Source: Candidatus Poribacteria bacterium
GTDB lineage: Bacteria; Poribacteria; WGA-4E; WGA-3G
Length of the DNA stretch: 64,000 nucleotides
Reading direction: 5' to 3'
Assembly: GCA_003635315.1 (NCBI GenBank)
Contig: PYJD01000010.1
Span: 1-64,000, forward strand
Positions 1-64,000 of the stretch are shown in pieces (the stretch's first letter is position 1; each line of letters opens with the position of its first letter). The notes under the pieces are model-generated. The model was not told the DNA's origin and ran no database searches. It saw only the letters and a list, made by a program, of their open reading frames with translations. A program made the position numbers and the translations under genes.

Positions 1-10
1 ACAGCGTATC

Positions 11-526
11 TCATAAATACTTCAATGACATTCGTATGCAAGCAAGAAGTACAAAACCTAAATAATTTTCGGCATAATGTTCCCAACGAACAACTAAACG
101 ACGAAAATCCTCTAACCAACTGAAAAATCTTTCTACTTTGAAACGATGCTTATACCGACGTAAACGCCGACCATCCTGTGTCGCCTGTCTTTTACGATTC
201 TTTTTATGCGGTGCTACCATTTCAACACCACGACTCCTCAAAGACGCATCTAAAGGATCAGAGTCATAGGCTTTGTCCCCTATCAACACTGCGGGGTATT
301 CCGATGTCCAACACGCATCCAATGCCGGTTCAACTAAACGCACTTCATGACAAGAAGCATCTGTAATCAATACACTCACAGGTCTACCACTCTTCTCTGT
401 AATCGCTACCAGTTTTGTCCCCTTACCACACTTCGTTTTACCAACACAAGTGCCACCTTTCTTGGCAGGAACAAACTTCGCATCAACACAACACTCACTC
501 ACATTTATTTTTTTTTCGCTTTTCAA
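11..526 (-). CDS. IS5-family transposase, catalytic C-terminal part (orfB)
   Basis: This 171-residue ORF carries the RNase-H-like DDE core that cuts and joins transposon ends. The likely acidic triad is the D in VDAKFVP near the N-terminus, the D of LIGDKAYDSD, and the E of HRFKVERFFSWL. The last of these is the typical K/R-x-x-x-V-E-R signature of IS5 enzymes. It overlaps the end of orfA by 32 bases in a different frame. Its only near start is a TTG, so it is probably expressed as an orfA-orfB fusion by slippage in a run of nine A residues rather than by independent initiation. The reading frame is open across the core, so the element may still be active. Confidence 0.87.
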   Translation of the reverse strand: MKSEKKINVSECCVDAKFVPAKKGGTCVGKTKCGKGTKLVAITEKSGRPVSVLITDASCHEVRLVEPALDACWTSEYPAVLIGDKAYDSDPLDASLRSRGVEMVAPHKKNRKRQATQDGRRLRRYKHRFKVERFFSWLEDFRRLVVRWEHYAENYLGFVLLACIRMSLKYL

Positions 527-797
527 GCATTTCTGTGAGTGCTATTTGGACCTTTTCAAGTGTTCCATCCGAAGACCATTGCTGGAAACGACGATGACAG
601 GTTTGATAGGGGGGATACTCTTTTGGTAAATCCCGCCAGGGCGCACCTGTTCGCAACACCCAGAGTATACCATCTAACACTTCTCTATTACCACGCCAAG
701 GTCTCCCTGGTTTATTCGAAGGGGGTTCTGGTATTAGTTGTTCGATAACTTCCCATTCCTTATCACTCAATTCCATTCTAATCATCTCCTTACTCAT
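495..797 (-). CDS. IS5-family transposase, N-terminal part (orfA)
   Basis: This 100-residue ORF has the usual N-terminal block of IS5 transposases (DUF4096-like). It reads ELSDKEWEVIEQLIP, then GRPWRGNREVLDGILWVLRTGAPWRDLP and a helical HRRFQQW segment, and it helps bind the terminal repeats. It ends in a lysine-rich tail encoded by a homopolymer A run. OrfB lies one base further on (a +1 shift). Start choice: the ATG at 797 opens MSKEMIRMELSD, with a second ATG seven codons in, and there is no strong ribosome site. The fused product would be about 265 residues, a normal size for this group. Confidence 0.87.
   Translation of the reverse strand: MSKEMIRMELSDKEWEVIEQLIPEPPSNKPGRPWRGNREVLDGILWVLRTGAPWRDLPKEYPPYQTCHRRFQQWSSDGTLEKVQIALTEMLEKRKKNKCE
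508..516 (-). other. A9 slippery run between orfA and orfB
   Basis: On the coding strand nine consecutive A residues follow the CG of an arginine codon, inside the orfA-orfB overlap. Joining orfA to orfB here needs a +1 (equivalently -2) shift, or transcriptional slippage that changes the number of A residues. The position and homopolymer are typical of programmed slippage in IS elements. A simple indel mutation is the alternative. Confidence 0.55.
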
Positions 798-861
798 AGT
801 AGAAATATATAGTTTAACAGAGATGATTCTATATTAAAAATAATTTTAAAACAATTGATAT

Positions 862-1620
862 TTATGAGATACGCTGTAATCTCTTTAATAGGCTTAATGC
901 CTTCTCGTACCTACCTATAACCTTAAGCAAATCAACAAGCGTCCAATAGTCTCTAAATCGCATGATATTTTCATTAGGTTTCATAACGGATTTAAAACTC
1001 TTGATTAGTTTCTCAGCATCTTCATTACGATTTGCCCTCACATAAAGTCGTATTAGTTCAGAATAAAGATTGAAGAAATTTGGATCTTCAGGCACAAGTC
1101 GAAGTGCTCTTTCATATCCAGCGATTGCTGCTTCAATTCCTCCGTACATTTCTACTGGGAACTTTCTCCAATCTCCTTCAGAGATGTAAATAGAATTTGA
1201 AAAGCTCAAATTTATATGGAGATTGGTGAGTAAGGAACAATCTGACTCTATATTGCCGTGATGGGTACATCTAACGATTGGATTTGCATCACTATAGATA
1301 TGTCGTTCCTTTTTCATCCATCGTTCATAATACTCTGGGTCACAGTCATAAGAATAACTTACAGGTAGGTTTGGATCGACATCATAAGGTAAGAGTTGTA
1401 TACCTTGATCTTTGTCTGCTGGACAGATGAGATGATTGTTATCTTCTAAATATGTTGGATGAAGTTCGGAAAGCCATTCTGGAAATGTGTTTTTATCTCT
1501 TTCATAGCCTTGGAGTGCATTACCAAGTCTTTTCAGGTTTTCTATACATAATTTCAATTTTTCATTATCCTCATTGGAAAAAGAGGATATTTCAATTTGT
1601 TCCGTCATTTTATTCTTCAT
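862..1620 (-). pseudogene. TPR protein with pseudopilin-like N-terminal half, 3' end cut by the IS
   Basis: The 252-residue ORF has two parts. Residues about 20-100 read CIENLKRLGNALQGYERDKN, then FPEWLSELHP and HLICPADKD. This resembles the globular half of type II secretion pseudopilins and DUF1559-like proteins, but without their hydrophobic N-terminal helix or a signal peptide. Residues about 155-250 look like TPR helices (AAIAGYERALRLVPEDPN, LLKVIGRYEKALSLLKRL). The last four codons (QRIS) and the stop are made of IS inverted-repeat bases 862-873, so the native C-terminus is lost or lies beyond the window. It may still be translated as a shortened protein. Function is unknown; TPR suggests protein binding. 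Confidence 0.6.
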
Positions 1621-1958
1621 AGTTGTATTCTACATGTTGATAGGTACATCCTTAATTGAACTACCTAAAGAAATCTTCTCCTTGATGTGTTGGGTAATCA
1701 GAGTAGAGTTAATTTTTCATTTATGTGAACTTCCTATCAATACACTATATTGGATGCACATTCTAATTATTATGCACTTCTAAGGATTGATGTTGCATTA
1801 CAGATGTATCTGGGTGTCATCTAATACGACATAACCTAAAAAAATCATGCGATAAAAAGAGACGTTTTCTATTAAAATGGAATTTAAATGGTTGGAAACT
1901 TTGGTAAAAATGATAAGGATTGACAATATCCACTTACATTTTAAATCTGGGTTGTTAT
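1621..1958. other. Intergenic region, no gene seen
   Basis: These 338 bases are AT-rich and lie between the truncated TPR gene and the nucleotidase gene, both on the minus strand. The only recurrent element I noticed is GGTGTCATCTAATACGAC near 1813-1830. Similar GTCAT-n-AATACG strings occur near 10696, 24041, 29955 and 35753. No convincing ORF or RNA gene is visible. Confidence 0.5.
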
Positions 1959-4841
1959 TTATTTTCTAATAACCATTTTCCGAATCATCAATGATTCAGG
2001 AGTACTCAATTGGTAATAATAGACTCCTGAAGCGAGTCGTTCACCCATATGATTACGACCATCCCAATAAGCGGAGCGAGATTTATTGATGTAGAATCCC
2101 GCCTGTTGAAAACCGAGATCCAGATTTCGGAGAAGTTGCCCCGTAGATGAATAGATTTGAATTTTGACCTCCGTATCATTTTCCAACTGATACGGTAACC
2201 ATGTTTCTGGATTAAATGGGTTGGGATAATTAGCAAGGAGTTTAGTCCGTTTCGGAGTAAAATTAGTAGGTGTGAGTCGAATTTCCGTGAATGCTCGGTG
2301 AACGTCTGCTTCACTGATTTTGTGTTGAAGAGTCCGTAGCAGAACTCCAGTTGAGTCTCGTATTTCTATCGTCAAGATGTCACCAACAGAGATAACTGCT
2401 TGCCGGTTCATGTCTACCCATGCTGCATGAAAATTGTTACTCTCAACAGCGTCAGCGACTCTGGTTTGTCCTTTATAGATAGCGAGTTTCACACCGTTGA
2501 TATCTTCAAGGTGAGAACGTAGGACAAATGCCCAGGTCTTCGGAATTACTGGGTGCATCGGAGCCGCTGCTATTGTGGTAGTGTTTTGCCAAGCACTACC
2601 ATTAAAACTGACAGTCTTAGGTGTAGGGACGTTGATAATGTATCCCTTTCCACCTTCAATTACAAATCCGTTGCCAGAAGAATTTGCTGTCCATCCGATC
2701 AACTTTTGCGCAATAGCATCTAATTCTATGATCATAGTCGCGCCGGTTTTTTCCATGAAAGAACGGGCAGTGTAAGGTTGGTTTGGCATCAGTGGTAGAC
2801 TGATCATATTCAACCCCGCACTGAATGCTATATGATAGACATTCTCCCTTGCCACCGGCATAATTAGGCTGTCGACACGAAAAGCGAGATTTTGAATACG
2901 TTCGTCTTTGTTGGGTCCAACGTCTACCACATCAAATGGTGTTTCGAAGAAGTTCGCCGCGAGATATTCTGCAAGGGAGTCTTGCTCTGTGCCGGGATCA
3001 GCAAAAGTCGCAAGTCCCCCAGACAGTTCCTCTGTCATCACTTCAGTAAGTTCAACGCGATTTGTATTTGGGAAATGAGTGTAAGGATAATCATCACCGC
3101 CATCTGCAAGAAAATTGAGTGTGACAATACGGAAAGTGCGATCTGCATCTCCCATGATTACACCCTTCTGGGAAATTGTATCCATAGGATATCCGGATGC
3201 GTCTGTGATGACAAGCGACTGAACTCTTGAACCCGGTGGCAGTGAAGTATCAAAACTGAATGCCATTCCTGCGATTTGTGGGAAACGACCGGGAATAGAA
3301 CTTTTACCCGAGGCAGCGACTGCGTGTTCGATGACTTCATGTAGTTCCGCTGCGCGTAAGGTCAATAGTGTCAATCCGTTGTTGAATCGGAGAGTATTTT
3401 CGATGTCAATCTGTGAAATCTGACCCATTGCTTTACCCACCAACGGGTTTGCAGGCGGTGGGAGCAATTCTCCATACGTAGTCACGCCGATTGGAGAGCG
3501 TATTCCTCCACTATTATTCAACGACACAATTACGTTTGGATCAACCCGTTTTGCAGTAGCAAGATTCGCCTGAGTGATAAGGTTACCGAGGTTGGTTTCC
3601 TCCGTGCGAACAGAACCGCGTTTCCCGTTCAGATAGACACTCGATTGTCCAAAAATATTTCCATCCTTTGAAGCCACAACTTTCCGTACCGCTTCCGTAA
3701 TTTCGACCACCCGTGCTGCAGGTTCTGCATTACCTGTGTCTACAACACCTTTCACATCGGTAATATAGGCACCGCTTACGATAGTATCAATTGATTCAGG
3801 GAGTAAAACACCAGCTTCGTCAAAATCGACGACTAACCGTCCAACATAACGATAATTCCCATCTGTACTAACAATTGCAATGGGTTCATTCTTTGCAGAT
3901 TTTGTCAAGATTGGATAGGGACGGTCTGCCATATCACCTGGATGGAGACGATCTGTTTCATCGGCAAGGAGTGTGTTTGAACCACCTGCTATGATAATGT
4001 CAACATCCTTGATGTATGCTGCGATTTCTTCATCAAGACTAATTTGTTGAAGGTGTCCGGTAAGAATAATCTTATTGATACCCAATGCTGTTAGTCCATC
4101 AACGGATTCTTGAACGATAGCTGCCAATGCCACCAAATCGTTAGGGTCTTCCGGTTCAATTCCAACCTTTCCAGGAACAGAAAGACTACCGAGATGTGGT
4201 GTTGTCATACCGATTACACCGACTTTCTCACCTGAAGGCGTCGTAATAACTACACTCTTAGAAATACTATTAGGAATTGTACTTGCTTCCTGTCCAGAAT
4301 TAACAACAAGGGAAGCGAGATTACTATCGAAAATAAAATCTAAATTTGCACTCAAGAATGGGAATGCCGTACCGACATAATCTCTATCTGGTGCAATCAC
4401 ACTTGCAAGTGTATCGGTCCCGGCGTCAAATTCGTGATTTCCAAGAGCACATGCCATGAAACCCATTGCGTTGAGCATCAGAATATCTGCGCGTCCTGAA
4501 CCTTCTCTCCCTAAAACTTCGCGTAGACTTCGATTATTACCAGCTGCAAAGAACGGACCGGGAATATAACTATCACCGGCACCGATGATCACTGTATCTT
4601 TAACCTCAACTTTAAGTGCATTCAACACGGAAGAGAATCGCGGTGCGTTTTCGAGTGCCTCAATACCACCCTCCATGTCTGATGCGTGGAGAAGTTGAAG
4701 TGTTGTCTTAGACAAGGGATTCTCTTCATTTTGGGAAAAGGTTGGCGTGAGAATACTTAACAGTAAAATTAAAAATACTATAGTTATTATGTGGGTTTTC
4801 AGTCCTATAGTATTTGGAATGAAAAGTCCCTTATTCTGCAT
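1959..4841 (-). CDS. Secreted 5'-nucleotidase/metallophosphatase with C-terminal sorting domain
   Basis: The protein (960 residues from the preferred start) belongs to the 5'-nucleotidase/UDP-sugar hydrolase family, which removes phosphate from extracellular nucleotides. The order is a signal peptide (HIITIVFLILLLSILTPTFS) and then a calcineurin-like metallophosphatase domain with LHASDMEGG, GAGDSY, GNHEFD and TGHLQ metal-site motifs. The 5'-nucleotidase C-terminal domain follows (GNLITQANL, LNNSGGIR, LADGGDDYPY). After a linker of about 150 residues, the last 90 residues form a YPNPFNPETW...RKMVIRK sorting domain like those of type IX-like secretion. GNHEFD has Glu where many relatives have GNHD or GNHEFD, so the site looks intact. 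The ATG at 4841 is preferred over 4871 because AAGGAG lies 9 bases upstream and the signal peptide starts there. The linker may be an adhesion module. Confidence 0.88.
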   Translation of the reverse strand: MQNKGLFIPNTIGLKTHIITIVFLILLLSILTPTFSQNEENPLSKTTLQLLHASDMEGGIEALENAPRFSSVLNALKVEVKDTVIIGAGDSYIPGPFFAAGNNRSLREVLGREGSGRADILMLNAMGFMACALGNHEFDAGTDTLASVIAPDRDYVGTAFPFLSANLDFIFDSNLASLVVNSGQEASTIPNSISKSVVITTPSGEKVGVIGMTTPHLGSLSVPGKVGIEPEDPNDLVALAAIVQESVDGLTALGINKIILTGHLQQISLDEEIAAYIKDVDIIIAGGSNTLLADETDRLHPGDMADRPYPILTKSAKNEPIAIVSTDGNYRYVGRLVVDFDEAGVLLPESIDTIVSGAYITDVKGVVDTGNAEPAARVVEITEAVRKVVASKDGNIFGQSSVYLNGKRGSVRTEETNLGNLITQANLATAKRVDPNVIVSLNNSGGIRSPIGVTTYGELLPPPANPLVGKAMGQISQIDIENTLRFNNGLTLLTLRAAELHEVIEHAVAASGKSSIPGRFPQIAGMAFSFDTSLPPGSRVQSLVITDASGYPMDTISQKGVIMGDADRTFRIVTLNFLADGGDDYPYTHFPNTNRVELTEVMTEELSGGLATFADPGTEQDSLAEYLAANFFETPFDVVDVGPNKDERIQNLAFRVDSLIMPVARENVYHIAFSAGLNMISLPLMPNQPYTARSFMEKTGATMIIELDAIAQKLIGWTANSSGNGFVIEGGKGYIINVPTPKTVSFNGSAWQNTTTIAAAPMHPVIPKTWAFVLRSHLEDINGVKLAIYKGQTRVADAVESNNFHAAWVDMNRQAVISVGDILTIEIRDSTGVLLRTLQHKISEADVHRAFTEIRLTPTNFTPKRTKLLANYPNPFNPETWLPYQLENDTEVKIQIYSSTGQLLRNLDLGFQQAGFYINKSRSAYWDGRNHMGERLASGVYYYQLSTPESLMIRKMVIRK

Positions 4842-4894
4842 TATATTTAACTCCTTATCAGACCATTCCATCGTCGAATATGATTAAATAAATA

Positions 4895-4948
4895 GGGTTG
4901 TTGTCTTAAAGTAAAACAGTTTACCAAAACTAAAAAAGACAACAACCC
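4895..4948 (-). terminator. Probable terminator of the WD40 gene
   Basis: A perfect 13-bp inverted repeat (GGGTTGTTGTCTT at 4895-4907, AAGACAACAACCC at 4936-4948) lies 54 bases beyond the stop of the minus-strand WD40 gene. On the transcribed strand it is followed by a T-rich TATTTATTTAAT stretch. The 28-base loop is long for an intrinsic terminator, so an operator or processing site is possible. Confidence 0.5.
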
Positions 4949-5001
4949 ATGAATGAAGCTATTATATATCAGTATTTCAGCTATCCTATGGTCATTTGAA
5001 A

Positions 5002-7581
5002 CTATTTAATGACTAACATTTTCCGAGTAGCAGTGAAATCTTCAGTAGTAAGTGTGTAGAAATAGACACCACTTGCTACTGCTTCACCATAGTCATTATC
5101 TCCATTCCAATAGGCTGCATTTGAAGTATTTTGGTATATTCCAGCAGGTTTATAGCCAATGATTAATGAACGAATCAACTTGCCATCTGATGAATGAATT
5201 GTGATCGATACATCTGCTGGCGCAGCTAAAGTATACGGTATCCAAGTTTCCGGATTGAAGGGGTTTGGATAATTAGCTAACAATTGTGTCTGTTTAGGCA
5301 ACAATGTTTGCAGTATTTGTTCCAAAACATCTATTCCCGTATGATAGGTGATTTGTTCTTGATGAGTGATGCTGCCCGGTTGCGTTAATTCTTGCTTTGC
5401 AAGTGTCAGCCATTCTTCAACCTGTTCTGCAGTGAGATTATCTCCAGAATGAGTTTGGATTGCTGGAGCGGATTCTATATTGGTAATTGCATTTCCAACC
5501 AGATAGAGATCCAATAGGTCTACAGCACCATCACCATTAACATCCGCAGGACTATCACCTGATTGACCGAAACTTGATGCAACCAGAACAACATCAAGAA
5601 TATTTACAACACCATCGTTATTCACATCTGCAAGTATAGTAAGCAATTGTGTCGTCGTCAATGGAAGCGGAAACGCCCATAGAATGACAGTTCCATCGAA
5701 ACTACCACTTGCTATGGTACTACCATCTGGACTAACGGCGACACTTGTGATTGAATATGAATGTCCATCTAATGTTGATAGTTGTTCCCCAGTAGTTGTA
5801 TCCCATAGACGAATTGTAGCATCATCACTTCCACTAACAAGTATTTTCCCATCAGGACTAAAAACAATACTTGTTGCAGTAGCAGGTAGGTCCGTTGGTG
5901 TATCACCATCTAAATCTTCTGGAGTACCAACAGTTTGATCAACGTTAAGTGGTCTACGAAATGTTTGGAGGATTTCACCAGTCTGAATATCTAATAAAGA
6001 TACAGTGTCCCTACCCCCACTTGCGAGTTTCTTACCATCTGGACTGAATGCGACAGCCCAGACATCGTCTTCATGTTCACTAATGGTACGTATAACATCC
6101 CTTGTTTCGAGATCCCATATAATGATCTTATCATCTCGACTTCCACTTGCCAGCATAGTTCCATCTGGACTAAAAGAAAGGGTTTCCACACCGGCTTCAT
6201 GTTCCCATAACCCCCCAATATATCTACCTTGAGCAACATTCCATAATCGTATGCTGTCGTCCTCACTGCCGCTTGCAAGAATACTACCATCAGGACTAAA
6301 TGCTAAACTAATTAGATATGAATAGTGCCCTCTGAGCGTCTTAATATGTTCACCAGTGATTGCATCCCATAGACGAACGGTATTGTCCTGACTACCACTG
6401 GCAAGCGTTCTACCATCAGGACTAAACACAACAATGTCTACATCATCTTGGTGTCCTATGAGAGTGTGGCGAAGTTGACCAGTATCAGCATCCCACAGAC
6501 GAATGGTTTTATCCCAACTCCGGGTTGCGAGAATACTACCATCTCCACTGAAGGTAACACTAACGACTACATCTGTATGTCCTGTTATTGTCTTAAGATG
6601 GTTTCCTGTATGTGGATCCCATGAACGGATAGATGCATCCCATGCACCACTTGTAAGTACTGACCCATCAGGCGTGAAAGCGAGACCAAATATATCAGCT
6701 GTATGTCCAGTAATACTATTTATTTCTTCAGCTGTATCCGGATCCCACATTCGTATGGTATCATCTTCACCTGCACTTGCCAGAATACTTCCATCTGGAC
6801 TATATACCATGTGATATATATGAGATGTATGACCGATGAGTGTCTGTTTTACTGTCCATGTGGTAGTATCCCACAAATGTATTATGGAGTTTAAATCCCC
6901 GCTTGCGAGTGTATTTCCATCTGGACTCATAACAACATGCGTAACATTATCACGATGTACTTCAAGTGATTGTATCATTTTTGCTGTGGCAATATCCCAC
7001 ACCTTGATAGTATCATCTCGACTCCCACTAATTAGTAGACTACCATCGTCATTGAATGTAACACTATCGACCCCATCTGTATGGCCTCTTAGAGTATGAA
7101 TAAGATCACCCGTCTGTGGGTTCCATAAGCGAATTGTTCTATCTCGACTCCCACTGGCAAGAATTGACCCGTCAGCGTTGAATGCGAGACTTCTAATGCT
7201 TCTCCAGTGTGCATCAATTTCCTGTTGTATCTCTCCTGTCTTAGGATTCCATATTCGAATGATACCATCTGCACTACCTGCAGTGAGTAATGAACCGTCA
7301 GGAGAATATGTGAGTGATGAAATACCCCATCCTTCACCAGGATAGAGAGCAATTTCTTGATCAGTTTTTGTATCGTAGATCCAAACCCCTAATGAACCAG
7401 CAGCTGCAAGTTGACTACCATCAGGAGAATATTGAATTTCATAAAGCCAACCTTTACCCAGACGTTTTATTGCCCCAACAGGTAGATGCCATTGCGGGGA
7501 ATCTTGGGCAAAACAATTGTATGAAAATGGAATAATAATTATATATAGAATAAGTAGTATTGAATAGGAAACAGTTTTCAT
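5002..7581 (-). CDS. Exported double WD40 beta-propeller with dockerin-like and C-terminal sorting domains
   Basis: The protein (859 residues from the preferred start) begins with a signal peptide (SYSILLILYIIIIPFSYNCFA). It then has 14 WD40 repeats of the form SPDGSILASGSxDxTIRLWD, enough for two seven-bladed propellers. Next comes a dockerin-like pair of calcium loops (ADVNNDGVVNILD and ADVNGDGAVDLLD), a short helical linker and a 90-residue YPNPFNPETW...RKMLVIK sorting domain. WD40 propellers are protein-binding platforms, so an extracellular scaffold is the likely role; no catalytic site is seen. The ORF extends to 7701, but the ATG at 7581 is chosen because the signal peptide starts there and AAAGG lies upstream. 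The same sorting domain closes the next gene downstream, so both are probably exported by one machinery. Confidence 0.88.
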   Translation of the reverse strand: MKTVSYSILLILYIIIIPFSYNCFAQDSPQWHLPVGAIKRLGKGWLYEIQYSPDGSQLAAAGSLGVWIYDTKTDQEIALYPGEGWGISSLTYSPDGSLLTAGSADGIIRIWNPKTGEIQQEIDAHWRSIRSLAFNADGSILASGSRDRTIRLWNPQTGDLIHTLRGHTDGVDSVTFNDDGSLLISGSRDDTIKVWDIATAKMIQSLEVHRDNVTHVVMSPDGNTLASGDLNSIIHLWDTTTWTVKQTLIGHTSHIYHMVYSPDGSILASAGEDDTIRMWDPDTAEEINSITGHTADIFGLAFTPDGSVLTSGAWDASIRSWDPHTGNHLKTITGHTDVVVSVTFSGDGSILATRSWDKTIRLWDADTGQLRHTLIGHQDDVDIVVFSPDGRTLASGSQDNTVRLWDAITGEHIKTLRGHYSYLISLAFSPDGSILASGSEDDSIRLWNVAQGRYIGGLWEHEAGVETLSFSPDGTMLASGSRDDKIIIWDLETRDVIRTISEHEDDVWAVAFSPDGKKLASGGRDTVSLLDIQTGEILQTFRRPLNVDQTVGTPEDLDGDTPTDLPATATSIVFSPDGKILVSGSDDATIRLWDTTTGEQLSTLDGHSYSITSVAVSPDGSTIASGSFDGTVILWAFPLPLTTTQLLTILADVNNDGVVNILDVVLVASSFGQSGDSPADVNGDGAVDLLDLYLVGNAITNIESAPAIQTHSGDNLTAEQVEEWLTLAKQELTQPGSITHQEQITYHTGIDVLEQILQTLLPKQTQLLANYPNPFNPETWIPYTLAAPADVSITIHSSDGKLIRSLIIGYKPAGIYQNTSNAAYWNGDNDYGEAVASGVYFYTLTTEDFTATRKMLVIK

Positions 7582-8034
7582 ATCTTTATGATACCTTTCT
7601 CTTTTTAATAGTAATATTATAAATATGTAATTGATAAGAATTATATAAAAAGTTATGTTAGATCGGTATAAGTAAAAACTGAGATCGGTGCAGTGAATCA
7701 ACGGGATGAATGCCTGTATGTGTTACCCATTTCAACTGTATGAAAACAATAAATGCATTCACCGGGTAAACACCGTACATTCACAGTATGATATCCGTCG
7801 GGTCTGCACCTACCCAGTTTTAGGAGTTAAATTTATGAATAAAATAGTTGAATTTATCTAACCTCAAATTCACAGTAAATGTATGTTATATATACGAAAG
7901 AATCTCTTAGTAGTTTCTACTCTATAAAATGTAAACAATGAAGCTAATGTTAGCTTGATAACAGGTGTATGAACTTCATTTTCGGAAAAAGATTATTTTC
8001 AATCACTTGGTAGGTCCTAAATTGATACCTATGA
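7582..8034. other. Intergenic region, no gene seen
   Basis: This roughly 450-base gap lies upstream of the WD40 gene and downstream of the oxidoreductase gene, both on the minus strand, so it should hold the WD40 promoter. A CACCTACCCAG string near 7806 resembles the CCTACC tails of the dispersed palindromes elsewhere in the window. I could not pick a convincing promoter or RNA. Confidence 0.4.
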
Positions 8035-9126
8035 TTATTCAGGGGCATCACCCCAATCAGGTATGGGTAGAACTTCTCCATCGCGGAGCGCTGAATCATG
8101 TGCAACAAGACCTGGTGCACAATAGCGAACAGCTTCCCATACATTTATCCGTGGTAATCTTTGTTTATTAACTGAATCCACAAATTCGTGAACAAGGTAG
8201 GCATGTGAACCTCCATGACCGCCTAAATTCTGTGTGAGTGCTTCCGGTAAAGGTTCATGGAATTTGTCAGGTTGTATATCTTGTCTTCCACTTTTATCTG
8301 CCCATACCATACCGGCGAGACTCTGTTCGTAACTTCCTTCAGTGCCATATATCCCGCTTGGTCGTTCACACCCTGGATGTCCAATTCGTCTAAATTCACA
8401 TATTTGCATGGTAGCTCCATTACTCATGGTGAATAAGCCAACTTCATTTGAGAATGGATTTTCATAAATAGTATCCATACGAAACCAGTTATCGTTAGGA
8501 AACACATAGCCTTGTGCAGAAACAGAGGTAGCATGTGCGTTCATAACTGATATTGGGAAACAGGTTGAGTGTGTAGGATAGTACATAGGAATTCCACCAC
8601 TTTTATCAAGACTCCACTGTTCACCCCATCGGTTTTTTGCTACATCATAGAGACCATGACTCATATCGTGGAAATATTCAGCACGACAGTGAACGAATTC
8701 CCCAAATGCGCCTTCAGCTGCTTTTTGACGACAGAAGGCAGTCTCAGGACGGAAATAGCTTGTTTCACCATTCATATATATCATCCCCGTCTGTTCAACT
8801 GTTCGAACCAATTGTTCACATTCCTCTAACGAAACAGCTGCAGGAACAGCAGTATATACATGCTTTCCTGCTTCCATAGCTTGTATAGCTTGGGGAGCAT
8901 GTATCCAATGTTGTGTGATAATTACCAAAGCGTCTATATCAGATTTACAGATTTCGTCAAGACTTGAATATGTTTCAGATATTTCATATTGTTTTGCCCA
9001 TTTTGATAACCTCTCTTCTTTTAGATCACACAATGCAAGTCGATCGACATCTGGATGTGCCTTATATGATTCAATGAATGAAGGTCCGAACATACCTAAT
9101 CCAACCATTCCAACACTGATACCCAT
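8035..9126 (-). CDS. Gfo/Idh/MocA-family NAD(P)-dependent oxidoreductase
   Basis: This 363-residue cytoplasmic enzyme probably oxidises or reduces a sugar, inositol or related polyol. The N-terminal Rossmann fold shows VGMVGLGMFGPSF (nucleotide loop) and LALCDLKEERL, then DIDALVIITQHWIHAPQAI and MEAGKHVYTAVPAA. In the last segment the family's usual E-K-P motif is replaced by TAVP, so the usual catalytic lysine of that motif is absent and the substrate class is uncertain. The C-terminal half has the expected alpha/beta dimer domain and a His-rich GGHGGSHAYLVHEFVD. AGGAG lies 6 bases before the ATG at 9126. It is a single gene with no sugar transporter or partner enzyme beside it. Such genes occur in many copies in poribacterial genomes (established knowledge). 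Confidence 0.87.
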   Translation of the reverse strand: MGISVGMVGLGMFGPSFIESYKAHPDVDRLALCDLKEERLSKWAKQYEISETYSSLDEICKSDIDALVIITQHWIHAPQAIQAMEAGKHVYTAVPAAVSLEECEQLVRTVEQTGMIYMNGETSYFRPETAFCRQKAAEGAFGEFVHCRAEYFHDMSHGLYDVAKNRWGEQWSLDKSGGIPMYYPTHSTCFPISVMNAHATSVSAQGYVFPNDNWFRMDTIYENPFSNEVGLFTMSNGATMQICEFRRIGHPGCERPSGIYGTEGSYEQSLAGMVWADKSGRQDIQPDKFHEPLPEALTQNLGGHGGSHAYLVHEFVDSVNKQRLPRINVWEAVRYCAPGLVAHDSALRDGEVLPIPDWGDAPE

Positions 9127-9901
9127 ATTTTTCTCCTATAATATTTCTAATTCAGTATAAGCGATCTTAGACAAAGGTGTCCCCAAACCCGATATATCCG
9201 ATATGAAACCGAACCTACCATTATTGTGATAGCAAAATTCAGTGAATTAAAGATTTATTTCTCTTATGTTGAACTCGCGGTACGATAATTTAGTCTAAAT
9301 CCTATATGTTATTTGTGTATATATCAACCAATTTTCTTCGTTATAAATGTGTGTATTATTTGGTGGATATCTTTGTTTTATAGGATTCTGTATTACCATT
9401 GAAAATACCACTGATTTTCAAGAATGTCAAGTATGTTGGGAATTCTCATATATCCATTCATAGTGAAACTACGTTTACCACTATTTGTTATATGGTCTCG
9501 AATCGGAGATTCACATTGTGAAGAAATTATAGTATAGGTAATTTCATTAACTTGACATGGGTTATTACACTTGATAGAATGATATTCGAATTCAATTTTC
9601 TTGCATTAAATAGTTAATAATGCTATAATTTTTGAAATTGATATTTTCCTTTGAATGGAGAATTTTACTTTCGAAGGACACATAACGAACAGACGATTGA
9701 GATTTAGTATTGAGTGTTAGGATCTTAGTCTGTTTTGGTGATAAACTATATACTTTATCACAATTAATATAAATTTGAATTTCGGTATAGCTAGCAAACC
9801 GAAAATAACAACAAGTTATACACCGAATTTTGAGGGATTGTTAAGAGCGCTCTTATGCAAGACCTATGATGGGTGTATATAATACAGGAGTATTCATAGC
9901 T
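9127..9901. other. Divergent intergenic region
   Basis: About 775 bases separate the minus-strand oxidoreductase from the plus-strand secreted-protein gene, so promoters for both should lie here. It is strongly AT-rich. Visible structure: a decayed ACCGAACCTACC repeat near 9211-9222 (family of the 62-bp repeats at 14.8 kb), a 7-bp dyad TTTCGGT/ACCGAAA at 9780-9804, and a 14-bp palindrome at 9842-9855. I see no coding sequence. Confidence 0.5.
9842..9855. promoter_or_regulatory. Perfect 14-bp palindrome, possible operator
   Basis: TAAGAGCGCTCTTA is fully self-complementary and lies about 46 bases before the ATG at 9902, where a repressor or activator site would be expected. No second copy was noticed in the window, so the assignment rests on symmetry and position only. 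Confidence 0.35.
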
Positions 9902-10624
9902 ATGAAAAGAATGGCGATTTTTTATATTATTGCTTGTATTGCCATCACACCAGCGGTTTTCGCTCAGAGTTGGCAGCCAGCCGGAGACCAATGGATTGAA
10001 AAATGGTGGGGACTTGATCTGATCCTTAATACGGGTGATTTCAATGTTACTGCTTCCATTGATTATCTCTCTCAAGGAACAGATGATGTGATTTCAGATG
10101 CATCCGTTTCCACCCGTCATGGTGCGGGTCTAACTGGAAGGCTTTCTGTTAACCTACCTGATAATGGTGGCGTTCTGGGATGGGGTATTGTTGATATTGA
10201 TACCAACGATGGTAATAACATGTCTTCAAGCCATGGTTTTCCAAGTGAAAGAAATAACGTCACTTGGCAAGGGATTATCTTAATCCAATCACCAGATAAC
10301 CGTCGGACAAAAATGCATCCCGCCCATGACGATTATGCTCAAATCTGGATTAACGGAGATAAAGTGTATGATAACTCAGCATGGACTGGTGGTGTACGTG
10401 CGGTGACCCAACCTACCGAAGTCGATCTTATTAAGGGAGAGAACTTCTTACATTTCCGTTGTGGAGAAGGTGGTGGTTCGGATTATATTAATCTTCGTTT
10501 TGAAGAGGCAGATGATGATCTCAGAATTGCACCAACACTTGATAATAAATTCTTGGATATTCTGACACCTGTTGAACCCAGGAATAAGATTGCAACGACT
10601 TGGGCTGATATCAAGAGAAAATAA
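9902..10624 (+). CDS. Secreted jelly-roll-type protein ending in the KLATTW-like motif
   Basis: The 240-residue product starts with a signal peptide (MAIFYIIACIAITPAVFAQS). It continues as a beta-rich protein with DDYAQIWINGDKVYDNSAW and EVDLIKGENFLHFRCGEGGG. These resemble the edge strands of galactose-binding or PA14-like jelly rolls common in poribacterial secreted proteins. The enzymatic role is unknown; carbohydrate or surface binding is an inference. Its last 17 residues, VEPRNKIATTWADIKRK, match the ends of four other exported proteins in the window. CAGGAG lies 11 bases before the ATG at 9902; an ATG at 9866 would put 12 extra residues before the signal peptide and is less likely. A strong terminator follows 22 bases after the stop. 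Confidence 0.75.
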   Translation: MKRMAIFYIIACIAITPAVFAQSWQPAGDQWIEKWWGLDLILNTGDFNVTASIDYLSQGTDDVISDASVSTRHGAGLTGRLSVNLPDNGGVLGWGIVDIDTNDGNNMSSSHGFPSERNNVTWQGIILIQSPDNRRTKMHPAHDDYAQIWINGDKVYDNSAWTGGVRAVTQPTEVDLIKGENFLHFRCGEGGGSDYINLRFEEADDDLRIAPTLDNKFLDILTPVEPRNKIATTWADIKRK

Positions 10625-10646
10625 CCTATTAGATTTTGATCTTGAT

Positions 10647-10678
10647 AAAAAACCCGTATCAATTGATACGGGTTTTTT
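10647..10678. terminator. Bidirectional intrinsic terminator
   Basis: A perfect 32-bp palindrome has flanks of six A and six T residues around CCCGTATCAA/TTGATACGGG. It gives a GC-containing stem followed by a T run on either strand. It ends the plus-strand gene at 9902 and could also stop read-through from the minus-strand ASPIC operon. Confidence 0.9.
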
Positions 10679-10781
10679 GTTTTAAATCTTGTTTATGTGG
10701 GATGTCATATAATACGGAAAGCCAACCTAATCGGCAAACACTTTGAATCTGAATAATGATCATTGGTATTTCACATTACAT

Positions 10782-12446
10782 CTATCTTTGTAATTCTATT
10801 ATTTCTAAGGTTTGATTAATATTTACATCGGTTAGTTCTTGTACGATTCCACTCTGCCATTCAACAACTATACTATCTACAACAGTTGCTTTGCCTAAGC
10901 CGAATGATAGACGTATGTCACTACCTGAGGCATATCCGGATCCGCGTTTTACCTCGGCAATTTGTTCAATATTTTCTGTTTTAATTTTGACTCTGGAACC
11001 GATTCCATCTCGATTACTCTTTGTACCGATTAGTTTGATTCTTAACCAGTTATTTAAGCTAAGATTATTATTTTGTAGGAGCACTGCTCTTTGATTTGAA
11101 TTTACGATAATTATGTCAATATCACCGTCGTTATCATAATCTGAAAATGCTGAAGCTCTGCCTACGAGTTCTTCTTTGCTGTAACTACCTAATTGTTCTG
11201 AAACTTCAGTATAGAATTGATCTCCATTATTATGAAATAACTGATCTCGTTGTGCGTATGTCTCATGGTCTGTTAGGACTTCTATGACATCCTGTGGGTG
11301 TCCATTTGCTGAGAAAATATCCAGGAAACCATCGTTGTCATAATCAATGAATAACGGACTAAATCCAACATAAGGTAGGGTGGGTTGTTGTAGACCACTG
11401 ACTACTGTAGTATCAGTAAAATAGAAGTTATCGTTTTCTGGTCTCTCCAATTTGTAGAGCGTTGCCTTTTCAGAATTTGCCACTATCAAATCCATCAATC
11501 CGTCGCTATCATAATCACCAGAATCCACCCCCATAGATCCTTCTGGTGTACCATTTTCATCGTACCCTACCCCAAGAAATAGACTTTCATCTGTAAAGGT
11601 ACCATCTCCGTTATTATGATATAAGAAATTACGACTTGTATCGTTTGTGACATATATGTCTGGGTAAGTGTCCATATTATAATCAAATGCCACTGCCCCC
11701 ATTCCGCGTCCTTCAGATGGATTTACCAAACCAGCTGCTTCTGCTACATCCGTGAATGTTCCGTCCCCATTATTCCGAAATAATACATCGGCAGTGCCTT
11801 CATAACTTCTTGGGTGTCCGTATCCGATCACACCTTTGTATTTTGTAACCGGCATAGATAATTCGTAAACGAGATAATTGACGATGAAAATATCCAGATC
11901 TCCATCTAAATCGTAATCCAGATATATTGCTGCGATACTCCATTGGGTATTTTCTATTCCGGATGTTTTTGTAATATCTGTAAATGTTCCATCACCGTTA
12001 TTTTGGTATAACGAATCCTGACCATAGTTGGCAACATACAGATCCGCATCCCCATCATTATCAATGTCTGCTGCGGAAGCTGCCATTCCATAACCGGTAT
12101 CACCTGTTCCAGATTCTTCAGTTACATCGGTAAACTGACCATTCCCATCGTTTCGGTAAAGTATGTTACCAAAATGATTGTTTATATGGGTAGGGGGTAT
12201 ATCTTTATCTGGAATCGTACCACTGTTAACGAAATATAGGTCTGCATCATCATCTCCATCGTAATCAAAGAAGACAACACCAGACCCCATTGTTTCTATG
12301 ATATGTTTATGATCGGATTTACCATTGACGTGTTTAAAAGTAATACCTGCTTCGGTCGTAACGTCCGTGAAGTAAGGTGTTTGTTGTGCATTACAGTATA
12401 TTGAATATAAGAATATGAGTGAAAATATTGATAGGAATCTTTGCAT
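10782..12446 (-). CDS. Exported FG-GAP/VCBS-repeat protein with ASPIC/UnbV domain
   Basis: This 554-residue protein has a signal peptide (MQRFLSIFSLIFLYSIYCNA) and then six or more FG-GAP/VCBS-type repeats with Asp-rich loops such as FFDYDGDDDADLYFVN, DIDNDGDADLYVANYG and DYDNDGDIDIIIVN. These form a calcium-binding integrin-alpha-like propeller. The C-terminal ASPIC/UnbV domain reads RIKLIGTKSNRDGIGSRVKI, VKRGSGYASG, LSFGLG and VEWQSG. The family is secreted and its biochemical role is not established. It is the last gene of a minus-strand trio (TPR, SUMF1-like, this gene), 20 bases after the SUMF1-like stop, so it is very likely co-transcribed. It lacks both C-terminal tags seen elsewhere in this window. 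Confidence 0.88.
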   Translation of the reverse strand: MQRFLSIFSLIFLYSIYCNAQQTPYFTDVTTEAGITFKHVNGKSDHKHIIETMGSGVVFFDYDGDDDADLYFVNSGTIPDKDIPPTHINNHFGNILYRNDGNGQFTDVTEESGTGDTGYGMAASAADIDNDGDADLYVANYGQDSLYQNNGDGTFTDITKTSGIENTQWSIAAIYLDYDLDGDLDIFIVNYLVYELSMPVTKYKGVIGYGHPRSYEGTADVLFRNNGDGTFTDVAEAAGLVNPSEGRGMGAVAFDYNMDTYPDIYVTNDTSRNFLYHNNGDGTFTDESLFLGVGYDENGTPEGSMGVDSGDYDSDGLMDLIVANSEKATLYKLERPENDNFYFTDTTVVSGLQQPTLPYVGFSPLFIDYDNDGFLDIFSANGHPQDVIEVLTDHETYAQRDQLFHNNGDQFYTEVSEQLGSYSKEELVGRASAFSDYDNDGDIDIIIVNSNQRAVLLQNNNLSLNNWLRIKLIGTKSNRDGIGSRVKIKTENIEQIAEVKRGSGYASGSDIRLSFGLGKATVVDSIVVEWQSGIVQELTDVNINQTLEIIELQR

Positions 12447-12466
12447 TCTATCTATAGTAGGGAGGA

Positions 12467-13333
12467 TTATTCTTTAGTTTTGTCTGCTGTTTTTGCGACT
12501 CGGAATCCGATAAAAGAGGTTTTTAAATTTGGATATTGATGAAATCGGAATGTGGTACTACACCGGGGAATGGCATCTATCCATGAACCTCCACGAATAA
12601 CACGCCAACTGCCGTTTTTGGGTCCAGTAGGATTCTGTTTTGGACTATTGTAGTAATATACATCACTATACCAATCAGAAGTCCATTCCCATACGTTGCC
12701 TGCCATATCCATAGCACCATAATAACTTTTCCCTTGTTTGAAACTACCGACAGGTGCGATTCGATTCGGATATCCATCTTTATTTGAGACTGTATTTGCA
12801 TATTCTTCTAATGCATTCCCCCAGGGCCATGTTCTATCTGTATACCCGCGTGCCGCTTTTTCCCATTCAGCTTCAGTCGGTAATCTCATCCCTTTCCATT
12901 TTGCATAAGCATGTGCATCATGCCACGAGACACCTACTACTGGATGGTTTGGATATTCTTTTGCTCTATCTTGCCATTTTCCAATATGAGGTATATGGAT
13001 AAAATCTTCAGGCGTATGATGTTTAGTGTTCTGAGTAGTTGTTTTTTTATCAGTTTGTATGCTAATCCAAAACTTATAATATTCTGCATTTGTGACTTCA
13101 TATTTTCCGATATAGAATGCATCAAGGAAAACTTTATGGGTTGGTTTTTCATCAGCTGCGCGTTTATCACTTCCCATCGTAAATGTACCTGCAGCGACTA
13201 AGATTAGATTTTCATCCTCCAAGTCTCCATACATCTGTATAGGTGTTGTTAAAAGACAGGTAACAACAAGCATGATGAAAGCAGAAGAACGGCTTAGTAT
13301 GATGCTTGTAATTCTATTGAAATGTAATTCCAT
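12467..13333 (-). CDS. SUMF1/formylglycine-generating-enzyme-fold protein, exported, lacking one catalytic Cys
   Basis: The 288-residue product has an N-terminal hydrophobic segment (SAFIMLVVTCLLTTPIQMYG) and a full SUMF1 fold: VAAGTFTMGSDKRAADEKP, FYIGKYEVTNAEYYKFW, PVVGVSWHDAHAYAKW, RLPTEAEWEKAARG, GAMDMAGNVWEWTSDWYS and RVIRGGSW...GFRVAK. The aerobic sulfatase-activating enzyme needs two cysteines after the GGS motif. Here the first position is Asp (GGSWID) and only the second is Cys (PRCSTT). It is therefore probably not a working sulfatase maturase but a SUMF1-like binding or modifying protein. The start at 13333 is chosen over 13411 because it lies 7 bases after the upstream TPR stop and just before the signal segment. 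Middle gene of a three-gene operon. Confidence 0.85.
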   Translation of the reverse strand: MELHFNRITSIILSRSSAFIMLVVTCLLTTPIQMYGDLEDENLILVAAGTFTMGSDKRAADEKPTHKVFLDAFYIGKYEVTNAEYYKFWISIQTDKKTTTQNTKHHTPEDFIHIPHIGKWQDRAKEYPNHPVVGVSWHDAHAYAKWKGMRLPTEAEWEKAARGYTDRTWPWGNALEEYANTVSNKDGYPNRIAPVGSFKQGKSYYGAMDMAGNVWEWTSDWYSDVYYYNSPKQNPTGPKNGSWRVIRGGSWIDAIPRCSTTFRFHQYPNLKTSFIGFRVAKTADKTKE

Positions 13334-13340
13334 AGATGTA

Positions 13341-14528
13341 TTACTTTTTGTTCTTCTCCAGATGGTATTCATAGGTTTTGTAATGTTCCTGAGCGAGCTT
13401 TTGCTGTCCAATACTTTGATATAACTTAGAGATATTTAGATGAAACAAGGGTTGTTCTGAATCCAGTTCAATGGCTTTACGAAATGCCCCTATTGCATTT
13501 GGCACATTGCCTTGCATAGCGTATGTACTGCCAAGGGTGTTATAGTAAACAGGTATATTGGGTTGAAGTTTAATCGCTTTTTGTACATATTCTTGAGCGG
13601 GTCTTGGATAATTTAATTGGATGAATGCTTGGCTGATACCGTGGTGATAACCAGAAATTGCTTCGGCAGTTTTTTGTTGTTGTGTTGCCAGTTGAATACA
13701 ATTCTGTAGTACGGGTATGACTTCATTATATTGTCTCTGAGACATTAACACTTGTGCTAATCCTGTCCACCCATCAAGGTTTTGTGGTTCATTTCGTGTT
13801 AAACGGGTGAACCGTTCATATTCTGCATACTGCTTTTGCAGTTGCTGAAAAATTTGCATTTCTTTACGACTTTTTTCTCTATCTCCTAATCGAAGATATG
13901 TGGTTCCAAGACCGTGATGTGGGTCAGCATAGTTTGGTGGACCGTGTTGGATAGCATTATTGAAATTATCAATTGCTTTTTGGTATTCTTTTAGATTTAG
14001 GTATGCTGTTCCCAGTTCATTATATATACCAGCAGAAAACGGTTTTAGCTTAATTGCTTGCGTTAGTGTGGGAACAGCTTCCTTATATTTGCGTAGTTTC
14101 ACGTATACCTTTCCGAGTAGTTCAAAACCGCGACCGTGTTCCGGATCAAGGTTTATGACTTTCTGTAATGGTTCAGTTGTATTATCCCATTGGTTTAGTT
14201 TGAAATATGCTACTCCTAATGAATATAATGCCTCAATGTTTTCTGGATTTAGGTTTAGAGAACGTTTATAGGATTCTATAGCCTTGTTTAGGGATTCTTG
14301 ATTTGCATAGGCCATTCCTAAGTAGTGTAGTATTTCAAAGTGATCGGGTTCAATCTTAAGTGCATTTTCAAATTCCTTAATTGCTCCTTGGTTGTTTCCT
14401 TGAAATAGCATTTGAAATGCCTGTTCAATGTGCTGTACATATTTATTGTGTTGCGTATTTTCAGCAAGGCATAGATTGCTTTGTAGGCAAAAATAGAAAA
14501 TGAGTATTATGATTAACCTATGATGCAT
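13341..14528 (-). CDS. Exported tetratricopeptide-repeat protein
   Basis: This 395-residue protein begins with a signal peptide (IIILIFYFCLQSNLCLAE). It then has about nine TPR units, for example GAIKEFENALKIEPDHFEIL, KAIESYKRSLNLNPENIEAL and NAIGAFRKAIELDSEQP. TPR solenoids bind other proteins, and here it would do so outside the cytoplasm. It is the first gene of the TPR > SUMF1-like > ASPIC operon; the next start follows 7 bases after its stop. TPR and ASPIC/UnbV proteins are often found together in bacterial genomes (family knowledge), so the three products may form one surface or periplasmic assembly. No strong Shine-Dalgarno site precedes the ATG at 14528. Confidence 0.88.
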   Translation of the reverse strand: MHHRLIIILIFYFCLQSNLCLAENTQHNKYVQHIEQAFQMLFQGNNQGAIKEFENALKIEPDHFEILHYLGMAYANQESLNKAIESYKRSLNLNPENIEALYSLGVAYFKLNQWDNTTEPLQKVINLDPEHGRGFELLGKVYVKLRKYKEAVPTLTQAIKLKPFSAGIYNELGTAYLNLKEYQKAIDNFNNAIQHGPPNYADPHHGLGTTYLRLGDREKSRKEMQIFQQLQKQYAEYERFTRLTRNEPQNLDGWTGLAQVLMSQRQYNEVIPVLQNCIQLATQQQKTAEAISGYHHGISQAFIQLNYPRPAQEYVQKAIKLQPNIPVYYNTLGSTYAMQGNVPNAIGAFRKAIELDSEQPLFHLNISKLYQSIGQQKLAQEHYKTYEYHLEKNKK

Positions 14529-14653
14529 AGCAATATCCGTTTATATAATGAGTTAGGTAATGTTGTAGAGTCATGCGGAATTATCCTTCTATGATATTAG
14601 CCGTAATGTGGAAATAAATCAAGGTTTTCTATAGTTGTTGTGTTGCCTGAAAT

Positions 14654-14675
14654 ACGGATTACGCGGATTACGCGG
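14654..14675. repeat. Dispersed repeat of the ATCCGCGTAATCCGCG family
   Basis: ACGGATTACGCGGATTACGCGG is the reverse complement of the CCGCGTAATCCGCG string found at 44831-44875. Shorter relatives lie at 45219-45238 and 46557-46590, where the string continues into ATTCAGAC. All lie between genes. Their function is unknown. Confidence 0.55.
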
Positions 14676-14802
14676 AAAGATGGGTGTTCGAAATTGTGGT
14701 GAATGTTGAATATAGAATTGAATATTATGATATAGATTTCTCCGGTTAAATCAATGACAAATGTGTAGATGCAATTCTGTATGGAAGAATCGGTATTATG
14801 GA

Positions 14803-14972
14803 TATGGAAATACGGTTCGGTTGAAAACTGAACCTACCAAGGGATGGAAGATTTGGGATAGCGGTATGGAAATACGGTTCGGTTGAAAACTGAACCTACC
14901 AAGGGATGGAAGATTTGGGATAGCATATGTAAATACGGTTCGGTTGAAAACCGAACCTACCAAGGGAAATGG
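14803..14972. repeat. Three tandem 61-62-bp units, each with a GGTTCGGT hairpin
   Basis: The string ACGGTTCGGTTGAAAAC recurs starting at 14812, 14874 and 14935 within near-identical 61-62-bp units that also share GAACCTACCAAGGGATGGAAG. Each unit forms a hairpin GGTTCGGT-TGAAA-ACCGAACC. The third copy is perfect, and the first two have one G-U-compatible change (ACTGAACC), which suggests the RNA-level fold is kept. The unit belongs to the dispersed palindromes with CCTACC tails seen at several intergenic sites. Confidence 0.85.
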
Positions 14973-15094
14973 TTGATACAGGAAAATACTTGCATAATAA
15001 TCCTTGTTAGGGTATTCTTATTAGGTATATGTGTATCTGAGACTTTTGCTAACAAGTCTTAGATTATTATAAATGATGAACTGGAGAATTGTGG

Positions 15095-15793
15095 ATGGCA
15101 TCTAAACTATCCATTGTGATTCCGATTTACAATGAAGTTGAACATTTAGAAGAGATTCTTCGTCAGATTGAAGCTGTTGAAATCGGCATGGAAAAAGAGT
15201 TGATTCTGGTGGACGATTGTTCTACTGATGGCACACGTGATATATTAAAGAAACTTGAAGCGTCAACAGAAAATACGGCTAAGATATTCTATCATGATAT
15301 AAACCGTGGCAAAGGTGCAACTGTTCGTACTGGGTTTGAACATATATCGGGTGACATTACGTTGGTGCAAGATGCCGATTTGGAATATGATCCAAATGAT
15401 TATCCTAAACTTCTCGAACCTATCTTAGAAGACAAAGCGGATGTGGTATACGGTTCCCGTTTTATGCAAGGACGACAAGAGGGGTTGTTACGTAGTTATC
15501 TTGCGAACCGATTTTTGACTTTCCTTGCTAATGTGGTGAATGGCACAAAATTAACAGATATGGAGACTTGCTACAAGGTCATTAAAACAGACATATTAAA
15601 AGATATATCGCTTAGTTCAGATAGATTTGGTTTTGAACCTGAAATTACAGCTAAACTCGCTAAACGAAAATGTAAGATTATTGATGTACCGATTAGTTAT
15701 CGTGGTAGAGATTATGATGAAGGAAAGACAGTAAGTTGGAAAGATGGTATTGCTGCAATAATTCACATATTTCGTTTTAGATTTTTTTCATAG
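15095..15793 (+). CDS. Family 2 glycosyltransferase, dolichyl-phosphate mannose synthase-like
   Basis: The 232-residue GT-A enzyme transfers a sugar from a nucleotide donor, probably to a lipid phosphate carrier. It shows KLSIVIPIYNEVEHLEEIL, LILVDDCSTDGTRDIL, NRGKGATVRTGFEHISGD, the metal-binding QDADLEYDP and YGSRFMQGRQ. These are the hallmarks of the short DPM1/DPG-synthase branch. It lacks the C-terminal membrane segments of longer relatives but ends in a hydrophobic-basic HIFRFRFFS. The ATG at 15095 is preferred because GGAG lies 8 bases upstream; the TTG at 15089 would add only two residues. No operon partner is adjacent. Confidence 0.87.
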   Translation: MASKLSIVIPIYNEVEHLEEILRQIEAVEIGMEKELILVDDCSTDGTRDILKKLEASTENTAKIFYHDINRGKGATVRTGFEHISGDITLVQDADLEYDPNDYPKLLEPILEDKADVVYGSRFMQGRQEGLLRSYLANRFLTFLANVVNGTKLTDMETCYKVIKTDILKDISLSSDRFGFEPEITAKLAKRKCKIIDVPISYRGRDYDEGKTVSWKDGIAAIIHIFRFRFFS

Positions 15794-15918
15794 ATTTCGT
15801 ATCTTGGAATCCCGCCTACCAAGAACGTATCGCTTAGATTGACTTTTATGGTGTGACTATAAACTGTTCCCATCCAAGAAGCACGTAAGTCTGTCAATAA
15901 TTATTTAGGTTTTCATTT

Positions 15919-17682
15919 ATGGGTAATTTACAAGATCTGCTTAAAGAGGTAGATGAGATCCTTAATACATCTCAAAACGATAAAGAAGACTCTAAAACAG
16001 ACATTGAAAACCCAATTGATGATGAACTTCTCACCAACCTGAATACATACTTTTCATATTCAGAATTTCGTAAGGGTCAACGTGAGATAATTGATGCAAT
16101 TTTAGCAGGTGAGAATGTATTTGCGGTTTTTCCTACCGGTCATGGTAAGTCGTTATGTTATCAACTTCCTGCATTAATGCTTCCAGGATTAACAGTGGTG
16201 GTTTCGCCGTTAATCTCACTGATGAAAGACCAGGTAGATACACTTAGATCGCGTGGTATAACGTCTGTATCTTTATTAAATAGTTCTCAAACATGGGATG
16301 AATATCGTCATGAGATTACTCGTCTAAAACAAGGTAAGATAAAACTGCTTTATGTTTCACCAGAGAAACTTAGAAGTAGGCGTTTTTTAGATCTGCTAAA
16401 TACCGTCCTCATTTCTCTATTTGTAATTGATGAAGCCCATTGCATTTCACAGTGGGGTCGAGATTTTCGTCCTGCCTATCTATCAATTTGTGATGCGATC
16501 AATACCCTCTATCCAAAGACTATTGCGCTCTTTACTGCGACTGCCCCACCTGAGATTAGAGATGACATTCTAAGTGTTTTAGATATTTCTGAACCGAAAG
16601 TCCTTGTAGAAGGTATTGAGAGATCAAATCTGCGACTCGGAGTATTGGAAAGTAAAAAGAAAGAGGGAAAATATGCACTGCTGGAGGACTGTATTGATAC
16701 GTTTTCTGGTAAGGGTATAATCTATGCAGGAAGACGAATTGAGACAGAAGAGATAACTGAGCATCTACAGGACAAGAATATCCGTGCTGACTATTATCAT
16801 GCGGGTCGTGAACCTGATGAACGCAGTTATATACAGGATGCGTTCTTTGATGATAGTCCGGATGGTCTGGAGGTTGTCGTTGCGACAAATGCATTTGGAA
16901 TGGGTATTGATAAGGCAAATATACGGTTTATTATCCATTGGACAATGACAGGAACACTTGAGGAGTATTGCCAAGAATTTGGTAGAGCAGGAAGGGATGG
17001 TGAGGATTCAGATTGTCTATTATTCTATTATCATGATGATCGTAAACTACACGAATATTTCATTCGTGAGAGTGCACCCGATAAACCTGCTCTACTAAAA
17101 CTGCTTCAGGAGCTTGAACAGTATAAAGATGTTGACGGTTATCGGATGATGGCGATGGATGAATTGGAGTGGAAAACTGGTATTAAGGACGCCAAGATCC
17201 GAGTTTGTCTATCTTATTTAGAAAAGTTGGGTTTTTTGAAAAGATGGTTCAATGTTCCCTCTCGTTTTTCGGTAAGACTAAGACATGATGTGAATGCTGA
17301 TCAGACAGTCAATCCTGAATTGTTCTCTCAATTGCAAAAACATAAAGCTACAGATCTGTTGACTTTTAGTCAGAGTATCAATCTGAATCCAAGATTTGTG
17401 ATGGAACAACTTACAGAAATTCAAAGTGAGGGACATCTTCAGTATTGGGGTCAAGAGGATCTGATGTTAATTCAGCTTCTATTAGATAGTGACATGTTTG
17501 AATCATTTTCTGAAGAGCAGATGGGATTTGGAGATTATGTGCAAAGAAAAAAACGTAGGATAGACAGGATGGTGTATTACGCTGCATCAATGGAATGTCG
17601 GATGAAGGTGATACGTGAGTATTTTGGAGAGGATGTTTCAGATGATTACAAGTGTGGAACATGTGATAGATGTCAGGAATAA
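15919..17682 (+). CDS. RecQ-like ATP-dependent DNA helicase
   Basis: This 587-residue superfamily 2 helicase unwinds DNA 3' to 5' during repair. Motifs in order: FRKGQREIIDAIL (motif 0), PTGHGKSLCYQLP (Walker A, with His where most RecQ have Gly), VVSPLISLMKDQV, VIDEAHCISQWGRDFRP (DEAH and aromatic loop), LFTATAPPEIRDDI, VVATNAFGMGIDKANIRFI and EFGRAGRDGEDSDC (arginine finger region). The C-terminus holds a winged-helix-like part and a Cys cluster (C-x-x-x...YKCGTCDRC). An HRDC domain is missing. About 40 acidic N-terminal residues precede the core. The gene stands alone, and convergent larC follows 40 bases downstream. Confidence 0.9.
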   Translation: MGNLQDLLKEVDEILNTSQNDKEDSKTDIENPIDDELLTNLNTYFSYSEFRKGQREIIDAILAGENVFAVFPTGHGKSLCYQLPALMLPGLTVVVSPLISLMKDQVDTLRSRGITSVSLLNSSQTWDEYRHEITRLKQGKIKLLYVSPEKLRSRRFLDLLNTVLISLFVIDEAHCISQWGRDFRPAYLSICDAINTLYPKTIALFTATAPPEIRDDILSVLDISEPKVLVEGIERSNLRLGVLESKKKEGKYALLEDCIDTFSGKGIIYAGRRIETEEITEHLQDKNIRADYYHAGREPDERSYIQDAFFDDSPDGLEVVVATNAFGMGIDKANIRFIIHWTMTGTLEEYCQEFGRAGRDGEDSDCLLFYYHDDRKLHEYFIRESAPDKPALLKLLQELEQYKDVDGYRMMAMDELEWKTGIKDAKIRVCLSYLEKLGFLKRWFNVPSRFSVRLRHDVNADQTVNPELFSQLQKHKATDLLTFSQSINLNPRFVMEQLTEIQSEGHLQYWGQEDLMLIQLLLDSDMFESFSEEQMGFGDYVQRKKRRIDRMVYYAASMECRMKVIREYFGEDVSDDYKCGTCDRCQE

Positions 17683-17722
17683 AATTTTGAATTGCATTTA
17701 GTATGTGTGTATTAAATTGACA

Positions 17723-18994
17723 TTATAATTCTCTGATTACATCTTGGTATACCGCTTGGAAGGGTATACCATTTTTTTCTGCAATAGCCTTACAGTCTTC
17801 ATATTCAGGAACGGTTTTAATTAGGTCTCCATTCAAATAACCTTGTTTTGCTCTGACGATTCCCCATTTTGTTTTTATTTCCATGAAGTCTCTATCAAGG
17901 ATGACCCGATCCGCAGCATAGAATCTAACACCGAAGGTCGTTGTTTCAGTCAATAGGAGTTGTATGAGTTCATCTCGAATATTTGATGGACAGAGAACAC
18001 TTATCTGTGTACCGGGTCTTCCTTTTTTCATCTGAATCGGAATAAAGAACACATCCAATGCTCCCTGCTGAAAAAGTTTTTCCATTACATATCCAGATAT
18101 TTCAGGAGACATATCATCGATATTCGTCTCAATGATATCTATACTTCCATTTTCACCAGAAGCTGTATCTTGTTCAGTATTTGATGATGACTGATTAGAG
18201 TTTAAATTGGCATGTTTATAATCTATTGCTGTAGTTTTTTCCCCAATACAGACTCTTAATAGATTTGGTTGTTCTACAAGATCACGTGTTCCGGCACCGT
18301 ACCCAATAGTATCAAGCGTCATATCAGGGATAGGACCGAATGTTTTTGAAATTGTTGTAATGATGGCGGCACCGGTTGGTGTAACTAATTCTTTGGGTAT
18401 ATCTGTTTGTCTTATAGGGATACCATTAAGCAATTCCATTGTTCCTGGAACAGGAACAGGCATGAGACCGTGTGCACAACGTACAAAGCCGTGCCCTAAA
18501 GAGAGAGGGGATGAATAAACCTCTTTTATTTCCAGTAGAGATAAACCAATGACCACACCAACTATATCGACGATGGAGTCAATACCACTAACTTCATGTA
18601 AATGGACTTTGTTCTTATCAGTATTGTGAACTTTCGCTTCAGCTTCGGCGAGTCTATCGAATATTATTTTTGAAGTATCCAGAATATGGTCATTTAATCC
18701 ACTTCTATCAAGGAGTTCAAAAATATCTGAAAGGTGTCGGGAAGGTCCATGTGAATGATCGTGATGGTGGTGATGATGTCCAGGGGTATTCTCTTCTGAT
18801 GTATTTACAGTAGCTTTTGTACCGGAAATATTATGCTTATTTGCTTTCTGAAAATGTAGCGTGAATTCTGCTTCTATGTTGAGTTTTGCCAATTGCGAAG
18901 ATAGTTCATTGACATCTACCCCAGCATCAACGAGAGCCCCGAGTACCATGTCCCCACTAATACCAGAGAAACAATCAAAGTATGCGATTTTCAA
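17723..18994 (-). CDS. larC: Nickel-pincer cofactor biosynthesis protein LarC
   Basis: The protein (423 residues) is the cyclometallase that inserts nickel into the pyridinium bisthiocarboxylate mononucleotide of lactate-racemase-type enzymes. The family start IAYFDCFSGISGDMVLGALVDAG is present (20-residue core). It is followed by a metal-binding His run (GHHHHHHDHSHG), the HLHEVSGIDSIVDIVG motif, PVPVPGTMELL and the C-terminal half with IETNIDDMSPEISGYVMEKL and MKKGRPGTQISVL. It is one continuous ORF, unlike the frameshift-split form in some lactobacilli. Translation probably starts at a TTG (18994), with AAGGGA 6-7 bases upstream. LarA, LarB and LarE are not in this window, so partners must be elsewhere. 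Confidence 0.92.
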   Translation of the reverse strand: MKIAYFDCFSGISGDMVLGALVDAGVDVNELSSQLAKLNIEAEFTLHFQKANKHNISGTKATVNTSEENTPGHHHHHHDHSHGPSRHLSDIFELLDRSGLNDHILDTSKIIFDRLAEAEAKVHNTDKNKVHLHEVSGIDSIVDIVGVVIGLSLLEIKEVYSSPLSLGHGFVRCAHGLMPVPVPGTMELLNGIPIRQTDIPKELVTPTGAAIITTISKTFGPIPDMTLDTIGYGAGTRDLVEQPNLLRVCIGEKTTAIDYKHANLNSNQSSSNTEQDTASGENGSIDIIETNIDDMSPEISGYVMEKLFQQGALDVFFIPIQMKKGRPGTQISVLCPSNIRDELIQLLLTETTTFGVRFYAADRVILDRDFMEIKTKWGIVRAKQGYLNGDLIKTVPEYEDCKAIAEKNGIPFQAVYQDVIREL

Positions 18995-19026
18995 AGTGCG
19001 TCCCTTTGGGGTAATGTGCTAAAATG

Positions 19027-19063
19027 ACACCTATGGATCGGTAAAAGACCGTTCCATAGGTGT
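19027..19063. repeat. 16-bp hairpin of the ACACCTATGG repeat family
   Basis: ACACCTATGGATCGGT pairs with ACCGTTCCATAGGTGT across a 5-base loop, with a single mismatch. It lies between the end of the sigma-factor gene and the start of larC, both on the minus strand. TGACACCTATGG also opens the palindromic blocks near 22083 and 27740, so this is a member of a dispersed family. It could act as a terminator or an mRNA 3'-end stabiliser. Confidence 0.7.
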
Positions 19064-19136
19064 GTAAGCATCGGTGTTTCGACATGAAGGGTCACCGTAG
19101 TTAGAAACCGAATTCACTTTGGAGGATGGTAATTGC

Positions 19137-20798
19137 TTATTTTCGGAACAGTTCCATCAATAATTCTTTTGGTTCATGGCGTCTAAGTTTATTCAATGCT
19201 TCAACTTCAATTTGTCGTACACGTTCACGACTAATCTCAAGTTTTTTACCAATGTCAGCCAAGGTGTATTCAGTACCATCAATTAACCCATACCGTAAAA
19301 CAATTACATGCGTTTCACGTGGATTTAGCGTTTTGTTTAGGACTTCTTCAATAGCTTCAATTTTAGAGAAGTTAACCAATTCAGTTTCAGGAGAAATTTG
19401 TGCGTAATCAGGAATCATATCGCGAATTGGCACTTCTGGAGATGCTTCATTTATGGGAGCATCCAAGGAGATAGGATCTTTCGTAGCTTGTAGTATTTCG
19501 TCGACCTTTTTCTCAGTAAGTTCCACTTCACGTGCGATCTCTTTCAGCGTTGGTTCACGTCCAAGGGTGACGGTCAGGTTGGACTGTACCTGTTTAATTA
19601 ATCTCCTTGTTTCCCCAATATAACATGGTACTCGAATGATCTGTCCTTGTTGGTCTAATGCTCTTTTGATAGACTGCATTACCCACCAAGTAGCATAAGT
19701 ACTAAACCGAAATTTGAGAGAATGATCAAATTTTTCTACAGCCTTCATGAGACCGATACTGCCTTCCTGCATCAGATCAAGGAATGACAAAGAGGTCTTG
19801 TTGTAGTGATGTTGTTTAGCAATACTTGCGACTAAACGAAGATTTGCCTCAACGATTTTCCGCTTGGTTCCGTGAGAGAGTTTATCAGCATGTGTAAGTT
19901 TATCACATATAACTTTTACATGTGATTTTTCGGATTTGATTCTCTCTAATAACGGATCTAAAGTACTTGGCGTCCAATTGATAATTGATGTATGTTCATC
20001 TTCAATTGTAGTGACATCCAAGAGTAAAGGTTGTGGCATTTTATTGAGGAGTCTTGCGATTTCATATTGAATTAGTTCAAAAGATTGAAATAGTTCTGTT
20101 TGTTCTTTCTCATCCAAAGGTGATGTGTTAGACTCGTCTATAGTATTAGAAATAGATTCATCCAGTTGATCAGTTCCTACATTCACTTTTTTTAGACTTT
20201 TCTTTGTATCATCAATACTTGAGCGTATATGAATGCGTGCATAAGTACTGAACTTTTGGTCATTGTCAGGTGTCCATGATTCAATAGCTTTGATAAGTCC
20301 AAGATATCCGGCTTGGATAATTTCAGGAATTGACTGCTTATCATAGTCTGGTGTATTGACATATTTGTTAATTAGGTGTAAATTTCCCATGAGAAGACTT
20401 GTTCTGATATCCATCATTTGATTTCTCTTTATCTTAATATTGGATAACAGGTCTTCAATGTATTCAATACTTGATGAAAGTTGTTCAATTATAATTCCAT
20501 GATCAGTTTGATGTGGTTTGAATATGCCTTCAGTAGATCTGCGACTTTTTGATGGAATATCAAGCGAGTGTAAAACCCAAAGAGGTAGTTGTTTGAAGTA
20601 TTGTTTAAAAGTTTCAATACCTTTTTCATAGTCCTTAAAAAGTTCTTTCTCCTGTTTTGCACCTAACAAAGGGGTTTTTGCAATAGTCTGCAGATAAGCG
20701 AAAGTTTCATCTTTACTTGTTGATGAAGTATCAGCTTTTTTACTCTCAGGGGGTATCACTTCGTATTCAACTTGATCAGCAATGTAATAATCTTTCAT
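19137..20798 (-). CDS. Sigma-70 factor (RpoD-like) with a duplicated region 2
   Basis: This 553-residue sigma factor directs RNA polymerase to promoters. Region 1.2 is near residues 30-60 (ETFAYLQTIAKTPLL). A canonical region 2 spans about 319-380 (NLRLVASIAKQHHYNKTSLS, DLMQEGSIGLMKAVEKF, FSTYATWWVMQSIKRAL). Region 3 and linker follow (IIRVPCYIGETRRLI), and then region 4 (LRYGLIDGTEYTLADIGKKL, ISRERVRQIEVEALNKLR). Residues about 139-200 contain a second, degenerate region 2 (NLHLINKYVNTPDYDKQS, GYLGLIKAIESW, KFSTYARIHIRSSI) that lacks the Trp pair used in promoter melting. GAGGG lies 7 bases before the ATG. It may be the principal sigma of the cell, or a group 2 relative. The gene stands alone. 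Confidence 0.92.
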   Translation of the reverse strand: MKDYYIADQVEYEVIPPESKKADTSSTSKDETFAYLQTIAKTPLLGAKQEKELFKDYEKGIETFKQYFKQLPLWVLHSLDIPSKSRRSTEGIFKPHQTDHGIIIEQLSSSIEYIEDLLSNIKIKRNQMMDIRTSLLMGNLHLINKYVNTPDYDKQSIPEIIQAGYLGLIKAIESWTPDNDQKFSTYARIHIRSSIDDTKKSLKKVNVGTDQLDESISNTIDESNTSPLDEKEQTELFQSFELIQYEIARLLNKMPQPLLLDVTTIEDEHTSIINWTPSTLDPLLERIKSEKSHVKVICDKLTHADKLSHGTKRKIVEANLRLVASIAKQHHYNKTSLSFLDLMQEGSIGLMKAVEKFDHSLKFRFSTYATWWVMQSIKRALDQQGQIIRVPCYIGETRRLIKQVQSNLTVTLGREPTLKEIAREVELTEKKVDEILQATKDPISLDAPINEASPEVPIRDMIPDYAQISPETELVNFSKIEAIEEVLNKTLNPRETHVIVLRYGLIDGTEYTLADIGKKLEISRERVRQIEVEALNKLRRHEPKELLMELFRK

Positions 20799-21018
20799 TT
20801 ACGTTCCCTCGAATTTAGGTTAAGTTACACCAGATACATCCCTTTTAATCATCTATATAGGTGTAAATACACTAAATTTGGATAGTTATAATTCAAAACC
20901 TAAATGTAATTTTGTACAAATTACTATATAATATCTTCCAGAGTCTTTTTTCTTTATTTAATTTTTATCTCAATAATTATCTTTCATCTACGTCTTATTC
21001 AATTATTCGGAGGAATAT

Positions 21019-21594
21019 ATGCAGGAAAAATCTAACAGTGAAGTTTTAGAACGTTTTCAATCAGGCGAAACATTTTCAAACGAAGACCTATCAAATATTG
21101 ATTTATCTAACCAATCGTTAGTTGGCGTTGATTTCTCTGGTGCCAATTTGAGTGGTGCGACGTTGATAAATACCGATTTAACAGACGGCAATCTTAATGA
21201 CGTTAATCTTGAAGGTGCAGATTTATCAGATGCTGTGCTATTAAGAACTTACTTAGTCGGTGCTAACCTAACAGAGACTACATTAGAAAACGCTAATTTA
21301 TTTGGTGCTTTTCTAAGTGGGAGTTTACTCTCTGGCACTAATTTTCGTGGTGCAGATTTACGTAGAGCAACTCTTGGATGTCCAAAATGTATTCCATCAA
21401 CCCCATTTGGTAAATTAACAACTTTCGAAAATGCTAACCTTGAAGAAGCCATATTTGGTGAAATCAAGTTAGAAGGAATCGTGTTACTTGGGGCAAATTT
21501 CAAAGGTGCATATCTATATGAAGTAGACCTATCCGAAGCAATCTACCGTGAATCTGATCTTGAAGGTGCAATCACAAAGCAGGGTAGAAATTAA
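21019..21594 (+). CDS. Pentapeptide-repeat protein
   Basis: The 191-residue protein is built of about 25 A(D/N)LxG-type pentapeptides, such as GVDFSGANLSGATLINTDLT and NLEGADLSDAVLL. These fold as a right-handed quadrilateral beta helix. One non-repeat insertion around residues 120-135 (GCPKCIPSTPFGKLTTF) includes a C-x-x-C pair. No signal peptide is present, so it is probably cytoplasmic. Some relatives mimic DNA and protect gyrase, but nothing here proves that. GGAGG lies 5 bases before the ATG. It is flanked by long non-coding DNA on both sides and is not in an operon. Confidence 0.88.
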   Translation: MQEKSNSEVLERFQSGETFSNEDLSNIDLSNQSLVGVDFSGANLSGATLINTDLTDGNLNDVNLEGADLSDAVLLRTYLVGANLTETTLENANLFGAFLSGSLLSGTNFRGADLRRATLGCPKCIPSTPFGKLTTFENANLEEAIFGEIKLEGIVLLGANFKGAYLYEVDLSEAIYRESDLEGAITKQGRN

Positions 21595-22168
21595 TAGAAT
21601 AGGTGTATTAACAAAAGAGGCTTTTAACAAAGGAAAATGCCCACCGACCCCACTATTATTGTTAGGTCTTATACTATATATTACTTGAATTACGTGTTTG
21701 ACTACGATATACATTCACCTTGCAATAGTATGTGACGATTAAACATCGAATTAGTTTACAGTTACTATCTTATGTATGTGTATTATGGTTTTTCACATTT
21801 TATTTAGCGTGTATTGCAGTCAATCCATTGGTGTCAATTTAATGTTTATAGAGAAAATGTCAATACAACATTTTGAGTTCCGTAGAAACGAACTGTGTAT
21901 ACCACAACCCAATAATAAACATTTCGTTCCTATGGATCTCAATATGGTGGTATACACCTTTGCTATAACATTTCGTCCCTATGGGACTCAATATGGGGTA
22001 TACACTTTTGCTATAAACATTCCGTCCCTATGGGACTCAATACCTACCGGGTCTGGGTTCACAAGAGTTGTTTTTCCTTAAGTTGACACCTATGGGGTTT
22101 CGTACCTCAACCCAACCTACAAATTGATGACTATAGTTTTATAGTTTGTCACACCAGAATGTGGATAA
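21595..22168. other. Intergenic region with a tandem repeat array
   Basis: This 574-base convergent gap lies between the pentapeptide gene and the ABC exporter. It holds the 49-bp tandem array (21867-22048), followed by AAGTTGACACCTATGGGG near 22080 and a GTACCTCAACCCAACCTACA string. The rest is AT-rich with no gene seen. Confidence 0.6.
21867..22048. repeat. 49-bp tandem repeat array, locus A
   Basis: Units begin with AACATTTCGT at 21918 and 21967 and AACATTCCGT at 22016, an exact 49-base period. A degenerate first unit starts at about 21867. Each unit holds a short dyad GTCCCTATGGGAC and the string GGGGTATACACTTTTGC. Because the whole unit repeats, with no variable spacers, this is not a CRISPR array. 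The same unit occurs at 27633-27710. Confidence 0.85.
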
Positions 22169-23992
22169 TTATGCAAAAATTTGTTGTTCACATAATTTGC
22201 TATAAATACCTCCTTTAGACATGAGGGAGTCATGTGTTCCGGATTCAGCGATTTTACCATTGTTTATAACTAAGATTTTATCAGCTCCCATAACAGTTGT
22301 TAGACGATGTGCGATAACAAAACTTGTTCTTCCTTCCATCAGATTCGATAAAGATTCCTGTATTATTGCCTCTGAGTGTGTATCAAGTGATGAAGTTGCT
22401 TCATCAAGTACAAGTATAGGTGCATTTTTTAGAATTGCACGAGCAATAGAAATCCGTTGCTTTTCACCACCAGATAGAAATCCTCCAGCCTCACCTATTG
22501 AGGTGTCATATCCATGAGACATCTTTCTAATGAAACCATCTGCATTAGCCTTTATGGCAGCATTTATGACATCTGAACGTGTAGATTTGTTCGATCCATA
22601 CTGTATATTTTCATGTACAGTCCCATCAAAAAGAAATGTCTCTTGTGGTACAAGAGCGATGTTAAGCCTTAATGACTTAAGTGTAACTTGGTTAATCGGA
22701 ATATTATCAATTAATATATTCCCTGAATCCGGTGTATAGAAACCTTGAAGTAAGTTGACCAAAGTTGTCTTACCACTACCACTGTGACCGACAAGTGCAA
22801 TGACTTCACCATGTTCAGCTGTAAAGTTTATATTATCAATCACTTGATTCTCATCATAAGAAAAGGTCACATTCTGGAATTCTACAACTCCTTCAAGATT
22901 TTTGAGTTCAACCATTCTGTTTGTTGCGTAATTTTGTTCTTCATCAAAATCAGCTACCTTGAAAACGCGTTCGGCAGAAGCGACACTTTGTTGTAATACA
23001 TTATTCACACCGCCTATCGTCTTCATAGGTTTATACATTAATCCGACCATAAGAATATAACCAGCAAACCAGCCGATATCCAATCTTCCATCAATGACTT
23101 GCCAACACCCCAACCCAAAAACGGATGCACTTCCAATTGCTGCCATCCAATCAATAACTGGTGGTAGTAGTGAAGCGAATCTTGCACGACGTATAGCGGA
23201 GTTATATTGATTCAAAGTTGTAGATTGAAACCTATCTTTCTCGATATTTTCAGCAGTGAAACTTTTAATGATATTAATCCCTGACATAGTTTCTTTTAAT
23301 TGGGTGTATATGTCAGAACTCCGTTCCTGTATTTCTGTACTGGCGTGTCGAACTCTGTTACCGATTCTTGAGATAAGGTACGCAATTAAGGGTAATATTA
23401 TAAGTGATAAAACTGTCATTAGGATGTTCTTATAAAACATAGCAGAAAGGAATAACGTTACTTTAATGACTGCACGCATGATGGATGCAGTTGCTGCTAC
23501 AGCTTGTTGTAGTATGCGTACATCTTCAGTGACGCGTGTCATCACATCCCCACTATGTTGTTTGGAGAGTAAGCCAAGTGGTGCATGTATTATTCTACCA
23601 TATAGTTCATTCCGTACCTGAAAGCTTAATTTATTTCCTACTTTCTCCATAAGAAAGTCACTCCAGTATACAAAAACACCTTGAACAAATACTAAACCGA
23701 TGACTCCACCTAATATATATAAAAAGAAACGAAGGGCAGCGTTAACTGATGTAACCGTAATTTCATAACCATCAAAAAAACCCTCATTATAAAATAGTTG
23801 TATTGAAACTGGTTGTACAGACTGTCGATATCCTTCAAGTGCTTTTATGGCATTTAGGGTATCAGCAAAAATCTGAATACGAGCTAATTCACATATAGAC
23901 ACTATCAATGCACAGAGCATTGCTATAGCAATAGATCCGTGGTATGGTGTAATATACGATTGTAATCGTTTAAAGGTGCTATTCTTACTCAA
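22169..23992 (-). CDS. MsbA-like ABC exporter (fused membrane and ATPase domains)
   Basis: The 607-residue half-transporter works as a homodimer or heterodimer in the inner membrane, probably moving a lipid, glycolipid or drug. Residues about 1-330 have six membrane helices, with an unusual segment of about 45 residues between helices 1 and 2 (ALEGYRQSVQPVSIQLFYNE). The ATPase has Walker A GHSGSGKTTLV, a Q-loop (LVPQETFLF), signature LSGGEKQR, Walker B ILVLDEATSSLD and the switch His in IAHRLTTV. Translation appears to start at a TTG (23992), with AAGGTGA upstream. It is isolated by about 570 and 740 bases of non-coding DNA on either side. Confidence 0.9.
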   Translation of the reverse strand: MSKNSTFKRLQSYITPYHGSIAIAMLCALIVSICELARIQIFADTLNAIKALEGYRQSVQPVSIQLFYNEGFFDGYEITVTSVNAALRFFLYILGGVIGLVFVQGVFVYWSDFLMEKVGNKLSFQVRNELYGRIIHAPLGLLSKQHSGDVMTRVTEDVRILQQAVAATASIMRAVIKVTLFLSAMFYKNILMTVLSLIILPLIAYLISRIGNRVRHASTEIQERSSDIYTQLKETMSGINIIKSFTAENIEKDRFQSTTLNQYNSAIRRARFASLLPPVIDWMAAIGSASVFGLGCWQVIDGRLDIGWFAGYILMVGLMYKPMKTIGGVNNVLQQSVASAERVFKVADFDEEQNYATNRMVELKNLEGVVEFQNVTFSYDENQVIDNINFTAEHGEVIALVGHSGSGKTTLVNLLQGFYTPDSGNILIDNIPINQVTLKSLRLNIALVPQETFLFDGTVHENIQYGSNKSTRSDVINAAIKANADGFIRKMSHGYDTSIGEAGGFLSGGEKQRISIARAILKNAPILVLDEATSSLDTHSEAIIQESLSNLMEGRTSFVIAHRLTTVMGADKILVINNGKIAESGTHDSLMSKGGIYSKLCEQQIFA

Positions 23993-24729
23993 TTGTTTAT
24001 CACCTTAAGATAAGGTGTTGCATTATAGGTTTATTTGGAGGTCATCTCATACTGTAAAATCTAAAGGTTTTGTAAAATAATGAGACATTTTCATTTAGAA
24101 ATTGTAATAGAACTCGTAGGTTTAGATTTAACTTTTAATCCTAATATACGACAACTTAATAAGGTGCAAAAACAGACCTTTAATCCTAAATTCCCAGATG
24201 ATAAATCGTGAAAATGTTGTGTTTTTCAATTCGTAAAAAAAGTGAAAAAAGTTACACTTTTTGACACATTGTGTGTCATTGAAATTGGTGTAAATTACCC
24301 CTCTAACCTCTGTCATAGACTGACTTTACTCCACTTTGAATTGACTTTTTAAGAATTTGCAAAAAGTGTGATTTTGTGTTTTTTGTGTGCTTGCTGATTT
24401 TGACAATTCCAACCAGTATAATAAAGCAGAAATTTTGACATAAATCTTTTTTTGTATTTAGGATCGTTTTTGTAGAAAGTCATCATTTATTTCTCTGATT
24501 ATATATTTAAAATGTTCTCTTAATGGATACCTTAATTGCCGAATTAGTATGTGTTATATTATTGTCATTTGTATAACTGTCTATATATTCTTTAATTTAT
24601 TGTCTTATCTTACATAAAATATTAGCATGAGTATTTTATTTATTCTCTATATGTTATTGTAACGTATGTTTACTATTGTGTCAACTCTTTTTCATATATG
24701 TGATGTATGATTATTTATAATTCTTCAAT
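23993..24729. other. Long AT-rich intergenic region with small dyads
   Basis: About 737 bases separate the ABC exporter from the Clp1-like gene. Visible structure: AAAAAGTG (24237-24244) pairs with CACTTTTT (24255-24262), and immediately after it TGACACA-TTG-TGTGTCA (24262-24278) forms a perfect 7-bp dyad. GGTCATCTCATACTG near 24041 resembles the GTCAT-n-AATACG strings elsewhere. The dyads may be a regulator site or terminator for the minus-strand genes. No coding ORF convinces. Confidence 0.5.
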
Positions 24730-25887
24730 TTATTTTTCAATCTCAGTATAGTGATAATTACTAAATTGAAATACAGTAGCCTTATCTGTATGTCCGTGTT
24801 TACACCTAATATTGAATACATGATTCTTGAAATCTATTGATGTAATTACCCCTATTCCAATGGTATTCCCTTGCTCATCCAACATCCCCACAAGGAGATT
24901 ATTTAAGAAATCTGGTTTTTGATTATTTAGATGTAATAGACTCAAATAATCTTTAATCTTTTTCGTTGTAACAGTAGAAAGAATTGTTCGCGTTATGATA
25001 TTTAACGAACGGTCTCCCCATTCAGCATAGTCAATTTCTATATCCGCTAAATCTGTGAGCATCTGTATTTCTTTCTCTTTTGCTATCCGTCCATTGAAGA
25101 ATAGGGTTCGTACACTCCGAATTTGGTCAAACGAAACTTGTTGAATTGTAGCGTCGTTGAAATACCTTGCGAATTTTTTATTTCGATTATCTATTCGTTC
25201 AGTTCTGTTCTTTGTTTTGGTTTCCTTATGTGGTAATAGATAGTGTATATTCAGGTGATTGAAATTGTCATTATAGCCAACGATTTGTTGGAATTCGGTT
25301 TTTCTGCCGATACACACTATGTGTTGTGGTCGAATAAGTTCGATCTTTTGTTGTTTTAACTGCCATCCGAGACTTACATGTAAATATCCCGAAGTATCGA
25401 GAACAACAAAATCCGCATCTCGTTTATGTGCAGCTTCAACCATTAACTGTGTACCGGATAGGACATATAATAAATTTCGATGTGGAGATGTATCACCTAC
25501 AAAGTATAGTGAATCAGGAATATCTATAAAATGATGAGATTGTTCTTCTCCCGGTTTCTCTTGTGTTTCAAACCTTTTAGACTTCTCCAAATCCGTAGTT
25601 TGCGAAGCATTTTGTGTATCAGTAATTGTTTTTTCATGTGTTTCAGTTTCATTGGGTTCATAAATCTTCATCCCAATTGTGGTAGGGGGTCCGATCTGTG
25701 ATTGTCCAACATCTGTATCAACGAAACCAACTTTCAATCCGGCAGTATAGGCAAAATCAATTAAATATCGACAGAATGTTGATTTCCCCGAATCAGTTGT
25801 GCCAATGACAATAACAGTCTGGTTAGACTTAACAATCTGTTTTGCAAGTCTACTCCAGTCAGGATTTATCTTATAGGATGGATACAT
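24730..25887 (-). CDS. Clp1/Grc3-type P-loop polynucleotide 5'-kinase-like protein
   Basis: This 385-residue protein has a P-loop (VIVIGTTDSGKSTFCRYLID) and the Clp1/Grc3 family second motif VGFVDTDVGQSQIGPPTTIG. It also has a conserved SPHRNLLYVLSGTQLMVEAA segment and a Walker-B-like VVLDTSGYLH. Clp1 and Grc3 enzymes phosphorylate the 5'-hydroxyl of RNA or DNA in eukaryotes and archaea; bacterial members are known but uncharacterised to my knowledge. A 40-residue Thr/Glu-rich insertion lies near residues 80-120. The start follows the sppA stop by 11 bases, so the two genes are probably co-transcribed. Kinase activity is inferred from motifs only. Confidence 0.75.
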   Translation of the reverse strand: MYPSYKINPDWSRLAKQIVKSNQTVIVIGTTDSGKSTFCRYLIDFAYTAGLKVGFVDTDVGQSQIGPPTTIGMKIYEPNETETHEKTITDTQNASQTTDLEKSKRFETQEKPGEEQSHHFIDIPDSLYFVGDTSPHRNLLYVLSGTQLMVEAAHKRDADFVVLDTSGYLHVSLGWQLKQQKIELIRPQHIVCIGRKTEFQQIVGYNDNFNHLNIHYLLPHKETKTKNRTERIDNRNKKFARYFNDATIQQVSFDQIRSVRTLFFNGRIAKEKEIQMLTDLADIEIDYAEWGDRSLNIITRTILSTVTTKKIKDYLSLLHLNNQKPDFLNNLLVGMLDEQGNTIGIGVITSIDFKNHVFNIRCKHGHTDKATVFQFSNYHYTEIEK

Positions 25888-25898
25888 GGGGAAAGCCT

Positions 25899-26765
25899 TT
25901 AGTTTCCAAGGCTAAGTTCATAACGGAAGGTAACGCCGGGTAGGTTGAGAACTTCTTCTATATGCGTATTTGGATTAATTCCTAAGAGTTGTTGAATGAG
26001 TGTAGGTTTTTTCTGTTTCCTGACGATTCTTGGTTTACCTTCAATATCAGCAAGTTTGGCAGCGTATTTAATTGCGTCAGGTAGATTACCGAGTTGATCA
26101 ATTAGTTTATGTTGGTGTGCTTGATTCCCAGAAAAGATACGTCCATCGGCGAGTTTCACCACTTCTTCCTTAGAGAGATTTTCTTTACGAGATTGATAGA
26201 CGGTGTCTACAAACTGGTTATATACATCATCCACAGTACTCTGCAGGATAGCTTTTTCTTCATCTGACAGGTCGCGGAAAGCAGAGCCAGAATCCTTGAA
26301 TTCACCACTTTTGATGATGCGTTGCTCTAACCCGATTTTCTCATATAACCCTTTCATCTTGGTAAACTGCATAATTACACCAATACTTCCTGTAAGGGTG
26401 CCAGGATTTGCGAAGATAGTTTTTGATGCACAAGCAATATAATAGCCTCCAGATGCTGCAGATCCACCCATAGAAGCGACAATTGGTTTTTTCAACTTCT
26501 TCAATTCGTTATATATCTCTTGTACGGGTGCAACACTACCACCAGGTGTATTAATACGTACGACAATCGCTTTTATACTGGGGTCGTCTCGGTATGTGTG
26601 AATAAGTTTAATGTAAGAATCAGATTGCGTGATAATACCACTAATATCCAGTACTGCGACTTTTTGACCGATGGGTGCTGTTGCCATTATAAATCGGACA
26701 ATAATGGATATTAGGAATATGACAACAATTACAGAGAGAACAATAAATATGCGTTTACGTTTCAT
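25899..26765 (-). CDS. sppA: Signal peptide peptidase SppA (short form)
   Basis: The 288-residue membrane-anchored serine protease degrades leftover signal peptides and misplaced membrane peptides. One N-terminal membrane helix (FIVLSVIVVIFLISIIVRFI) is followed by the S49 peptidase domain. The domain shows AVLDISGII, VVRINTPGGSVAPVQEIYNE, the nucleophile region VASMGGSAASGGYYIACA, the NPGTLTGSIGVI segment and the lysine region IIKSGEFKDSGSAFRDLSDE. Length fits the single-domain form that assembles as an octamer. It sits between a phosphoglycosyl transferase (35 bases upstream) and the Clp1-like gene (11 bases downstream) on the same strand, which suggests a transcription unit of envelope genes. 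Confidence 0.9.
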   Translation of the reverse strand: MKRKRIFIVLSVIVVIFLISIIVRFIMATAPIGQKVAVLDISGIITQSDSYIKLIHTYRDDPSIKAIVVRINTPGGSVAPVQEIYNELKKLKKPIVASMGGSAASGGYYIACASKTIFANPGTLTGSIGVIMQFTKMKGLYEKIGLEQRIIKSGEFKDSGSAFRDLSDEEKAILQSTVDDVYNQFVDTVYQSRKENLSKEEVVKLADGRIFSGNQAHQHKLIDQLGNLPDAIKYAAKLADIEGKPRIVRKQKKPTLIQQLLGINPNTHIEEVLNLPGVTFRYELSLGN

Positions 26766-26800
26766 ATGATTTTTTAATTAGATTTAAATAGAAGACAGTC

Positions 26801-27487
26801 TTATATTGTGTGTTTGGCAGAAGGTTTATCAACTTTTTTTGTATATGACATCTCTTTTGGAGGAAAGAACAAAATCCAAAATGTTTTCATTAACCATTGA
26901 ATATCAGAGAGGAATCTATAGTTTGAAACATACTGAAGATCTAATTCTAATTTCTGTGGCATTAATTCATGAATATAGTAATGTTCTGGATCTTTCTGTT
27001 TTTCAAGTTTCAATTCTTCATTTCTGTTTGCGACCTGAGAAGGTCCAGTAATACCCGGTCTGACCATAAGTACTTTCATTTGTTCATTCGTATAAAGCTT
27101 AACATAGTCCAATGCTTCAGGTCGAGGACCGATAAGACTCATTTCACCTTTTAAAACATTTATCAGATTAGGTAGTTCATCAATTTTCGAAAAACGTAAG
27201 AATCTACCGATAGGCGTGACTCGTGAATCCCCATGAATTGTAAGTCCGCCTCCGATTTTATCGGCATTTTCCACCATCGTTCGAAACTTATACATTTGAA
27301 AGATTATTCCACCCCTACCTACTCGTTTTGCCTTATAAAATATTGGTCCTGTAGATTGAATTTTTGAAAGAATAGTTCCGAGTAACAGAACGGGTGATAA
27401 AAGAAGTAATGCGACGCCAGAAAAGAATATATCAAAACATCTCTTTGGCCAAGAATTGAGTATTAATTGCTTGTCGATGATACGCAT
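26801..27487 (-). CDS. Polyprenyl-phosphate sugar-1-phosphate transferase (monotopic PGT)
   Basis: The 228-residue enzyme starts polysaccharide assembly by moving a sugar phosphate from a nucleotide sugar to undecaprenyl phosphate. It shows KRCFDIFFSGVALLLLSPVL (reentrant membrane helix with basic lead), GPIFYKAKRVGRGG, FQMYKFRTMVENAD, SKIDELPNLINVLKGEMSLI (catalytic Asp-Glu pair), GPRPE and VRPGITGPSQV. These are typical of the small WcaJ/PglC-type core without the extra membrane helices. It is followed closely by sppA. The neighbouring CapD-like dehydratase and GT4 gene upstream make an exopolysaccharide or O-antigen role likely. Confidence 0.9.
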   Translation of the reverse strand: MRIIDKQLILNSWPKRCFDIFFSGVALLLLSPVLLLGTILSKIQSTGPIFYKAKRVGRGGIIFQMYKFRTMVENADKIGGGLTIHGDSRVTPIGRFLRFSKIDELPNLINVLKGEMSLIGPRPEALDYVKLYTNEQMKVLMVRPGITGPSQVANRNEELKLEKQKDPEHYYIHELMPQKLELDLQYVSNYRFLSDIQWLMKTFWILFFPPKEMSYTKKVDKPSAKHTI

Positions 27488-27632
27488 ATTTTTATATACA
27501 GTATTCTGTCCTGAGCGTTGATAAACTTCATCTATAGATTTCAGAATAAATTTTACATATTATTAGTTTAACGACTTGTGCCAGTTGACTAATTGTTTGT
27601 TTTATATTAACACATGCTGCATTTAACATATA

Positions 27633-27710
27633 AACATTTCGTCCCTACGGGACTCATTATGGGGTATACACCTTTGCTATAAACATTCCGTCCCTACGGG
27701 ACTGAAAGAC
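27633..27710. repeat. 49-bp tandem repeat array, locus B
   Basis: Units start with AACATTTCGT (27633) and AACATTCCGT (27682), 49 bases apart, and contain the dyad GTCCCTACGGGAC and GGGGTATACACCTTTGC. The units are nearly identical to those at 21.9 kb. As there, the array is followed by CTTAAGTTGACACCTATGG, so the whole composite is duplicated. Confidence 0.85.
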
Positions 27711-27732
27711 ACTCATAAAATGGAATGATCTT

Positions 27733-27826
27733 CTTAAGTTGACACCTATGGAGCGGTTCCAAACCGCTCCTACCGGGTTTGTTGAATGATGTTTATAGGG
27801 CATAATATATCTTAGAAATGGTATTA
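27733..27826. repeat. Palindromic block with GGAGCGGTT hairpin and MITE-type right end
   Basis: GGAGCGGTT (27750-27758) and AACCGCTCC (27762-27770) form a perfect 9-bp hairpin with a CCA loop, followed by TACCGGGTT. The block ends in CATAATATATCTTAGAAATG plus GTATTAT. This matches the right end of the elements at 29933-30064 and 35729-36076. The left end lacks the matching inverted repeat and instead carries TTGACACCTATGG. Confidence 0.7.
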
Positions 27827-27892
27827 TTTAGTTTAATGATATTCCAATGAATACGGATATATTGAAGAGACAAATATTTTCTGATTTTTCAG

Positions 27893-29869
27893 CTATACCG
27901 CTCTATCACCGGAAGTAGAATCGCTATGGTCAGTATCCTGTGTATTTCTCTTAAGGTGTCTGGTAATGTCTGATTGCCCATATTGGTCTGTGGTCTGTAT
28001 ATGTGCTCTATTAGGTTCGTAAGTAGGCACTAATTCTTGGAATTTTTTTATAATTCCATCAATATCAAGCTCATTTGCCAATACAGACAGCTCACTAATC
28101 TGTGATAATAGTGTTTGTTCCTCAATTTTTTCCAATTGAGCGACAAATATGCGTTGATGCTTAGTAGCGGTTACACCTTCCTGAGGTGTAAGAAGTTCCT
28201 CATAGAGTTTCTCACCAGGTTCTAATCCTGTGAATGCGATTTTAATGTCTTTATCAACTTCTAAACCTGATAGCCGTATCAAATCGTGTGCGAGATCGAG
28301 TATCTTAATGGGTTCCCCCATATCCAACATGAGTATTTCACCACCGTTCCCCATTGCCCCTGCTTGTATTAGGAGTTGAACGGCTTCAGGGATCGTCATA
28401 AAGTAGCGTGTAGCTTCACGATGTGTAACAGTAACAGGACCGCCTTTTGCTATCTGTCTTTGAAAGTTTGGTAATACGCTTGCTCGACTACCGATAACAT
28501 TTCCGAATCTAACAGCAATGAATTTTGTACCGTTTCGATTGGCATTACATTGAATAAGTTTCTCAGTTACCCGTTTTGAAACGCCATATACACTCGTGGG
28601 ATTAACGGATTTGTCTGAAGAAACAAGAATGAAAGCCTCAACGTGGTGTTTAATGGCAGAATCAATTAGATTCTGTGTACCTAAAATGTTATTTTTGACA
28701 GCTTCATCAGGATGTTTCTCCATGAATTTTACATGTTTATGCGCAGCAGCATGGAAAATAATATTTGGTCGGTAGCGTTTTGTAATTTGAAATACTTTGG
28801 AGTTATCTCTAATGTCGCCAATTATTAGTTCTCGATTTAGGGTTGGATCAGATTCGCGTAGTTCCATATCAATATGATATAAACTATTTTCGCCTCTGCC
28901 AAACAGAATAAGCAGTTCAGGGTCAAGTTTTGCGACTTGGCGACAGAGTTCAGAACCGATAGATCCGCCTGCCCCGGTTACCATAACGCGTTTACCAGAT
29001 AGATATTTTGAAATCTCAGCTAAATCAATAGGCACAGTAGACCTGTTAAGTAGGTCTTCTAATTCGACATTTCGGATATGATTTATACTGACCCGTTCTT
29101 CAAGAATAGCATGAATACTGGGAACAATTTTAAATTGACAGCCTCGATATTCACACTGTCGCATTATATCCTCTATTTTACTCCCAGTTGGAGAAGGCAT
29201 TGCTATAATAACTTCTTCAATTTCCCGTTTTCTTGCGATGTAAGTAAGATCTCTTGTCGTTCCAAGAACTTCAAGTCCGGCGATACTCTTACCGACTTTC
29301 TTTAAATTGTCATCAATGAATCCGATAGGGAGATAACCTCTTTTTGGATGGCTCCGTAATTCCCGCAATACACCCACACCCGCGACACCTGCGCCAACAA
29401 TTAGGACTTTGGTCTGCGGTAATACACCTTCCTTTGTTCTTCCATCATTAAAGATATTATATGAGAATTTAACTCCGCCGATAAAGAGAATATTATAAAA
29501 ACCGTCTATTAGGAAAAAACTCCAAGTATCAAATCCATTTAAGAAGAATGAAAATATGATTAGCACTGAAGTAGACACACCAATTGCGTAAATTAGTGTG
29601 CGAAATTCCTTTACACCGGCATATTCCCATATAGGTTTATAGAGGCGAAAACATAAATAGGTTGTAATACGTACTAATGTAACTAAAGAAGCAAGGAAAA
29701 TAATTAGTTGTAGTGGTGGAATACTGGATAGGACAGAACTTTGTCCAAACTCTCCCAGGACATCAAAGTTAAGCTGTCTACAGGTAAAATAGGTTAATAG
29801 AAATGCAAGATTAATAAGTAATAAATCAATTACAACAGAAGAACTCCACTTTATTTTGGATTTTTCCAT
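27893..29869 (-). CDS. CapD/FlaA1-type nucleoside-diphosphate-sugar dehydratase/epimerase, membrane form
   Basis: The 658-residue protein makes a modified nucleotide sugar (the family includes UDP-GlcNAc 4,6-dehydratases) for surface polysaccharide. About four N-terminal membrane helices (residues 10-135) are followed by a CoA-binding-like Rossmann domain (VLIVGAGVAGVGVLRELRSH, LPIGFIDDN). A second, catalytic SDR domain follows (VMVTGAGGSIGSELCRQVAK, FHAAAHKHVKFMEKHPDEAV, SSDKSVNPTSVYGVSKRVTE). In SVYGVSK the Y-x-x-x-K pair is intact. GEKLYEELLT near the C-terminus is also typical. GGAGGT lies 5 bases before the ATG. Repeats separate it from the transferase gene downstream and from the GT4 gene upstream. 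Confidence 0.92.
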   Translation of the reverse strand: MEKSKIKWSSSVVIDLLLINLAFLLTYFTCRQLNFDVLGEFGQSSVLSSIPPLQLIIFLASLVTLVRITTYLCFRLYKPIWEYAGVKEFRTLIYAIGVSTSVLIIFSFFLNGFDTWSFFLIDGFYNILFIGGVKFSYNIFNDGRTKEGVLPQTKVLIVGAGVAGVGVLRELRSHPKRGYLPIGFIDDNLKKVGKSIAGLEVLGTTRDLTYIARKREIEEVIIAMPSPTGSKIEDIMRQCEYRGCQFKIVPSIHAILEERVSINHIRNVELEDLLNRSTVPIDLAEISKYLSGKRVMVTGAGGSIGSELCRQVAKLDPELLILFGRGENSLYHIDMELRESDPTLNRELIIGDIRDNSKVFQITKRYRPNIIFHAAAHKHVKFMEKHPDEAVKNNILGTQNLIDSAIKHHVEAFILVSSDKSVNPTSVYGVSKRVTEKLIQCNANRNGTKFIAVRFGNVIGSRASVLPNFQRQIAKGGPVTVTHREATRYFMTIPEAVQLLIQAGAMGNGGEILMLDMGEPIKILDLAHDLIRLSGLEVDKDIKIAFTGLEPGEKLYEELLTPQEGVTATKHQRIFVAQLEKIEEQTLLSQISELSVLANELDIDGIIKKFQELVPTYEPNRAHIQTTDQYGQSDITRHLKRNTQDTDHSDSTSGDRAV

Positions 29870-29932
29870 ATTACCTCCTATTTAATGAATTTCTATAGAT
29901 ATAATTGTTATAATTCAACCGTGATAATGATG

Positions 29933-30064
29933 TTATACCATTTCTAAATGAATAGGTGTCATAAATACGTATGTTATTTTATATTCGGAGCGGTTCCAAA
30001 CCGCCCCTACCGGGTTGGGTGAATGGTGTTGATATGTCATAATATTTATTAGAAATGAAGTTAT
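29933..30064. mobile_element. MITE-like element, about 132 bp
   Basis: The left end TTATACCATTTCTAAATGAA is an imperfect inverted repeat of the right end ATTAGAAATGAAGTTAT. Both flank a central hairpin (GGAGCGGTT at 29987, AACCGCCCC at 29999) followed by TACCGGGTTG. There is no ORF. About 32 bases of the left arm are nearly identical to those at 35729, 5.8 kb away. The right end overlaps the stop codon of the GT4 gene at 30061, so the insertion set or trimmed that gene's 3' end. Confidence 0.65.
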
Positions 30065-31296
30065 ATCTTGGCGTATACCTGTTCTAAACGGTTGACAAGT
30101 ACATCCCAATTATAACTCTGTTCAACTCGTTTTCTACCAGCATGTGCGAGGTCTCGTCTGTGTGAGGGGTTTTCTAATAGGTGAATAACCTTTTCAGCAA
30201 AAATCTTAGGTGTATCTGCAATGAGTAGATCAGAATCCAGATCTGCTTCTAATCCCATTGCGCCGATAGAGGTTGTCACAACCGGTGTTCCCATAGCCAT
30301 AGCTTCTAAGTTCTTAGTTTGTATCCCTGAACCAGCGCGTAACGGTGCAACGAAAACTGATGCCTTTTCAAAATACGGACGAATATCCTCTACATATCCG
30401 GTAACAATGACGCCATTCTGTTCAGCGAGTCGTCGAACCTGTTCATTTGGGTGATTCCCTACAATATAGAAGTTTACATCATTATGCCGTTCCTTAATTA
30501 ATGGAAAAATGTCCTTACAGAAATAGGTTACAGCATCAGAATTGGGAAAATAGTTCATTGTACCCGTGAAAAGCAAGTTGTTCCCGTTAGTCTTTGGAAT
30601 CTCCCCTTCAGTAGATTTAATAGATACATGTTCAGGGTTTTTCAATTCTTTTTGTTCTGGAATAGGTTTATAGTATTCAAGATCAACACCCATGGGAACA
30701 ACAGAAAGGTTGAGATTTGTATCTTGTTTGAGTAGGTAATCCTTGTCAAATTCTGCGACAACTGTTCCAGAGTCAAAAGACTTCATTATCTCAACTTCAT
30801 ATCGACGAACCCGTTTTTCCTCCAATTTTACTAAAAATCGTTTTGGACTGCAATCTAATTCTGCTCTTCGACTTAAATTCAGAGCTAAGGAGTCACATAA
30901 ATCTAATACTTTTGCCATACCGTTTGCTTTTGAGACATATTGTCCCATGCGGAATAGTTGTGCATGAATCAGATCGAATTTCTCAGTAGAAAGTAAGTTG
31001 TTTATGACCCTTTGCATTTTGGGATTGTACCAATAATGTAATTGTAGTGGTAGTCGAGAGAAACAGTGGATTGCTGTATTAGATAATGCATAGTACTTGT
31101 TAAAAGGCACCGATTCAACCCGTTCACAGAAAGTCTCCAACTCTTTAACAGCATCAATATCAACATCTGATTCGCTAAAGAAAACAAGCGTAATCTTATG
31201 GCGTTTAGAGAGTTGTTTGATGATATTATATGATCTAATTCGGTCTCCTCGTTGAGGAGGATAGGGACATCGTAAGCACAAAAAGAGAATTCGCAT
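30061..31296 (-). CDS. GT4-family glycosyltransferase, Stp1/TIGR03087-like
   Basis: This 411-residue GT-B enzyme transfers a sugar onto a growing surface glycan. The start RILFLCLRCPYPPQRGDRIR is typical of the sugar transferases associated with exosortase-type exopolysaccharide loci. The C-terminal half has NLLFTGTMNYFPNSDAVTYF, FYIVGNHPNEQVRRLA, VTGYVEDIRPYFEKASVFVA and the nucleotide-sugar motif LRAGSGIQTKNLEAMAMGTP. The end (RVEQSYNWDVLVNRLEQVYA) is complete in length, although the stop codon overlaps a MITE-like end. It follows the Trm112 gene by 15 bases on the same strand. No exosortase gene is in this window, so an exosortase link is unproven. Confidence 0.88.
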   Translation of the reverse strand: MRILFLCLRCPYPPQRGDRIRSYNIIKQLSKRHKITLVFFSESDVDIDAVKELETFCERVESVPFNKYYALSNTAIHCFSRLPLQLHYWYNPKMQRVINNLLSTEKFDLIHAQLFRMGQYVSKANGMAKVLDLCDSLALNLSRRAELDCSPKRFLVKLEEKRVRRYEVEIMKSFDSGTVVAEFDKDYLLKQDTNLNLSVVPMGVDLEYYKPIPEQKELKNPEHVSIKSTEGEIPKTNGNNLLFTGTMNYFPNSDAVTYFCKDIFPLIKERHNDVNFYIVGNHPNEQVRRLAEQNGVIVTGYVEDIRPYFEKASVFVAPLRAGSGIQTKNLEAMAMGTPVVTTSIGAMGLEADLDSDLLIADTPKIFAEKVIHLLENPSHRRDLAHAGRKRVEQSYNWDVLVNRLEQVYAKI

Positions 31297-31311
31297 TGAA
31301 TGGTGATAATT

Positions 31312-31524
31312 TCAAATATTATTTGGATTGTCAGAATTCGGTAATTCAGCTTCATCAATAAGCATAACAGGAATACCATCTCGAATGGGGTATCGTCTCT
31401 TACATTCTCCCTGACATACCAATTTTTCATCCTTCTCAATATGTTCTATTTTACCTTTACATGCTGGACAGGCAAGTATCTCAAGTAAGGTTTGTGAAAT
31501 GGTATTTGGTTTCTCTGTATTCAA
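31312..31524 (-). CDS. Trm112-family zinc-ribbon protein
   Basis: The 70-residue protein has the Trm112 core: LLEILACPACKGKIEH, LVCQGECKRRYPIRDGIPVML. Two Cys pairs (CPAC and C-x-x-x-C) probably bind zinc. In eukaryotes and archaea Trm112 activates methyltransferases; bacterial relatives are often found near envelope or lipid A genes and their role is unclear. Translation probably begins at a TTG (31524) with GGAG seven bases upstream. It lies 78 bases after secA and 15 bases before the GT4 gene. Confidence 0.88.
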   Translation of the reverse strand: MNTEKPNTISQTLLEILACPACKGKIEHIEKDEKLVCQGECKRRYPIRDGIPVMLIDEAELPNSDNPNNI

Positions 31525-31602
31525 TTTTGTTCTCCAGGTTGTATTAAGTTGAATAGACCATTGTAAATCATGTATTTGGGATGTGCGTAAGTCCTATAAA
31601 AG

Positions 31603-34293
31603 TTATTGTCCATGACACTTCTTATATTTCTTACCACTCCCGCATGGACACCGTTCATTTCTTCCAACTTTCGGTATGTTCCCCATAGCTTGCTGTGAAG
31701 CAAATTCTGCTGAAGAAGTTGAACTGTTGTCAGCTGTTCTACGTGGTTGTCTTCTACGTTGAGCACTTGAACGTCTTGGTGGAACACGACGAACTGGTGC
31801 GGCACTCACCTGCATTTTAAAGATGAATTCACTGACTTGTCTTTCAATACTTTGATACATGGATTCAAAAACACCGAGTGCTTCATTCTTGAAAACGATA
31901 ATAGGATCTTTACCACCATACCCTTCAAACCGAATACCGTGTTGGATATACTCGATATTATACAGATGCTCTTTCCAATGACTATCAATTCTATCTAATA
32001 CAAGAAGTCGTTCAAGTAATCGCATGTCCTCCGATCCCATCTCAGCTTCTCTTTGTACATAGGCGGTATTAATTTTTGAAAGGATCTGATCGTTGAGATC
32101 ATCAATGGAGATGTCTGTTAATGGGGGTTTAAAATCTGTTGAAATGGGGAAAGTCGTGGATAGCCACTTAGAAAATTGATCTAATTCTTCAGTCTCCCGT
32201 TGTCCTTTTTCAGGTATAACCTCATAGATCTGATCTTCAACTACGTGCTCAATCATCTCCCAAACAGTATCCTTTGGATTTTCATTGGATAGAATTGTAT
32301 CTCTAAGTGAATATATAGTATTGCGTTGTGCTTCCATTACATCATCAAATTTGAGAATATTCTTACGAATTTCAAAGTTCCTTTGTTCAACCCGTGTTTG
32401 TGCTTTTTCAATGGATTTTGTAACCCAAGGGTGTTCCAATGGAATACCTTCATCCATGCCAACACGAGTCATAAACCCTTGTAATCTTTCGGAACCAAAC
32501 TTCTTCATAAGATCATCTTCAAGTGAGAGATAAAACCTTGATGACCCGGGATCGCCTTGTCTACCCGCTCGTCCTCTCAATTGGTTATCAATTCTGCGTG
32601 AATCATGTCTTTCAGTGCCAACGATGTGTAGTCCCCCAGCCTTGAGAATATTTTCACGATTCTTATTACATATTTCTTCAGCATCAGCAAATGCGGTTAT
32701 CCATTCTTGAGTATCTTCATAATTTGAATTGAGATCTATTTTTCTCTTTCGTAATGTATCTTTTGCCAAGCCTTCAGGATTTCCACCTAATAAGATATCG
32801 ACACCCCTACCAGCCATGTTTGTAGCAATAGTAACAGCTCCCGGTATACCTGCTTGTGCGATGATGTCGGCTTCACGCGTATGCTCTTTTGCATTCAACA
32901 CTTGATGTTTTATATTTCGGTGTCTTGCTCTTAGAAGTTTACTGAGTTTCTCAGAATTTTCAATGGATATTGTCCCAACTAAAACTGGTCGTCCTTTTTC
33001 ATGTTGTTCAGCGATGTCCGCCAAAACAGCATTATATTTTGCTTCTTCAGTTTTATATATTTGGTCAGGATTATCAATCCGAATCATAGGTTCATTTGTT
33101 GGGATAACAGCGACATCTAAACCATAGATATGTCCAAATTCGTTTGCTTCAGTAGCAGCAGTCCCAGTCATACCAGCGAGTTTATCATACATTCGGAAAT
33201 AATTCTGATATGTAATAGTAGCAAATGTTTCATTTTCCTGAGCGACCTTAACGCGTTCTTTTGCTTCAATTGCTTGATGTAATCCTTCGCTGAGCCGTCG
33301 TCCGATCTGTTTTCTTCCCGTGAATTGGTCAATTAGTATAACTTCACCGTTTTCAACGAGGTAATCAATATCTTTGTCCCATAAATGGTGTGCGTTCAAA
33401 GCTTGATTTACATGATGAACCAACATAATGTTTTCAGGTTCATAAAGATTATCAATACCGATAAGACGTTGAACCTGTTCGATGCCATCATCAGTTAGGG
33501 TTACATCTCCTCTGGATTTTCCTTTATCGTCAATTTGAAAGTGTTCTTCTCCCTTTAGTTGTGTGACGACACTATTGATTCTTCGATATAGTTCGGCAGG
33601 TTTATCGGATGGATCAGAAATAATCAGGGGTGTTCGTGCTTCATCAATGAGTATGCTATCGACCTCATCAAGAATTGCATACTTATGACCTCTTTGTACT
33701 TTCATATCGGTCGTATGGGCTCTGTTATCATTTAGATAATCGAACCCGAACTCACTATGAACGCCGTAGGTAATATCTGCCTTATATGCGAGTTTTTTCT
33801 GTTCATGTGGCATTAAACTCAGTGTGAGTCCAACGGACAATCCGAGGAAGTTATATATTTTTCCCATCCATTCGGCATCGCGTCGTGCCAGATAGTCGTT
33901 GACTGTAGCAATATGTACACCATTACCAGAGAGTGCGTTGAGATAGACTGCGAGTGTGGAAGTTAGGGTTTTCCCTTCACCCGTTCTCATCTCGGCTATT
34001 GCTCCTGAGTGGAGGGCTGCACCGCCAACTATTTGTACATCATAATGACGTTGTTTCAATGTCCGTACTGCGGTTTCACGGACGACGGCAAATACATCTG
34101 GCATGATGTCATCAAGAGATGCACCTGAATCTAATTGTTGACGAAAGTATGGCGTCTTGGCTTGGAGTTGTGCATCAGATAGTTCCTTTATTTCAGCTTC
34201 TCGTTGATTTACAGCATTAACTATATCTTGGAATCGTTTAACATCACGATCCTCCTTACTCCCAAAGACCTTAGTCATTACTTTTTCAAACAT
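31603..34293 (-). CDS. secA: Preprotein translocase ATPase SecA
   Basis: SecA (896 residues) drives unfolded preproteins through SecYEG. The N-terminus [16 protein letters not shown] aligns with the E. coli form, which supports this start. Motifs: [20 protein letters not shown] (Walker A), [20 protein letters not shown] (Walker B), [55 protein letters not shown] and [14 protein letters not shown] proline/arginine-rich linker leads to the SEC-C zinc motif [19 protein letters not shown], which contacts SecB or lipids in relatives. A membrane-protein gene lies 87 bases upstream and the Trm112 gene follows, so secA may be in a longer operon. Nothing unusual is seen. Confidence 0.97.
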
Positions 34294-34380
34294 GTTATCT
34301 ATGAATAATAATCTATACAGACATTACAATAGATTATCGGACCTTAGATAATAACTATTGTAATAGATGGCAGTTCAATA

Positions 34381-35511
34381 TTATTCATCTCCTATAAGTA
34401 TTGGTGGTGGTTCAACTGGTGCCACATTTCCTATTGTATCTATTAGGTTTAATCCGTCAATTTTATTACGTATGATTGTGTATATTACTGTTGTTCCCAC
34501 GGATGCGATTGAAAACAGATATGCAATGATTAGTGCTGCAATGGCAATCAGTGTAAATGTAATTAAAATACCAGATATGGTTGCGGAGGTTGTCAAAATT
34601 GGATCTTGAGTTATGTTTATTCCTATTATTGTATTTACGTCTGAATCAAAGAACAGAGATAATTTTTGTAGAGATTCACCTAACCATAGATTTGCATTTC
34701 CTAACGATTGTTCGATAAACGTGGGATGTAGATAATGTATAGGTAAGAGCAGTACTATAAATCCTGCCCCACAAAAGATCCCCCATATAGGAACAAGCAC
34801 CAGTTTTAGGATAAATAAGAGAATACCATATCCTATGAATCGCCAAGGTTGATTCCACAATACCGCAAATAGTTGGTATATTGTTTCAAACGAATCGGCA
34901 TTTGTAGTTGAAATAACAGCAGGCACTAAAAAAAGTCCTGATATCATTACTGCGATAATATATGCAATTAACAATCCAAATATAAAGGCAAAAGGTATAA
35001 AAAAAGAGGACGCTACTAAGAATGTCTTGCCAATAATTGGTATTTTACCTAACAACCCTACACCGATTGGAATCATAAAGATTAAAGATAGAATAAAGAG
35101 CAAACCTAAAAATGTTCCGATAACTGTCTTCCAGTGATGTTGTAGGAATTTGAAGGAATTACCGACAGAATAGTATTCATCTCCACGTAATTGTTCAATG
35201 GTAATCTTAGATGCCATTATACTTGAAAAATAGAATATGAAGGCAAAAAGAATTAGACCTATCCATAGTGTCGTCGATATTAAAGGGGTGAATTCGCTAC
35301 TACCAAAAGGAGGGACAGGTAGCAAACCGAAGGATTTCCAATATACTTGTACTTTTTCACCTTCTGCAATATAGAGGGTAAGATAAAATAGGATTTCATA
35401 CACAAAGTATGCAAGGAGGATTCCTATAAGGTGTATTCCTATCCGTCTGACACTAAATGCCTTCCGACTGAACCGTAGGATATCTGTGTAGTTGAATTGG
35501 AATTGTTCCAT
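34381..35511 (-). CDS. Multi-pass membrane protein of unknown function
   Basis: The protein (376 residues from the ATG at 35511) has about seven or eight hydrophobic helices, for example IGIHLIGILLAYFVYEILFY, GLILFAFIFYFSSIMA, VIGTFLGLLFILSLIFMIPI and GILITFTLIAIAALIIAYLF. The pattern of helices with a central RFIGYGILLFILKLVLVP segment recalls DUF4013-like and related uncharacterised membrane proteins, but I cannot name a family with confidence. An upstream GTG (35544) would add 11 polar residues and has no ribosome site. It precedes secA by 87 bases on the same strand, so a role in the envelope is plausible. Confidence 0.7.
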   Translation of the reverse strand: MEQFQFNYTDILRFSRKAFSVRRIGIHLIGILLAYFVYEILFYLTLYIAEGEKVQVYWKSFGLLPVPPFGSSEFTPLISTTLWIGLILFAFIFYFSSIMASKITIEQLRGDEYYSVGNSFKFLQHHWKTVIGTFLGLLFILSLIFMIPIGVGLLGKIPIIGKTFLVASSFFIPFAFIFGLLIAYIIAVMISGLFLVPAVISTTNADSFETIYQLFAVLWNQPWRFIGYGILLFILKLVLVPIWGIFCGAGFIVLLLPIHYLHPTFIEQSLGNANLWLGESLQKLSLFFDSDVNTIIGINITQDPILTTSATISGILITFTLIAIAALIIAYLFSIASVGTTVIYTIIRNKIDGLNLIDTIGNVAPVEPPPILIGDE

Positions 35512-36204
35512 ACTTTTGCCAGTTATTCTTGAAGATGTAGTCACGAACTGGTAACGGAATCTACATATATGTTATCTCTTGTGTATAAGTCAGCGATACC
35601 AAAGAATATTACCATAATTCCTTTATTCTGTCAATTGTATTTGGTTGTTGTATATGAGTATACATTGCGTATTGGATATTAGCGATATTGTGCATTGATA
35701 TGAGTGAAAACTAAACTTACATCATATTTAATATCATTTCTAAATGAATAGGTGTCATAAATACAATATCTTCGCCATTTTTGAGTGTCTCAGTTGAAGG
35801 AATATATAGTGTTGATCTACCATTGCTTTCTGATATTGCAGGATTCTATGAATAAGAATAACTTCAGTTTTACGTTGAAGTATTTTAATTATCATAGAAC
35901 CTGATTTGACAATAGGCACAATCTAACAGAATGTGCTACAAAACACACAATCTAACAGAATATCTATTATTGGTGAAGGTATTGAATTAACTGTTGTAAA
36001 GAAATCGGGAATCGGAGTTCCCACCTACAGAGGAGATCGTTATATAATGGCATACAATCAATTAGAAATGGTATTACTACAGGTAAAACAACCCTTATCC
36101 TTATGTGGTTTTATTTGTTGTCTTACATTATAGTGTGGTAAAATAGAAACTGTAAATATTATCGATAGATAAGGTTCATACTTCTAATTATGGGGAGACT
36201 TGTT
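35512..36204. other. Divergent intergenic region holding a MITE-like element
   Basis: This gap of about 690 bases lies between the minus-strand membrane-protein gene and the plus-strand SUMF1 lipoprotein gene, so both promoters must be here. About half is the element at 35729-36076. A possible promoter for the lipoprotein gene (TTGTTG, 18 bases, TAAAAT near 36135) is weak. No gene is seen. Confidence 0.45.
35729..36076. mobile_element. MITE-like element, about 348 bp
   Basis: The left end TAATATCATTTCTAAATGAA continues into TAGGTGTCATAA and pairs with the right end, whose reverse complement starts TAATACCATTTCTAATTGAT. About 24 of 32 positions agree. The interior holds a direct repeat (CAATCTAACAGAAT at about 35919 and 35948) and a small GGGAATCGGAGTTCCCACCTAC dyad-like block of the CCTACC family. 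There is no ORF for a transposase, so mobility would need an enzyme encoded elsewhere. Confidence 0.65.
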
Positions 36205-37119
36205 ATGAGTAAAGGTTTAAGGAACTTAGTTGTTGTATTAATTATAATATTCTATTTTTGTTTTAGCAGTTGTATATTGGAAATAACTGATGCCAATTCT
36301 GATTCTCCGTCAACCACTTTAGAAAACTCAGAAAAAATAACTGAAGGGATGGTATTAATCCCAGAAGGGGAATTCCTGATGGGAAGCAATCATCCTGATT
36401 GTAGTTTAGATGAGCAACCTATACATTCTGTATATGTAGATGATTTTTATATAGATAAGTATGAAGTAACAAACTCACAATTTAAAAAATTCATAGATGC
36501 GAACCCTGAGTGGGGAAAAAAGAAGTGGTGGAATCCTAAATCAGGTATTGCTGATAAATACCATGATGGTGAATATTTAAAAAATTGGAATGGTAATAAT
36601 TATCCTGAAGGTAAAGGTAAGTTCCCTGTTGTGTATGTTAGTTGGTATGCTGCTGTGGCATACGCTAATTGGGTGGGTAAACGTTTACCTACTGAAGCAG
36701 AATGGGAGAAAGCAGCACGAGGTGGGTTAGAAGGCTTAGATTTTCCTTGGGGTAACACAATCAACCCAAGCCGTGCGAGTTATCCACCACACGGTGGAAC
36801 AGACACACCTATCGGTTTATATCCTGCGAATGCTTATGGATTATATGATATGATCGGTAATGTGATGGAGTGGTGTCTTGACGCCTACGACCCAGAATTC
36901 TATAGGAAATCACCGTATCGAAATCCTATAGCGGGTGCAGAAGAAATATCACAAGTAATTAAAAATTTTCTCTATATAAAAAATCATCGGGTTACCAGAG
37001 GCGTGGCGTGTTGTCCTGATCCAATTCATTTACGTATTGCATTTCGTGATTATCATTTCCCAGTATGTACACATGCAGATACAGGATTTAGATGTGCAAT
37101 ATCTGTTTCGACTGAGTGA
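36205..37119 (+). CDS. SUMF1/FGE-fold lipoprotein
   Basis: The 304-residue protein begins with a lipoprotein signal (NLVVVLIIIFYFCFSSC, Cys at the end as lipid anchor). It then has a SUMF1 domain: GMVLIPEGEFLMGSNHPDCS, FYIDKYEVTNSQFKKFIDAN, FPVVYVSWYAAVAYANWVGK, RLPTEAEWEKAARGG, GLYDMIGNVMEWCLDAYDPE and VTRGVACCPDP...GFRCAIS. At the position of the aerobic maturase active site it has RGVACCPDPIHLRIAF instead of the two cysteines spaced by four residues, so sulfatase activation is doubtful. GGGGAG lies 7 bases before the ATG at 36205; the ATG at 36190 overlaps that site and is less likely. It is a single-gene unit between two non-coding stretches. Confidence 0.85.
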   Translation: MSKGLRNLVVVLIIIFYFCFSSCILEITDANSDSPSTTLENSEKITEGMVLIPEGEFLMGSNHPDCSLDEQPIHSVYVDDFYIDKYEVTNSQFKKFIDANPEWGKKKWWNPKSGIADKYHDGEYLKNWNGNNYPEGKGKFPVVYVSWYAAVAYANWVGKRLPTEAEWEKAARGGLEGLDFPWGNTINPSRASYPPHGGTDTPIGLYPANAYGLYDMIGNVMEWCLDAYDPEFYRKSPYRNPIAGAEEISQVIKNFLYIKNHRVTRGVACCPDPIHLRIAFRDYHFPVCTHADTGFRCAISVSTE

Positions 37120-37485
37120 TATGCTCTTTTTGTAGTTAGGACTTACGGAAATCCCTTTCTTTCCTGCAGAATTGGAAGATTGGAAGGGTGGAAGAATGGA
37201 AGAATGGAAGGGTGGAAGAGGGGATGGGGGTTCCATTCAGAGGTGTCAACTTAGTTATTACATGTCCTTGTAGGGAATCAAAGCAGCATACGTCAATGGC
37301 ATGCTGCGGGGTTGAATCGAAGGTGAAACCTAACATTTCCTGTATATATAAAAGTGTCTCATGTCCAAATCAACGCCGAATCCGCGTATGGAATTCGGCG
37401 GGTTTCACCCTCAACCCAACATATAAGAGGGTATAAATCGTTCAAAAATAGCTATTCATTGACAATTTCTGTCTAATCAGATATT
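37120..37485. other. Intergenic region with purine-rich repeat
   Basis: This 366-base gap holds the GGAAG tandem tract (37166-37219), a string GAGGTGTCAACTTAG (37230-37244) that is the inverse of the CTAAGTTGACACCT motif of other repeats, and a CCTCAACCCAACATATAAGA tail typical of the dispersed repeats. No gene is seen. Confidence 0.5.
37166..37219. repeat. Polypurine GGAAG-type tandem tract
   Basis: About 54 bases made of units like TTGGAAG, GGTGGAAG and AATGGAAG, with almost no C on the plus strand. Such strand-asymmetric purine tracts can form triplexes and slip during replication. It is not coding; apparent ORFs on the other strand are low-complexity shadows. Confidence 0.75.
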
Positions 37486-38385
37486 ATGAATCAAGTTGAT
37501 ATGGATAAAACTATTGTTGATAAATCTCTTCATCCATTTTATACAAAACCAGCGATTGCTGACCAATGCTGGAACTACCTAACAGATACATTGTCATTGG
37601 TCAATCGAACTGTCCAGCAAATGTATTTTGTTGAACCCTCCGCGGGTACAGGATCTTTTTTCAAGAGACTACCTGTTCATCGTAGGTTCGGTATTGATCT
37701 TGTTCCAATGTGTGATGAAGTGTTAAGACAGGATTTTTTTCAGTTAACACACCTTCCTCACCCTTCAGATGAGACAATCATTATTGGTAATCCTCCATTT
37801 GGCAAACGTGGTAAAATAGCCATTGCATTTTTTAATCATGCAGCAACGTTAGCAGATATAATTGCATTCATCCTTCCAGTTAATTTTCGTAAGTATATTG
37901 TCCATAAACAGCTTGAAGAAAGTATGCAGTTTATTGGCAGGTTACCCCTACCAAGAGATGCCTTTCATCTCGAATCCGGTAAAAGCTACTCAGTCAATAC
38001 GGAATTCCAGGTTTGGACAAGGTTACCTTGTAATCTGGATGATATGCGAGAACATAAACCCCTTCCTATTCGACATCAAGATTTTCATATTTGGCAATAT
38101 AACAATACAATTGGTGCGTTAAAGGTGTTTGAGAATACCTTTGATTTCGCTGTCCCTTGTCAAGGATGGCAGGATTATTCACGTAGAGTGACAGATGAAA
38201 AACTGTGTGAGCGAAATAAACAGTGGATTCTCCTCAAGGCAAATAATCAAGATGTTCTTGCAAGATTACAACACCTTGATTATGAACTGTTGGCGAGAGA
38301 ATGTGGTACAGCGGTACCTGGTTTTCGAAAAGGGGATCTTGTGAAAGCTTATTCTGACCAATTTGATTTAGAGACTTCAGGATAG
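37486..38385 (+). CDS. N6-adenine-type SAM-dependent DNA methyltransferase (orphan)
   Basis: The 299-residue protein shows HPFYTKPAIADQCW (motif X-like), YFVEPSAGTGSFFKRLP (SAM-binding motif I), GIDLVPM and the catalytic IIIGNPPFGKRGKIAIAFFN (NPPF motif IV). It then has FILPVNFRKYIVHKQL and a smaller C-terminal half that could hold target recognition. This order is that of N6-adenine methylases of the Eco57I/TaqI-like group. No endonuclease or specificity subunit is adjacent, so it is an orphan methylase, perhaps regulatory or self-protective. An RNA or other substrate cannot be excluded. The next gene starts 7 bases after the stop, so the two are probably co-transcribed. Confidence 0.75.
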   Translation: MNQVDMDKTIVDKSLHPFYTKPAIADQCWNYLTDTLSLVNRTVQQMYFVEPSAGTGSFFKRLPVHRRFGIDLVPMCDEVLRQDFFQLTHLPHPSDETIIIGNPPFGKRGKIAIAFFNHAATLADIIAFILPVNFRKYIVHKQLEESMQFIGRLPLPRDAFHLESGKSYSVNTEFQVWTRLPCNLDDMREHKPLPIRHQDFHIWQYNNTIGALKVFENTFDFAVPCQGWQDYSRRVTDEKLCERNKQWILLKANNQDVLARLQHLDYELLARECGTAVPGFRKGDLVKAYSDQFDLETSG

Positions 38386-38391
38386 AGTTAT

Positions 38392-39378
38392 ATGCGTCTT
38401 AGGTGGATTGCCAGGTATGTACTCCCAACGGTCTTAGCGGTAATTGTATCTTATCTATTGTTAAAAGAGATTGACATCTCCGAAATTCCAAAAACACTCA
38501 GTAGAATCTCAATAAAAGTCCTGTTAATTGGTTTTGGATGTTATTGTTTGCTTGTTATTGCCAAGACGTTCCGTTTTCGAACTATTTTACGACTCAAGAC
38601 AAATCTGAATCACCTCCTACCTATACTTGCATTACATACATTTTGGGGAAATTTTTTACCCATGAGGACAGGAGATGTATCTTATGTGTATTTAATGCAT
38701 CGACACCAGAAAGTAGAGGCTACACAAGGCATTGCATCCTTGATGGTAGCGAGTATTATTGATCTTATACTGTTGATAGCATTAATGGTAACAACTTCAT
38801 TATTGTTATACGGTAAGATTAGTGGAAAGTTTTCTTGGACGTTACTCTACCTGATACCATTAATTATAGGATGTGCTATTTTAGTGATAGTTTGTCTTGC
38901 ATGTTTAGCACCTAAATTCTGTATTTCATTGGCGAATAAAATTGCCAATCCGATATTAAATCTTGACAAGAAATGGCTTACGTGGGTTGTAAATAAGGTA
39001 TTATTGATTGTTTCTGAGATTACGTCGTTCCGATTCAATCTACACTTTTTAAAAATCTGGATATATTCGTTTCTTTGTATTGTGATACGATTTGGATTTC
39101 AATGTTATCTGGTATCTGAGATGGGAGTAAATATACCATTAACTGAAGTGCTTTTTGCGCTTGCGTTTACGAACGTTTTCAATTTATTACCTATACAATC
39201 GGTTGGGAATTTTGGCACAACAGAATTTCCATTTGCTTGGTTATTACACTATTTCGGTACCTCCCTTGAAAGTGCAACTGTAACAGGATTTAGTTTACAT
39301 ATTTTGATTTTACTTTATTGTCTGCCTTTGGGGTTATACGGTGTAATTGTGAAAAAAGCGTATCAAAAGGATACTTAG
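38392..39378 (+). CDS. Lysylphosphatidylglycerol synthase/UPF0104-type membrane protein (flippase-like)
   Basis: This 328-residue protein has seven or eight membrane helices, including YVLPTVLAVIVSYLLL and ILALHTFWGNFLPMRTGDVS. The latter carries the polar PxRxGD signature of the family. NLLPIQSVGNFGTTEFPFAW is its second conserved block. The family includes the membrane part of MprF and AglD-like proteins, which move lipids or lipid-linked sugars across the membrane; no synthase domain is attached here. The start is at 38392 with AGGATAGAG overlapping the end of the methylase gene. An amidohydrolase gene follows after 40 bases. Its lipid substrate is unknown. Confidence 0.85.
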   Translation: MRLRWIARYVLPTVLAVIVSYLLLKEIDISEIPKTLSRISIKVLLIGFGCYCLLVIAKTFRFRTILRLKTNLNHLLPILALHTFWGNFLPMRTGDVSYVYLMHRHQKVEATQGIASLMVASIIDLILLIALMVTTSLLLYGKISGKFSWTLLYLIPLIIGCAILVIVCLACLAPKFCISLANKIANPILNLDKKWLTWVVNKVLLIVSEITSFRFNLHFLKIWIYSFLCIVIRFGFQCYLVSEMGVNIPLTEVLFALAFTNVFNLLPIQSVGNFGTTEFPFAWLLHYFGTSLESATVTGFSLHILILLYCLPLGLYGVIVKKAYQKDT

Positions 39379-39418
39379 TTCATTATTAAATATCTCTATG
39401 TAAATTGAAGGAGATGAA

Positions 39419-40240
39419 ATGAGAATAATTGACCCTCATGTACATGTTTGGAAAAACGATCCGAAGTTTCCTTGGGGTCGGGACCGTAATGGTCCTGAAG
39501 AAGATGCTACACCTGAAATGCTACTTGAATTAATGGATGAAAATGGTGTAGAAAAAACTGTTCTGGTTCAAGTAATTCATTACTTATGGGATAATAGTTA
39601 TGCAGCAGATGCGATGAAAAGGTATCCTGATAAATTTATGGGTGTATGTAGAATTAATCCTGAAGACCCGGATGCCCCAGACCATCTTAGCCATTGGACA
39701 GAAGATGAAGGATTTCACGGAGTAAGATTAAGTCCATCTGTTGGTGAAGCAGGAGATTGGTTTACTGGACCATTAATGCCACCTATATTTCAACGTGCTG
39801 AACAACTTAGGGTACCGTTACTTTTACTTACAAGGTCTGAACGATTGGCAGATCTTGTGCCACTGTTAGAGCAATATCCAGAGCTTGATGTTGTAATTGA
39901 TCATATGGCTGATTGTTCTCCAGAAGACCCGGATAAGTTGCAGTTATTGTTAGATCTTGCTGAATTCCCACGGGTATATGTTAAAATAAGTCATACGTGG
40001 TCCATATCACAATTAGATTACCCGTGGTCTGATACACACGACATGGTTAAGAAAGTGTATCATACCTTTGGTGGATCTCGCATTATGTGGGGAACAGATT
40101 GGCCCGTATGTTTAGGAAAGGCAACTTATGGACAAACGCTATCGGTTGTAAAGGATGAAATGGATTTCTTCACCCCCGAAGATAGAGAATGGGTGCTTGG
40201 TAAAACGGCTTTACGATTATGGAATTTTGCTTCATCTTGA
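39419..40240 (+). CDS. Amidohydrolase-family TIM-barrel hydrolase (COG3618 type)
   Basis: The 273-residue enzyme has the N-terminal metal motif RIIDPHVHVWKNDPKFPW (D-x-H-x-H), then LMDENGVEKTVLVQVIHY, GFHGVRLSPSVGEAGDWF, LDVVIDHMADCSP (His ligand), VYVKISHTWSIS and the C-terminal IMWGTDWPVCLGKATY (catalytic Asp). This matches the amidohydrolase 2 group, which includes sugar-lactone hydrolases and decarboxylases. The substrate is not determined, but lactone hydrolysis in sugar-acid breakdown is likely. AAGGAG lies 6 bases before the ATG. The family is cytoplasmic and no signal peptide is seen. Confidence 0.87.
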   Translation: MRIIDPHVHVWKNDPKFPWGRDRNGPEEDATPEMLLELMDENGVEKTVLVQVIHYLWDNSYAADAMKRYPDKFMGVCRINPEDPDAPDHLSHWTEDEGFHGVRLSPSVGEAGDWFTGPLMPPIFQRAEQLRVPLLLLTRSERLADLVPLLEQYPELDVVIDHMADCSPEDPDKLQLLLDLAEFPRVYVKISHTWSISQLDYPWSDTHDMVKKVYHTFGGSRIMWGTDWPVCLGKATYGQTLSVVKDEMDFFTPEDREWVLGKTALRLWNFASS

Positions 40241-40300
40241 TTATTTTCACTAACTAATATATAATTGAATTATAAACGTATCCATAAGGTTGTATAGGTT

Positions 40301-40648
40301 ATGCCATTTTGTCCACAATGTAAAACTGAATTTGAACAGGACTTCACGGAATGTAATGCATGTGAAGAGGAACTTCTTCCGAGCTTAATCCCTGCTCAAG
40401 TACCGGGTGATGCAGATTGGCATGTCGTTGAATCTGTACCAAATGAAGTTGCAGGGTATATCCTCATGAATGTGTTAGAGGATGAAGGCATCCATGTATA
40501 TTTGCGTAGCAATGAGATACCAGCTTACGGTGGAATTAAGGGGAATCCCGGTAAATCTGAATGGGGTGATATCCTTGTTCCTAAATATTCTTTGCAAATA
40601 GCGCGTGAAACAATTAAATCCTATTTCGATTCATTAAAGGAAGAATAG
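40301..40648 (+). CDS. Zinc-ribbon plus DUF2007-like small protein
   Basis: The 115-residue protein starts with a zinc ribbon (FCPQCKTEFEQDFTECNACE, two C-x-x-C pairs). It continues with WHVVESVPNEVAGYILMNVL, EDEGIHVYLRSNEIPAYGG and GDILVPKYSLQIARETI. This second part resembles DUF2007, a small alpha/beta domain with a PII-like fold that may bind a signal molecule. The function is unknown. It lies 60 bases after the amidohydrolase and 17 bases before the next small gene. Confidence 0.8.
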   Translation: MPFCPQCKTEFEQDFTECNACEEELLPSLIPAQVPGDADWHVVESVPNEVAGYILMNVLEDEGIHVYLRSNEIPAYGGIKGNPGKSEWGDILVPKYSLQIARETIKSYFDSLKEE

Positions 40649-40665
40649 AATTTACAGATAGAATA

Positions 40666-40866
40666 ATGAAAGAGGAGCTGTTTGACCAATCAGAAGAAGT
40701 TAAAACTCCTATTGACACAAGCGGTAAGGTATATGTAAATGGTTATCGTCGATCAGGAGGCACTTTTGTCAAACCGCATTGGAGAAAATTGCCTAAGAAG
40801 AGGATTGGCATCCGTACACACAATCCCACACCAAAATCTCAGTTAATTCTATTTGAGACAGTATGA
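40666..40866 (+). CDS. Small basic protein with VNGYRRSGGTFVKPHWR motif
   Basis: The 66-residue protein has no signal peptide or membrane segment. Its centre, YVNGYRRSGGTFVKPHWRK, fits a pattern (G-Y-x-R-x-x-G-T-x-V-x-P-H-x-R) that recurs as a short module in many bacterial proteins of unknown role. It follows the zinc-ribbon gene by 17 bases, so the two are probably co-transcribed. I do not recognise a function; nucleic-acid binding is only a guess from the charge. Confidence 0.6.
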   Translation: MKEELFDQSEEVKTPIDTSGKVYVNGYRRSGGTFVKPHWRKLPKKRIGIRTHNPTPKSQLILFETV

Positions 40867-40942
40867 TTTCTATTCATAATGAATTGCATATTCTACAAGT
40901 TTCGATTATACACTCTCCACACAAATCCATCAGGATAATGAT

Positions 40943-42124
40943 ATGATCCAATACTTTCAAAGTTTGCGAGATACAAAAACCCTTTTTTGTTTCTTGCAGA
41001 CTTTTTCTTTTTTTATCTTATTGATCCTAACCCCCTCTATATATGCTGATGTATATCACATCCGGAATGGTGACACACTCTTGATAGCCGTAATAGGGCA
41101 ACCTGAGTATACACATTCTGTCAAAGTACGCGAAGATGGAAGGATTAGCTATTTCGGTGGTGATTTTGATGTATTGGACAAAACAACCGAACAGGTCAAT
41201 ACAATCATAAGAGATTTTCTAAGAACAGAAAAACTTGTGAACAATCCTGTCATTATGGTATCAGTTGTTTCAGAGGAAAATAGGATTTATGTTGGCGGTG
41301 CTGTCAAAAATCCCGGTAGGTATAGTATCTCTCCGGAATCCGACGTTGATTTATTTAGAGCAATTTCCTTGGCTGGCGGGATGGCAGTAAACGCAGACAG
41401 ACGACAAGTCCAATTAATTCGACATAAGGCTTATGTCGATTCACAGAAAAACATTTCCAACCTAAGTGAAACGTCTTATGATCTTTCGAATGTTACAGAG
41501 AATCTTGAAATCCGGGTTAATTCAAACGATTTAGTTTATGTACACCTTCTAAATGAAATTGATGTGCAGGGAGAAGTGAAGCTACCGGGAAAACTATTCA
41601 TTAAAGGAAAAAGCAGTGTGTCAGACGTATTAGCAAGATCAGGTGGATTTACAAAGGAAGCAAATGTCAATTCACTTATCCATGTGACGCGAGATGGCAC
41701 GTTAACAGAACTAAGTGCTTCTGAGGAATTCTGGAATAGAACAGAGAATCGTCCGGATATATCTCTAAATGACGGTGATGTGTTGTTTGTTCCAAATCGT
41801 TTTAAGATTCAACCTGTATATGTGACAGGATATGTCCGTACTCCTGGCGCACAATCCGTTGAAGGACCGGTATCCATTCAGAAAGCGATTGCATTAGCGG
41901 GTGGATTAGAAGATTCAGCAGACAGAAAGACATATCACATCCATCGAAAAGATGGAAAAACTGAAGTACATAAATTTCAAGTTGGTTCAGACCCGATTAT
42001 ACTCTATCCTGGTGATATATTAGAAATTCACAAGAAATATCAAGTCAATTGGGTGTTAATCAGTACGATAACCGCTACAGTCATCGGATTTACAACTTTC
42101 CTAATAAATGTGACTCGTGAATAG
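40943..42124 (+). CDS. Polysaccharide export protein (Wza-like, SLBB domains) with C-terminal membrane helix
   Basis: This 393-residue envelope protein has a signal peptide (FSFFILLILTPSIYA) and a polysaccharide-export domain (YHIRNGDTLLIAVIGQPEYT, VKVREDGRISYFGG). Several SLBB repeats follow: IYVGGAVKNPGRYSISPES, DVQGEVKLPGKLFIKG and VYVTGYVRTPGAQSVEGPVS. The terminal membrane helix is VLISTITATVIGFTTFLINV. It would form or gate the outer-membrane exit for capsule or exopolysaccharide. There is no lipobox, which Wza itself has. No tyrosine kinase or polymerase is adjacent; the sugar-handling genes at 26.8-31.3 kb are the nearest candidates for the same pathway. AGGATAATGAT precedes the ATG. 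Confidence 0.87.
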   Translation: MIQYFQSLRDTKTLFCFLQTFSFFILLILTPSIYADVYHIRNGDTLLIAVIGQPEYTHSVKVREDGRISYFGGDFDVLDKTTEQVNTIIRDFLRTEKLVNNPVIMVSVVSEENRIYVGGAVKNPGRYSISPESDVDLFRAISLAGGMAVNADRRQVQLIRHKAYVDSQKNISNLSETSYDLSNVTENLEIRVNSNDLVYVHLLNEIDVQGEVKLPGKLFIKGKSSVSDVLARSGGFTKEANVNSLIHVTRDGTLTELSASEEFWNRTENRPDISLNDGDVLFVPNRFKIQPVYVTGYVRTPGAQSVEGPVSIQKAIALAGGLEDSADRKTYHIHRKDGKTEVHKFQVGSDPIILYPGDILEIHKKYQVNWVLISTITATVIGFTTFLINVTRE

Positions 42125-42173
42125 TAGTCTATTTAGTGGATGAACCCTACCCCACCACCCTATAGGAATATAC

Positions 42174-42623
42174 ATGTCAGACATCGATACATCCATCCAA
42201 TCTGGTATCCGAGATAATTTACTTCGTGGAACTGTCCACGAATTTTTAGAACAGGAAATCCAGAATGGGTCCGACCTCTCCATTGTATCCGCGTATTTTA
42301 CAATCTATGCCTACGAAAAGATGCAACAGGTATTACAAAAGATAGGTGGACTCCGTTTTCTCTTTGGTGACCCAGATTTCGTCAAACGAATGGATCCAAA
42401 TAATACAGATAAAAAATCGTTTGATATTACCGATGAAGGTTTATTGCTCAATCAACAGCTCAGACAAAAACCGTTAGCCAAAGCCTGTGCTGAATGGATA
42501 AGAGATAATAGGATAGAAATTCGTTCTACTCGGGAATCAAAACTGATACACGGTAAGAGCGAGAATAGATTCCAATGGATGTCGTTTTCCTTTATTCTTG
42601 CGAGGGTCTGGAACTTTTGCTAA
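42174..42623 (+). pseudogene. PLD-type nuclease/helicase, N-terminal remnant
   Basis: The 149-residue ORF starts like the PLD-containing SNF2-type helicases of restriction or defence loci: IVSAYFTIYAYEKMQQVLQK, LRFLFGDPDFVKRMD and the start of the HxK motif as SKLIHGK. After HGK the sequence loses family resemblance within a few residues (WMSFSFILARVWNFC) and stops. The rest of the PLD domain and the helicase core are missing; a C-terminal remnant seems to follow at 42767. It is therefore most likely the 5' part of a gene that suffered a large internal deletion. Confidence 0.6.
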
Positions 42624-42694
42624 CATGTTTATCAAGTGGCAAGTCAATTTTCTTGTCATTATTCACCTCAAAATAATAGTCTTTTTAAGGTGAA

Positions 42695-42738
42695 GCATAG
42701 CAGATATAGTGTATAAAGTCACACTATATTTGCTATGC
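42695..42738. repeat. 18-bp inverted repeat at the deletion junction
   Basis: GCATAGCAGATATAGTGT (42695-42712) and ACACTATATTTGCTATGC (42721-42738) pair with one mismatch around an 8-base loop. A second, smaller dyad (TTCACCT at 42662, AGGTGAA at 42688) lies just upstream. Both sit between the two halves of the broken helicase gene, so they may be a scar of a small mobile element or the cause of the deletion. Confidence 0.8.
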
Positions 42739-42766
42739 GTATAAAATAAACACTTGTGAAAAAATA

Positions 42767-43393
42767 GTGAAAACTAAATATCCCTGCCTACGAGAAGAGG
42801 TGTTTGACTTAGATGAGATGTCTGATGGTGTTGTGATGAGCGATTTTACTCTGGATTATTTCTTCGCACAGCTGCTGAAATATCTGGAAAGGAATAGGGC
42901 AAAACTGGACGCAACCCCCGAAGGTGCGTATGCTGTTACAAGTAATGAAAATAATCCAACCGAACAAGGTGTGATCTTCTTTCTACGTTTAGAAAATGCC
43001 AGTGAAAACAAACAGGAGAATACTGCCAGTCCTATCCATCTCTATTATACGGTTTATATCCGAAATAACGGTGATATCCGATACGGATGTATCAATGCGA
43101 AACAGGTGTTAGATCTGTTTGAGGCATCTGCTGTTGGTAAAGAAGATGTGAATGATGATTTATGTCTGCAGTTTGACCAAGAAACAGAATATGGTGAAGA
43201 CATGGAACATTACAACAAGTTATTGGACACCGTCATTTCACAAATTACACTTTCACATACAGAAACCCAGACCCATGCTCTTAGGAGTGGAAGACCGCGT
43301 GATGCTAAACTTACTCCAGCATCCAAAGCACCGCAAGCTGCAGGTGATTTTAAACTGGTAACGTGGTTGGTCATCAGAACACCGCAATCTTGA
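42767..43393 (+). pseudogene. Helicase-associated C-terminal remnant
   Basis: This 208-residue ORF starts at a GTG without a ribosome site (the preceding bases are AAAAATA). It contains VVMSDFTLDYFFAQLLKYLE and PIHLYYTVYIRNNGDIRYGC, then VLDLFEASAVGKED, which resemble the C-terminal accessory region of the PLD/SNF2-type helicases. No helicase motifs are present. Its place right after the PLD remnant and the palindrome suggests one ancestral gene with the middle lost. An independent small protein is the alternative. Its C-terminal residues (LVTWLVIRTPQS) look natural, so the 3' end may be original. Confidence 0.5.
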
Positions 43394-43459
43394 CTTTCTA
43401 TTATTAAAGTGCATGGTAATTTATTCAAAATTTGGAAAGAATACAAAGAGAGGTAAACC

Positions 43460-43783
43460 ATGAAAGTTTATAAAACATGGGACGCTTTCATGGTGGAACA
43501 ACTTAGAGAACACGGAGATGTAGGCGGTTATCTTGATGCTGTCATAGAAGAATATCAGATCCACCGGAATCTTGACATAATCCAGTTGGCTCTTCAGTAT
43601 ATCGTTGAAGCACAAGGCGGAATTTCCGAACTCACCAAAAAAATAGATATTGAACCACAAGTCCTATCGGAAGTGTTGGATAACACAAGAACACCAAACA
43701 TTCATACACTTAGAACAGTACTCAATGCTTGGGGATGTTGTCTACCCAGTGACATTTTAGAAAGTGTTAACCCTTGTATCTAA
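43460..43783 (+). CDS. HigA-like addiction-module antidote protein, orphan
   Basis: The 107-residue protein matches the antidote family seen with RelE-like toxins: WDAFMVEQLREHGDVGGYLD, AVIEEYQIHRNLDIIQLALQ, YIVEAQGGISELTKKIDIEP and LSEVLDNTRTPNIHTLRTVL. The second half is a helix-turn-helix DNA-binding domain. Such antitoxins bind and silence a partner toxin and repress their own operon. The toxin gene usually lies just upstream, but here the upstream ORF is a helicase remnant and no RelE-like protein is found within 2 kb. GAGAGG lies 7 bases before the ATG. It is probably a leftover of a decayed module or an anti-toxin acting in trans. Confidence 0.82.
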   Translation: MKVYKTWDAFMVEQLREHGDVGGYLDAVIEEYQIHRNLDIIQLALQYIVEAQGGISELTKKIDIEPQVLSEVLDNTRTPNIHTLRTVLNAWGCCLPSDILESVNPCI

Positions 43784-43821
43784 ATAACGTTATAAACGTC
43801 TGATATAGCAAATTAAACTGT

Positions 43822-43911
43822 GCTATAAAGGATTTGAATAAAGCAATAGAACTTAAACCTAATAATGTAAAAACCTACACAAATCTTAGTAAAAGTTATA
43901 CAAAAAGGTAA
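43822..43911 (+). pseudogene. TPR gene fragment
   Basis: One open frame reads AIKDLNKAIELKPNNVKTYT, then NLSKSYTKR and a stop. This is a clear single TPR motif without a start codon, and it resembles TPR units of the intact gene that begins 7 bases later (for example TIKDLNKAIQLDPDYVEAYY). It is probably the tail of a deleted or duplicated TPR gene. Confidence 0.7.
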
Positions 43912-43917
43912 AATTAA

Positions 43918-44787
43918 ATGGGATTAAATTTTTGGAATAAATCAAAACAATTTAAAACTATATTAGCTGAGAGATATAATAACAAGGGTTTAGCTTATCT
44001 AAGAAAAGGGAAGGTTGAACTCGCAATCAAAAACTATGACAAAGCGATAGAAATCAATTCTGAATATGCATACGCATATTGTAATCGCGCAATAGCTTTT
44101 GCTAATGTAGGTGATATTGACAACACTATCAAGGATCTGAATAAGGCAATACAACTTGATCCAGATTATGTTGAAGCATATTACAGCCGAGGGGTTATTT
44201 ACTTCAACAAAGGGGATGTTGACAATGCCATGAATGACCTTACAACGGCGATACAACTCAAACCTGACTTTGCTGAGGCATATTGCAATCGCGGTACTGT
44301 ATATTCAAACAATGGTGATTTTGACAACGCTTTAAAAGACTTTGATAAGTCAATACAACTACAACCTGATTATGCTGATACCTATTACAATCGTGGAACT
44401 ACTTACGCTGATAAAGACGATATCGATAATGCTATCAGAGACTATAACACCGCTATAAAACTCAACCCAGATGATGCTGATTTCTATTTCAATCGGGCTC
44501 TCGCTTATGCGCAAAAAGGTGAATTTGATAACTCCATCACTGACTTTGATATGGTGATACAACTGCAACCCGAGCATGCCGATGCCTATAACAATCGTGG
44601 TGAAGCATGGTTACACTTGCAGGAATGGAAAAATGCGAAATCGGATCTCATCACTGCCGCAGACATAGGATTTGATATCATTACTTCATTCCATAACGAC
44701 TATGCAAGTGTTGAAGACTTTGAACAGAAAACCGGTATCAAATTGCCAAACGATATTGCTGTCCTACTAACACCAGCGCAAACCTAA
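43918..44787 (+). CDS. Cytoplasmic tetratricopeptide-repeat protein
   Basis: The 289-residue protein has six or seven regular 34-residue TPR units (NYDKAIEINSEYAYAYCNRA, DLNKAIQLDPDYVEAYYSRG, DFDKSIQLQPDYADTYYNRG). It ends in the segment FDIITSFHNDYASVEDFEQK followed by TGIKLPNDIAVLLT, a common C-terminus of bacterial TPR proteins of this type. No signal peptide is present. The gene is preceded by AAAAGG 9 bases upstream of the ATG, where the remnant of another TPR gene ends. The role is protein binding with an unknown partner; DNA repeats inside the gene make it prone to copy-number change. Confidence 0.85.
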   Translation: MGLNFWNKSKQFKTILAERYNNKGLAYLRKGKVELAIKNYDKAIEINSEYAYAYCNRAIAFANVGDIDNTIKDLNKAIQLDPDYVEAYYSRGVIYFNKGDVDNAMNDLTTAIQLKPDFAEAYCNRGTVYSNNGDFDNALKDFDKSIQLQPDYADTYYNRGTTYADKDDIDNAIRDYNTAIKLNPDDADFYFNRALAYAQKGEFDNSITDFDMVIQLQPEHADAYNNRGEAWLHLQEWKNAKSDLITAADIGFDIITSFHNDYASVEDFEQKTGIKLPNDIAVLLTPAQT

Positions 44788-44830
44788 CAGAAACTGACCG
44801 TTTAACAGATAGTTTGATGTTACAGTGTGT

Positions 44831-44875
44831 CAATCCGCAAAATCAGTGTATTCCGCGTAATCCGCGATTCTGACA
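44831..44875. repeat. Dispersed ATCCGCGTAATCCGCG repeat
   Basis: CCGCGTAATCCGCGATTCTGAC follows CAATCCGCAAAATCAGTGTA. Relatives lie at 14654-14675 (inverse strand), 45219-45238 and 46557-46590. It sits just before the promoter of the DUF433 gene. Its function is unknown. Confidence 0.55.
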
Positions 44876-44929
44876 AATAGAAAACGCCAACTTCTAATCC
44901 TACCAATCAGAAATCTTCCATCAGATCCG

Positions 44930-44958
44930 TTGATAACTGGCACAAGTTGTGGTATACT
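44930..44958 (+). promoter_or_regulatory. Sigma-70-type promoter of the DUF433 gene
   Basis: TTGATA (44930-44935) and TATACT (44953-44958) are separated by exactly 17 bases and lie about 34 bases before the ATG at 44992. Both boxes are one or two bases off consensus, which makes this the clearest promoter in the window. Its position also rules out the longer ORF start at 44947. Confidence 0.75.
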
Positions 44959-44991
44959 TTTTCCAATGATTTGTTGGAAGAGGCGGATACC

Positions 44992-45198
44992 ATGAACGAC
45001 TATAGGGATATTATTACTATTGAACCGGGTAAACGCAACGGACAACCGTGTATTCGAGGAATGCGGATTACCGTCTACGATGTCTTTGAATACTTAGCAT
45101 CAGGTATGACAGTAGCAGAAGTGTTGCACGATTTTTCTGAGTTAACCGAGACAGATATACTCGCCTGTTTTGCTTACGCTGCGGACAAGGAAAAATAG
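44992..45198 (+). CDS. DUF433 antitoxin-like protein, orphan
   Basis: The 68-residue protein is a typical DUF433 member: DIITIEPGKRNGQPCIRGMR, ITVYDVFEYLASGMTVAEVL and a helical ELTETDILACFAYAADKEK tail. DUF433 proteins have a helix-turn-helix fold and usually pair with a PIN-like DUF5615 toxin encoded just downstream. Here the gene ends without such a partner; the next gene is a broken beta-propeller. It has its own good promoter and GGAAGAGG upstream. It may be a leftover antitoxin or a stand-alone regulator. Confidence 0.85.
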   Translation: MNDYRDIITIEPGKRNGQPCIRGMRITVYDVFEYLASGMTVAEVLHDFSELTETDILACFAYAADKEK

Positions 45199-45291
45199 CA
45201 GATGGTCGTTTGTGCAATGTAATCCGCGATTCAGACACACCAAGTAACCATTGATCCTCAAAACCATTTACCTGACACTAATGTCTGAATC

Positions 45292-46291
45292 TTGAAGGAT
45301 AAAACTATACGTTATATTTCAATTTTCATCACGTTCTTCTTGTTGTGTTTTGTTCCCTTCGCCACTGCAAAAATCGTGTTTACGATAGGTTGGGAAATCT
45401 ATAAGATGGACGATGATGGAAGTAACGTGAAAAGATTGACATACAATAAAGTCTATGATGGGCTTCCACGTTGGGCACCAGATGGGAGTTCCATTGCATT
45501 CGAACGCCAACAACCCAGAGAAACCAATCAACAGAATCTTGATCTTTTCCTTATGAACCTGGATGGCACACAGGAGCGACAACTCACCACCTACACTGGA
45601 CTTGATGCAAACCACTGTTGGGCACCCGACAGTCAACAAATGACATTTTCAAGTACGCGAACCGGTGATAAATGGAGTATTCATATCATTGATATTGAGA
45701 CGCAAGAAATACGTGAGCTTTTACCTTCAATTAAGAATCAATACACGGGGAGCGCATCATGGTCTCCTGACGGGAAAGAATCGCTTATATCGTAACAAGT
45801 ACAAAGACAAGACCTTTCAAGAAGCTATCTACACTGTAAATCCAGAAGGTCAAAACCCACGTCGTTTCACAAAATTTGCTGACTCAACCCTATATTCTCT
45901 CGACTGGTCATCCGATGGAAAACTACTACTATATTGTGAGGAAAAACGCATTGGCAGAGTTCTTCATAAAAACAGAATTGCTATACACAATGCTATGAGT
46001 GGACGATTCATAAGAGAACTTGAAATGCCACCACTCAACAAATGGTACATAAACGGTGCCAGCTGGATGGGAACTCAGCATGTATTTATTACCGCGACTG
46101 AGGATTATAGTCGTCCAGACGGTGGACAGATAGATATTTTTAGATATACACTTGCTACGGATGAGATTATCAATTTGACAAACACATCGAGAAAAAACGA
46201 ATTTTCTCCAGATTGGATAACAGATTCAGCACTTGCAGTTACGCCTTTAGATAAACTCACGGTTCAGTGGGGAGAACTCAAAAGGGATTGA
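45292..46291 (+). pseudogene. TolB-like secreted beta-propeller gene split by a frameshift, ending in the KLATTW-like motif
   Basis: Two overlapping frames encode one protein. The first (45292-45795) has a signal peptide (YISIFITFFLLCFVPFATA) and TolB/WD40-like repeats such as IYKMDDDGSNVKRLTYNKVY, PRWAPDGSSIAFER and SASWSPDGK. The second frame continues from about 45780 (NRLYRNKYKDKTFQEAIYTV, LDWSSDGKLLLYCEEKR) and ends VTPLDKLTVQWGELKRD, the shared C-terminal motif. A one-base change in GGGAAAGAA near 45776 breaks the frame. The start appears to be a TTG right after an in-frame stop. It may be a recent mutation, a sequencing error or real slippage. Confidence 0.75.
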
Positions 46292-46880
46292 AGGATAGCC
46301 ACATTTTCCACCAGGGTGTAAAGCATTTACACGCATTCATACTCGGTTTTTCATCTCCATCCTCTTTGCATTAACTGACAAACCCTAAACACAAGATAAT
46401 TACCTTTATGTTACAGTTGAAACGGAATTACAGAAATTGCTTCACTATGTCGAATTATTATCGAATGTATAAATTAAACTTCATTTAAGTTGTTTGCAAA
46501 TCCAACCTAACACTTCTCAGATTCTCACAGAAAGCAAAAATTAGGAAAATCACTCTAATCCGTGTATTCTGGGTAATCAACGATTCAGACAACCCACCAC
46601 AAAACCCTCCATTGGACTCATATATTTCCAATTAAAAAAACTGTGAAAGAAACCTACACACGAACATCTATACAGAAATTACCTTTGGTGGGATATAGTT
46701 CAAGGCAAGAACCCTTAAAACATTTTACATTTGAGATATGATCTAAATATCTGTCTGTGTCTATTCATTAAACAGATGCATTTCTAAACAATTCAAGGTA
46801 TAATTACATACATATTTAAGTGGATATATACCTTTTTAATGCATCCCGTAAAGTGTCGATAGGAAAATTAACAGACCTAT
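46292..46880. other. Intergenic region, no gene seen
   Basis: This gap of about 590 bases lies before the ABC permease gene. It contains one dispersed repeat copy (AATCCGTGTATTCTGGGTAA at 46557, then TCAACGATTCAGAC) and no ORF of note. It should hold the permease promoter, which I could not identify with confidence. Confidence 0.45.
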
Positions 46881-48647
46881 ATGAATCATTCATTCTTGGA
46901 GCAGATAAGACGGAAATACGATCTAACACCTCCAATTATCATAATCCTTAGTCTTACTATTCTATTCTTTCTTGTATTCCTCATCTATCCCCTCCTCTAT
47001 GTCTTCAAAGAAGCATTCTGGATAGAAAACACATTCAATCTACACTATTTCAAGCTCATGGTAACCGATCCCAACATACGGAAATTGGTTGTTAATAGCT
47101 TCTATTTAGGTGTCATGGTTACAATCCTGACCAGCATCCTAAGTCTACCACTTGCGTACTTCCTAACACGTTATAGATTTCCAGGACGAAATATCTTCAG
47201 ATCCGTCATTCTAATACCCATGATTATGCCACCATTTGTAGGGGCTTTAGGAATGATGAAATTCTTCGGAAATTACGGTAGTGTCAACCTGCTTCTTCAG
47301 AAACTTCATATACTAAATCCAGAAGCGGACCCAATCAATTGGTTTGGTAGTGGGTTTTGGGGTGTAGTTCTGTTATCCACACTACACCTTTATCCAATAA
47401 TGTATCTAAATATCGTTGCAGCATTATCCAATGTAGACCCAAGCTTAGAGGAAGCAGCAGAAAACTTGGGATCCTCACGGTTTCAAATCTTCCGGAATAT
47501 TACATTGCCTTTAATGATGCCGGGATACTTTGCAGGGGCAATATTGGTCTTTATCTGGTCATTCACAGACCTTGGAACACCGCTGATATTTAACTATAAC
47601 GATGTAATTGCAGTCAGAATATTCAGACAAGTTCAAGATGCAAACCAGAATCCGATGGGATATGCACTTGTTGTCTTAATTATTGTACTAACTGCTTTTG
47701 CATTTTATGCATCTAAGAAATGGACAGGTACAAAACACTATGAAATGTTGGGTAGAGGACACGTAACCTCACGGGAGGTTGATGTAAAATGGAGTATGCG
47801 AAGCATTATCTACATTTTCATCGGTGGTCTTACATTTATGGCTTTGTTACCCCATCTAAGTGTTATTTTAGCGTCTTTAACACGGAGTGAAGGGGATTGG
47901 AACTTTACTATATTACCAAAGTCATATACCTTTCTTCACTACAGTGAGACATTCACACATGCAGATACACTACCGAGTATACTTAACAGTCTAAAATACA
48001 GTATTTGCAGTACAGTTGTTGCCCTAATTGTCGGGGTAGTGATTGCGTATCTACTCACACGAAAGAAATTACCCTTTCAAAATCTATTAGATGCTATTGC
48101 AATGTTACCGTTGGCATTACCCGGTGTTGCTATTGCATTTGGATATATGGGAAGTTTTTCAGATACTTCATTTCTCCTACGGAACCTACCCGTAGGTCTG
48201 ATAGACATAATAGATCCGAGGAAAAACCCTACTGTATTATTAATCATCAGCTATGCAGTCCGTCGATTACCATATATGCTACGATCAATCTATGCTGGAT
48301 TTCAACAGACCAGCATCGCCTACGAAGAGGCATCTCAGAATATGGGAGCAACACCTGTTCGGACATTATACAAAATCACATTACCCTTAGTATTCGCAAA
48401 TATCCTTGCGGGTGCGATTCTTGTCTTCTCATTTTCCATGCTTGAAGTCAGTGATAGCCTGATATTAGCACAAGAAAACCAGTATTATCCAATTACAAAA
48501 GCAATATGGTCACTCTCCCAACGTCTTGGAGATGGTCCTTATATAGCAAGTGCATTAGGTGTTGTTGGTATGTTTATTCTGATCGGTTGTCTCTTAGGGG
48601 CAGGACGTGTACTCGGTGGAAAATTAGGAGAAATCTTCAGAATTTAG
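46881..48647 (+). CDS. Iron(III)-type ABC transporter permease, two fused domains
   Basis: This 588-residue inner-membrane protein carries two six-helix BPD-transport domains, as in FbpB and ThiP. The first has the EAA loop EEAAENLGSSRFQIFRNITL with PLMMPGYFAGAI; the second has YEEASQNMGATPVRTLYKIT with LPLVFANILAGAI. Conserved IPMIMPPFVGALGMM and LPLALPGVAIAFGYMG segments mark the pore parts. It would import ferric iron or a small organic compound, with a binding protein and an ATPase. Neither partner gene is adjacent, which is unusual because these are normally encoded together. The ATG at 46881 has no clear ribosome site. Confidence 0.9.
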   Translation: MNHSFLEQIRRKYDLTPPIIIILSLTILFFLVFLIYPLLYVFKEAFWIENTFNLHYFKLMVTDPNIRKLVVNSFYLGVMVTILTSILSLPLAYFLTRYRFPGRNIFRSVILIPMIMPPFVGALGMMKFFGNYGSVNLLLQKLHILNPEADPINWFGSGFWGVVLLSTLHLYPIMYLNIVAALSNVDPSLEEAAENLGSSRFQIFRNITLPLMMPGYFAGAILVFIWSFTDLGTPLIFNYNDVIAVRIFRQVQDANQNPMGYALVVLIIVLTAFAFYASKKWTGTKHYEMLGRGHVTSREVDVKWSMRSIIYIFIGGLTFMALLPHLSVILASLTRSEGDWNFTILPKSYTFLHYSETFTHADTLPSILNSLKYSICSTVVALIVGVVIAYLLTRKKLPFQNLLDAIAMLPLALPGVAIAFGYMGSFSDTSFLLRNLPVGLIDIIDPRKNPTVLLIISYAVRRLPYMLRSIYAGFQQTSIAYEEASQNMGATPVRTLYKITLPLVFANILAGAILVFSFSMLEVSDSLILAQENQYYPITKAIWSLSQRLGDGPYIASALGVVGMFILIGCLLGAGRVLGGKLGEIFRI

Positions 48648-48837
48648 ATGCCTCACAATCTGTATAATGCCATAAACTAAATTTTTCATTCAAACAGATT
48701 CAGTCATCCCTATTGTCTTGTAAGCGTTATACTCCACAATTCAGACAGTAAACCATAATTCCTTGCTAACAGAAACCTGTATTTGATATATTGTTATAGT
48801 TAAAAATAAATAAAATCAAAAATAAAAAACACAAAAA

Positions 48838-50895
48838 ATGAAACATCCCATTTCACTAATAATACCTATCCTAATTACAATCTTTGCATTTCAACAACAA
48901 GCAATCTCTCAAGAAACCGAACCTGTTCCCGTGACAGGAATACTTACTCTGACCTTAGAAAATATAAGATCTCCCTTAGATAACCTGCACAATGCTCCAT
49001 GGAAATACCATCCCGGTGATAACCCCGAATGGAGTAGACCGGATTTTGACGATACCACTTGGAATTACCTTTCACCATTTATAACTCAAGATAAAGTAAA
49101 AAATAAAGAGTGGGAGGGAATTGGTTGGTTCAGACTGCACATCTCAGTTCCAGACGAGGAACTCTGGAACAAACCTTTAGCACTCCTTGTAAACTATCAA
49201 GCCGGTGCTTCAGAGATATATCTTGACGGTGAACTCATTTATACATTCGGTAAAGTTGGAAATAGGAAAGAAGAGGAAAAACCCTATTGGGAACGTGACC
49301 CACAAGGATTCAGTTTCTCAGCTAAGGCAGACCACGTTATCGCAATACGGTATTCGAATAACACATATAATCAGTTTACCCCCGTACTCGGGTTTAGTCT
49401 GAGGCTTTCAGAGTTAAATACAGCCATTAAATCTCGTACCTCTTTACTTCGGGAAGGTACGACAATACAGATGGTATTATCCGCTATATTAGGTTTTCTA
49501 ATGTTTCAACATCTGTTGTTATTTATCTTTTATCCCAAAGCCAAAGAAAATCTATATTTCTCTATTTTGACAGGTAGCAGCGGTGCTATTGTCTTTATTA
49601 TCTGTCAATTATTTTTAATAGCCACCAGCACACCAGAAATCCATACACTTGGTAGATTCTTTTTCATTGTTTCTGCGGTGATGTCTCTATCATGCCTACT
49701 ATTCCTCTACGCACTCTTTTATTTGAAACTTCCTAAACTATTTTGGTTCTTCCTTTTCGGTTGGGTCGGAACTTTCATTTTGGGATTGTTTTCATTTGAT
49801 CATTCTTCCTTAAGTTTGACAATTGACAATGATCTTGTTTCATTTTCGCGAGTAACGATTCTCCCTATTGCTTCTGTAATTACTGTGCTGACATTTTTAG
49901 AATTGGTAAGAATCATGATTGTAGCTGTCTTTAAACGAAAAGATGGGGCGTGGATATTTGGACTTGGATCACTCTCTCCGTTTATCCTACCCATTATATA
50001 CGGTATAATTATCGCTCGAACCGGATGGGAATTGAATCAAACTATTGCATCACTTGTAATCTTACTGGCACCGATCTTCTCTATGTCTGTTTACTTAGCA
50101 CGAAACATTGCTCGTACCAGCAGAAACCTTGAAAGAGAGACTTTCGAACGCCAACATTTAGAGGTAGAAAACACACGAAAGACAGAGGAGTTGGAGGAGG
50201 CACGCAAACTACAATTATCAATGTTGCCAGAAACTGCGCCTGACCTTCCTAACCTTGAAATGGGATTTAAAATGCATCCGGCAACTGAAGTTGGTGGAGA
50301 TTATTATGACTACAATTTATCGGATGATGGAAAAATCACTATTGCTATTGGGGATGCAACAGGACATGGGATGAATTCTGGGTTAGTTGTGTCTGCGGTG
50401 AAAAGTCTTTTCAAAACATCAGATCCAAACGCTGGAAACATAGAAACTCTTGAGCGAATGTCACAAGGTGTAAAAAGTATGAATCTAAAAAGACTCTACA
50501 TGGCAATGACACTCGCTACCTTTAAGGAGAATATATTGACTATCACGGCTGCAGGTATGCCACCCACACTAATTTATAATGCAGAAGAAGATAAGGTTGA
50601 AGAGATACTCCTTGAAGGAGGACCATTAGGTGGATTTATTGGAGGAGACAGAGAGGAAGCAACATTTGAATTAGAAACCGGTGACACAGTTCTATTGATG
50701 AGTGATGGTTTACCAGAGATGTTAAACCCAAAAAATGAAATGCTGGATTATCCAAGAACAAAAGAATTATTTGCTGAGATTGCCGATAAATCACCAAAAG
50801 CTATAATCAATCATCTATATGATGCCTGCATATCTTGGGCAGCTGGAGAACAACAGACAGATGATATTACACTCGTAGTCATAAAGATAAAATAA
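48838..50895 (+). CDS. 7TM-receptor-type PP2C (SpoIIE) phosphatase
   Basis: The 685-residue membrane protein senses an outside signal and removes phosphate from a partner (usually an anti-anti-sigma factor). It has a signal peptide (SLIIPILITIFAFQQQAISQ) and a jelly-roll sensor (PEWSRPDFDDTTWNYL, GIGWFRLHISVPDEELWNKP, AGASEIYLDGELIYTFG). Seven membrane helices (residues about 215-430) and a coiled coil (ERETFERQHLEVENTRKTEE) follow. The SpoIIE domain shows EVGGDYYDYNLSDDGKITIA, IGDATGHGMNSGLVVSAVKS, LLMSDGLPEML and QTDDITLVVIKIK, with the metal-binding Asp residues intact. No STAS or RsbW gene is next to it, so its partner is elsewhere. Confidence 0.9.
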   Translation: MKHPISLIIPILITIFAFQQQAISQETEPVPVTGILTLTLENIRSPLDNLHNAPWKYHPGDNPEWSRPDFDDTTWNYLSPFITQDKVKNKEWEGIGWFRLHISVPDEELWNKPLALLVNYQAGASEIYLDGELIYTFGKVGNRKEEEKPYWERDPQGFSFSAKADHVIAIRYSNNTYNQFTPVLGFSLRLSELNTAIKSRTSLLREGTTIQMVLSAILGFLMFQHLLLFIFYPKAKENLYFSILTGSSGAIVFIICQLFLIATSTPEIHTLGRFFFIVSAVMSLSCLLFLYALFYLKLPKLFWFFLFGWVGTFILGLFSFDHSSLSLTIDNDLVSFSRVTILPIASVITVLTFLELVRIMIVAVFKRKDGAWIFGLGSLSPFILPIIYGIIIARTGWELNQTIASLVILLAPIFSMSVYLARNIARTSRNLERETFERQHLEVENTRKTEELEEARKLQLSMLPETAPDLPNLEMGFKMHPATEVGGDYYDYNLSDDGKITIAIGDATGHGMNSGLVVSAVKSLFKTSDPNAGNIETLERMSQGVKSMNLKRLYMAMTLATFKENILTITAAGMPPTLIYNAEEDKVEEILLEGGPLGGFIGGDREEATFELETGDTVLLMSDGLPEMLNPKNEMLDYPRTKELFAEIADKSPKAIINHLYDACISWAAGEQQTDDITLVVIKIK

Positions 50896-50914
50896 AATCT
50901 AATTCACATATGTA

Positions 50915-50997
50915 ACATAAACTGTCAGTTTGTGCATTCACCGTTTCGTTCCTAAGAACCGGTAATGGTAATCATTACTTAGAAATGGTATCACCTT
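50915..50997. repeat. Partial MITE-family copy with ACATAAACT hairpin
   Basis: ACATAAACT-GTC-AGTTTGTGC forms a hairpin (50915-50935). It is followed by TTCGTTCCTAAGAACCGGTAAT and the right-end string TTAGAAATGGTATCACC. The order matches the element at 54823-54938, but the left inverted repeat is not recognisable, so this copy looks decayed. Confidence 0.6.
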
Positions 50998-51200
50998 GAA
51001 ATGACTTGATAATTATATGTCATATCTGTTATATTAAGGGATATGGTAGTCTAAAAATTGTGATTATCAAACGATAAATTTAGAACTTTTCTGGAAGATT
51101 AACGTCTATAGTATAGGGGATTATATTAAAGTAAACGCAATTAATAGAATAGTGAATCAATAAGGAAATCTATAGCAGCAGAAAATTACAGGAGAAAAAC

Positions 51201-54200
51201 ATGAATACGAGGGAAGGTTATACAGAACTACAATCTAAAATATTGGCTGCACGACGTGTATGGAAACGAAGCCTCTTCTGGACAGGAGCTGCTATCGTAA
51301 TTATTGGACTTCTTGCTATCCTTATAGGAGAATCCGTTGTAGATTGGTTAATGCCACTCCCAAGTACTGTACGAGTAGCCATGCTCGTAGGTATTGTTGT
51401 AGCAGTGATCTACCTACTAATTAGACACATTGTTCTACCCTTAAAAGCCTCCTTGACACTTCGAGATGTCGCACTTAACGTTGAGGAGAAACATCCCAAT
51501 CTTGAAGATAGACTTGTAAGTGCGGTACAATTTGGATCACGGGAATCAGACGATCCAATTGAATCTCATATGTTGCAACGACTCCTTGAAGATACCACCA
51601 AACGAATTAAAGGTATTGATTTTAAAGCAACTATTGACCACAGCCGAACTCGAAAATATGTTAGTATTGCCATCTTAGTAATTGCTGCTTGTGGCTTACT
51701 CACACTCCTGTTTCCCACAGAAATACAGACCAGCTTAATGAGAGTTTTAGTTCCATGGGAGAAAACAAAACCCATTTTATCTACGAAAGTCGCTGTTTCA
51801 CCGGGAAATGCTCGAATTCTTATTGGAAAGAGTTTACCAATTGATGTCATTGTAACCGGAAAATCTGCAGATAAAGCCACCCTCACATACTATAACAAAG
51901 ATAACCCCCCAACGGCTGATAGTGAAGGAAGTAAAAAAGAGATAAATATGCTACAAAATCCTGATGATAAACGGGGTTTTGCCTATGAACTCTTCAATAT
52001 AGAAACAGAGATGGAATACTTTGTTACAGTCAATGAAACCACATCTGATAGATTCACGATTGAAGTATTTGAAATGCCGCGCGTCGTAGATATTTCTGTA
52101 GCGTATACCTATCCTGAGTATACTGGTCTCAGTCCAGTAATACAACAAGGAAGTGGAGATGTGCAAGCAGTAATCGGTTCAACAGCAGAAATTCGCATCA
52201 CAACAAATAAGGCTATACAGAAGGCTACATTCACACACGAAACTTCAAATACTGAACCTATTATTGATGAAAATGAAGAAGAAAGAGAGACCACCACAGA
52301 TTCTCCTGAAATGACTATTGCTGATGGTAACATACTTGCCAAGACAATCCAAGTTACCGAGGATGGAAAATACAGTGTAGAACTTCTCTGTATTGATAAC
52401 TTTAATAATGAAATACCTATTGAATATACTATACAGGCGAATCCTGATAATCCTCCAGAAGTAGTTATTAAAGAACCCGGACGTGATGTCAAAGCTTCAA
52501 TACTTGAAGAGGTAAAAATCGTTGCTGAAGCAACAGATGACTTTGGCGTAGAACAGCTAAAACTGATGTACCGTATCGGTGCTGGAGAATTACAAGAACT
52601 CCTTATGGAATCTCCAGTGGAACAGCTCACTGAAGATAGTAATATCGGTCCCGCAAAACATCTGAAAACTGGTACATATAACTTCTATTTAGAAGAATTT
52701 GATGTTGAACCCGGAGAAATAATAACATATTATGCACAAGCTATTGACAACAATACGCTTACTGGACCCAGTGAAGGTAAAAGTGAGATTTATTTCATTG
52801 AGATTAAACCCTTTAATCAACGACTTTCAGAAGGTGAACCTGCAGAAAGCGGAATGCCAAACCCATTTCTTGAGTTAATTACTTCACAAAAGCAAATTAT
52901 ACGAGAAACATGGAATCACATTAACTCACAACCACCCACCATGACAGAAGATTACAAATCAGCCGTCAAACAGACCGGAACCAAACAATCAGAGTTAAAA
53001 GATAGAACTCAAAAGGTTACTGATGAATTGAGCATGCAAATGCAAGAGGTGCAAATTGATCCCGAAATAATGATGAACCTTGAAGAAGCTATCGATATGA
53101 TGGGTGAGGCAACAGATCATCTAAATGCGACACAACCCACAACAGCGATTCCACCTGAACAAGCTGCTCTTGAACTCCTTATAAAAGTCAATCTGGCATT
53201 TCCGAAAGTGTTAAGACAAGCAAGGAATAGCCAACCCGAACTTGCTGAGAACTTTGAACTGGAATTGGAGGATCTACAGAATGAACTTGAGCAAGATCAG
53301 GAAGAACTCGAAAGAGAGATGCAAGAACAGACACAGGAAATGTTAGACCAAGCCAGAGAAATGCTGGCACAACAACAGAATCTAAATCAACAGAGTCAGC
53401 AAATGGGAAGGGAAAGTCAACCCTCTCCAAGTGATATGCAGCAAAACAGCCAACAACAAGGTGATTTAGCCCAACAAGCGGAGCAGATGTCTCAGCAACT
53501 TGGAGAAATGCAGGGAAATGCTCAAGGTACACAGAGCGAACGTTTATCCCAAGCCGGACAAGCAATGGAGCAAGCCGGTGAACAGATGCAACAAGCATCA
53601 CAAGGTATGGAACAGCAACAACCCCAGTTGAGTGCCGCCAAAGGTGAAAAAGCTGAAGAACGACTTGAACAAGCGATTGATCAACTTGAAAGGGCTGCCG
53701 CTGAATTCACTGATAACGCATTAGAGAGGACAGCTGAACAACTCCAACAGTTGACTGCTGAACAATCTAATGTCCAACAACAAACACAGGAGTTACGCGA
53801 GAGAACTCAAGAATCCGGTATGCGTCCAGAGGATTACCGACAGGCATCTGAACTTGCTAATGAGCAACGCCAACTTCAACGAGACTTAGAGTCAGTTGAG
53901 GAAAATTTGAATAATCTTCAAGAACAACTAAATCAAGAGAATCCTGAAGCTGCACAGAATGTCCAAGATGCATCAAGACGACTCACTGAAGAACAAACTT
54001 CAGAGGATATGGGGACGGCTCAACGAGCATTACAATGGCGAAGTCTACAATCTGCAGAGTCAAATCAACAAGAAGCGCTTGATACACTTCGTGAAGCTCA
54101 AAACGATCTGCAACAAGCAAGATCTAACATGGCACGCACTGAAGAAGAGCAACTTGAAGCCACACTTGACCAACTTCAAAACTTCGAAGAACAGATGCAG

Positions 54201-54761
54201 GATATACAGCGCGAACGGGAAGCGATGGAAGGACAAGAACAGACTGAAGAACAACGACAACGGGAACAACAACTTGCTGAACAACAACAGCAACTCCAAG
54301 AACGTATGCAACAGGCACAACAAGCCATGCAAGACGGGCAGCAAGGACAGCAAGGTCAGCAACCCGGACAACAAGGTCAAGAAGGACAGCAACCTGGGCA
54401 ACAGGGACAGCAACCTGGACAACAGGGACAGCAACCTGGACAACAGGGACAGCAACCTGGACAACAGGGACAGCAACCTGGAGAGAATGACTTAGCAAGA
54501 AGTGGTCCAGAATCCAATCGGGAGATCAAGGAACTCTGGTTAGATCTTATTGACAGTATGCAATATCGTGCTGGAGATCGAAAGAATCCGTTCCCAAATT
54601 ATGAACTCGCAATACGTGATTTGAGAAAACTTGAGACTGCTATTGAAGAACGACTTAACCTGTTACAAGAAATGAAACAACTAACGCAAGTTGCTAAAGA
54701 AGATGTACCACCAAAATACCGAAGACTTGTTGACAACTACTACGAATCCTTAGCAAAGTAG
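51201..54761 (+). CDS. DUF4175-like membrane-anchored protein with long Gln-rich coiled coil
   Basis: This 1186-residue protein has two N-terminal membrane helices (SLFWTGAAIVIIGLLAILIG, VAMLVGIVVAVIYLLI), a third near residue 155 (VSIAILVIAACGLLTLLF) and beta-rich domains between about 200 and 540. From about residue 580 there is a very long coiled coil dominated by Gln and Glu (MQEQTQEMLDQAREMLAQQQ). A collagen-like low-complexity stretch follows (QQGQQPGQQGQ repeats, residues about 1045-1095), then a short folded end (RSGPESNREIKELWLDLIDS). The layout fits DUF4175, of unknown function in the envelope. DNA repeats of 21 bases encode the QPGQQGQ units. AGGAG lies 6 bases before the ATG and a terminator follows. 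Confidence 0.85.
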   Translation: MNTREGYTELQSKILAARRVWKRSLFWTGAAIVIIGLLAILIGESVVDWLMPLPSTVRVAMLVGIVVAVIYLLIRHIVLPLKASLTLRDVALNVEEKHPNLEDRLVSAVQFGSRESDDPIESHMLQRLLEDTTKRIKGIDFKATIDHSRTRKYVSIAILVIAACGLLTLLFPTEIQTSLMRVLVPWEKTKPILSTKVAVSPGNARILIGKSLPIDVIVTGKSADKATLTYYNKDNPPTADSEGSKKEINMLQNPDDKRGFAYELFNIETEMEYFVTVNETTSDRFTIEVFEMPRVVDISVAYTYPEYTGLSPVIQQGSGDVQAVIGSTAEIRITTNKAIQKATFTHETSNTEPIIDENEEERETTTDSPEMTIADGNILAKTIQVTEDGKYSVELLCIDNFNNEIPIEYTIQANPDNPPEVVIKEPGRDVKASILEEVKIVAEATDDFGVEQLKLMYRIGAGELQELLMESPVEQLTEDSNIGPAKHLKTGTYNFYLEEFDVEPGEIITYYAQAIDNNTLTGPSEGKSEIYFIEIKPFNQRLSEGEPAESGMPNPFLELITSQKQIIRETWNHINSQPPTMTEDYKSAVKQTGTKQSELKDRTQKVTDELSMQMQEVQIDPEIMMNLEEAIDMMGEATDHLNATQPTTAIPPEQAALELLIKVNLAFPKVLRQARNSQPELAENFELELEDLQNELEQDQEELEREMQEQTQEMLDQAREMLAQQQNLNQQSQQMGRESQPSPSDMQQNSQQQGDLAQQAEQMSQQLGEMQGNAQGTQSERLSQAGQAMEQAGEQMQQASQGMEQQQPQLSAAKGEKAEERLEQAIDQLERAAAEFTDNALERTAEQLQQLTAEQSNVQQQTQELRERTQESGMRPEDYRQASELANEQRQLQRDLESVEENLNNLQEQLNQENPEAAQNVQDASRRLTEEQTSEDMGTAQRALQWRSLQSAESNQQEALDTLREAQNDLQQARSNMARTEEEQLEATLDQLQNFEEQMQDIQREREAMEGQEQTEEQRQREQQLAEQQQQLQERMQQAQQAMQDGQQGQQGQQPGQQGQEGQQPGQQGQQPGQQGQQPGQQGQQPGQQGQQPGENDLARSGPESNREIKELWLDLIDSMQYRAGDRKNPFPNYELAIRDLRKLETAIEERLNLLQEMKQLTQVAKEDVPPKYRRLVDNYYESLAK
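54385..54483 (+). repeat. 21-bp in-frame tandem repeat coding QPGQQGQ
   Basis: The unit CAACCTGGACAACAGGGACAG repeats about four and a half times with perfect or one-base-different copies. It keeps the reading frame and gives a Gln-Pro-Gly-rich linker. The near identity of copies implies recent expansion, so copy number probably varies between strains. Confidence 0.85.
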
Positions 54762-54789
54762 ATGGAAACAATCTACATAAGAACATTAT

Positions 54790-54823
54790 GGGACAAATGG
54801 GAAAACCCAGTTGTCCCTTTCTT
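54790..54823 (+). terminator. Intrinsic terminator of the DUF4175-like gene
   Basis: GGGACAAATGGG-AAAA-CCCAGTTGTCCC folds into a stem of 11 pairs with one mismatch, followed by TTTCTTAT. It lies 28 bases after the stop codon. Confidence 0.85.
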
Positions 54824-54938
54824 ATACCATTTCTGATATATAATGTCTCCCATGTAGCATAAACTTTCCAGTTTGTGCCACATTCCGCTTCATTTCTAAC
54901 AATAGGTAATGGGAGAAAAATTAATAGAAATGGTATTA
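54823..54938. mobile_element. MITE-like element, about 116 bp
   Basis: The left end TATACCATTTCTGATATATA plus ATGTCTCCCAT and the right end, read in reverse as TAATACCATTTCTATTAATT plus TTTCTCCCAT, form a clear terminal inverted repeat (ATACCATTTCT and CTCCCAT match exactly, with a 2-base gap between). In between lies the hairpin GCATAAACT-TTCC-AGTTTGTGC. There is no ORF. It inserted directly behind a terminator, where it does little harm. Confidence 0.75.
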
Positions 54939-55040
54939 CATCTGGTATGATTGAAATTAGATGCTTATCACATCTTATGGTACATTTGTTCTTACCATAG
55001 AATGGTCTAATCGAATTTTAAAATAGTATGGAGGATACCT

Positions 55041-55868
55041 ATGGCACAACCTTTTATTGTTAAGCCTGGTGGAATGATAAGTCTTAACGGGGGTGGAGAG
55101 GATTTCAATCCTGAATATTCACCAGAATATACTGGGTCTTACCGAAAAAAGGGTGATACAAAGAAATATCTGAAAAAGCTACACAAGCAGATGTTAAGGC
55201 TTCAGGAATTACTATACGCCGGAGGAGAACACGCAGTTCTGATTATTCTACAAGGTATGGATACTTGTGGGAAAGATGGAACTATCAGAAAGGTGATGGC
55301 AGGTATTAATGTCCAAGGGTGTAATGTCGTAAATTTCAAAGTTCCGACAATAGATGAGATTTCTCGTGATTATCTATGGCGTGCACACAAAGCTGTCCCA
55401 CAGAAAGGAAAAATAGGAATCTTCAATCGCTCTCATTATGAAGATGTTCTGGTTGTCAGGGTGCATGATCTCGTCCCTAAATCCATTTGGAAACAACGAT
55501 ACCAACAGATTAATGACTTTGAAAAAATGCTTGTTGAAAATGGTACGGTTGTATTGAAGTTCTTTTTAAACATCTCAAAAGATGAACAGAAAGAACGTTT
55601 AGAATCACGAATAAACGATCCTACCAAACATTGGAAAATCACTGAGGCTGATATACGTGAACGCGCATATTGGGATGATTACATGGAAGCCTACGAAGAT
55701 GTCCTCAGAAACTGTAGCACAGACTTTGCCCCGTGGTATGTTATACCTGCAAATAAGAAGTGGTATCGTAATCTTGCTATTACAGAGAGAATCGTAGATA
55801 CACTTGAAGATATGCACATGAAATATCCTGAACCCGATTCTGATGTTTCCAAACTTATTGTAGAATAA
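55041..55868 (+). CDS. Polyphosphate kinase 2 (PPK2) family protein
   Basis: The 275-residue cytoplasmic enzyme uses polyphosphate to phosphorylate nucleotides. It shows the P-loop VLIILQGMDTCGKDGTIRKV, the MAGINVQGCNVVNFKVPTID segment, the Walker-B-like IGIFNRSHYEDVLVVRVHDL, and the lid motif RINDPTKHWKITEADIRERA ending in YWDDYMEAYEDVL. The C-terminal FAPWYVIPANKKWYRNLAIT is also highly typical. Length and single domain fit short PPK2 enzymes; the nucleotide preference (AMP or ADP) is not resolved here. GGAGG lies 8 bases before the ATG. A small membrane-protein gene follows after 17 bases. Confidence 0.93.
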   Translation: MAQPFIVKPGGMISLNGGGEDFNPEYSPEYTGSYRKKGDTKKYLKKLHKQMLRLQELLYAGGEHAVLIILQGMDTCGKDGTIRKVMAGINVQGCNVVNFKVPTIDEISRDYLWRAHKAVPQKGKIGIFNRSHYEDVLVVRVHDLVPKSIWKQRYQQINDFEKMLVENGTVVLKFFLNISKDEQKERLESRINDPTKHWKITEADIRERAYWDDYMEAYEDVLRNCSTDFAPWYVIPANKKWYRNLAITERIVDTLEDMHMKYPEPDSDVSKLIVE

Positions 55869-55885
55869 AGCATCCAGGAATACCC

Positions 55886-56182
55886 ATGAAAGTTAACCTT
55901 CTAAGTACCAATAAAAAACTCGTAAGCATAGTAATGTTGGTAGGTTCACTATTGATATGTATAGGAGTGTTGCTGAACATTGCAAACATCTGGATGAGTT
56001 TTTCAATATGTTTATTAGGTGCAGGATTAATCGTCGCATTTTGGAGTGCTTTTTCACACAATATCATTAAAGCAAAGGCAACAGGTGTTACACCATCACG
56101 GTTTGTAGGTAATATCTCATTCATAATATTGTCCATATCCTGGATAGGTATCTTGGTTTGGATATACTCCCTGATATATTAA
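55886..56182 (+). CDS. Small membrane protein, three helices
   Basis: The 98-residue protein has three hydrophobic segments (VSIVMLVGSLLICIGVLL, MSFSICLLGAGLIVAFW and SFIILSISWIGILVWIYSL) and a short basic loop. AGGA lies 8 bases before the ATG. It follows the PPK2 gene by 17 bases, so co-transcription is likely. I do not recognise a family. Confidence 0.65.
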   Translation: MKVNLLSTNKKLVSIVMLVGSLLICIGVLLNIANIWMSFSICLLGAGLIVAFWSAFSHNIIKAKATGVTPSRFVGNISFIILSISWIGILVWIYSLIY

Positions 56183-56304
56183 TCTAACAGGAATTACACA
56201 GAAAGCGAATATTCCGATGGAAAGATGTAAGGGATTTTGTGTAAGTCCTAATCTAAGAAATTATTTATGACAATCTTCTACGTTTGAATCAAAAGGAACA
56301 TAGA

Positions 56305-57084
56305 GTGCTATCGCCCGATCAGTTAGAACAATTTGATGATAGAGGATATCTTCTGCTTTCTGGGTTAATTCCTAAGAAAACCATAAAAAAAGCAGAAGAT
56401 GCCATGTGGCATTCGTTGGGGATGGATCCAGCTGATCCTGAAACATGGCAGCAGGTAAAACGTCCGTTCCTGACAGGTTTTTATATAGAGAAGATGTCTA
56501 ATGAAAACCGTATTGAACTCTTTGGTCTTACACATCCAGATATTCTTGCATGTTGTACGGACGATTATCTCACTGTCCTCATGCAGCTTGCGGAAAGATA
56601 TCCTGAAATACCACATTGTAAAAGCAGTGAACCTGATAGTGTTTGGGGAATGAACCAATTCCCAGATGATTCTGAGTGGAGAGTCACTACACCCCATTTG
56701 GATGGATATTCCAGAGATTTACGGTTGGATCCAGGTACATTTCGTGCGAGTAGTCTCACCTACCTGACGGATGCAAATCCACAACAAGGAAATACTGTGA
56801 TTTGGCCTGAAGGACCGGAACGTATACGTTCATTTCGTAAAAAGAATCCTGATTTTTCAAGCCATGTACGAGATATCCGCAAGATATTTTTAGATATTGA
56901 CCTTGGTGAACCGATGGAAGTTGTTGCTAAACAAGGGGATGTACTTCTATTCCATCACCTATTACCACATACAAGTACGATTAACGCTACCCCAATGCCA
57001 CGTTTCGCTATTCGTTTTATGTGTTTATGTTATGAATGCCGTCCTTGGCAGAAAAGAGGAGAATGGAATATCTGGATGCCATAA
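56305..57084 (+). CDS. Phytanoyl-CoA dioxygenase-family Fe(II)/2-oxoglutarate enzyme
   Basis: The 259-residue non-heme iron oxygenase would hydroxylate an organic substrate. LSPDQLEQFDDRGYLLLSGL is the family's N-terminal signature. The iron site appears intact as TPHLDGYSRD (H-x-D), and the distal His lies in VLLFHHLLPHTSTINATP, followed by RFAIRFMC with the 2-oxoglutarate Arg. LTYLTDANPQQGNTVIWPEG is the usual central turn. A GTG at 56305 is preferred because AAAGGA lies 7 bases upstream; a TTG at 56284 would add seven residues. Such enzymes are greatly expanded in Poribacteria. The substrate is unknown. Confidence 0.87.
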   Translation: MLSPDQLEQFDDRGYLLLSGLIPKKTIKKAEDAMWHSLGMDPADPETWQQVKRPFLTGFYIEKMSNENRIELFGLTHPDILACCTDDYLTVLMQLAERYPEIPHCKSSEPDSVWGMNQFPDDSEWRVTTPHLDGYSRDLRLDPGTFRASSLTYLTDANPQQGNTVIWPEGPERIRSFRKKNPDFSSHVRDIRKIFLDIDLGEPMEVVAKQGDVLLFHHLLPHTSTINATPMPRFAIRFMCLCYECRPWQKRGEWNIWMP

Positions 57085-57187
57085 TGCATCATTCAAAGTT
57101 AACTTAAGAACAGTATAGTTATTTACAATAGAAAGTTTTAAAACTGTACAATCCATTGCAACCCTGAAATAAAAATTAAGGAGTATT

Positions 57188-57979
57188 ATGCATAACAAAT
57201 TATTTCCTATCAAGTCTTCATCGAATATAGATACAAATATATATTTTAGCCTAATTGTATTATTTACATTGGGTCTTTGTAGTTTGATTTTTACACCGAC
57301 TGTCGTAGCACAGGACATATTATTACAAACAGGATTTGAGGATTTCACCGTTGGTTCACCACCAACAGATTGGGAAATACGAGGAAATCAGATTAATGTA
57401 ACCGACGATACCGTTAAGACCGGTGATAAATCTCTCGGTATATTAGGGGGAGCAAATGATGACAGATGTGGGGTAGCTATTGAAACAGAAAATCCTATCA
57501 TATCTGTCGAATTTTGGGTCTTCATTAAAGGATCGGGAAGATCGTTTAATCTCAAAGTAGTTTCTGATGATAACGTCGCCGTGAATGACGGTGGCGTATA
57601 TATGAATTGGAATGAAAATGCAGTCCGTCTTTACAATGGTTCAGCATGGGTCGCAATTGATAATTTCCCATTTGGTAGTTGGAGATATGTTCGAGTTGTC
57701 GCAGATGTGAGTAAGAGTGAATTCGATTATTATGTTGGAAAAGATAGAGACGAAACACTGTTAGCGGAACCTATTTCCGGTCTTGCATTTAGAAAACCAG
57801 CCACTAATCCTGCCGCACAGTGGGTTGTCTTTCACGTCTATTCATCTGTAGCACAAGGATTCGTAGATGATTTACTCATCTATGAAGGTGCAGATCCACC
57901 TGTCTCAACACCTGTCGAATCTAAAGACAAGCTTACAACATATTGGGGACAGGTCAAGAAACAATCCTCATTACGGTAG
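57188..57979 (+). CDS. Secreted beta-rich protein with KLATTW-like C-terminal motif (paralog 1)
   Basis: The 263-residue protein has a signal peptide (IVLFTLGLCSLIFTPTVVAQ) and a single jelly-roll-like domain: LLQTGFEDFTVGSPPTDWEI, NPIISVEFWVFIKGSGRSFN, WRYVRVVADVSKSEFDYYVG and WVVFHVYSSVAQGFVDDLLI. This resembles concanavalin-like or carbohydrate-binding folds, without catalytic residues that I can recognise. The end reads VESKDKLTTYWGQVKKQ plus SSLR, the shared tag with a short extension. AAGGAG lies 5 bases before the ATG. It is a tandem paralog of the next gene, and both lie between two PhyH-family genes. Confidence 0.82.
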   Translation: MHNKLFPIKSSSNIDTNIYFSLIVLFTLGLCSLIFTPTVVAQDILLQTGFEDFTVGSPPTDWEIRGNQINVTDDTVKTGDKSLGILGGANDDRCGVAIETENPIISVEFWVFIKGSGRSFNLKVVSDDNVAVNDGGVYMNWNENAVRLYNGSAWVAIDNFPFGSWRYVRVVADVSKSEFDYYVGKDRDETLLAEPISGLAFRKPATNPAAQWVVFHVYSSVAQGFVDDLLIYEGADPPVSTPVESKDKLTTYWGQVKKQSSLR

Positions 57980-58051
57980 ATTACATATTTCCTATAGAAG
58001 TTTGGTAAGACACAATTAACCGATTAGATATAAATTCAATAAGGAGAGAAA

Positions 58052-58819
58052 ATGAGGAAGAGAGGTTACAGGATAAAAGGCAAGAGAACATCTATCACAG
58101 CAATACTTGTTCTATCATTTATGTGCTTTCTTCTCAACTTCTATCTATTACAAGATGCCGTTTCCCAAAAGGTTTTTCTCCAGACAGGATTTGAGAAAGA
58201 TTCTGTGGGGAAACCACCAAAGGATTGGGATGTAAGAGGTGAAGGATTTGAGGTAACAACAGACACTGTCAAAACAGATAAGAAGGCGCTTGCAATCTTA
58301 CTTGGTCCAAACGATGATAGAGTAGGCATTCCAATTGAAACTGACAATCCAATCATTTCAGTTGAATTTTGGGTTTATATACAAGGCGGGGGTAGATCAT
58401 TCAATCTCAAAATAATTACTGCAGATGATATAGGACAACACAATGGTGGTCCATATATCAATTGGAATGGTGATACAGTCCGGCTTTTTGATGGAGCGGC
58501 ATGGGTTCTAATTGATGAGTTTGATACCGATGAATGGAAATATGTCCGCGTCGTTACGGACGTAAGTAAAAGCGAATTTAATTTCTATTCTGGTAATGAT
58601 CGAAATTTAGCATTAAAAGATCGAGGTAAAAAAGGTCTCCCCTTTCGTAACCCCGCAGTAAATCCCACGGCTAAATGGGTCGCTTTCCATGTTTATTCCA
58701 TGACAGCACGCGGTTATGTAGACGACGTTTTAATCTACGAAGGTGACGAACCTGTTAACCTTGCCGTTGAACCTGACGATAAACTGGCTACTGTCTGGGG
58801 ACATATTAAGAAAAAATGA
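58052..58819 (+). CDS. Secreted beta-rich protein with KLATTW-like C-terminal motif (paralog 2)
   Basis: The 255-residue protein is a clear paralog of the preceding one, with well over half of the residues matching by eye: VFLQTGFEKDSVGKPPKDWD, NPIISVEFWVYIQGGGRSFN, YVRVVTDVSKSEFNFYSGND and WVAFHVYSMTARGYVDDVLI. A basic N-terminus (RKRGYRIKGKR) precedes the signal peptide (ILVLSFMCFLLNFYLLQDAV). It ends VEPDDKLATVWGHIKKK, the tag in its plainest form. AAGGAGAG lies 4-5 bases before the ATG. The 72-base gap after the upstream gene suggests a shared transcript. Tandem duplication probably made the pair. Confidence 0.82.
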   Translation: MRKRGYRIKGKRTSITAILVLSFMCFLLNFYLLQDAVSQKVFLQTGFEKDSVGKPPKDWDVRGEGFEVTTDTVKTDKKALAILLGPNDDRVGIPIETDNPIISVEFWVYIQGGGRSFNLKIITADDIGQHNGGPYINWNGDTVRLFDGAAWVLIDEFDTDEWKYVRVVTDVSKSEFNFYSGNDRNLALKDRGKKGLPFRNPAVNPTAKWVAFHVYSMTARGYVDDVLIYEGDEPVNLAVEPDDKLATVWGHIKKK

Positions 58820-58963
58820 TCTTTTCGATTGACCAAGATACGTAAAATCAGATTACTGAACCGATTCTTTAATATGTCCCTGTTGGGATTTATTATACTA
58901 AAAATTAATAGGTGTCTTTGAATTGTGAAGTGTGTTAGATAGTGTTATAGATTGAGGTAATTT

Positions 58964-59779
58964 ATGGATAACGGTACAGTTGAACTCACACCAGCGCAAC
59001 GGTTGCACTTTGACATATACGGGTTCGTCCTATTAGAGAATGTACTTTGTAAAGATGAAATTGAACGGATGAAAGACGCTCTGTATAGAATAAAAGCAGA
59101 TGAACTACTTGAAAATCAACGAATTTATGTCCGTCCTAATGGTGAACACCATGTCCTTTTCGGTAATCTTGTTGAGTATGATCCCGCTCTATTAGAATAT
59201 GCTGCACATCCAAAACTGGTTCCACTCGTTGAGGAAGTAGTAGGTGGAACAGTACGTCTTGAGGAAACAGAAGCTATCATCAACAGACGAAACCCAGATG
59301 ATGATTTTGAAAAGCTTTTTGACAGGAAATACAATCCCACTGGATTTCATAGAGGAACGCAACACGGATGGGGAACTTATATCGAACAAGATAAATTCCA
59401 CTGTATCTTTGTTAAGACACTTGCCTATTTAACGGATGTAGGACCAGACGATGGAGGGACATGTCTTATTCCTGGAAGCCACCGATTAACTTGGAATCAA
59501 CGCGAGATGATTGATGCTGCTTTGGCTGATGATAAACTCATCCATCAAGTTGAAGCACCTGCAGGTTCGGTCTTACTATTTGGCGAATCACTGATACACA
59601 GTACTACAGCTATTCGTAGCGATAAAGAACGGGTAATTCTGGTAGCAGGATATACTCCACCTATGGTACGGGAATGGCCAGGAAACGAAGTGAATCCAGA
59701 GTTTATTGAGACGCTTCCTGAGGAGATCCGTCCGCTTATTTCTGGTAGCGACAGTTGGCACTGGAGACGTAGATATTAG
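58964..59779 (+). CDS. Phytanoyl-CoA dioxygenase-like protein with an altered iron site
   Basis: The 271-residue protein has the family start LTPAQRLHFDIYGFVLLENV and the central YLTDVGPDDGGTCLIPGSHR plus GSVLLFGESLIHSTTAIRSD blocks. It also has ERVILVAGYTPP, which supplies the distal His and Arg. At the place of the H-x-D iron motif it reads GFHRGTQHGWGTYIEQDKFH, so a standard H-x-D is not evident. Metal ligation may use other residues, or activity may differ. Start: ATG at 58964, GAGG 6-7 bases upstream. It is convergent with the sulfatase gene, 38 bases apart. Confidence 0.83.
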   Translation: MDNGTVELTPAQRLHFDIYGFVLLENVLCKDEIERMKDALYRIKADELLENQRIYVRPNGEHHVLFGNLVEYDPALLEYAAHPKLVPLVEEVVGGTVRLEETEAIINRRNPDDDFEKLFDRKYNPTGFHRGTQHGWGTYIEQDKFHCIFVKTLAYLTDVGPDDGGTCLIPGSHRLTWNQREMIDAALADDKLIHQVEAPAGSVLLFGESLIHSTTAIRSDKERVILVAGYTPPMVREWPGNEVNPEFIETLPEEIRPLISGSDSWHWRRRY

Positions 59780-59817
59780 ACATGCACGCAGTTGATAAGA
59801 TAAATCTCTATCTACCT

Positions 59818-61329
59818 TTATGCTCCCGATGTTCTCGGCATCCACAGAGATTCTTTACCCATCTCTGCAAATAGCAATTTCATCACCAGTTCCGATTTCA
59901 ACTCAGTATGCTCAGCGGAATCCCAAAGATTGTTAATCTCACCCGGATCCTCGTGCATATCAAACAACTCTCCATAATCACGGTTATAGTAGACGGTGAG
60001 TTTATACCTGTCATCAACATAGGTCTTTACATGAACAGTCGTTGGTTCATGATGATTCTCTACGATAATATGGTCACGAACCTCTTCCTGCTGTCCATAC
60101 CATACAGGCGTTTGATCAACACCTGTCATTGGATGGGGTATATCAATTCCAGCAGCACTCAAGAATGAAGGTGCTAAATCTACCAATGTCTGAAGTGCAT
60201 TAGACTCTTTTCCAGCAGGAACAACTCCTGGATATCGTACTATATATGGCACACGAATCACATCCTCATAATGGAATGCTCCCTTAGCTATTAATCCATG
60301 TTGTCCATAAAAATGTCCATGGTCAGACGTAAATAGAACCAATGTATTGTCTGCTAATCCCAGTTCATCAAGTTTGCCTAATATCTGTCCAATATACTTA
60401 TCCATTAGACTCACCATACCATAATACACTGCAATATCTTTAGCGAGTTCATCTCTGTCCCTAAGATGTGATCGGAATCCGTGGACACCCTTCCCACTCT
60501 CACGCCATTCAGAAAAATCAGGTTTTCTCTGTTGTGTCATCTGGAAATGGACAGGATTCTTATCATGTTCACCTTCAGTTACGGATGGAACAGTCAAGGA
60601 TTCTGGATCATACATCGTATCCCAAGGTTCAGGAACAAGATACTTCGGATGGGGATCAAAGAAACTTGCCCATAAAAAGAAGTTCTCATCATTCTCCTGA
60701 TAACTTTGCATCAAAGCATTCGTTCTTTCTGCTATCCAGGTATCATAATGAAACTCTTCAGGAATCGGCCATTTTCTGTATTGTCCTTTAGCATTTCCTG
60801 TGGGAGGAGAGTAATAATCGCGCCAGTTTGTGAGACCATTCTCTTCCATCCAAATAGCATAGTGCTGCCCAACATGTGCTTCATCTGCATGGTTACGTGC
60901 CAACTCTACATGTTCGAAACCGTAAAAAGGTTCATCGAAATTACGCCAGAAATCCAAATCTTGTAATATAGGATATGATTCCAATGATGGGTATTCTTCT
61001 GTTCCGTGTAAAGGTTGGAAGTGTGCTTTACCAACAAGTGCAGTTCTATATCCTGCTTCGGTAAAATCCTCACCGACTGTATGTTCATCTTCTGATAACT
61101 TTGTACCAAGAGACCATGCACCGTGTTGACTGGGGTATTTACCGGTAATAATGGAGGCACGGGTTGGTGTACAGGTAGGATTAGGGCAATATGCTCTATG
61201 AAAAAGTGTTCCGTCGTTTGCTAATGCATCTAAATGAGGTGTCTGGATTTCAGGATTTAAACAACCTAAGGTATTCCAATGCTGTTGATCACTTGTAATA
61301 AGCAGAATATTCGGTCTGGGTTTTTCCAT
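59818..61329 (-). CDS. Cys-type sulfatase (alkaline-phosphatase superfamily)
   Basis: The 503-residue enzyme hydrolyses sulfate esters, perhaps from sulfated polysaccharides of algae or sponges. The start RPNILLITSDQQHWNTLGCL carries the metal Asp pair. NPTCTPTRASIITGKYPSQH is the sulfatase signature C-x-P-x-R, whose Cys must be converted to formylglycine. LVGKAHFQPL, SLMDKYIGQIL and LVLFTSDHGHFYGQHGLIAK complete the metal and substrate site. No signal peptide is seen when translation starts at the ATG at 61329 (AAGGAG 6 bases upstream); the longer ORF from 61377 has no such site. The maturase gene that precedes it on the same strand supplies the modification. Confidence 0.92.
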   Translation of the reverse strand: MEKPRPNILLITSDQQHWNTLGCLNPEIQTPHLDALANDGTLFHRAYCPNPTCTPTRASIITGKYPSQHGAWSLGTKLSEDEHTVGEDFTEAGYRTALVGKAHFQPLHGTEEYPSLESYPILQDLDFWRNFDEPFYGFEHVELARNHADEAHVGQHYAIWMEENGLTNWRDYYSPPTGNAKGQYRKWPIPEEFHYDTWIAERTNALMQSYQENDENFFLWASFFDPHPKYLVPEPWDTMYDPESLTVPSVTEGEHDKNPVHFQMTQQRKPDFSEWRESGKGVHGFRSHLRDRDELAKDIAVYYGMVSLMDKYIGQILGKLDELGLADNTLVLFTSDHGHFYGQHGLIAKGAFHYEDVIRVPYIVRYPGVVPAGKESNALQTLVDLAPSFLSAAGIDIPHPMTGVDQTPVWYGQQEEVRDHIIVENHHEPTTVHVKTYVDDRYKLTVYYNRDYGELFDMHEDPGEINNLWDSAEHTELKSELVMKLLFAEMGKESLWMPRTSGA

Positions 61330-61407
61330 ATATCTCCTTAAAAGGTATAATGAAAATGTGTAAATTTGGTTCCTCAAGTATCCTTATAGAAATACTACAT
61401 GAGGATC

Positions 61408-62718
61408 CTATGCATTCTTTCCTAAACAGCACTGTTTATACTTCCTGCCACTACCACAAGGACAAGGTGAGTTTCGTCCAATTTTCTGTGAGGTTGATGT
61501 ATTTGTCTTTTGTCCATCAACGTTCCCTGATTTCTTACCAAGTTTGCGTTGACGCATAATTGGCATGATACTATTCGCGAGTTGTCCCTTTTGAATTGCA
61601 GAAGCCATGAGTTTCATCGGTTCATCTATGTGAGTGAAGAAATGTTTATAACCTTCACATAAATAGTTCAAACCGTCTTCTCCTGAAGGGGTTTGAATAA
61701 TGCGATTCTTTGGACAGCCTCCATTACAGACAAATTTAACATCACAATTCAGACAGTATTCAGGTAATGTATCTCGTTTATCCGTACCGAATTTCCGTTG
61801 AAACGGAGAATCAACCATATCTGCGATACTCGTCTCCTCAATGTTACCGATGAAGTAATCGGGTGTTACGTAGTGGTCACAGGAATATAAATCTCCATTA
61901 TGTTCTATAGCCATCGCGTCCCCACAGGTCTCATTAAATACACACAAACTGGGGTTATATCCTAACCATGCCTCCAATGCAACATCAAATATCTGCACAA
62001 AGATTTTTCCAATGTCATTCACTACCCATTCATCGAATATAGTCGACAGGAATTTCCCATATTGCTTACCTGTAACTGAACGCGGAGATACATTCTTTCC
62101 ATCAAAATGTTCAACCGCTGGAATGAACTGCATAAACTCTACACCAAGTTCTTTAAAATAGGAGTATACCTCTTTTGGATATTCAGCATTGTGTTGATTC
62201 ACCACACATAGCACATTATAGTCAACCCTATGTTCCTGCAATAACCGCAATCCACGAATAACCTGCTCAGATGTCGGTCGGCCGCGCTTGTCATACCGAT
62301 ATTTATCATGGATTTCAGGTGGACCGTCGATACTAATTCCAACTAAAAACCTGTTACGTTTGAGAAATTGTCCCCATTCATCATCCAGAAGTGTTGCGTT
62401 GGTCTGGAAAGTATTTTGTATCCTCATGCCGCTGCGTTTATATTTCTGTTGATATCGAACAGCTTGTCGGAAAAAGTCAACACCCATTAGGGTCGGTTCC
62501 CCACCTTGCCATGCAAAAGTGACTTCGTTTATCTGCTGTGCCTCTATGTACTGCTTGACATAGTTCTCCAGAGTCTCGTCATTCATCCGAAAAGATTTTG
62601 TCTCTGGATACAGGTCTTCTTTTTCGAGATAAAAGCAATATTCGCAATCCAAATTACATATCGGTCCTATCGGCTTCGTCATGACATGAAAAGCGCGTGG
62701 TGCTTTAGTTTGAACCAT
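61408..62718 (-). CDS. Anaerobic sulfatase-maturating radical-SAM enzyme with C-terminal SEC-C motif
   Basis: The 436-residue enzyme oxidises the sulfatase active-site Cys or Ser to formylglycine. The SAM-cluster motif is GPICNLDCEYCFYLEKEDLY (C-x3-C-x2-C). VTFAWQGGEPTLMGVDFF and VGISIDGPPEIHDKYR follow, and then a SPASM region with seven or more Cys, including TCGDAMAIE, LYSCDHYVTPDYFIGN and YCLNCDVKFVCNGGCPKN. After a short linker it ends with RNSPCPCGSGRKYKQCC, a SEC-C zinc motif normally found at the end of SecA. GGAGGT lies 6 bases before the ATG. The sulfatase gene starts 78 bases after its stop (ATG at 61329), so they are an operon-like pair. Confidence 0.92.
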   Translation of the reverse strand: MVQTKAPRAFHVMTKPIGPICNLDCEYCFYLEKEDLYPETKSFRMNDETLENYVKQYIEAQQINEVTFAWQGGEPTLMGVDFFRQAVRYQQKYKRSGMRIQNTFQTNATLLDDEWGQFLKRNRFLVGISIDGPPEIHDKYRYDKRGRPTSEQVIRGLRLLQEHRVDYNVLCVVNQHNAEYPKEVYSYFKELGVEFMQFIPAVEHFDGKNVSPRSVTGKQYGKFLSTIFDEWVVNDIGKIFVQIFDVALEAWLGYNPSLCVFNETCGDAMAIEHNGDLYSCDHYVTPDYFIGNIEETSIADMVDSPFQRKFGTDKRDTLPEYCLNCDVKFVCNGGCPKNRIIQTPSGEDGLNYLCEGYKHFFTHIDEPMKLMASAIQKGQLANSIMPIMRQRKLGKKSGNVDGQKTNTSTSQKIGRNSPCPCGSGRKYKQCCLGKNA

Positions 62719-63036
62719 ACTATTACCTCCTATTTCACTTCTGTTAATATAGCATAATACCCCTGAGACAACAAGTAAAAAGTGAGATATACTAAGTTAA
62801 AATTAAATACATGCTTACCTAATAATAGTGTCTGAATCGAATAGACTGTCCATTCAATACATTCCAATTAATCTTGCGAAATATAGTAATTTGGAGTATT
62901 ATCTTCTATCACAGGATATGGGTTATTGATAAAATTGAACCTTCAATGGAAATTACGATACCCATTCATCCTCAATATTAGTACAACTTAGAATAAATGT
63001 TTAGTTAGATACGTTCAAATTGTTTGGAGGACACTA
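62719..63036. other. Divergent intergenic region, no gene seen
   Basis: About 318 bases separate the minus-strand maturase gene from the plus-strand LamG gene, so both promoters must lie here. The sequence is AT-rich with no repeat of the families above. I could not fix either promoter. Confidence 0.4.
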
Positions 63037-63810
63037 ATGAGATTTGTAAGTGTGTTCATCATGTTATTTTTCTGTCTCGGTGTAATAACAGCATTAGCAT
63101 TAGAACCAGATGATGAGGCTATTGTTGGTGTATGGTTATTCGAAGATAATGCTGATGATTCGTCTGGGAACAAAAATGATGGTAAGATAAATGGTGATTT
63201 TAAATTCGAAGACGGTAAATTTGGAAAAGCAGTTGTTGCAGCTGGTGGTGGTAGTATTGATGTACAAGATTCAAACAGTATACAATCCATCAGTGATGAA
63301 TTGACTGTGGCAGCATGGTTTCGTGTAGATGCTGATTCTGACACAGGTGTTAGAAAAAATGGGGCTTTCCTTCTTGAAGATCAGTCTGCTGGTGAACCGA
63401 TACCGGATGGGTTCTCGTTCAGAATATGGACGGATCAAGGCATTACACCAGGTTTTTACGGAAAGACTGAGTTAGAACAGAAGAAGTGGCACCATGTTGC
63501 TGGAACCTATGATGGCACAAAAGTCGAAATGTACGTTGACGGTGAACCTGATAGTGAAAATGGTGCACTCGCTGACAATAAAGGAGATTGGGAGCCGGAA
63601 TGGGGTGGTAAGGTGCAAGCAGGACAGGTCTTACAGCTTAAGTTTGGTCCCGAATCTTTCACTGGTGGGATTGACGAAATCGTAATACTTAGTCGTGCCC
63701 TTGAAGCTGAAGAAATTCAACAACTATTGAATGGTTGGGATGAAGCTTTTGATGTAGAACCCCAAGGAAAACTTGCAACGACGTGGTCTCGTGTAAAAGC
63801 CAGAAGATAA
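63037..63810 (+). CDS. Secreted LamG-domain protein with KLATTW-like C-terminal motif
   Basis: The 257-residue protein has a signal peptide (SVFIMLFFCLGVITALALEP) and a LamG/concanavalin-like lectin domain: GVWLFEDNADDSSGNKNDGK, ELTVAAWFRVDADSD, KKWHHVAGTYDGTKVEMYVD and GGIDEIVILSRALEAEEIQQ. All are hallmark strands of the LamG-jellyroll fold that binds sugars. The last 18 residues, VEPQGKLATTWSRVKARR, are the shared tag. GGAGGACACTA precedes the ATG. A hairpin terminator follows right after the stop. A role in glycan binding near the sulfatase genes is plausible. Confidence 0.87.
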   Translation: MRFVSVFIMLFFCLGVITALALEPDDEAIVGVWLFEDNADDSSGNKNDGKINGDFKFEDGKFGKAVVAAGGGSIDVQDSNSIQSISDELTVAAWFRVDADSDTGVRKNGAFLLEDQSAGEPIPDGFSFRIWTDQGITPGFYGKTELEQKKWHHVAGTYDGTKVEMYVDGEPDSENGALADNKGDWEPEWGGKVQAGQVLQLKFGPESFTGGIDEIVILSRALEAEEIQQLLNGWDEAFDVEPQGKLATTWSRVKARR

Positions 63811-63817
63811 ACAAATA

Positions 63818-63852
63818 GATGTGTGGGATACATTCAGATCATCCCACACATC
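63818..63852 (+). terminator. Hairpin terminator after the LamG gene
   Basis: GATGTGTGGGAT and ATCCCACACATC form a perfect 12-bp stem with an 11-base loop, seven bases after the stop. A T-run is weak (ATAGTTTTA), so it may act as a stabiliser or as a bidirectional stop with the minus-strand gene beyond. Confidence 0.65.
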
Positions 63853-63903
63853 ACATCATAGTTTTAGTGGTATTTCGCTATAAAGTAGATTACATCTCCA
63901 TTC

Positions 63904-64000
63904 CTAATCAATCCCTAAGATTCTCTTCATCTTACCCGGTTGTGCCCAATTACACTTTCCATCACCATTAAGTTGATGTAGTAATTCAGGGATTTCTGGA
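63904..64000 (-). CDS. 3' end of a minus-strand gene, cut by the window
   Basis: An open frame enters from the window edge and stops at 63904-63906. The visible 31 residues include PEIPELLHQLNGDGKCNWAQ and PGKMKRILGID. The segment looks like a real protein end (no stops, mixed composition, terminator-like hairpin just downstream at 63818-63852). The family cannot be named from this piece. Confidence 0.45.
   Translation of the reverse strand, partial: PEIPELLHQLNGDGKCNWAQPGKMKRILGID

Follow-up and report, generated by a model that had tools for sequence, protein, structure and literature searches.

What common role could explain why apparently exported proteins of different folds share the same last residues? 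Five genes in a 64,000-nucleotide stretch of contig PYJD01000010.1 (assembly GCA_003635315.1) from a Candidatus Poribacteria bacterium, hereafter called the window, end in a 17-residue KLATTW-type motif. Poribacteria are a phylum known from marine sponges. All five ends lie at the coordinates assigned to them in a preliminary description of this DNA, and all are terminal, with 0, 1, 4, 0 and 0 residues (in window order) beyond the profile match. The genes, their tails and two comparators are as follows:

9902..10624, + strand: 240-aa tail-bearing protein with a signal-peptide-like start; only a sub-threshold PA14 match for its fold
10571..10621, + strand: its terminal tail, VEPRNKIATTWADIKRK
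45292..45795, + strand: N-terminal part of a PD40/TolB-like propeller gene, with a signal-peptide-like start, in a frame that differs from that of the tail
45665..46291, + strand: open frame with the C-terminal part of the broken propeller gene, without a signal peptide
46238..46288, + strand: terminal tail of the propeller gene, VTPLDKLTVQWGELKRD
57188..57979, + strand: 263-aa tail-bearing protein with a signal-peptide-like start, in tandem with the similar protein at 58052; no Pfam match
57914..57976, + strand: its terminal tail, VESKDKLTTYWGQVKKQ plus SSLR
58052..58819, + strand: 255-aa tail-bearing protein with a signal-peptide-like start, resembling the protein at 57188; no Pfam match
58766..58816, + strand: its terminal tail, VEPDDKLATVWGHIKKK
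63037..63810, + strand: 257-aa tail-bearing LamG (PF13385) protein; AlphaFold pLDDT below 50 at residues 240–257
63754..63807, + strand: its terminal tail, VEPQGKLATTWSRVKARR
1959..4871, − strand: comparator, large protein ending in a YPNPFNPETW (T9SS type A-like) domain, with the tag segment of the query unaligned before it
5002..7701, − strand: comparator, WD40-like protein with a YPNPFNPETW C-terminal domain; tag part of the query unaligned before the domain

The preliminary description had credited all five proteins with signal peptides and with differing folds. Four have intact signal-peptide-like starts, but the frame carrying the propeller tail has none; this gene is broken or contains a sequencing error, since its signal-peptide-like start and first blades lie in a different frame from the tail. 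Above the curated Pfam cut-off, a fold could be assigned to the LamG protein (77.5 bits) and, for the propeller, to its N-terminal part (PD40, 59 bits); of the other three, the first protein has its PA14 match below threshold and the tandem pair has no Pfam match.

When the five window tails were left out of the profile, it still found them at 23.5–36.2 bits, compared with 5.4 bits for the next-best window segment and a best score of 8.9 bits in a reversed-sequence control (552 kb of fetched loci, as overlapping pieces, reversed). A 54-row profile gave five matches in the window (26.0–37.1 bits) and none at or above 10 bits in the reversed window. The source genome holds at least 120 tail-profile matches, a lower bound because 150 of 166 candidates were scored, and 118 of them finish 0–8 residues before the stop, giving a tail of 17 residues plus 0–8 more. 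Most commonly the stop stands 3 residues after K17 (58 of 117 terminal tails). W-x3-K is kept in 117 of the 118 terminal tails, and positions 10–12 are most often Thr; the two internal matches were excluded from terminal counts, and the column statistics use 117 of the 118 tails, the one without W-x3-K being dropped. Tail identity was about 0.50 at domain identities of 0.19, 0.25 or 0.33 (1500 sampled pairs among 114 proteins), a figure raised by the fact that these proteins were found by their tails. A protein search gave 21 close orthologs only, and the set was not enlarged.

By a loose hydrophobicity rule, signal-peptide-like starts were predicted in 111 of the 118 tail frames, compared with 17 of 36 other open frames in the window, so that cytoplasmic-type frames do not carry the motif at an equal rate. 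Among the seven frames without such a start, two show one by eye in a different frame, one is truncated at a contig end, and the remaining four are short or have no evident N-terminal part. The tail proteins are small, with a median of 261 aa and 4 of 118 exceeding 400. The tail columns show no hydrophobic stretch, in keeping with the earlier remark that the motif lacks both a hydrophobic helix and LPxTG.

Pfam and NCBIfam scans covered 116 of the 118 tail frames, two tiny ones (23 and 33 aa) being omitted. They revealed 42 overlapping Pfam families, with LamG_3 in 58 proteins, PD40 propellers in 8, and CBM9, F5/8, NPCBM, ankyrin, 3-keto-disaccharide hydrolase and further domains in others, while some proteins were unmatched. 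No sorting domain was present among the best 25 of the 42 Pfam families, and no sorting-signal family, TIGR04183 included, among the 19 NCBIfam families matched. When LamG_3 matches were collected independently of the tail, 58 of the 62 in the genome had a tail match nearby, indicating that the breadth of domains is not an artefact of the tail-based search. Of the other four, one ends in a degenerate tail that was read in this set and missed by the profile, and three lie without a tail in frames of 712, 726 and 776 aa. Because LamG_3 accounts for 58 of 116 carriers and the rest bear many unrelated domains, a LamG-specific tail was rejected, and the carriers are not one homologous family. The profile search thus gave the picture that the preliminary description had anticipated for a general tag: matches nearly all C-terminal, mostly in signal-peptide-like frames, and on many unrelated domains.

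The tail was present in 84 of 84 searched Poribacteria genomes, representing 21 of 21 genera. In a scan of species genomes with a pattern that takes typical tails only, the best 80 of 194 confirmed loci were all titled Poribacteria; the phylum restriction rests on these 80 loci, since the control was reversed sequence and not an outgroup genome. The strings KLATTW, KLTTTWG, TTWGxIK and KLATTWG were found nowhere in the open-licence PMC literature. Among the matches listed, that literature also gave no description of the tail in work on Poribacteria sorting, T9SS or LamG and no account of it in work on short C-terminal sorting tails.

The preliminary description had also placed Leu, Trp and Ile/Val on one helical face, and this was not supported. 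Over residues 8–17 the mean hydrophobic moment at 100 degrees was 0.274, below the shuffled value of 0.298, while at 160 degrees it was 0.560 against the same 0.298; the column-mean moment had a second, lower peak at 110 degrees (0.391, compared with 0.55 at 160). The residue pattern therefore leans towards an extended form. AlphaFold predicts no fold for the tail in either the tail-only or the CTD-coupled setting (CTD, the T9SS C-terminal domain; one model each), and neither model supports the proposed helix. An amphipathic helix was accordingly rejected. In the LamG model, the sole tail-only model, the tail has no strand, and a second low-confidence stretch lies apart from it at residues 101–123. 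The absence of a fold in both models is as expected if a partner recognizes the tail as a linear motif.

Internal copies led to the T9SS. Two of the 120 genome matches are internal, an exception to the terminal position in appearance only, and both directly precede a T9SS-like CTD. Many other Poribacteria proteins carry a tag variant immediately N-terminal of a T9SS CTD, and two CTD-coupled proteins match TIGR04183 at 34.6 and 28.6 bits against a cut-off of 23. In a list of 120 CTD-coupled homologs, which favours relatives of the query, K17 stands 8 residues before [YF]PNPFNP in all 120, with V, P, both K and G conserved. Leu replaces the Trp of the terminal tails in 88% of these listed copies; W-type copies before a CTD also occur, for example VEPTGKLGTTWGKVK in locus L323. 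The pattern common to terminal and CTD-coupled modules is V-x-P-x-x-K-x4-[WL]-G-x-[IV]-K. Among 20 CTD loci hand-picked from a score-ranked list, a sample that favours module-bearing proteins, the module was recognized by eye in 19; one locus, L321, has no CTD by pattern. Conversely, the tag was absent upstream in 15 of 18 CTD stretches read. The tag is therefore not the CTD itself, since each occurs without the other, and as the two are separable modules that many proteins nevertheless carry together, they appear to have different jobs. The earlier claim that the tail differs from the YPNPFNPETW domain is thus borne out as to separability, but the two are linked, a tag variant preceding that very domain in other proteins.

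A 2014 survey reported a T9SS-type sorting domain in Poribacteria and none of the T9SS structural genes (PMC3909097, available part), and T9SS in Poribacteria goes unmentioned in the available parts of PMC13052501, PMC7440613 and PMC7313196. We found a SprA_N match in 78 of 84 Poribacteria genomes (30 over the Pfam cut-off; controls 0 of 14), the PorV family over cut-off in 84 of 84 (controls 1 of 14, below cut-off) and Peptidase C25 in 83 of 84 (above the Pfam cut-off; controls 0 of 14). The SprA-like protein of the source genome scored 160.4 bits with TIGR04189 (E 3.6e-47; curated cut-off 200), and a PDB sequence search with it did not find SprA; two PorU-like proteins that were read scored 385 and 356 bits against a PorU model cut-off of 420. 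With SprA-, PorV- and PorU-like genes in 78, 84 and 83 of 84 genomes, the gap stated in the available part of PMC3909097 is reopened, and this nearly phylum-wide presence makes the export route of the tagged proteins directly testable. The co-occurring export genes looked for in the preliminary description were thus found; any reading of the tail by the T9SS is hypothetical.

A sorting or anchoring tag, the class proposed at the outset, remains the best kind of explanation, as the motif is terminal, lies mostly in signal-peptide-like frames, occurs on many unrelated domains and has neither a hydrophobic anchor nor LPxTG. Our preferred reading, to which we assign a probability of roughly 0.45, is that the motif is a phylum-wide C-terminal docking tag by which a common envelope receptor would address or hold predicted exported proteins, and which CTD removal would expose in some larger ones. 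It builds on what the sequences show: a module that is terminal, spread across unrelated domains and, where a CTD follows, set at a constant position ahead of it, and the presence of T9SS-like genes. It also builds on predicted signal peptides and on a tail predicted to have no fold of its own. Tagged proteins would be exported by Sec and exposed beyond the outer membrane. In the T9SS of Bacteroidota, PorU removes the CTD; by likeness, a PorU-like protease would do so here, making the tag the new C-terminus of the larger proteins, and the tag would bind one putative envelope receptor. The CTD may, however, be left uncleaved in Poribacteria, and as the Trp of the terminal tails is mostly Leu in the listed CTD-coupled copies, the two forms may have different binding partners. 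Also weighing against this reading are the lack of gene linkage between tails and the PorV family, the SprA- and PorU-like scores below their curated cut-offs, the 30 of 84 genomes that pass for SprA_N, the PDB search that did not find SprA, and the second low-confidence stretch of the LamG model. If the docking reading is true, many exported proteins, half of those scanned being of LamG type, are displayed via one short peptide, and the tag offers a way to predict from sequence which proteins of Poribacteria face their surroundings. A more specific version, tentative and in our judgment on the doubtful side, is a phylum-specific address code in which one 17-residue tag and a dedicated envelope receptor would serve two export routes feeding one surface display system, the tag standing alone on some 100 or more lectin-like and other small proteins per genome and before the removable CTD on larger enzymes and propellers. 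Were this so, it would constitute a Gram-negative C-terminal sorting class that works without a membrane helix and without a folded signal domain.

Alternatively, the tail could be a minimal T9SS export signal that substitutes for the CTD, entering a SprA-like pore C-terminus first and being taken up by a PorV-family shuttle. The nearly phylum-wide T9SS-like outer-membrane genes, the multiple PorV-family copies and the physical joining of a module variant to the CTD are consistent with this, as are the short CTDs of about 40–55 residues in Prevotella intermedia and the requirement for the last 22 residues of Hbp35 in the secretion and attachment of GFP (the latter from work cited in PMC11969387, the available part of which describes both). 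Against it, a protein with both tag and CTD would carry a redundant signal, the tag does not align to 40 of the 43 CTD matches in the source genome, TIGR04183 matches are absent from the 116 tail-only proteins, and no strand is predicted in the tail. Tail genes are also unlinked to PorV genes: by eye, a tail gene lies within 5 kb of 1 of the 14 PorV matches, a single weak case, and a link to a PorV shuttle through gene neighbourhood was rejected. We regard a minimal export signal as rather unlikely.

Another reading is a periplasmic or chaperone signal: on small lectin-like proteins the tag would be a site recognized by a chaperone, a protease adaptor or a quality-control factor of the periplasm, acting before or instead of outer-membrane passage. 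The prevalent signal-peptide-like starts and small size of the carriers suit such a role, a conserved unstructured end could serve a chaperone or adaptor, and the position of the proteins beyond the outer membrane is something we infer. Yet a variant adjoins an outer-membrane translocation domain in large proteins, where retention would oppose export; we regard this reading as improbable.

Covalent modification of the Lys, Trp or Thr cluster by a sugar, lipid or cross-link, fixing the protein at the surface, would account for the conservation of K8, G14 and K17 in both settings and for the Thr-rich positions of the terminal tails, and has a parallel in the P. intermedia T9SS cargo that is glycan-linked at its mature C-terminus (PMC11969387, available part); with no modifying enzyme linked to the tail in this analysis and Trp lost from most listed CTD-coupled copies, we consider it quite improbable. 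Finally, that tail-only proteins lost a CTD and kept its ancestral linker by descent is very improbable and CTD decay was rejected, for although the two kinds of module look related and propeller tails such as VTPQGKKKVVWGEIK seem intermediate, no CTD remnant was found in the 174 to 603 bases read 3′ of the 118 tail stops (best E 3.4), and a decaying leftover would not yield such near-invariance of W-x3-K or such regular occurrence at LamG matches.

Among known systems, LPXTG, PEP-CTERM and GlyGly-CTERM tails are likewise short, terminal, carried by unrelated exported proteins and present in many copies per genome. They combine a motif, a hydrophobic helix and a basic end and are served by a dedicated sortase-type enzyme, whereas the tag has no hydrophobic stretch. 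Dockerins are terminal docking modules on diverse cargo, with calcium-binding folds of about 60–70 residues. Encapsulation and microcompartment cargo peptides are amphipathic helices on cytoplasmic proteins without signal peptides, unlike the tag, whose carriers have signal-peptide-like starts and whose hydrophobic moment is not helix-like. The T9SS type A CTD (TIGR04183; PF18962, PF13860), which adjoins the tag variant in many Poribacteria proteins, resembles it in being C-terminal on Sec-exported proteins with varied passengers, but folds into a domain of about 100 residues (PMC12618676, available part), compared with 17 residues without a predicted fold. The short CTDs of P. intermedia are also reduced C-terminal signals on exported proteins, but have three predicted strands and motifs B, D and E within their 40–55 or so residues (PMC11969387, available part), whereas the tag has no strand. 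In type B CTDs the signal lies inside a domain of 150–235 residues, often with the shuttle gene next door (PMC12618676, available part), and the tag is a 17-residue peptide without a linked shuttle gene; the likeness is that in type B, with its PorP/SprF shuttles, the final location of the protein is determined by a targeting signal distinct from the one for secretion (same source, available part).

The 17-residue tail that the preliminary description had reported at the ends of five window proteins (V-E-P-x-x-K-L-A-T-T-W-G-x-I-K) was located exactly where claimed in all five, in the genes at 9902, 46232, 57188, 58052 and 63037. To survey the whole genome (4.33 Mb, 50 contigs, bases 1-64000 of contig C10 being the window), we employed a profile, A1, built from 54 tails. 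At E <= 10, with 150 of 166 candidates scored, the search gave at least 120 matches. When the loci were fetched and their frames read, 118 of the 120 lay 0-8 residues from a stop, in agreement with the terminal position proposed earlier; the remaining two, at C40:184788 and C7:77796, are internal, and each directly precedes a YPNPFNPETW domain. A profile trained without the window tails recovered all five at 23.5-36.2 bits, with no other window match above 5.4 bits, and the best score of the tail profile on reversed DNA was at most 9.0 bits. Tail genes often stand in tandem pairs or triplets by eye, a sign of local duplication, as in these examples:

Tandem tail genes
Window, 57188-58819
Own genome (G000), contig C21, 20691-21763
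Own genome, contig C50, 29567-31345
Own genome, contig C34, 93928-95819

The carriers are diverse, as had been claimed. A Pfam scan of 116 tail proteins, counted by families shown and with several families possible per protein, returned LamG_3 (58), PD40 (8), DPPIV_N (7), 3-keto-disaccharide hydrolase (6), CBM9 (4), F5/8 (3), NPCBM, LTD and He_PIG (2 each), and ankyrin, LDL-receptor class B and CBM4_9 (one protein each); two of the window tail proteins had no Pfam match. Mean tail identity was 0.47-0.52 while mean domain identity spanned 0.19 to 0.33 (1488 of 1500 sampled pairs), the former being inflated by comparison of proteins found by their tails. A fairer test of modularity is the count of LamG_3 domains searched independently of the tail: 58 of 62 genome matches have a tail match nearby, in one further protein the terminal tail is degenerate, and the remaining three, in frames of 712-776 aa, have no tail. 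The tail acts as an independent module. Just upstream of the window LamG gene lies what we take to be a sulfatase-like gene beside a radical-SAM sulfatase maturase-like gene (59818-62718).

Signal peptide-like starts were called in 111 of 118 tail frames by a simple hydrophobicity rule, a loose criterion that also flagged 17 of 36 further open frames in the window with at least 190 residues. Signal peptides had been claimed for all five window proteins; an intact signal peptide-like start is present in four, and the gene at 46232 has its own in a different frame. Among the seven frames lacking such a start, two (46232 and one other) show one by eye in a different reading frame, a third is truncated by a contig end, and four are short or have no evident N-terminal part. 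The TolB/PD40-like propeller gene at 45292-46291 is divided over two frames, through either a broken gene or a sequencing error, and some other propeller-type tail genes (on C28 and C27) also have no intact in-frame N-terminal part. Elsewhere in the window, two overlapping frames at its start (11-797) presumably represent an IS5-type transposase, and a Gln/Gly/Pro-rich repeat (about 54100-54500) within a 1186-aa frame (51201-54761) yields long open frames on both strands.

The motif W-x3-K is kept in 117 of 118 terminal tails, the single exception being a 23-aa frame ending in ...QWVR. Across these 117 tails, conservation is 93% for K8, 92% for V3, 76% for G14 (with Ala in 20%), 69% for L9, 68% for T11, 66% for P5 and 63% for T12, and positions 6 and 15 are unconstrained. 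The commonest stop lies three residues past K17 (58 of 117); the length after K17 varies, which suggests that the terminal carboxylate itself is not the feature recognised. The helical face proposed earlier was not supported: the periodicity leans towards that of a strand (160 degrees) and away from that of a helix (100 degrees), although a second, lower peak lies at 110 degrees.

Tail matches were present in all 84 phylum genomes searched, from 21 genera (E <= 0.01), at 25 to at least 107 per genome. In the 30 best-scoring loci, every pattern match lay 2-4 residues ahead of the stop, and the named close homologs were all titled Candidatus Poribacteria. When 84,980 species genomes were scanned for a conserved sub-pattern, 257 stretches were picked up, of which 194 were confirmed; the best 80 of these 194 were all titled Poribacteria. 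The tail is likely confined to this phylum, a grading set by a scan that sees typical tails only and by titles covering the best 80 of 194.

A variant of the module also stands directly before the C-terminal domain (CTD) of the YPNPFNPETW type, which resembles type A CTDs of the type IX secretion system (T9SS). One tag-plus-CTD stretch used as query gave 43 genome matches, a few being pieces of one gene; three aligned from the tag onward, and the tag was present in three of 18 CTD upstream stretches read. The three tag-bearing proteins are FG-GAP/ASPIC, propeller-type and sulfatase-like. A phylum search with their composite gave score-ranked rows nearly all aligning from the tag onward. The module was recognisable in 29 of 30 distinct upstream stretches (25 by pattern, four by eye) and in 19 of 20 further loci picked to reach more distant genera, both sets coming from score-ranked lists biased towards the module. 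Among 120 homologs listed of 3600, which favour relatives of the query, K17 sits eight residues ahead of [YF]PNPFNP, G14 and K17 reach 100%, K8 94%, V3 93% and P5 88%, and Leu replaces Trp in 88%. W-type tags occur there too, such as VEPTGKLGTTWGKVK (loci L318, L319, L322-L325), and the CTD parts of two tag-plus-CTD proteins matched TIGR04183 above cut-off. The FG-GAP/ASPIC-like protein (by eye) at window 10782-12446 has neither tag nor CTD at its terminus; another FG-GAP/ASPIC protein of the genome (L037) has both.

AlphaFold modelling of the LamG protein in the window (mean pLDDT 72, from an alignment of 38 sequences) placed tail residues 240-257, and likewise one inner stretch (101-123), under pLDDT 50. 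For P0058, which combines propeller, tag and CTD (mean pLDDT 85, from an alignment of 58 sequences), the sole stretch under 50 was 233-249; the tag occupies 234-249, and the propeller and CTD on either side of it were modelled with confidence. Conservation of a segment that is predicted to be unfolded is the pattern expected of a linear recognition motif. The available text of one study on P. intermedia places the cleavage sites of T9SS cargo within the flexible linker ahead of the CTD (PMC11969387); by analogy, a cut there would leave mature proteins that end in the tag, just as tail-only proteins do.

Genes for a T9SS-like system were searched in the same 84 genomes and 14 controls. SprA_N matched in 78 genomes (30 over cut-off) and no control, mostly within frames of about 2000-2300 aa; the PorV family was over cut-off in all 84, with one control matching below it; Peptidase C25 was over cut-off in 83 and absent from the controls. 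The genome's own SprA-like protein (C31; L200:478-6978) scored 160 bits to the SprA model (cut-off 200, E 3.6e-47), had no PDB match by sequence search, and its gene is separated by about 6 kb from the nearest end of a cluster of CTD genes, measured to the first of them. There are 14 PorV-family matches in this genome, five over cut-off. Of the C25 proteins from the phylum search, the two that were read reached 385 and 356 bits against the PorU model, below its cut-off of 420. By eye, at least 12 genomes have a SprA-like and a C25 gene on the same contig, separated by about 28-42 kb. Gene neighbourhoods gave no link between tail genes and PorV genes; three PorV-family genes lie directly beside divergent CTD matches on the same strand.

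T9SS-like loci in the genome
C42 (L316:1844-7039), C25/PorU-like
C16, 75976-77367 (L342; locus read), PorV-family gene beside CTD
C33, 16002-18259, the same (from match coordinates)
C43, 78939-80306, the same (from match coordinates)

As SprA-, PorV- and PorU-like genes are predicted nearly phylum-wide, a T9SS-like system in Poribacteria is probable. These predictions run against a 2014 study of Poribacteria single cells, whose available text reports a T9SS-type sorting domain and no structural genes (PMC3909097).

Judged from sequence, tag and CTD are each used alone, since most CTD matches in the genome have no tag and tail-only proteins have no CTD. Many proteins across the phylum have both, so the two likely differ in function: transport across the outer membrane would fall to the CTD, and the tag would afterwards address or hold the protein. 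That the tail is instead a minimal T9SS signal is less likely, and the strongest of the alternatives; a periplasmic handling site is less likely still, and a modification site is the least likely of the three. The proposed division between CTD and tag is similar to that of type B CTDs, for which a secretion signal and a separate targeting signal are proposed in the available text of PMC12618676, and the pairs of PorV-family genes and divergent CTDs resemble the cargo-shuttle pairs known for type B CTDs and SprF.
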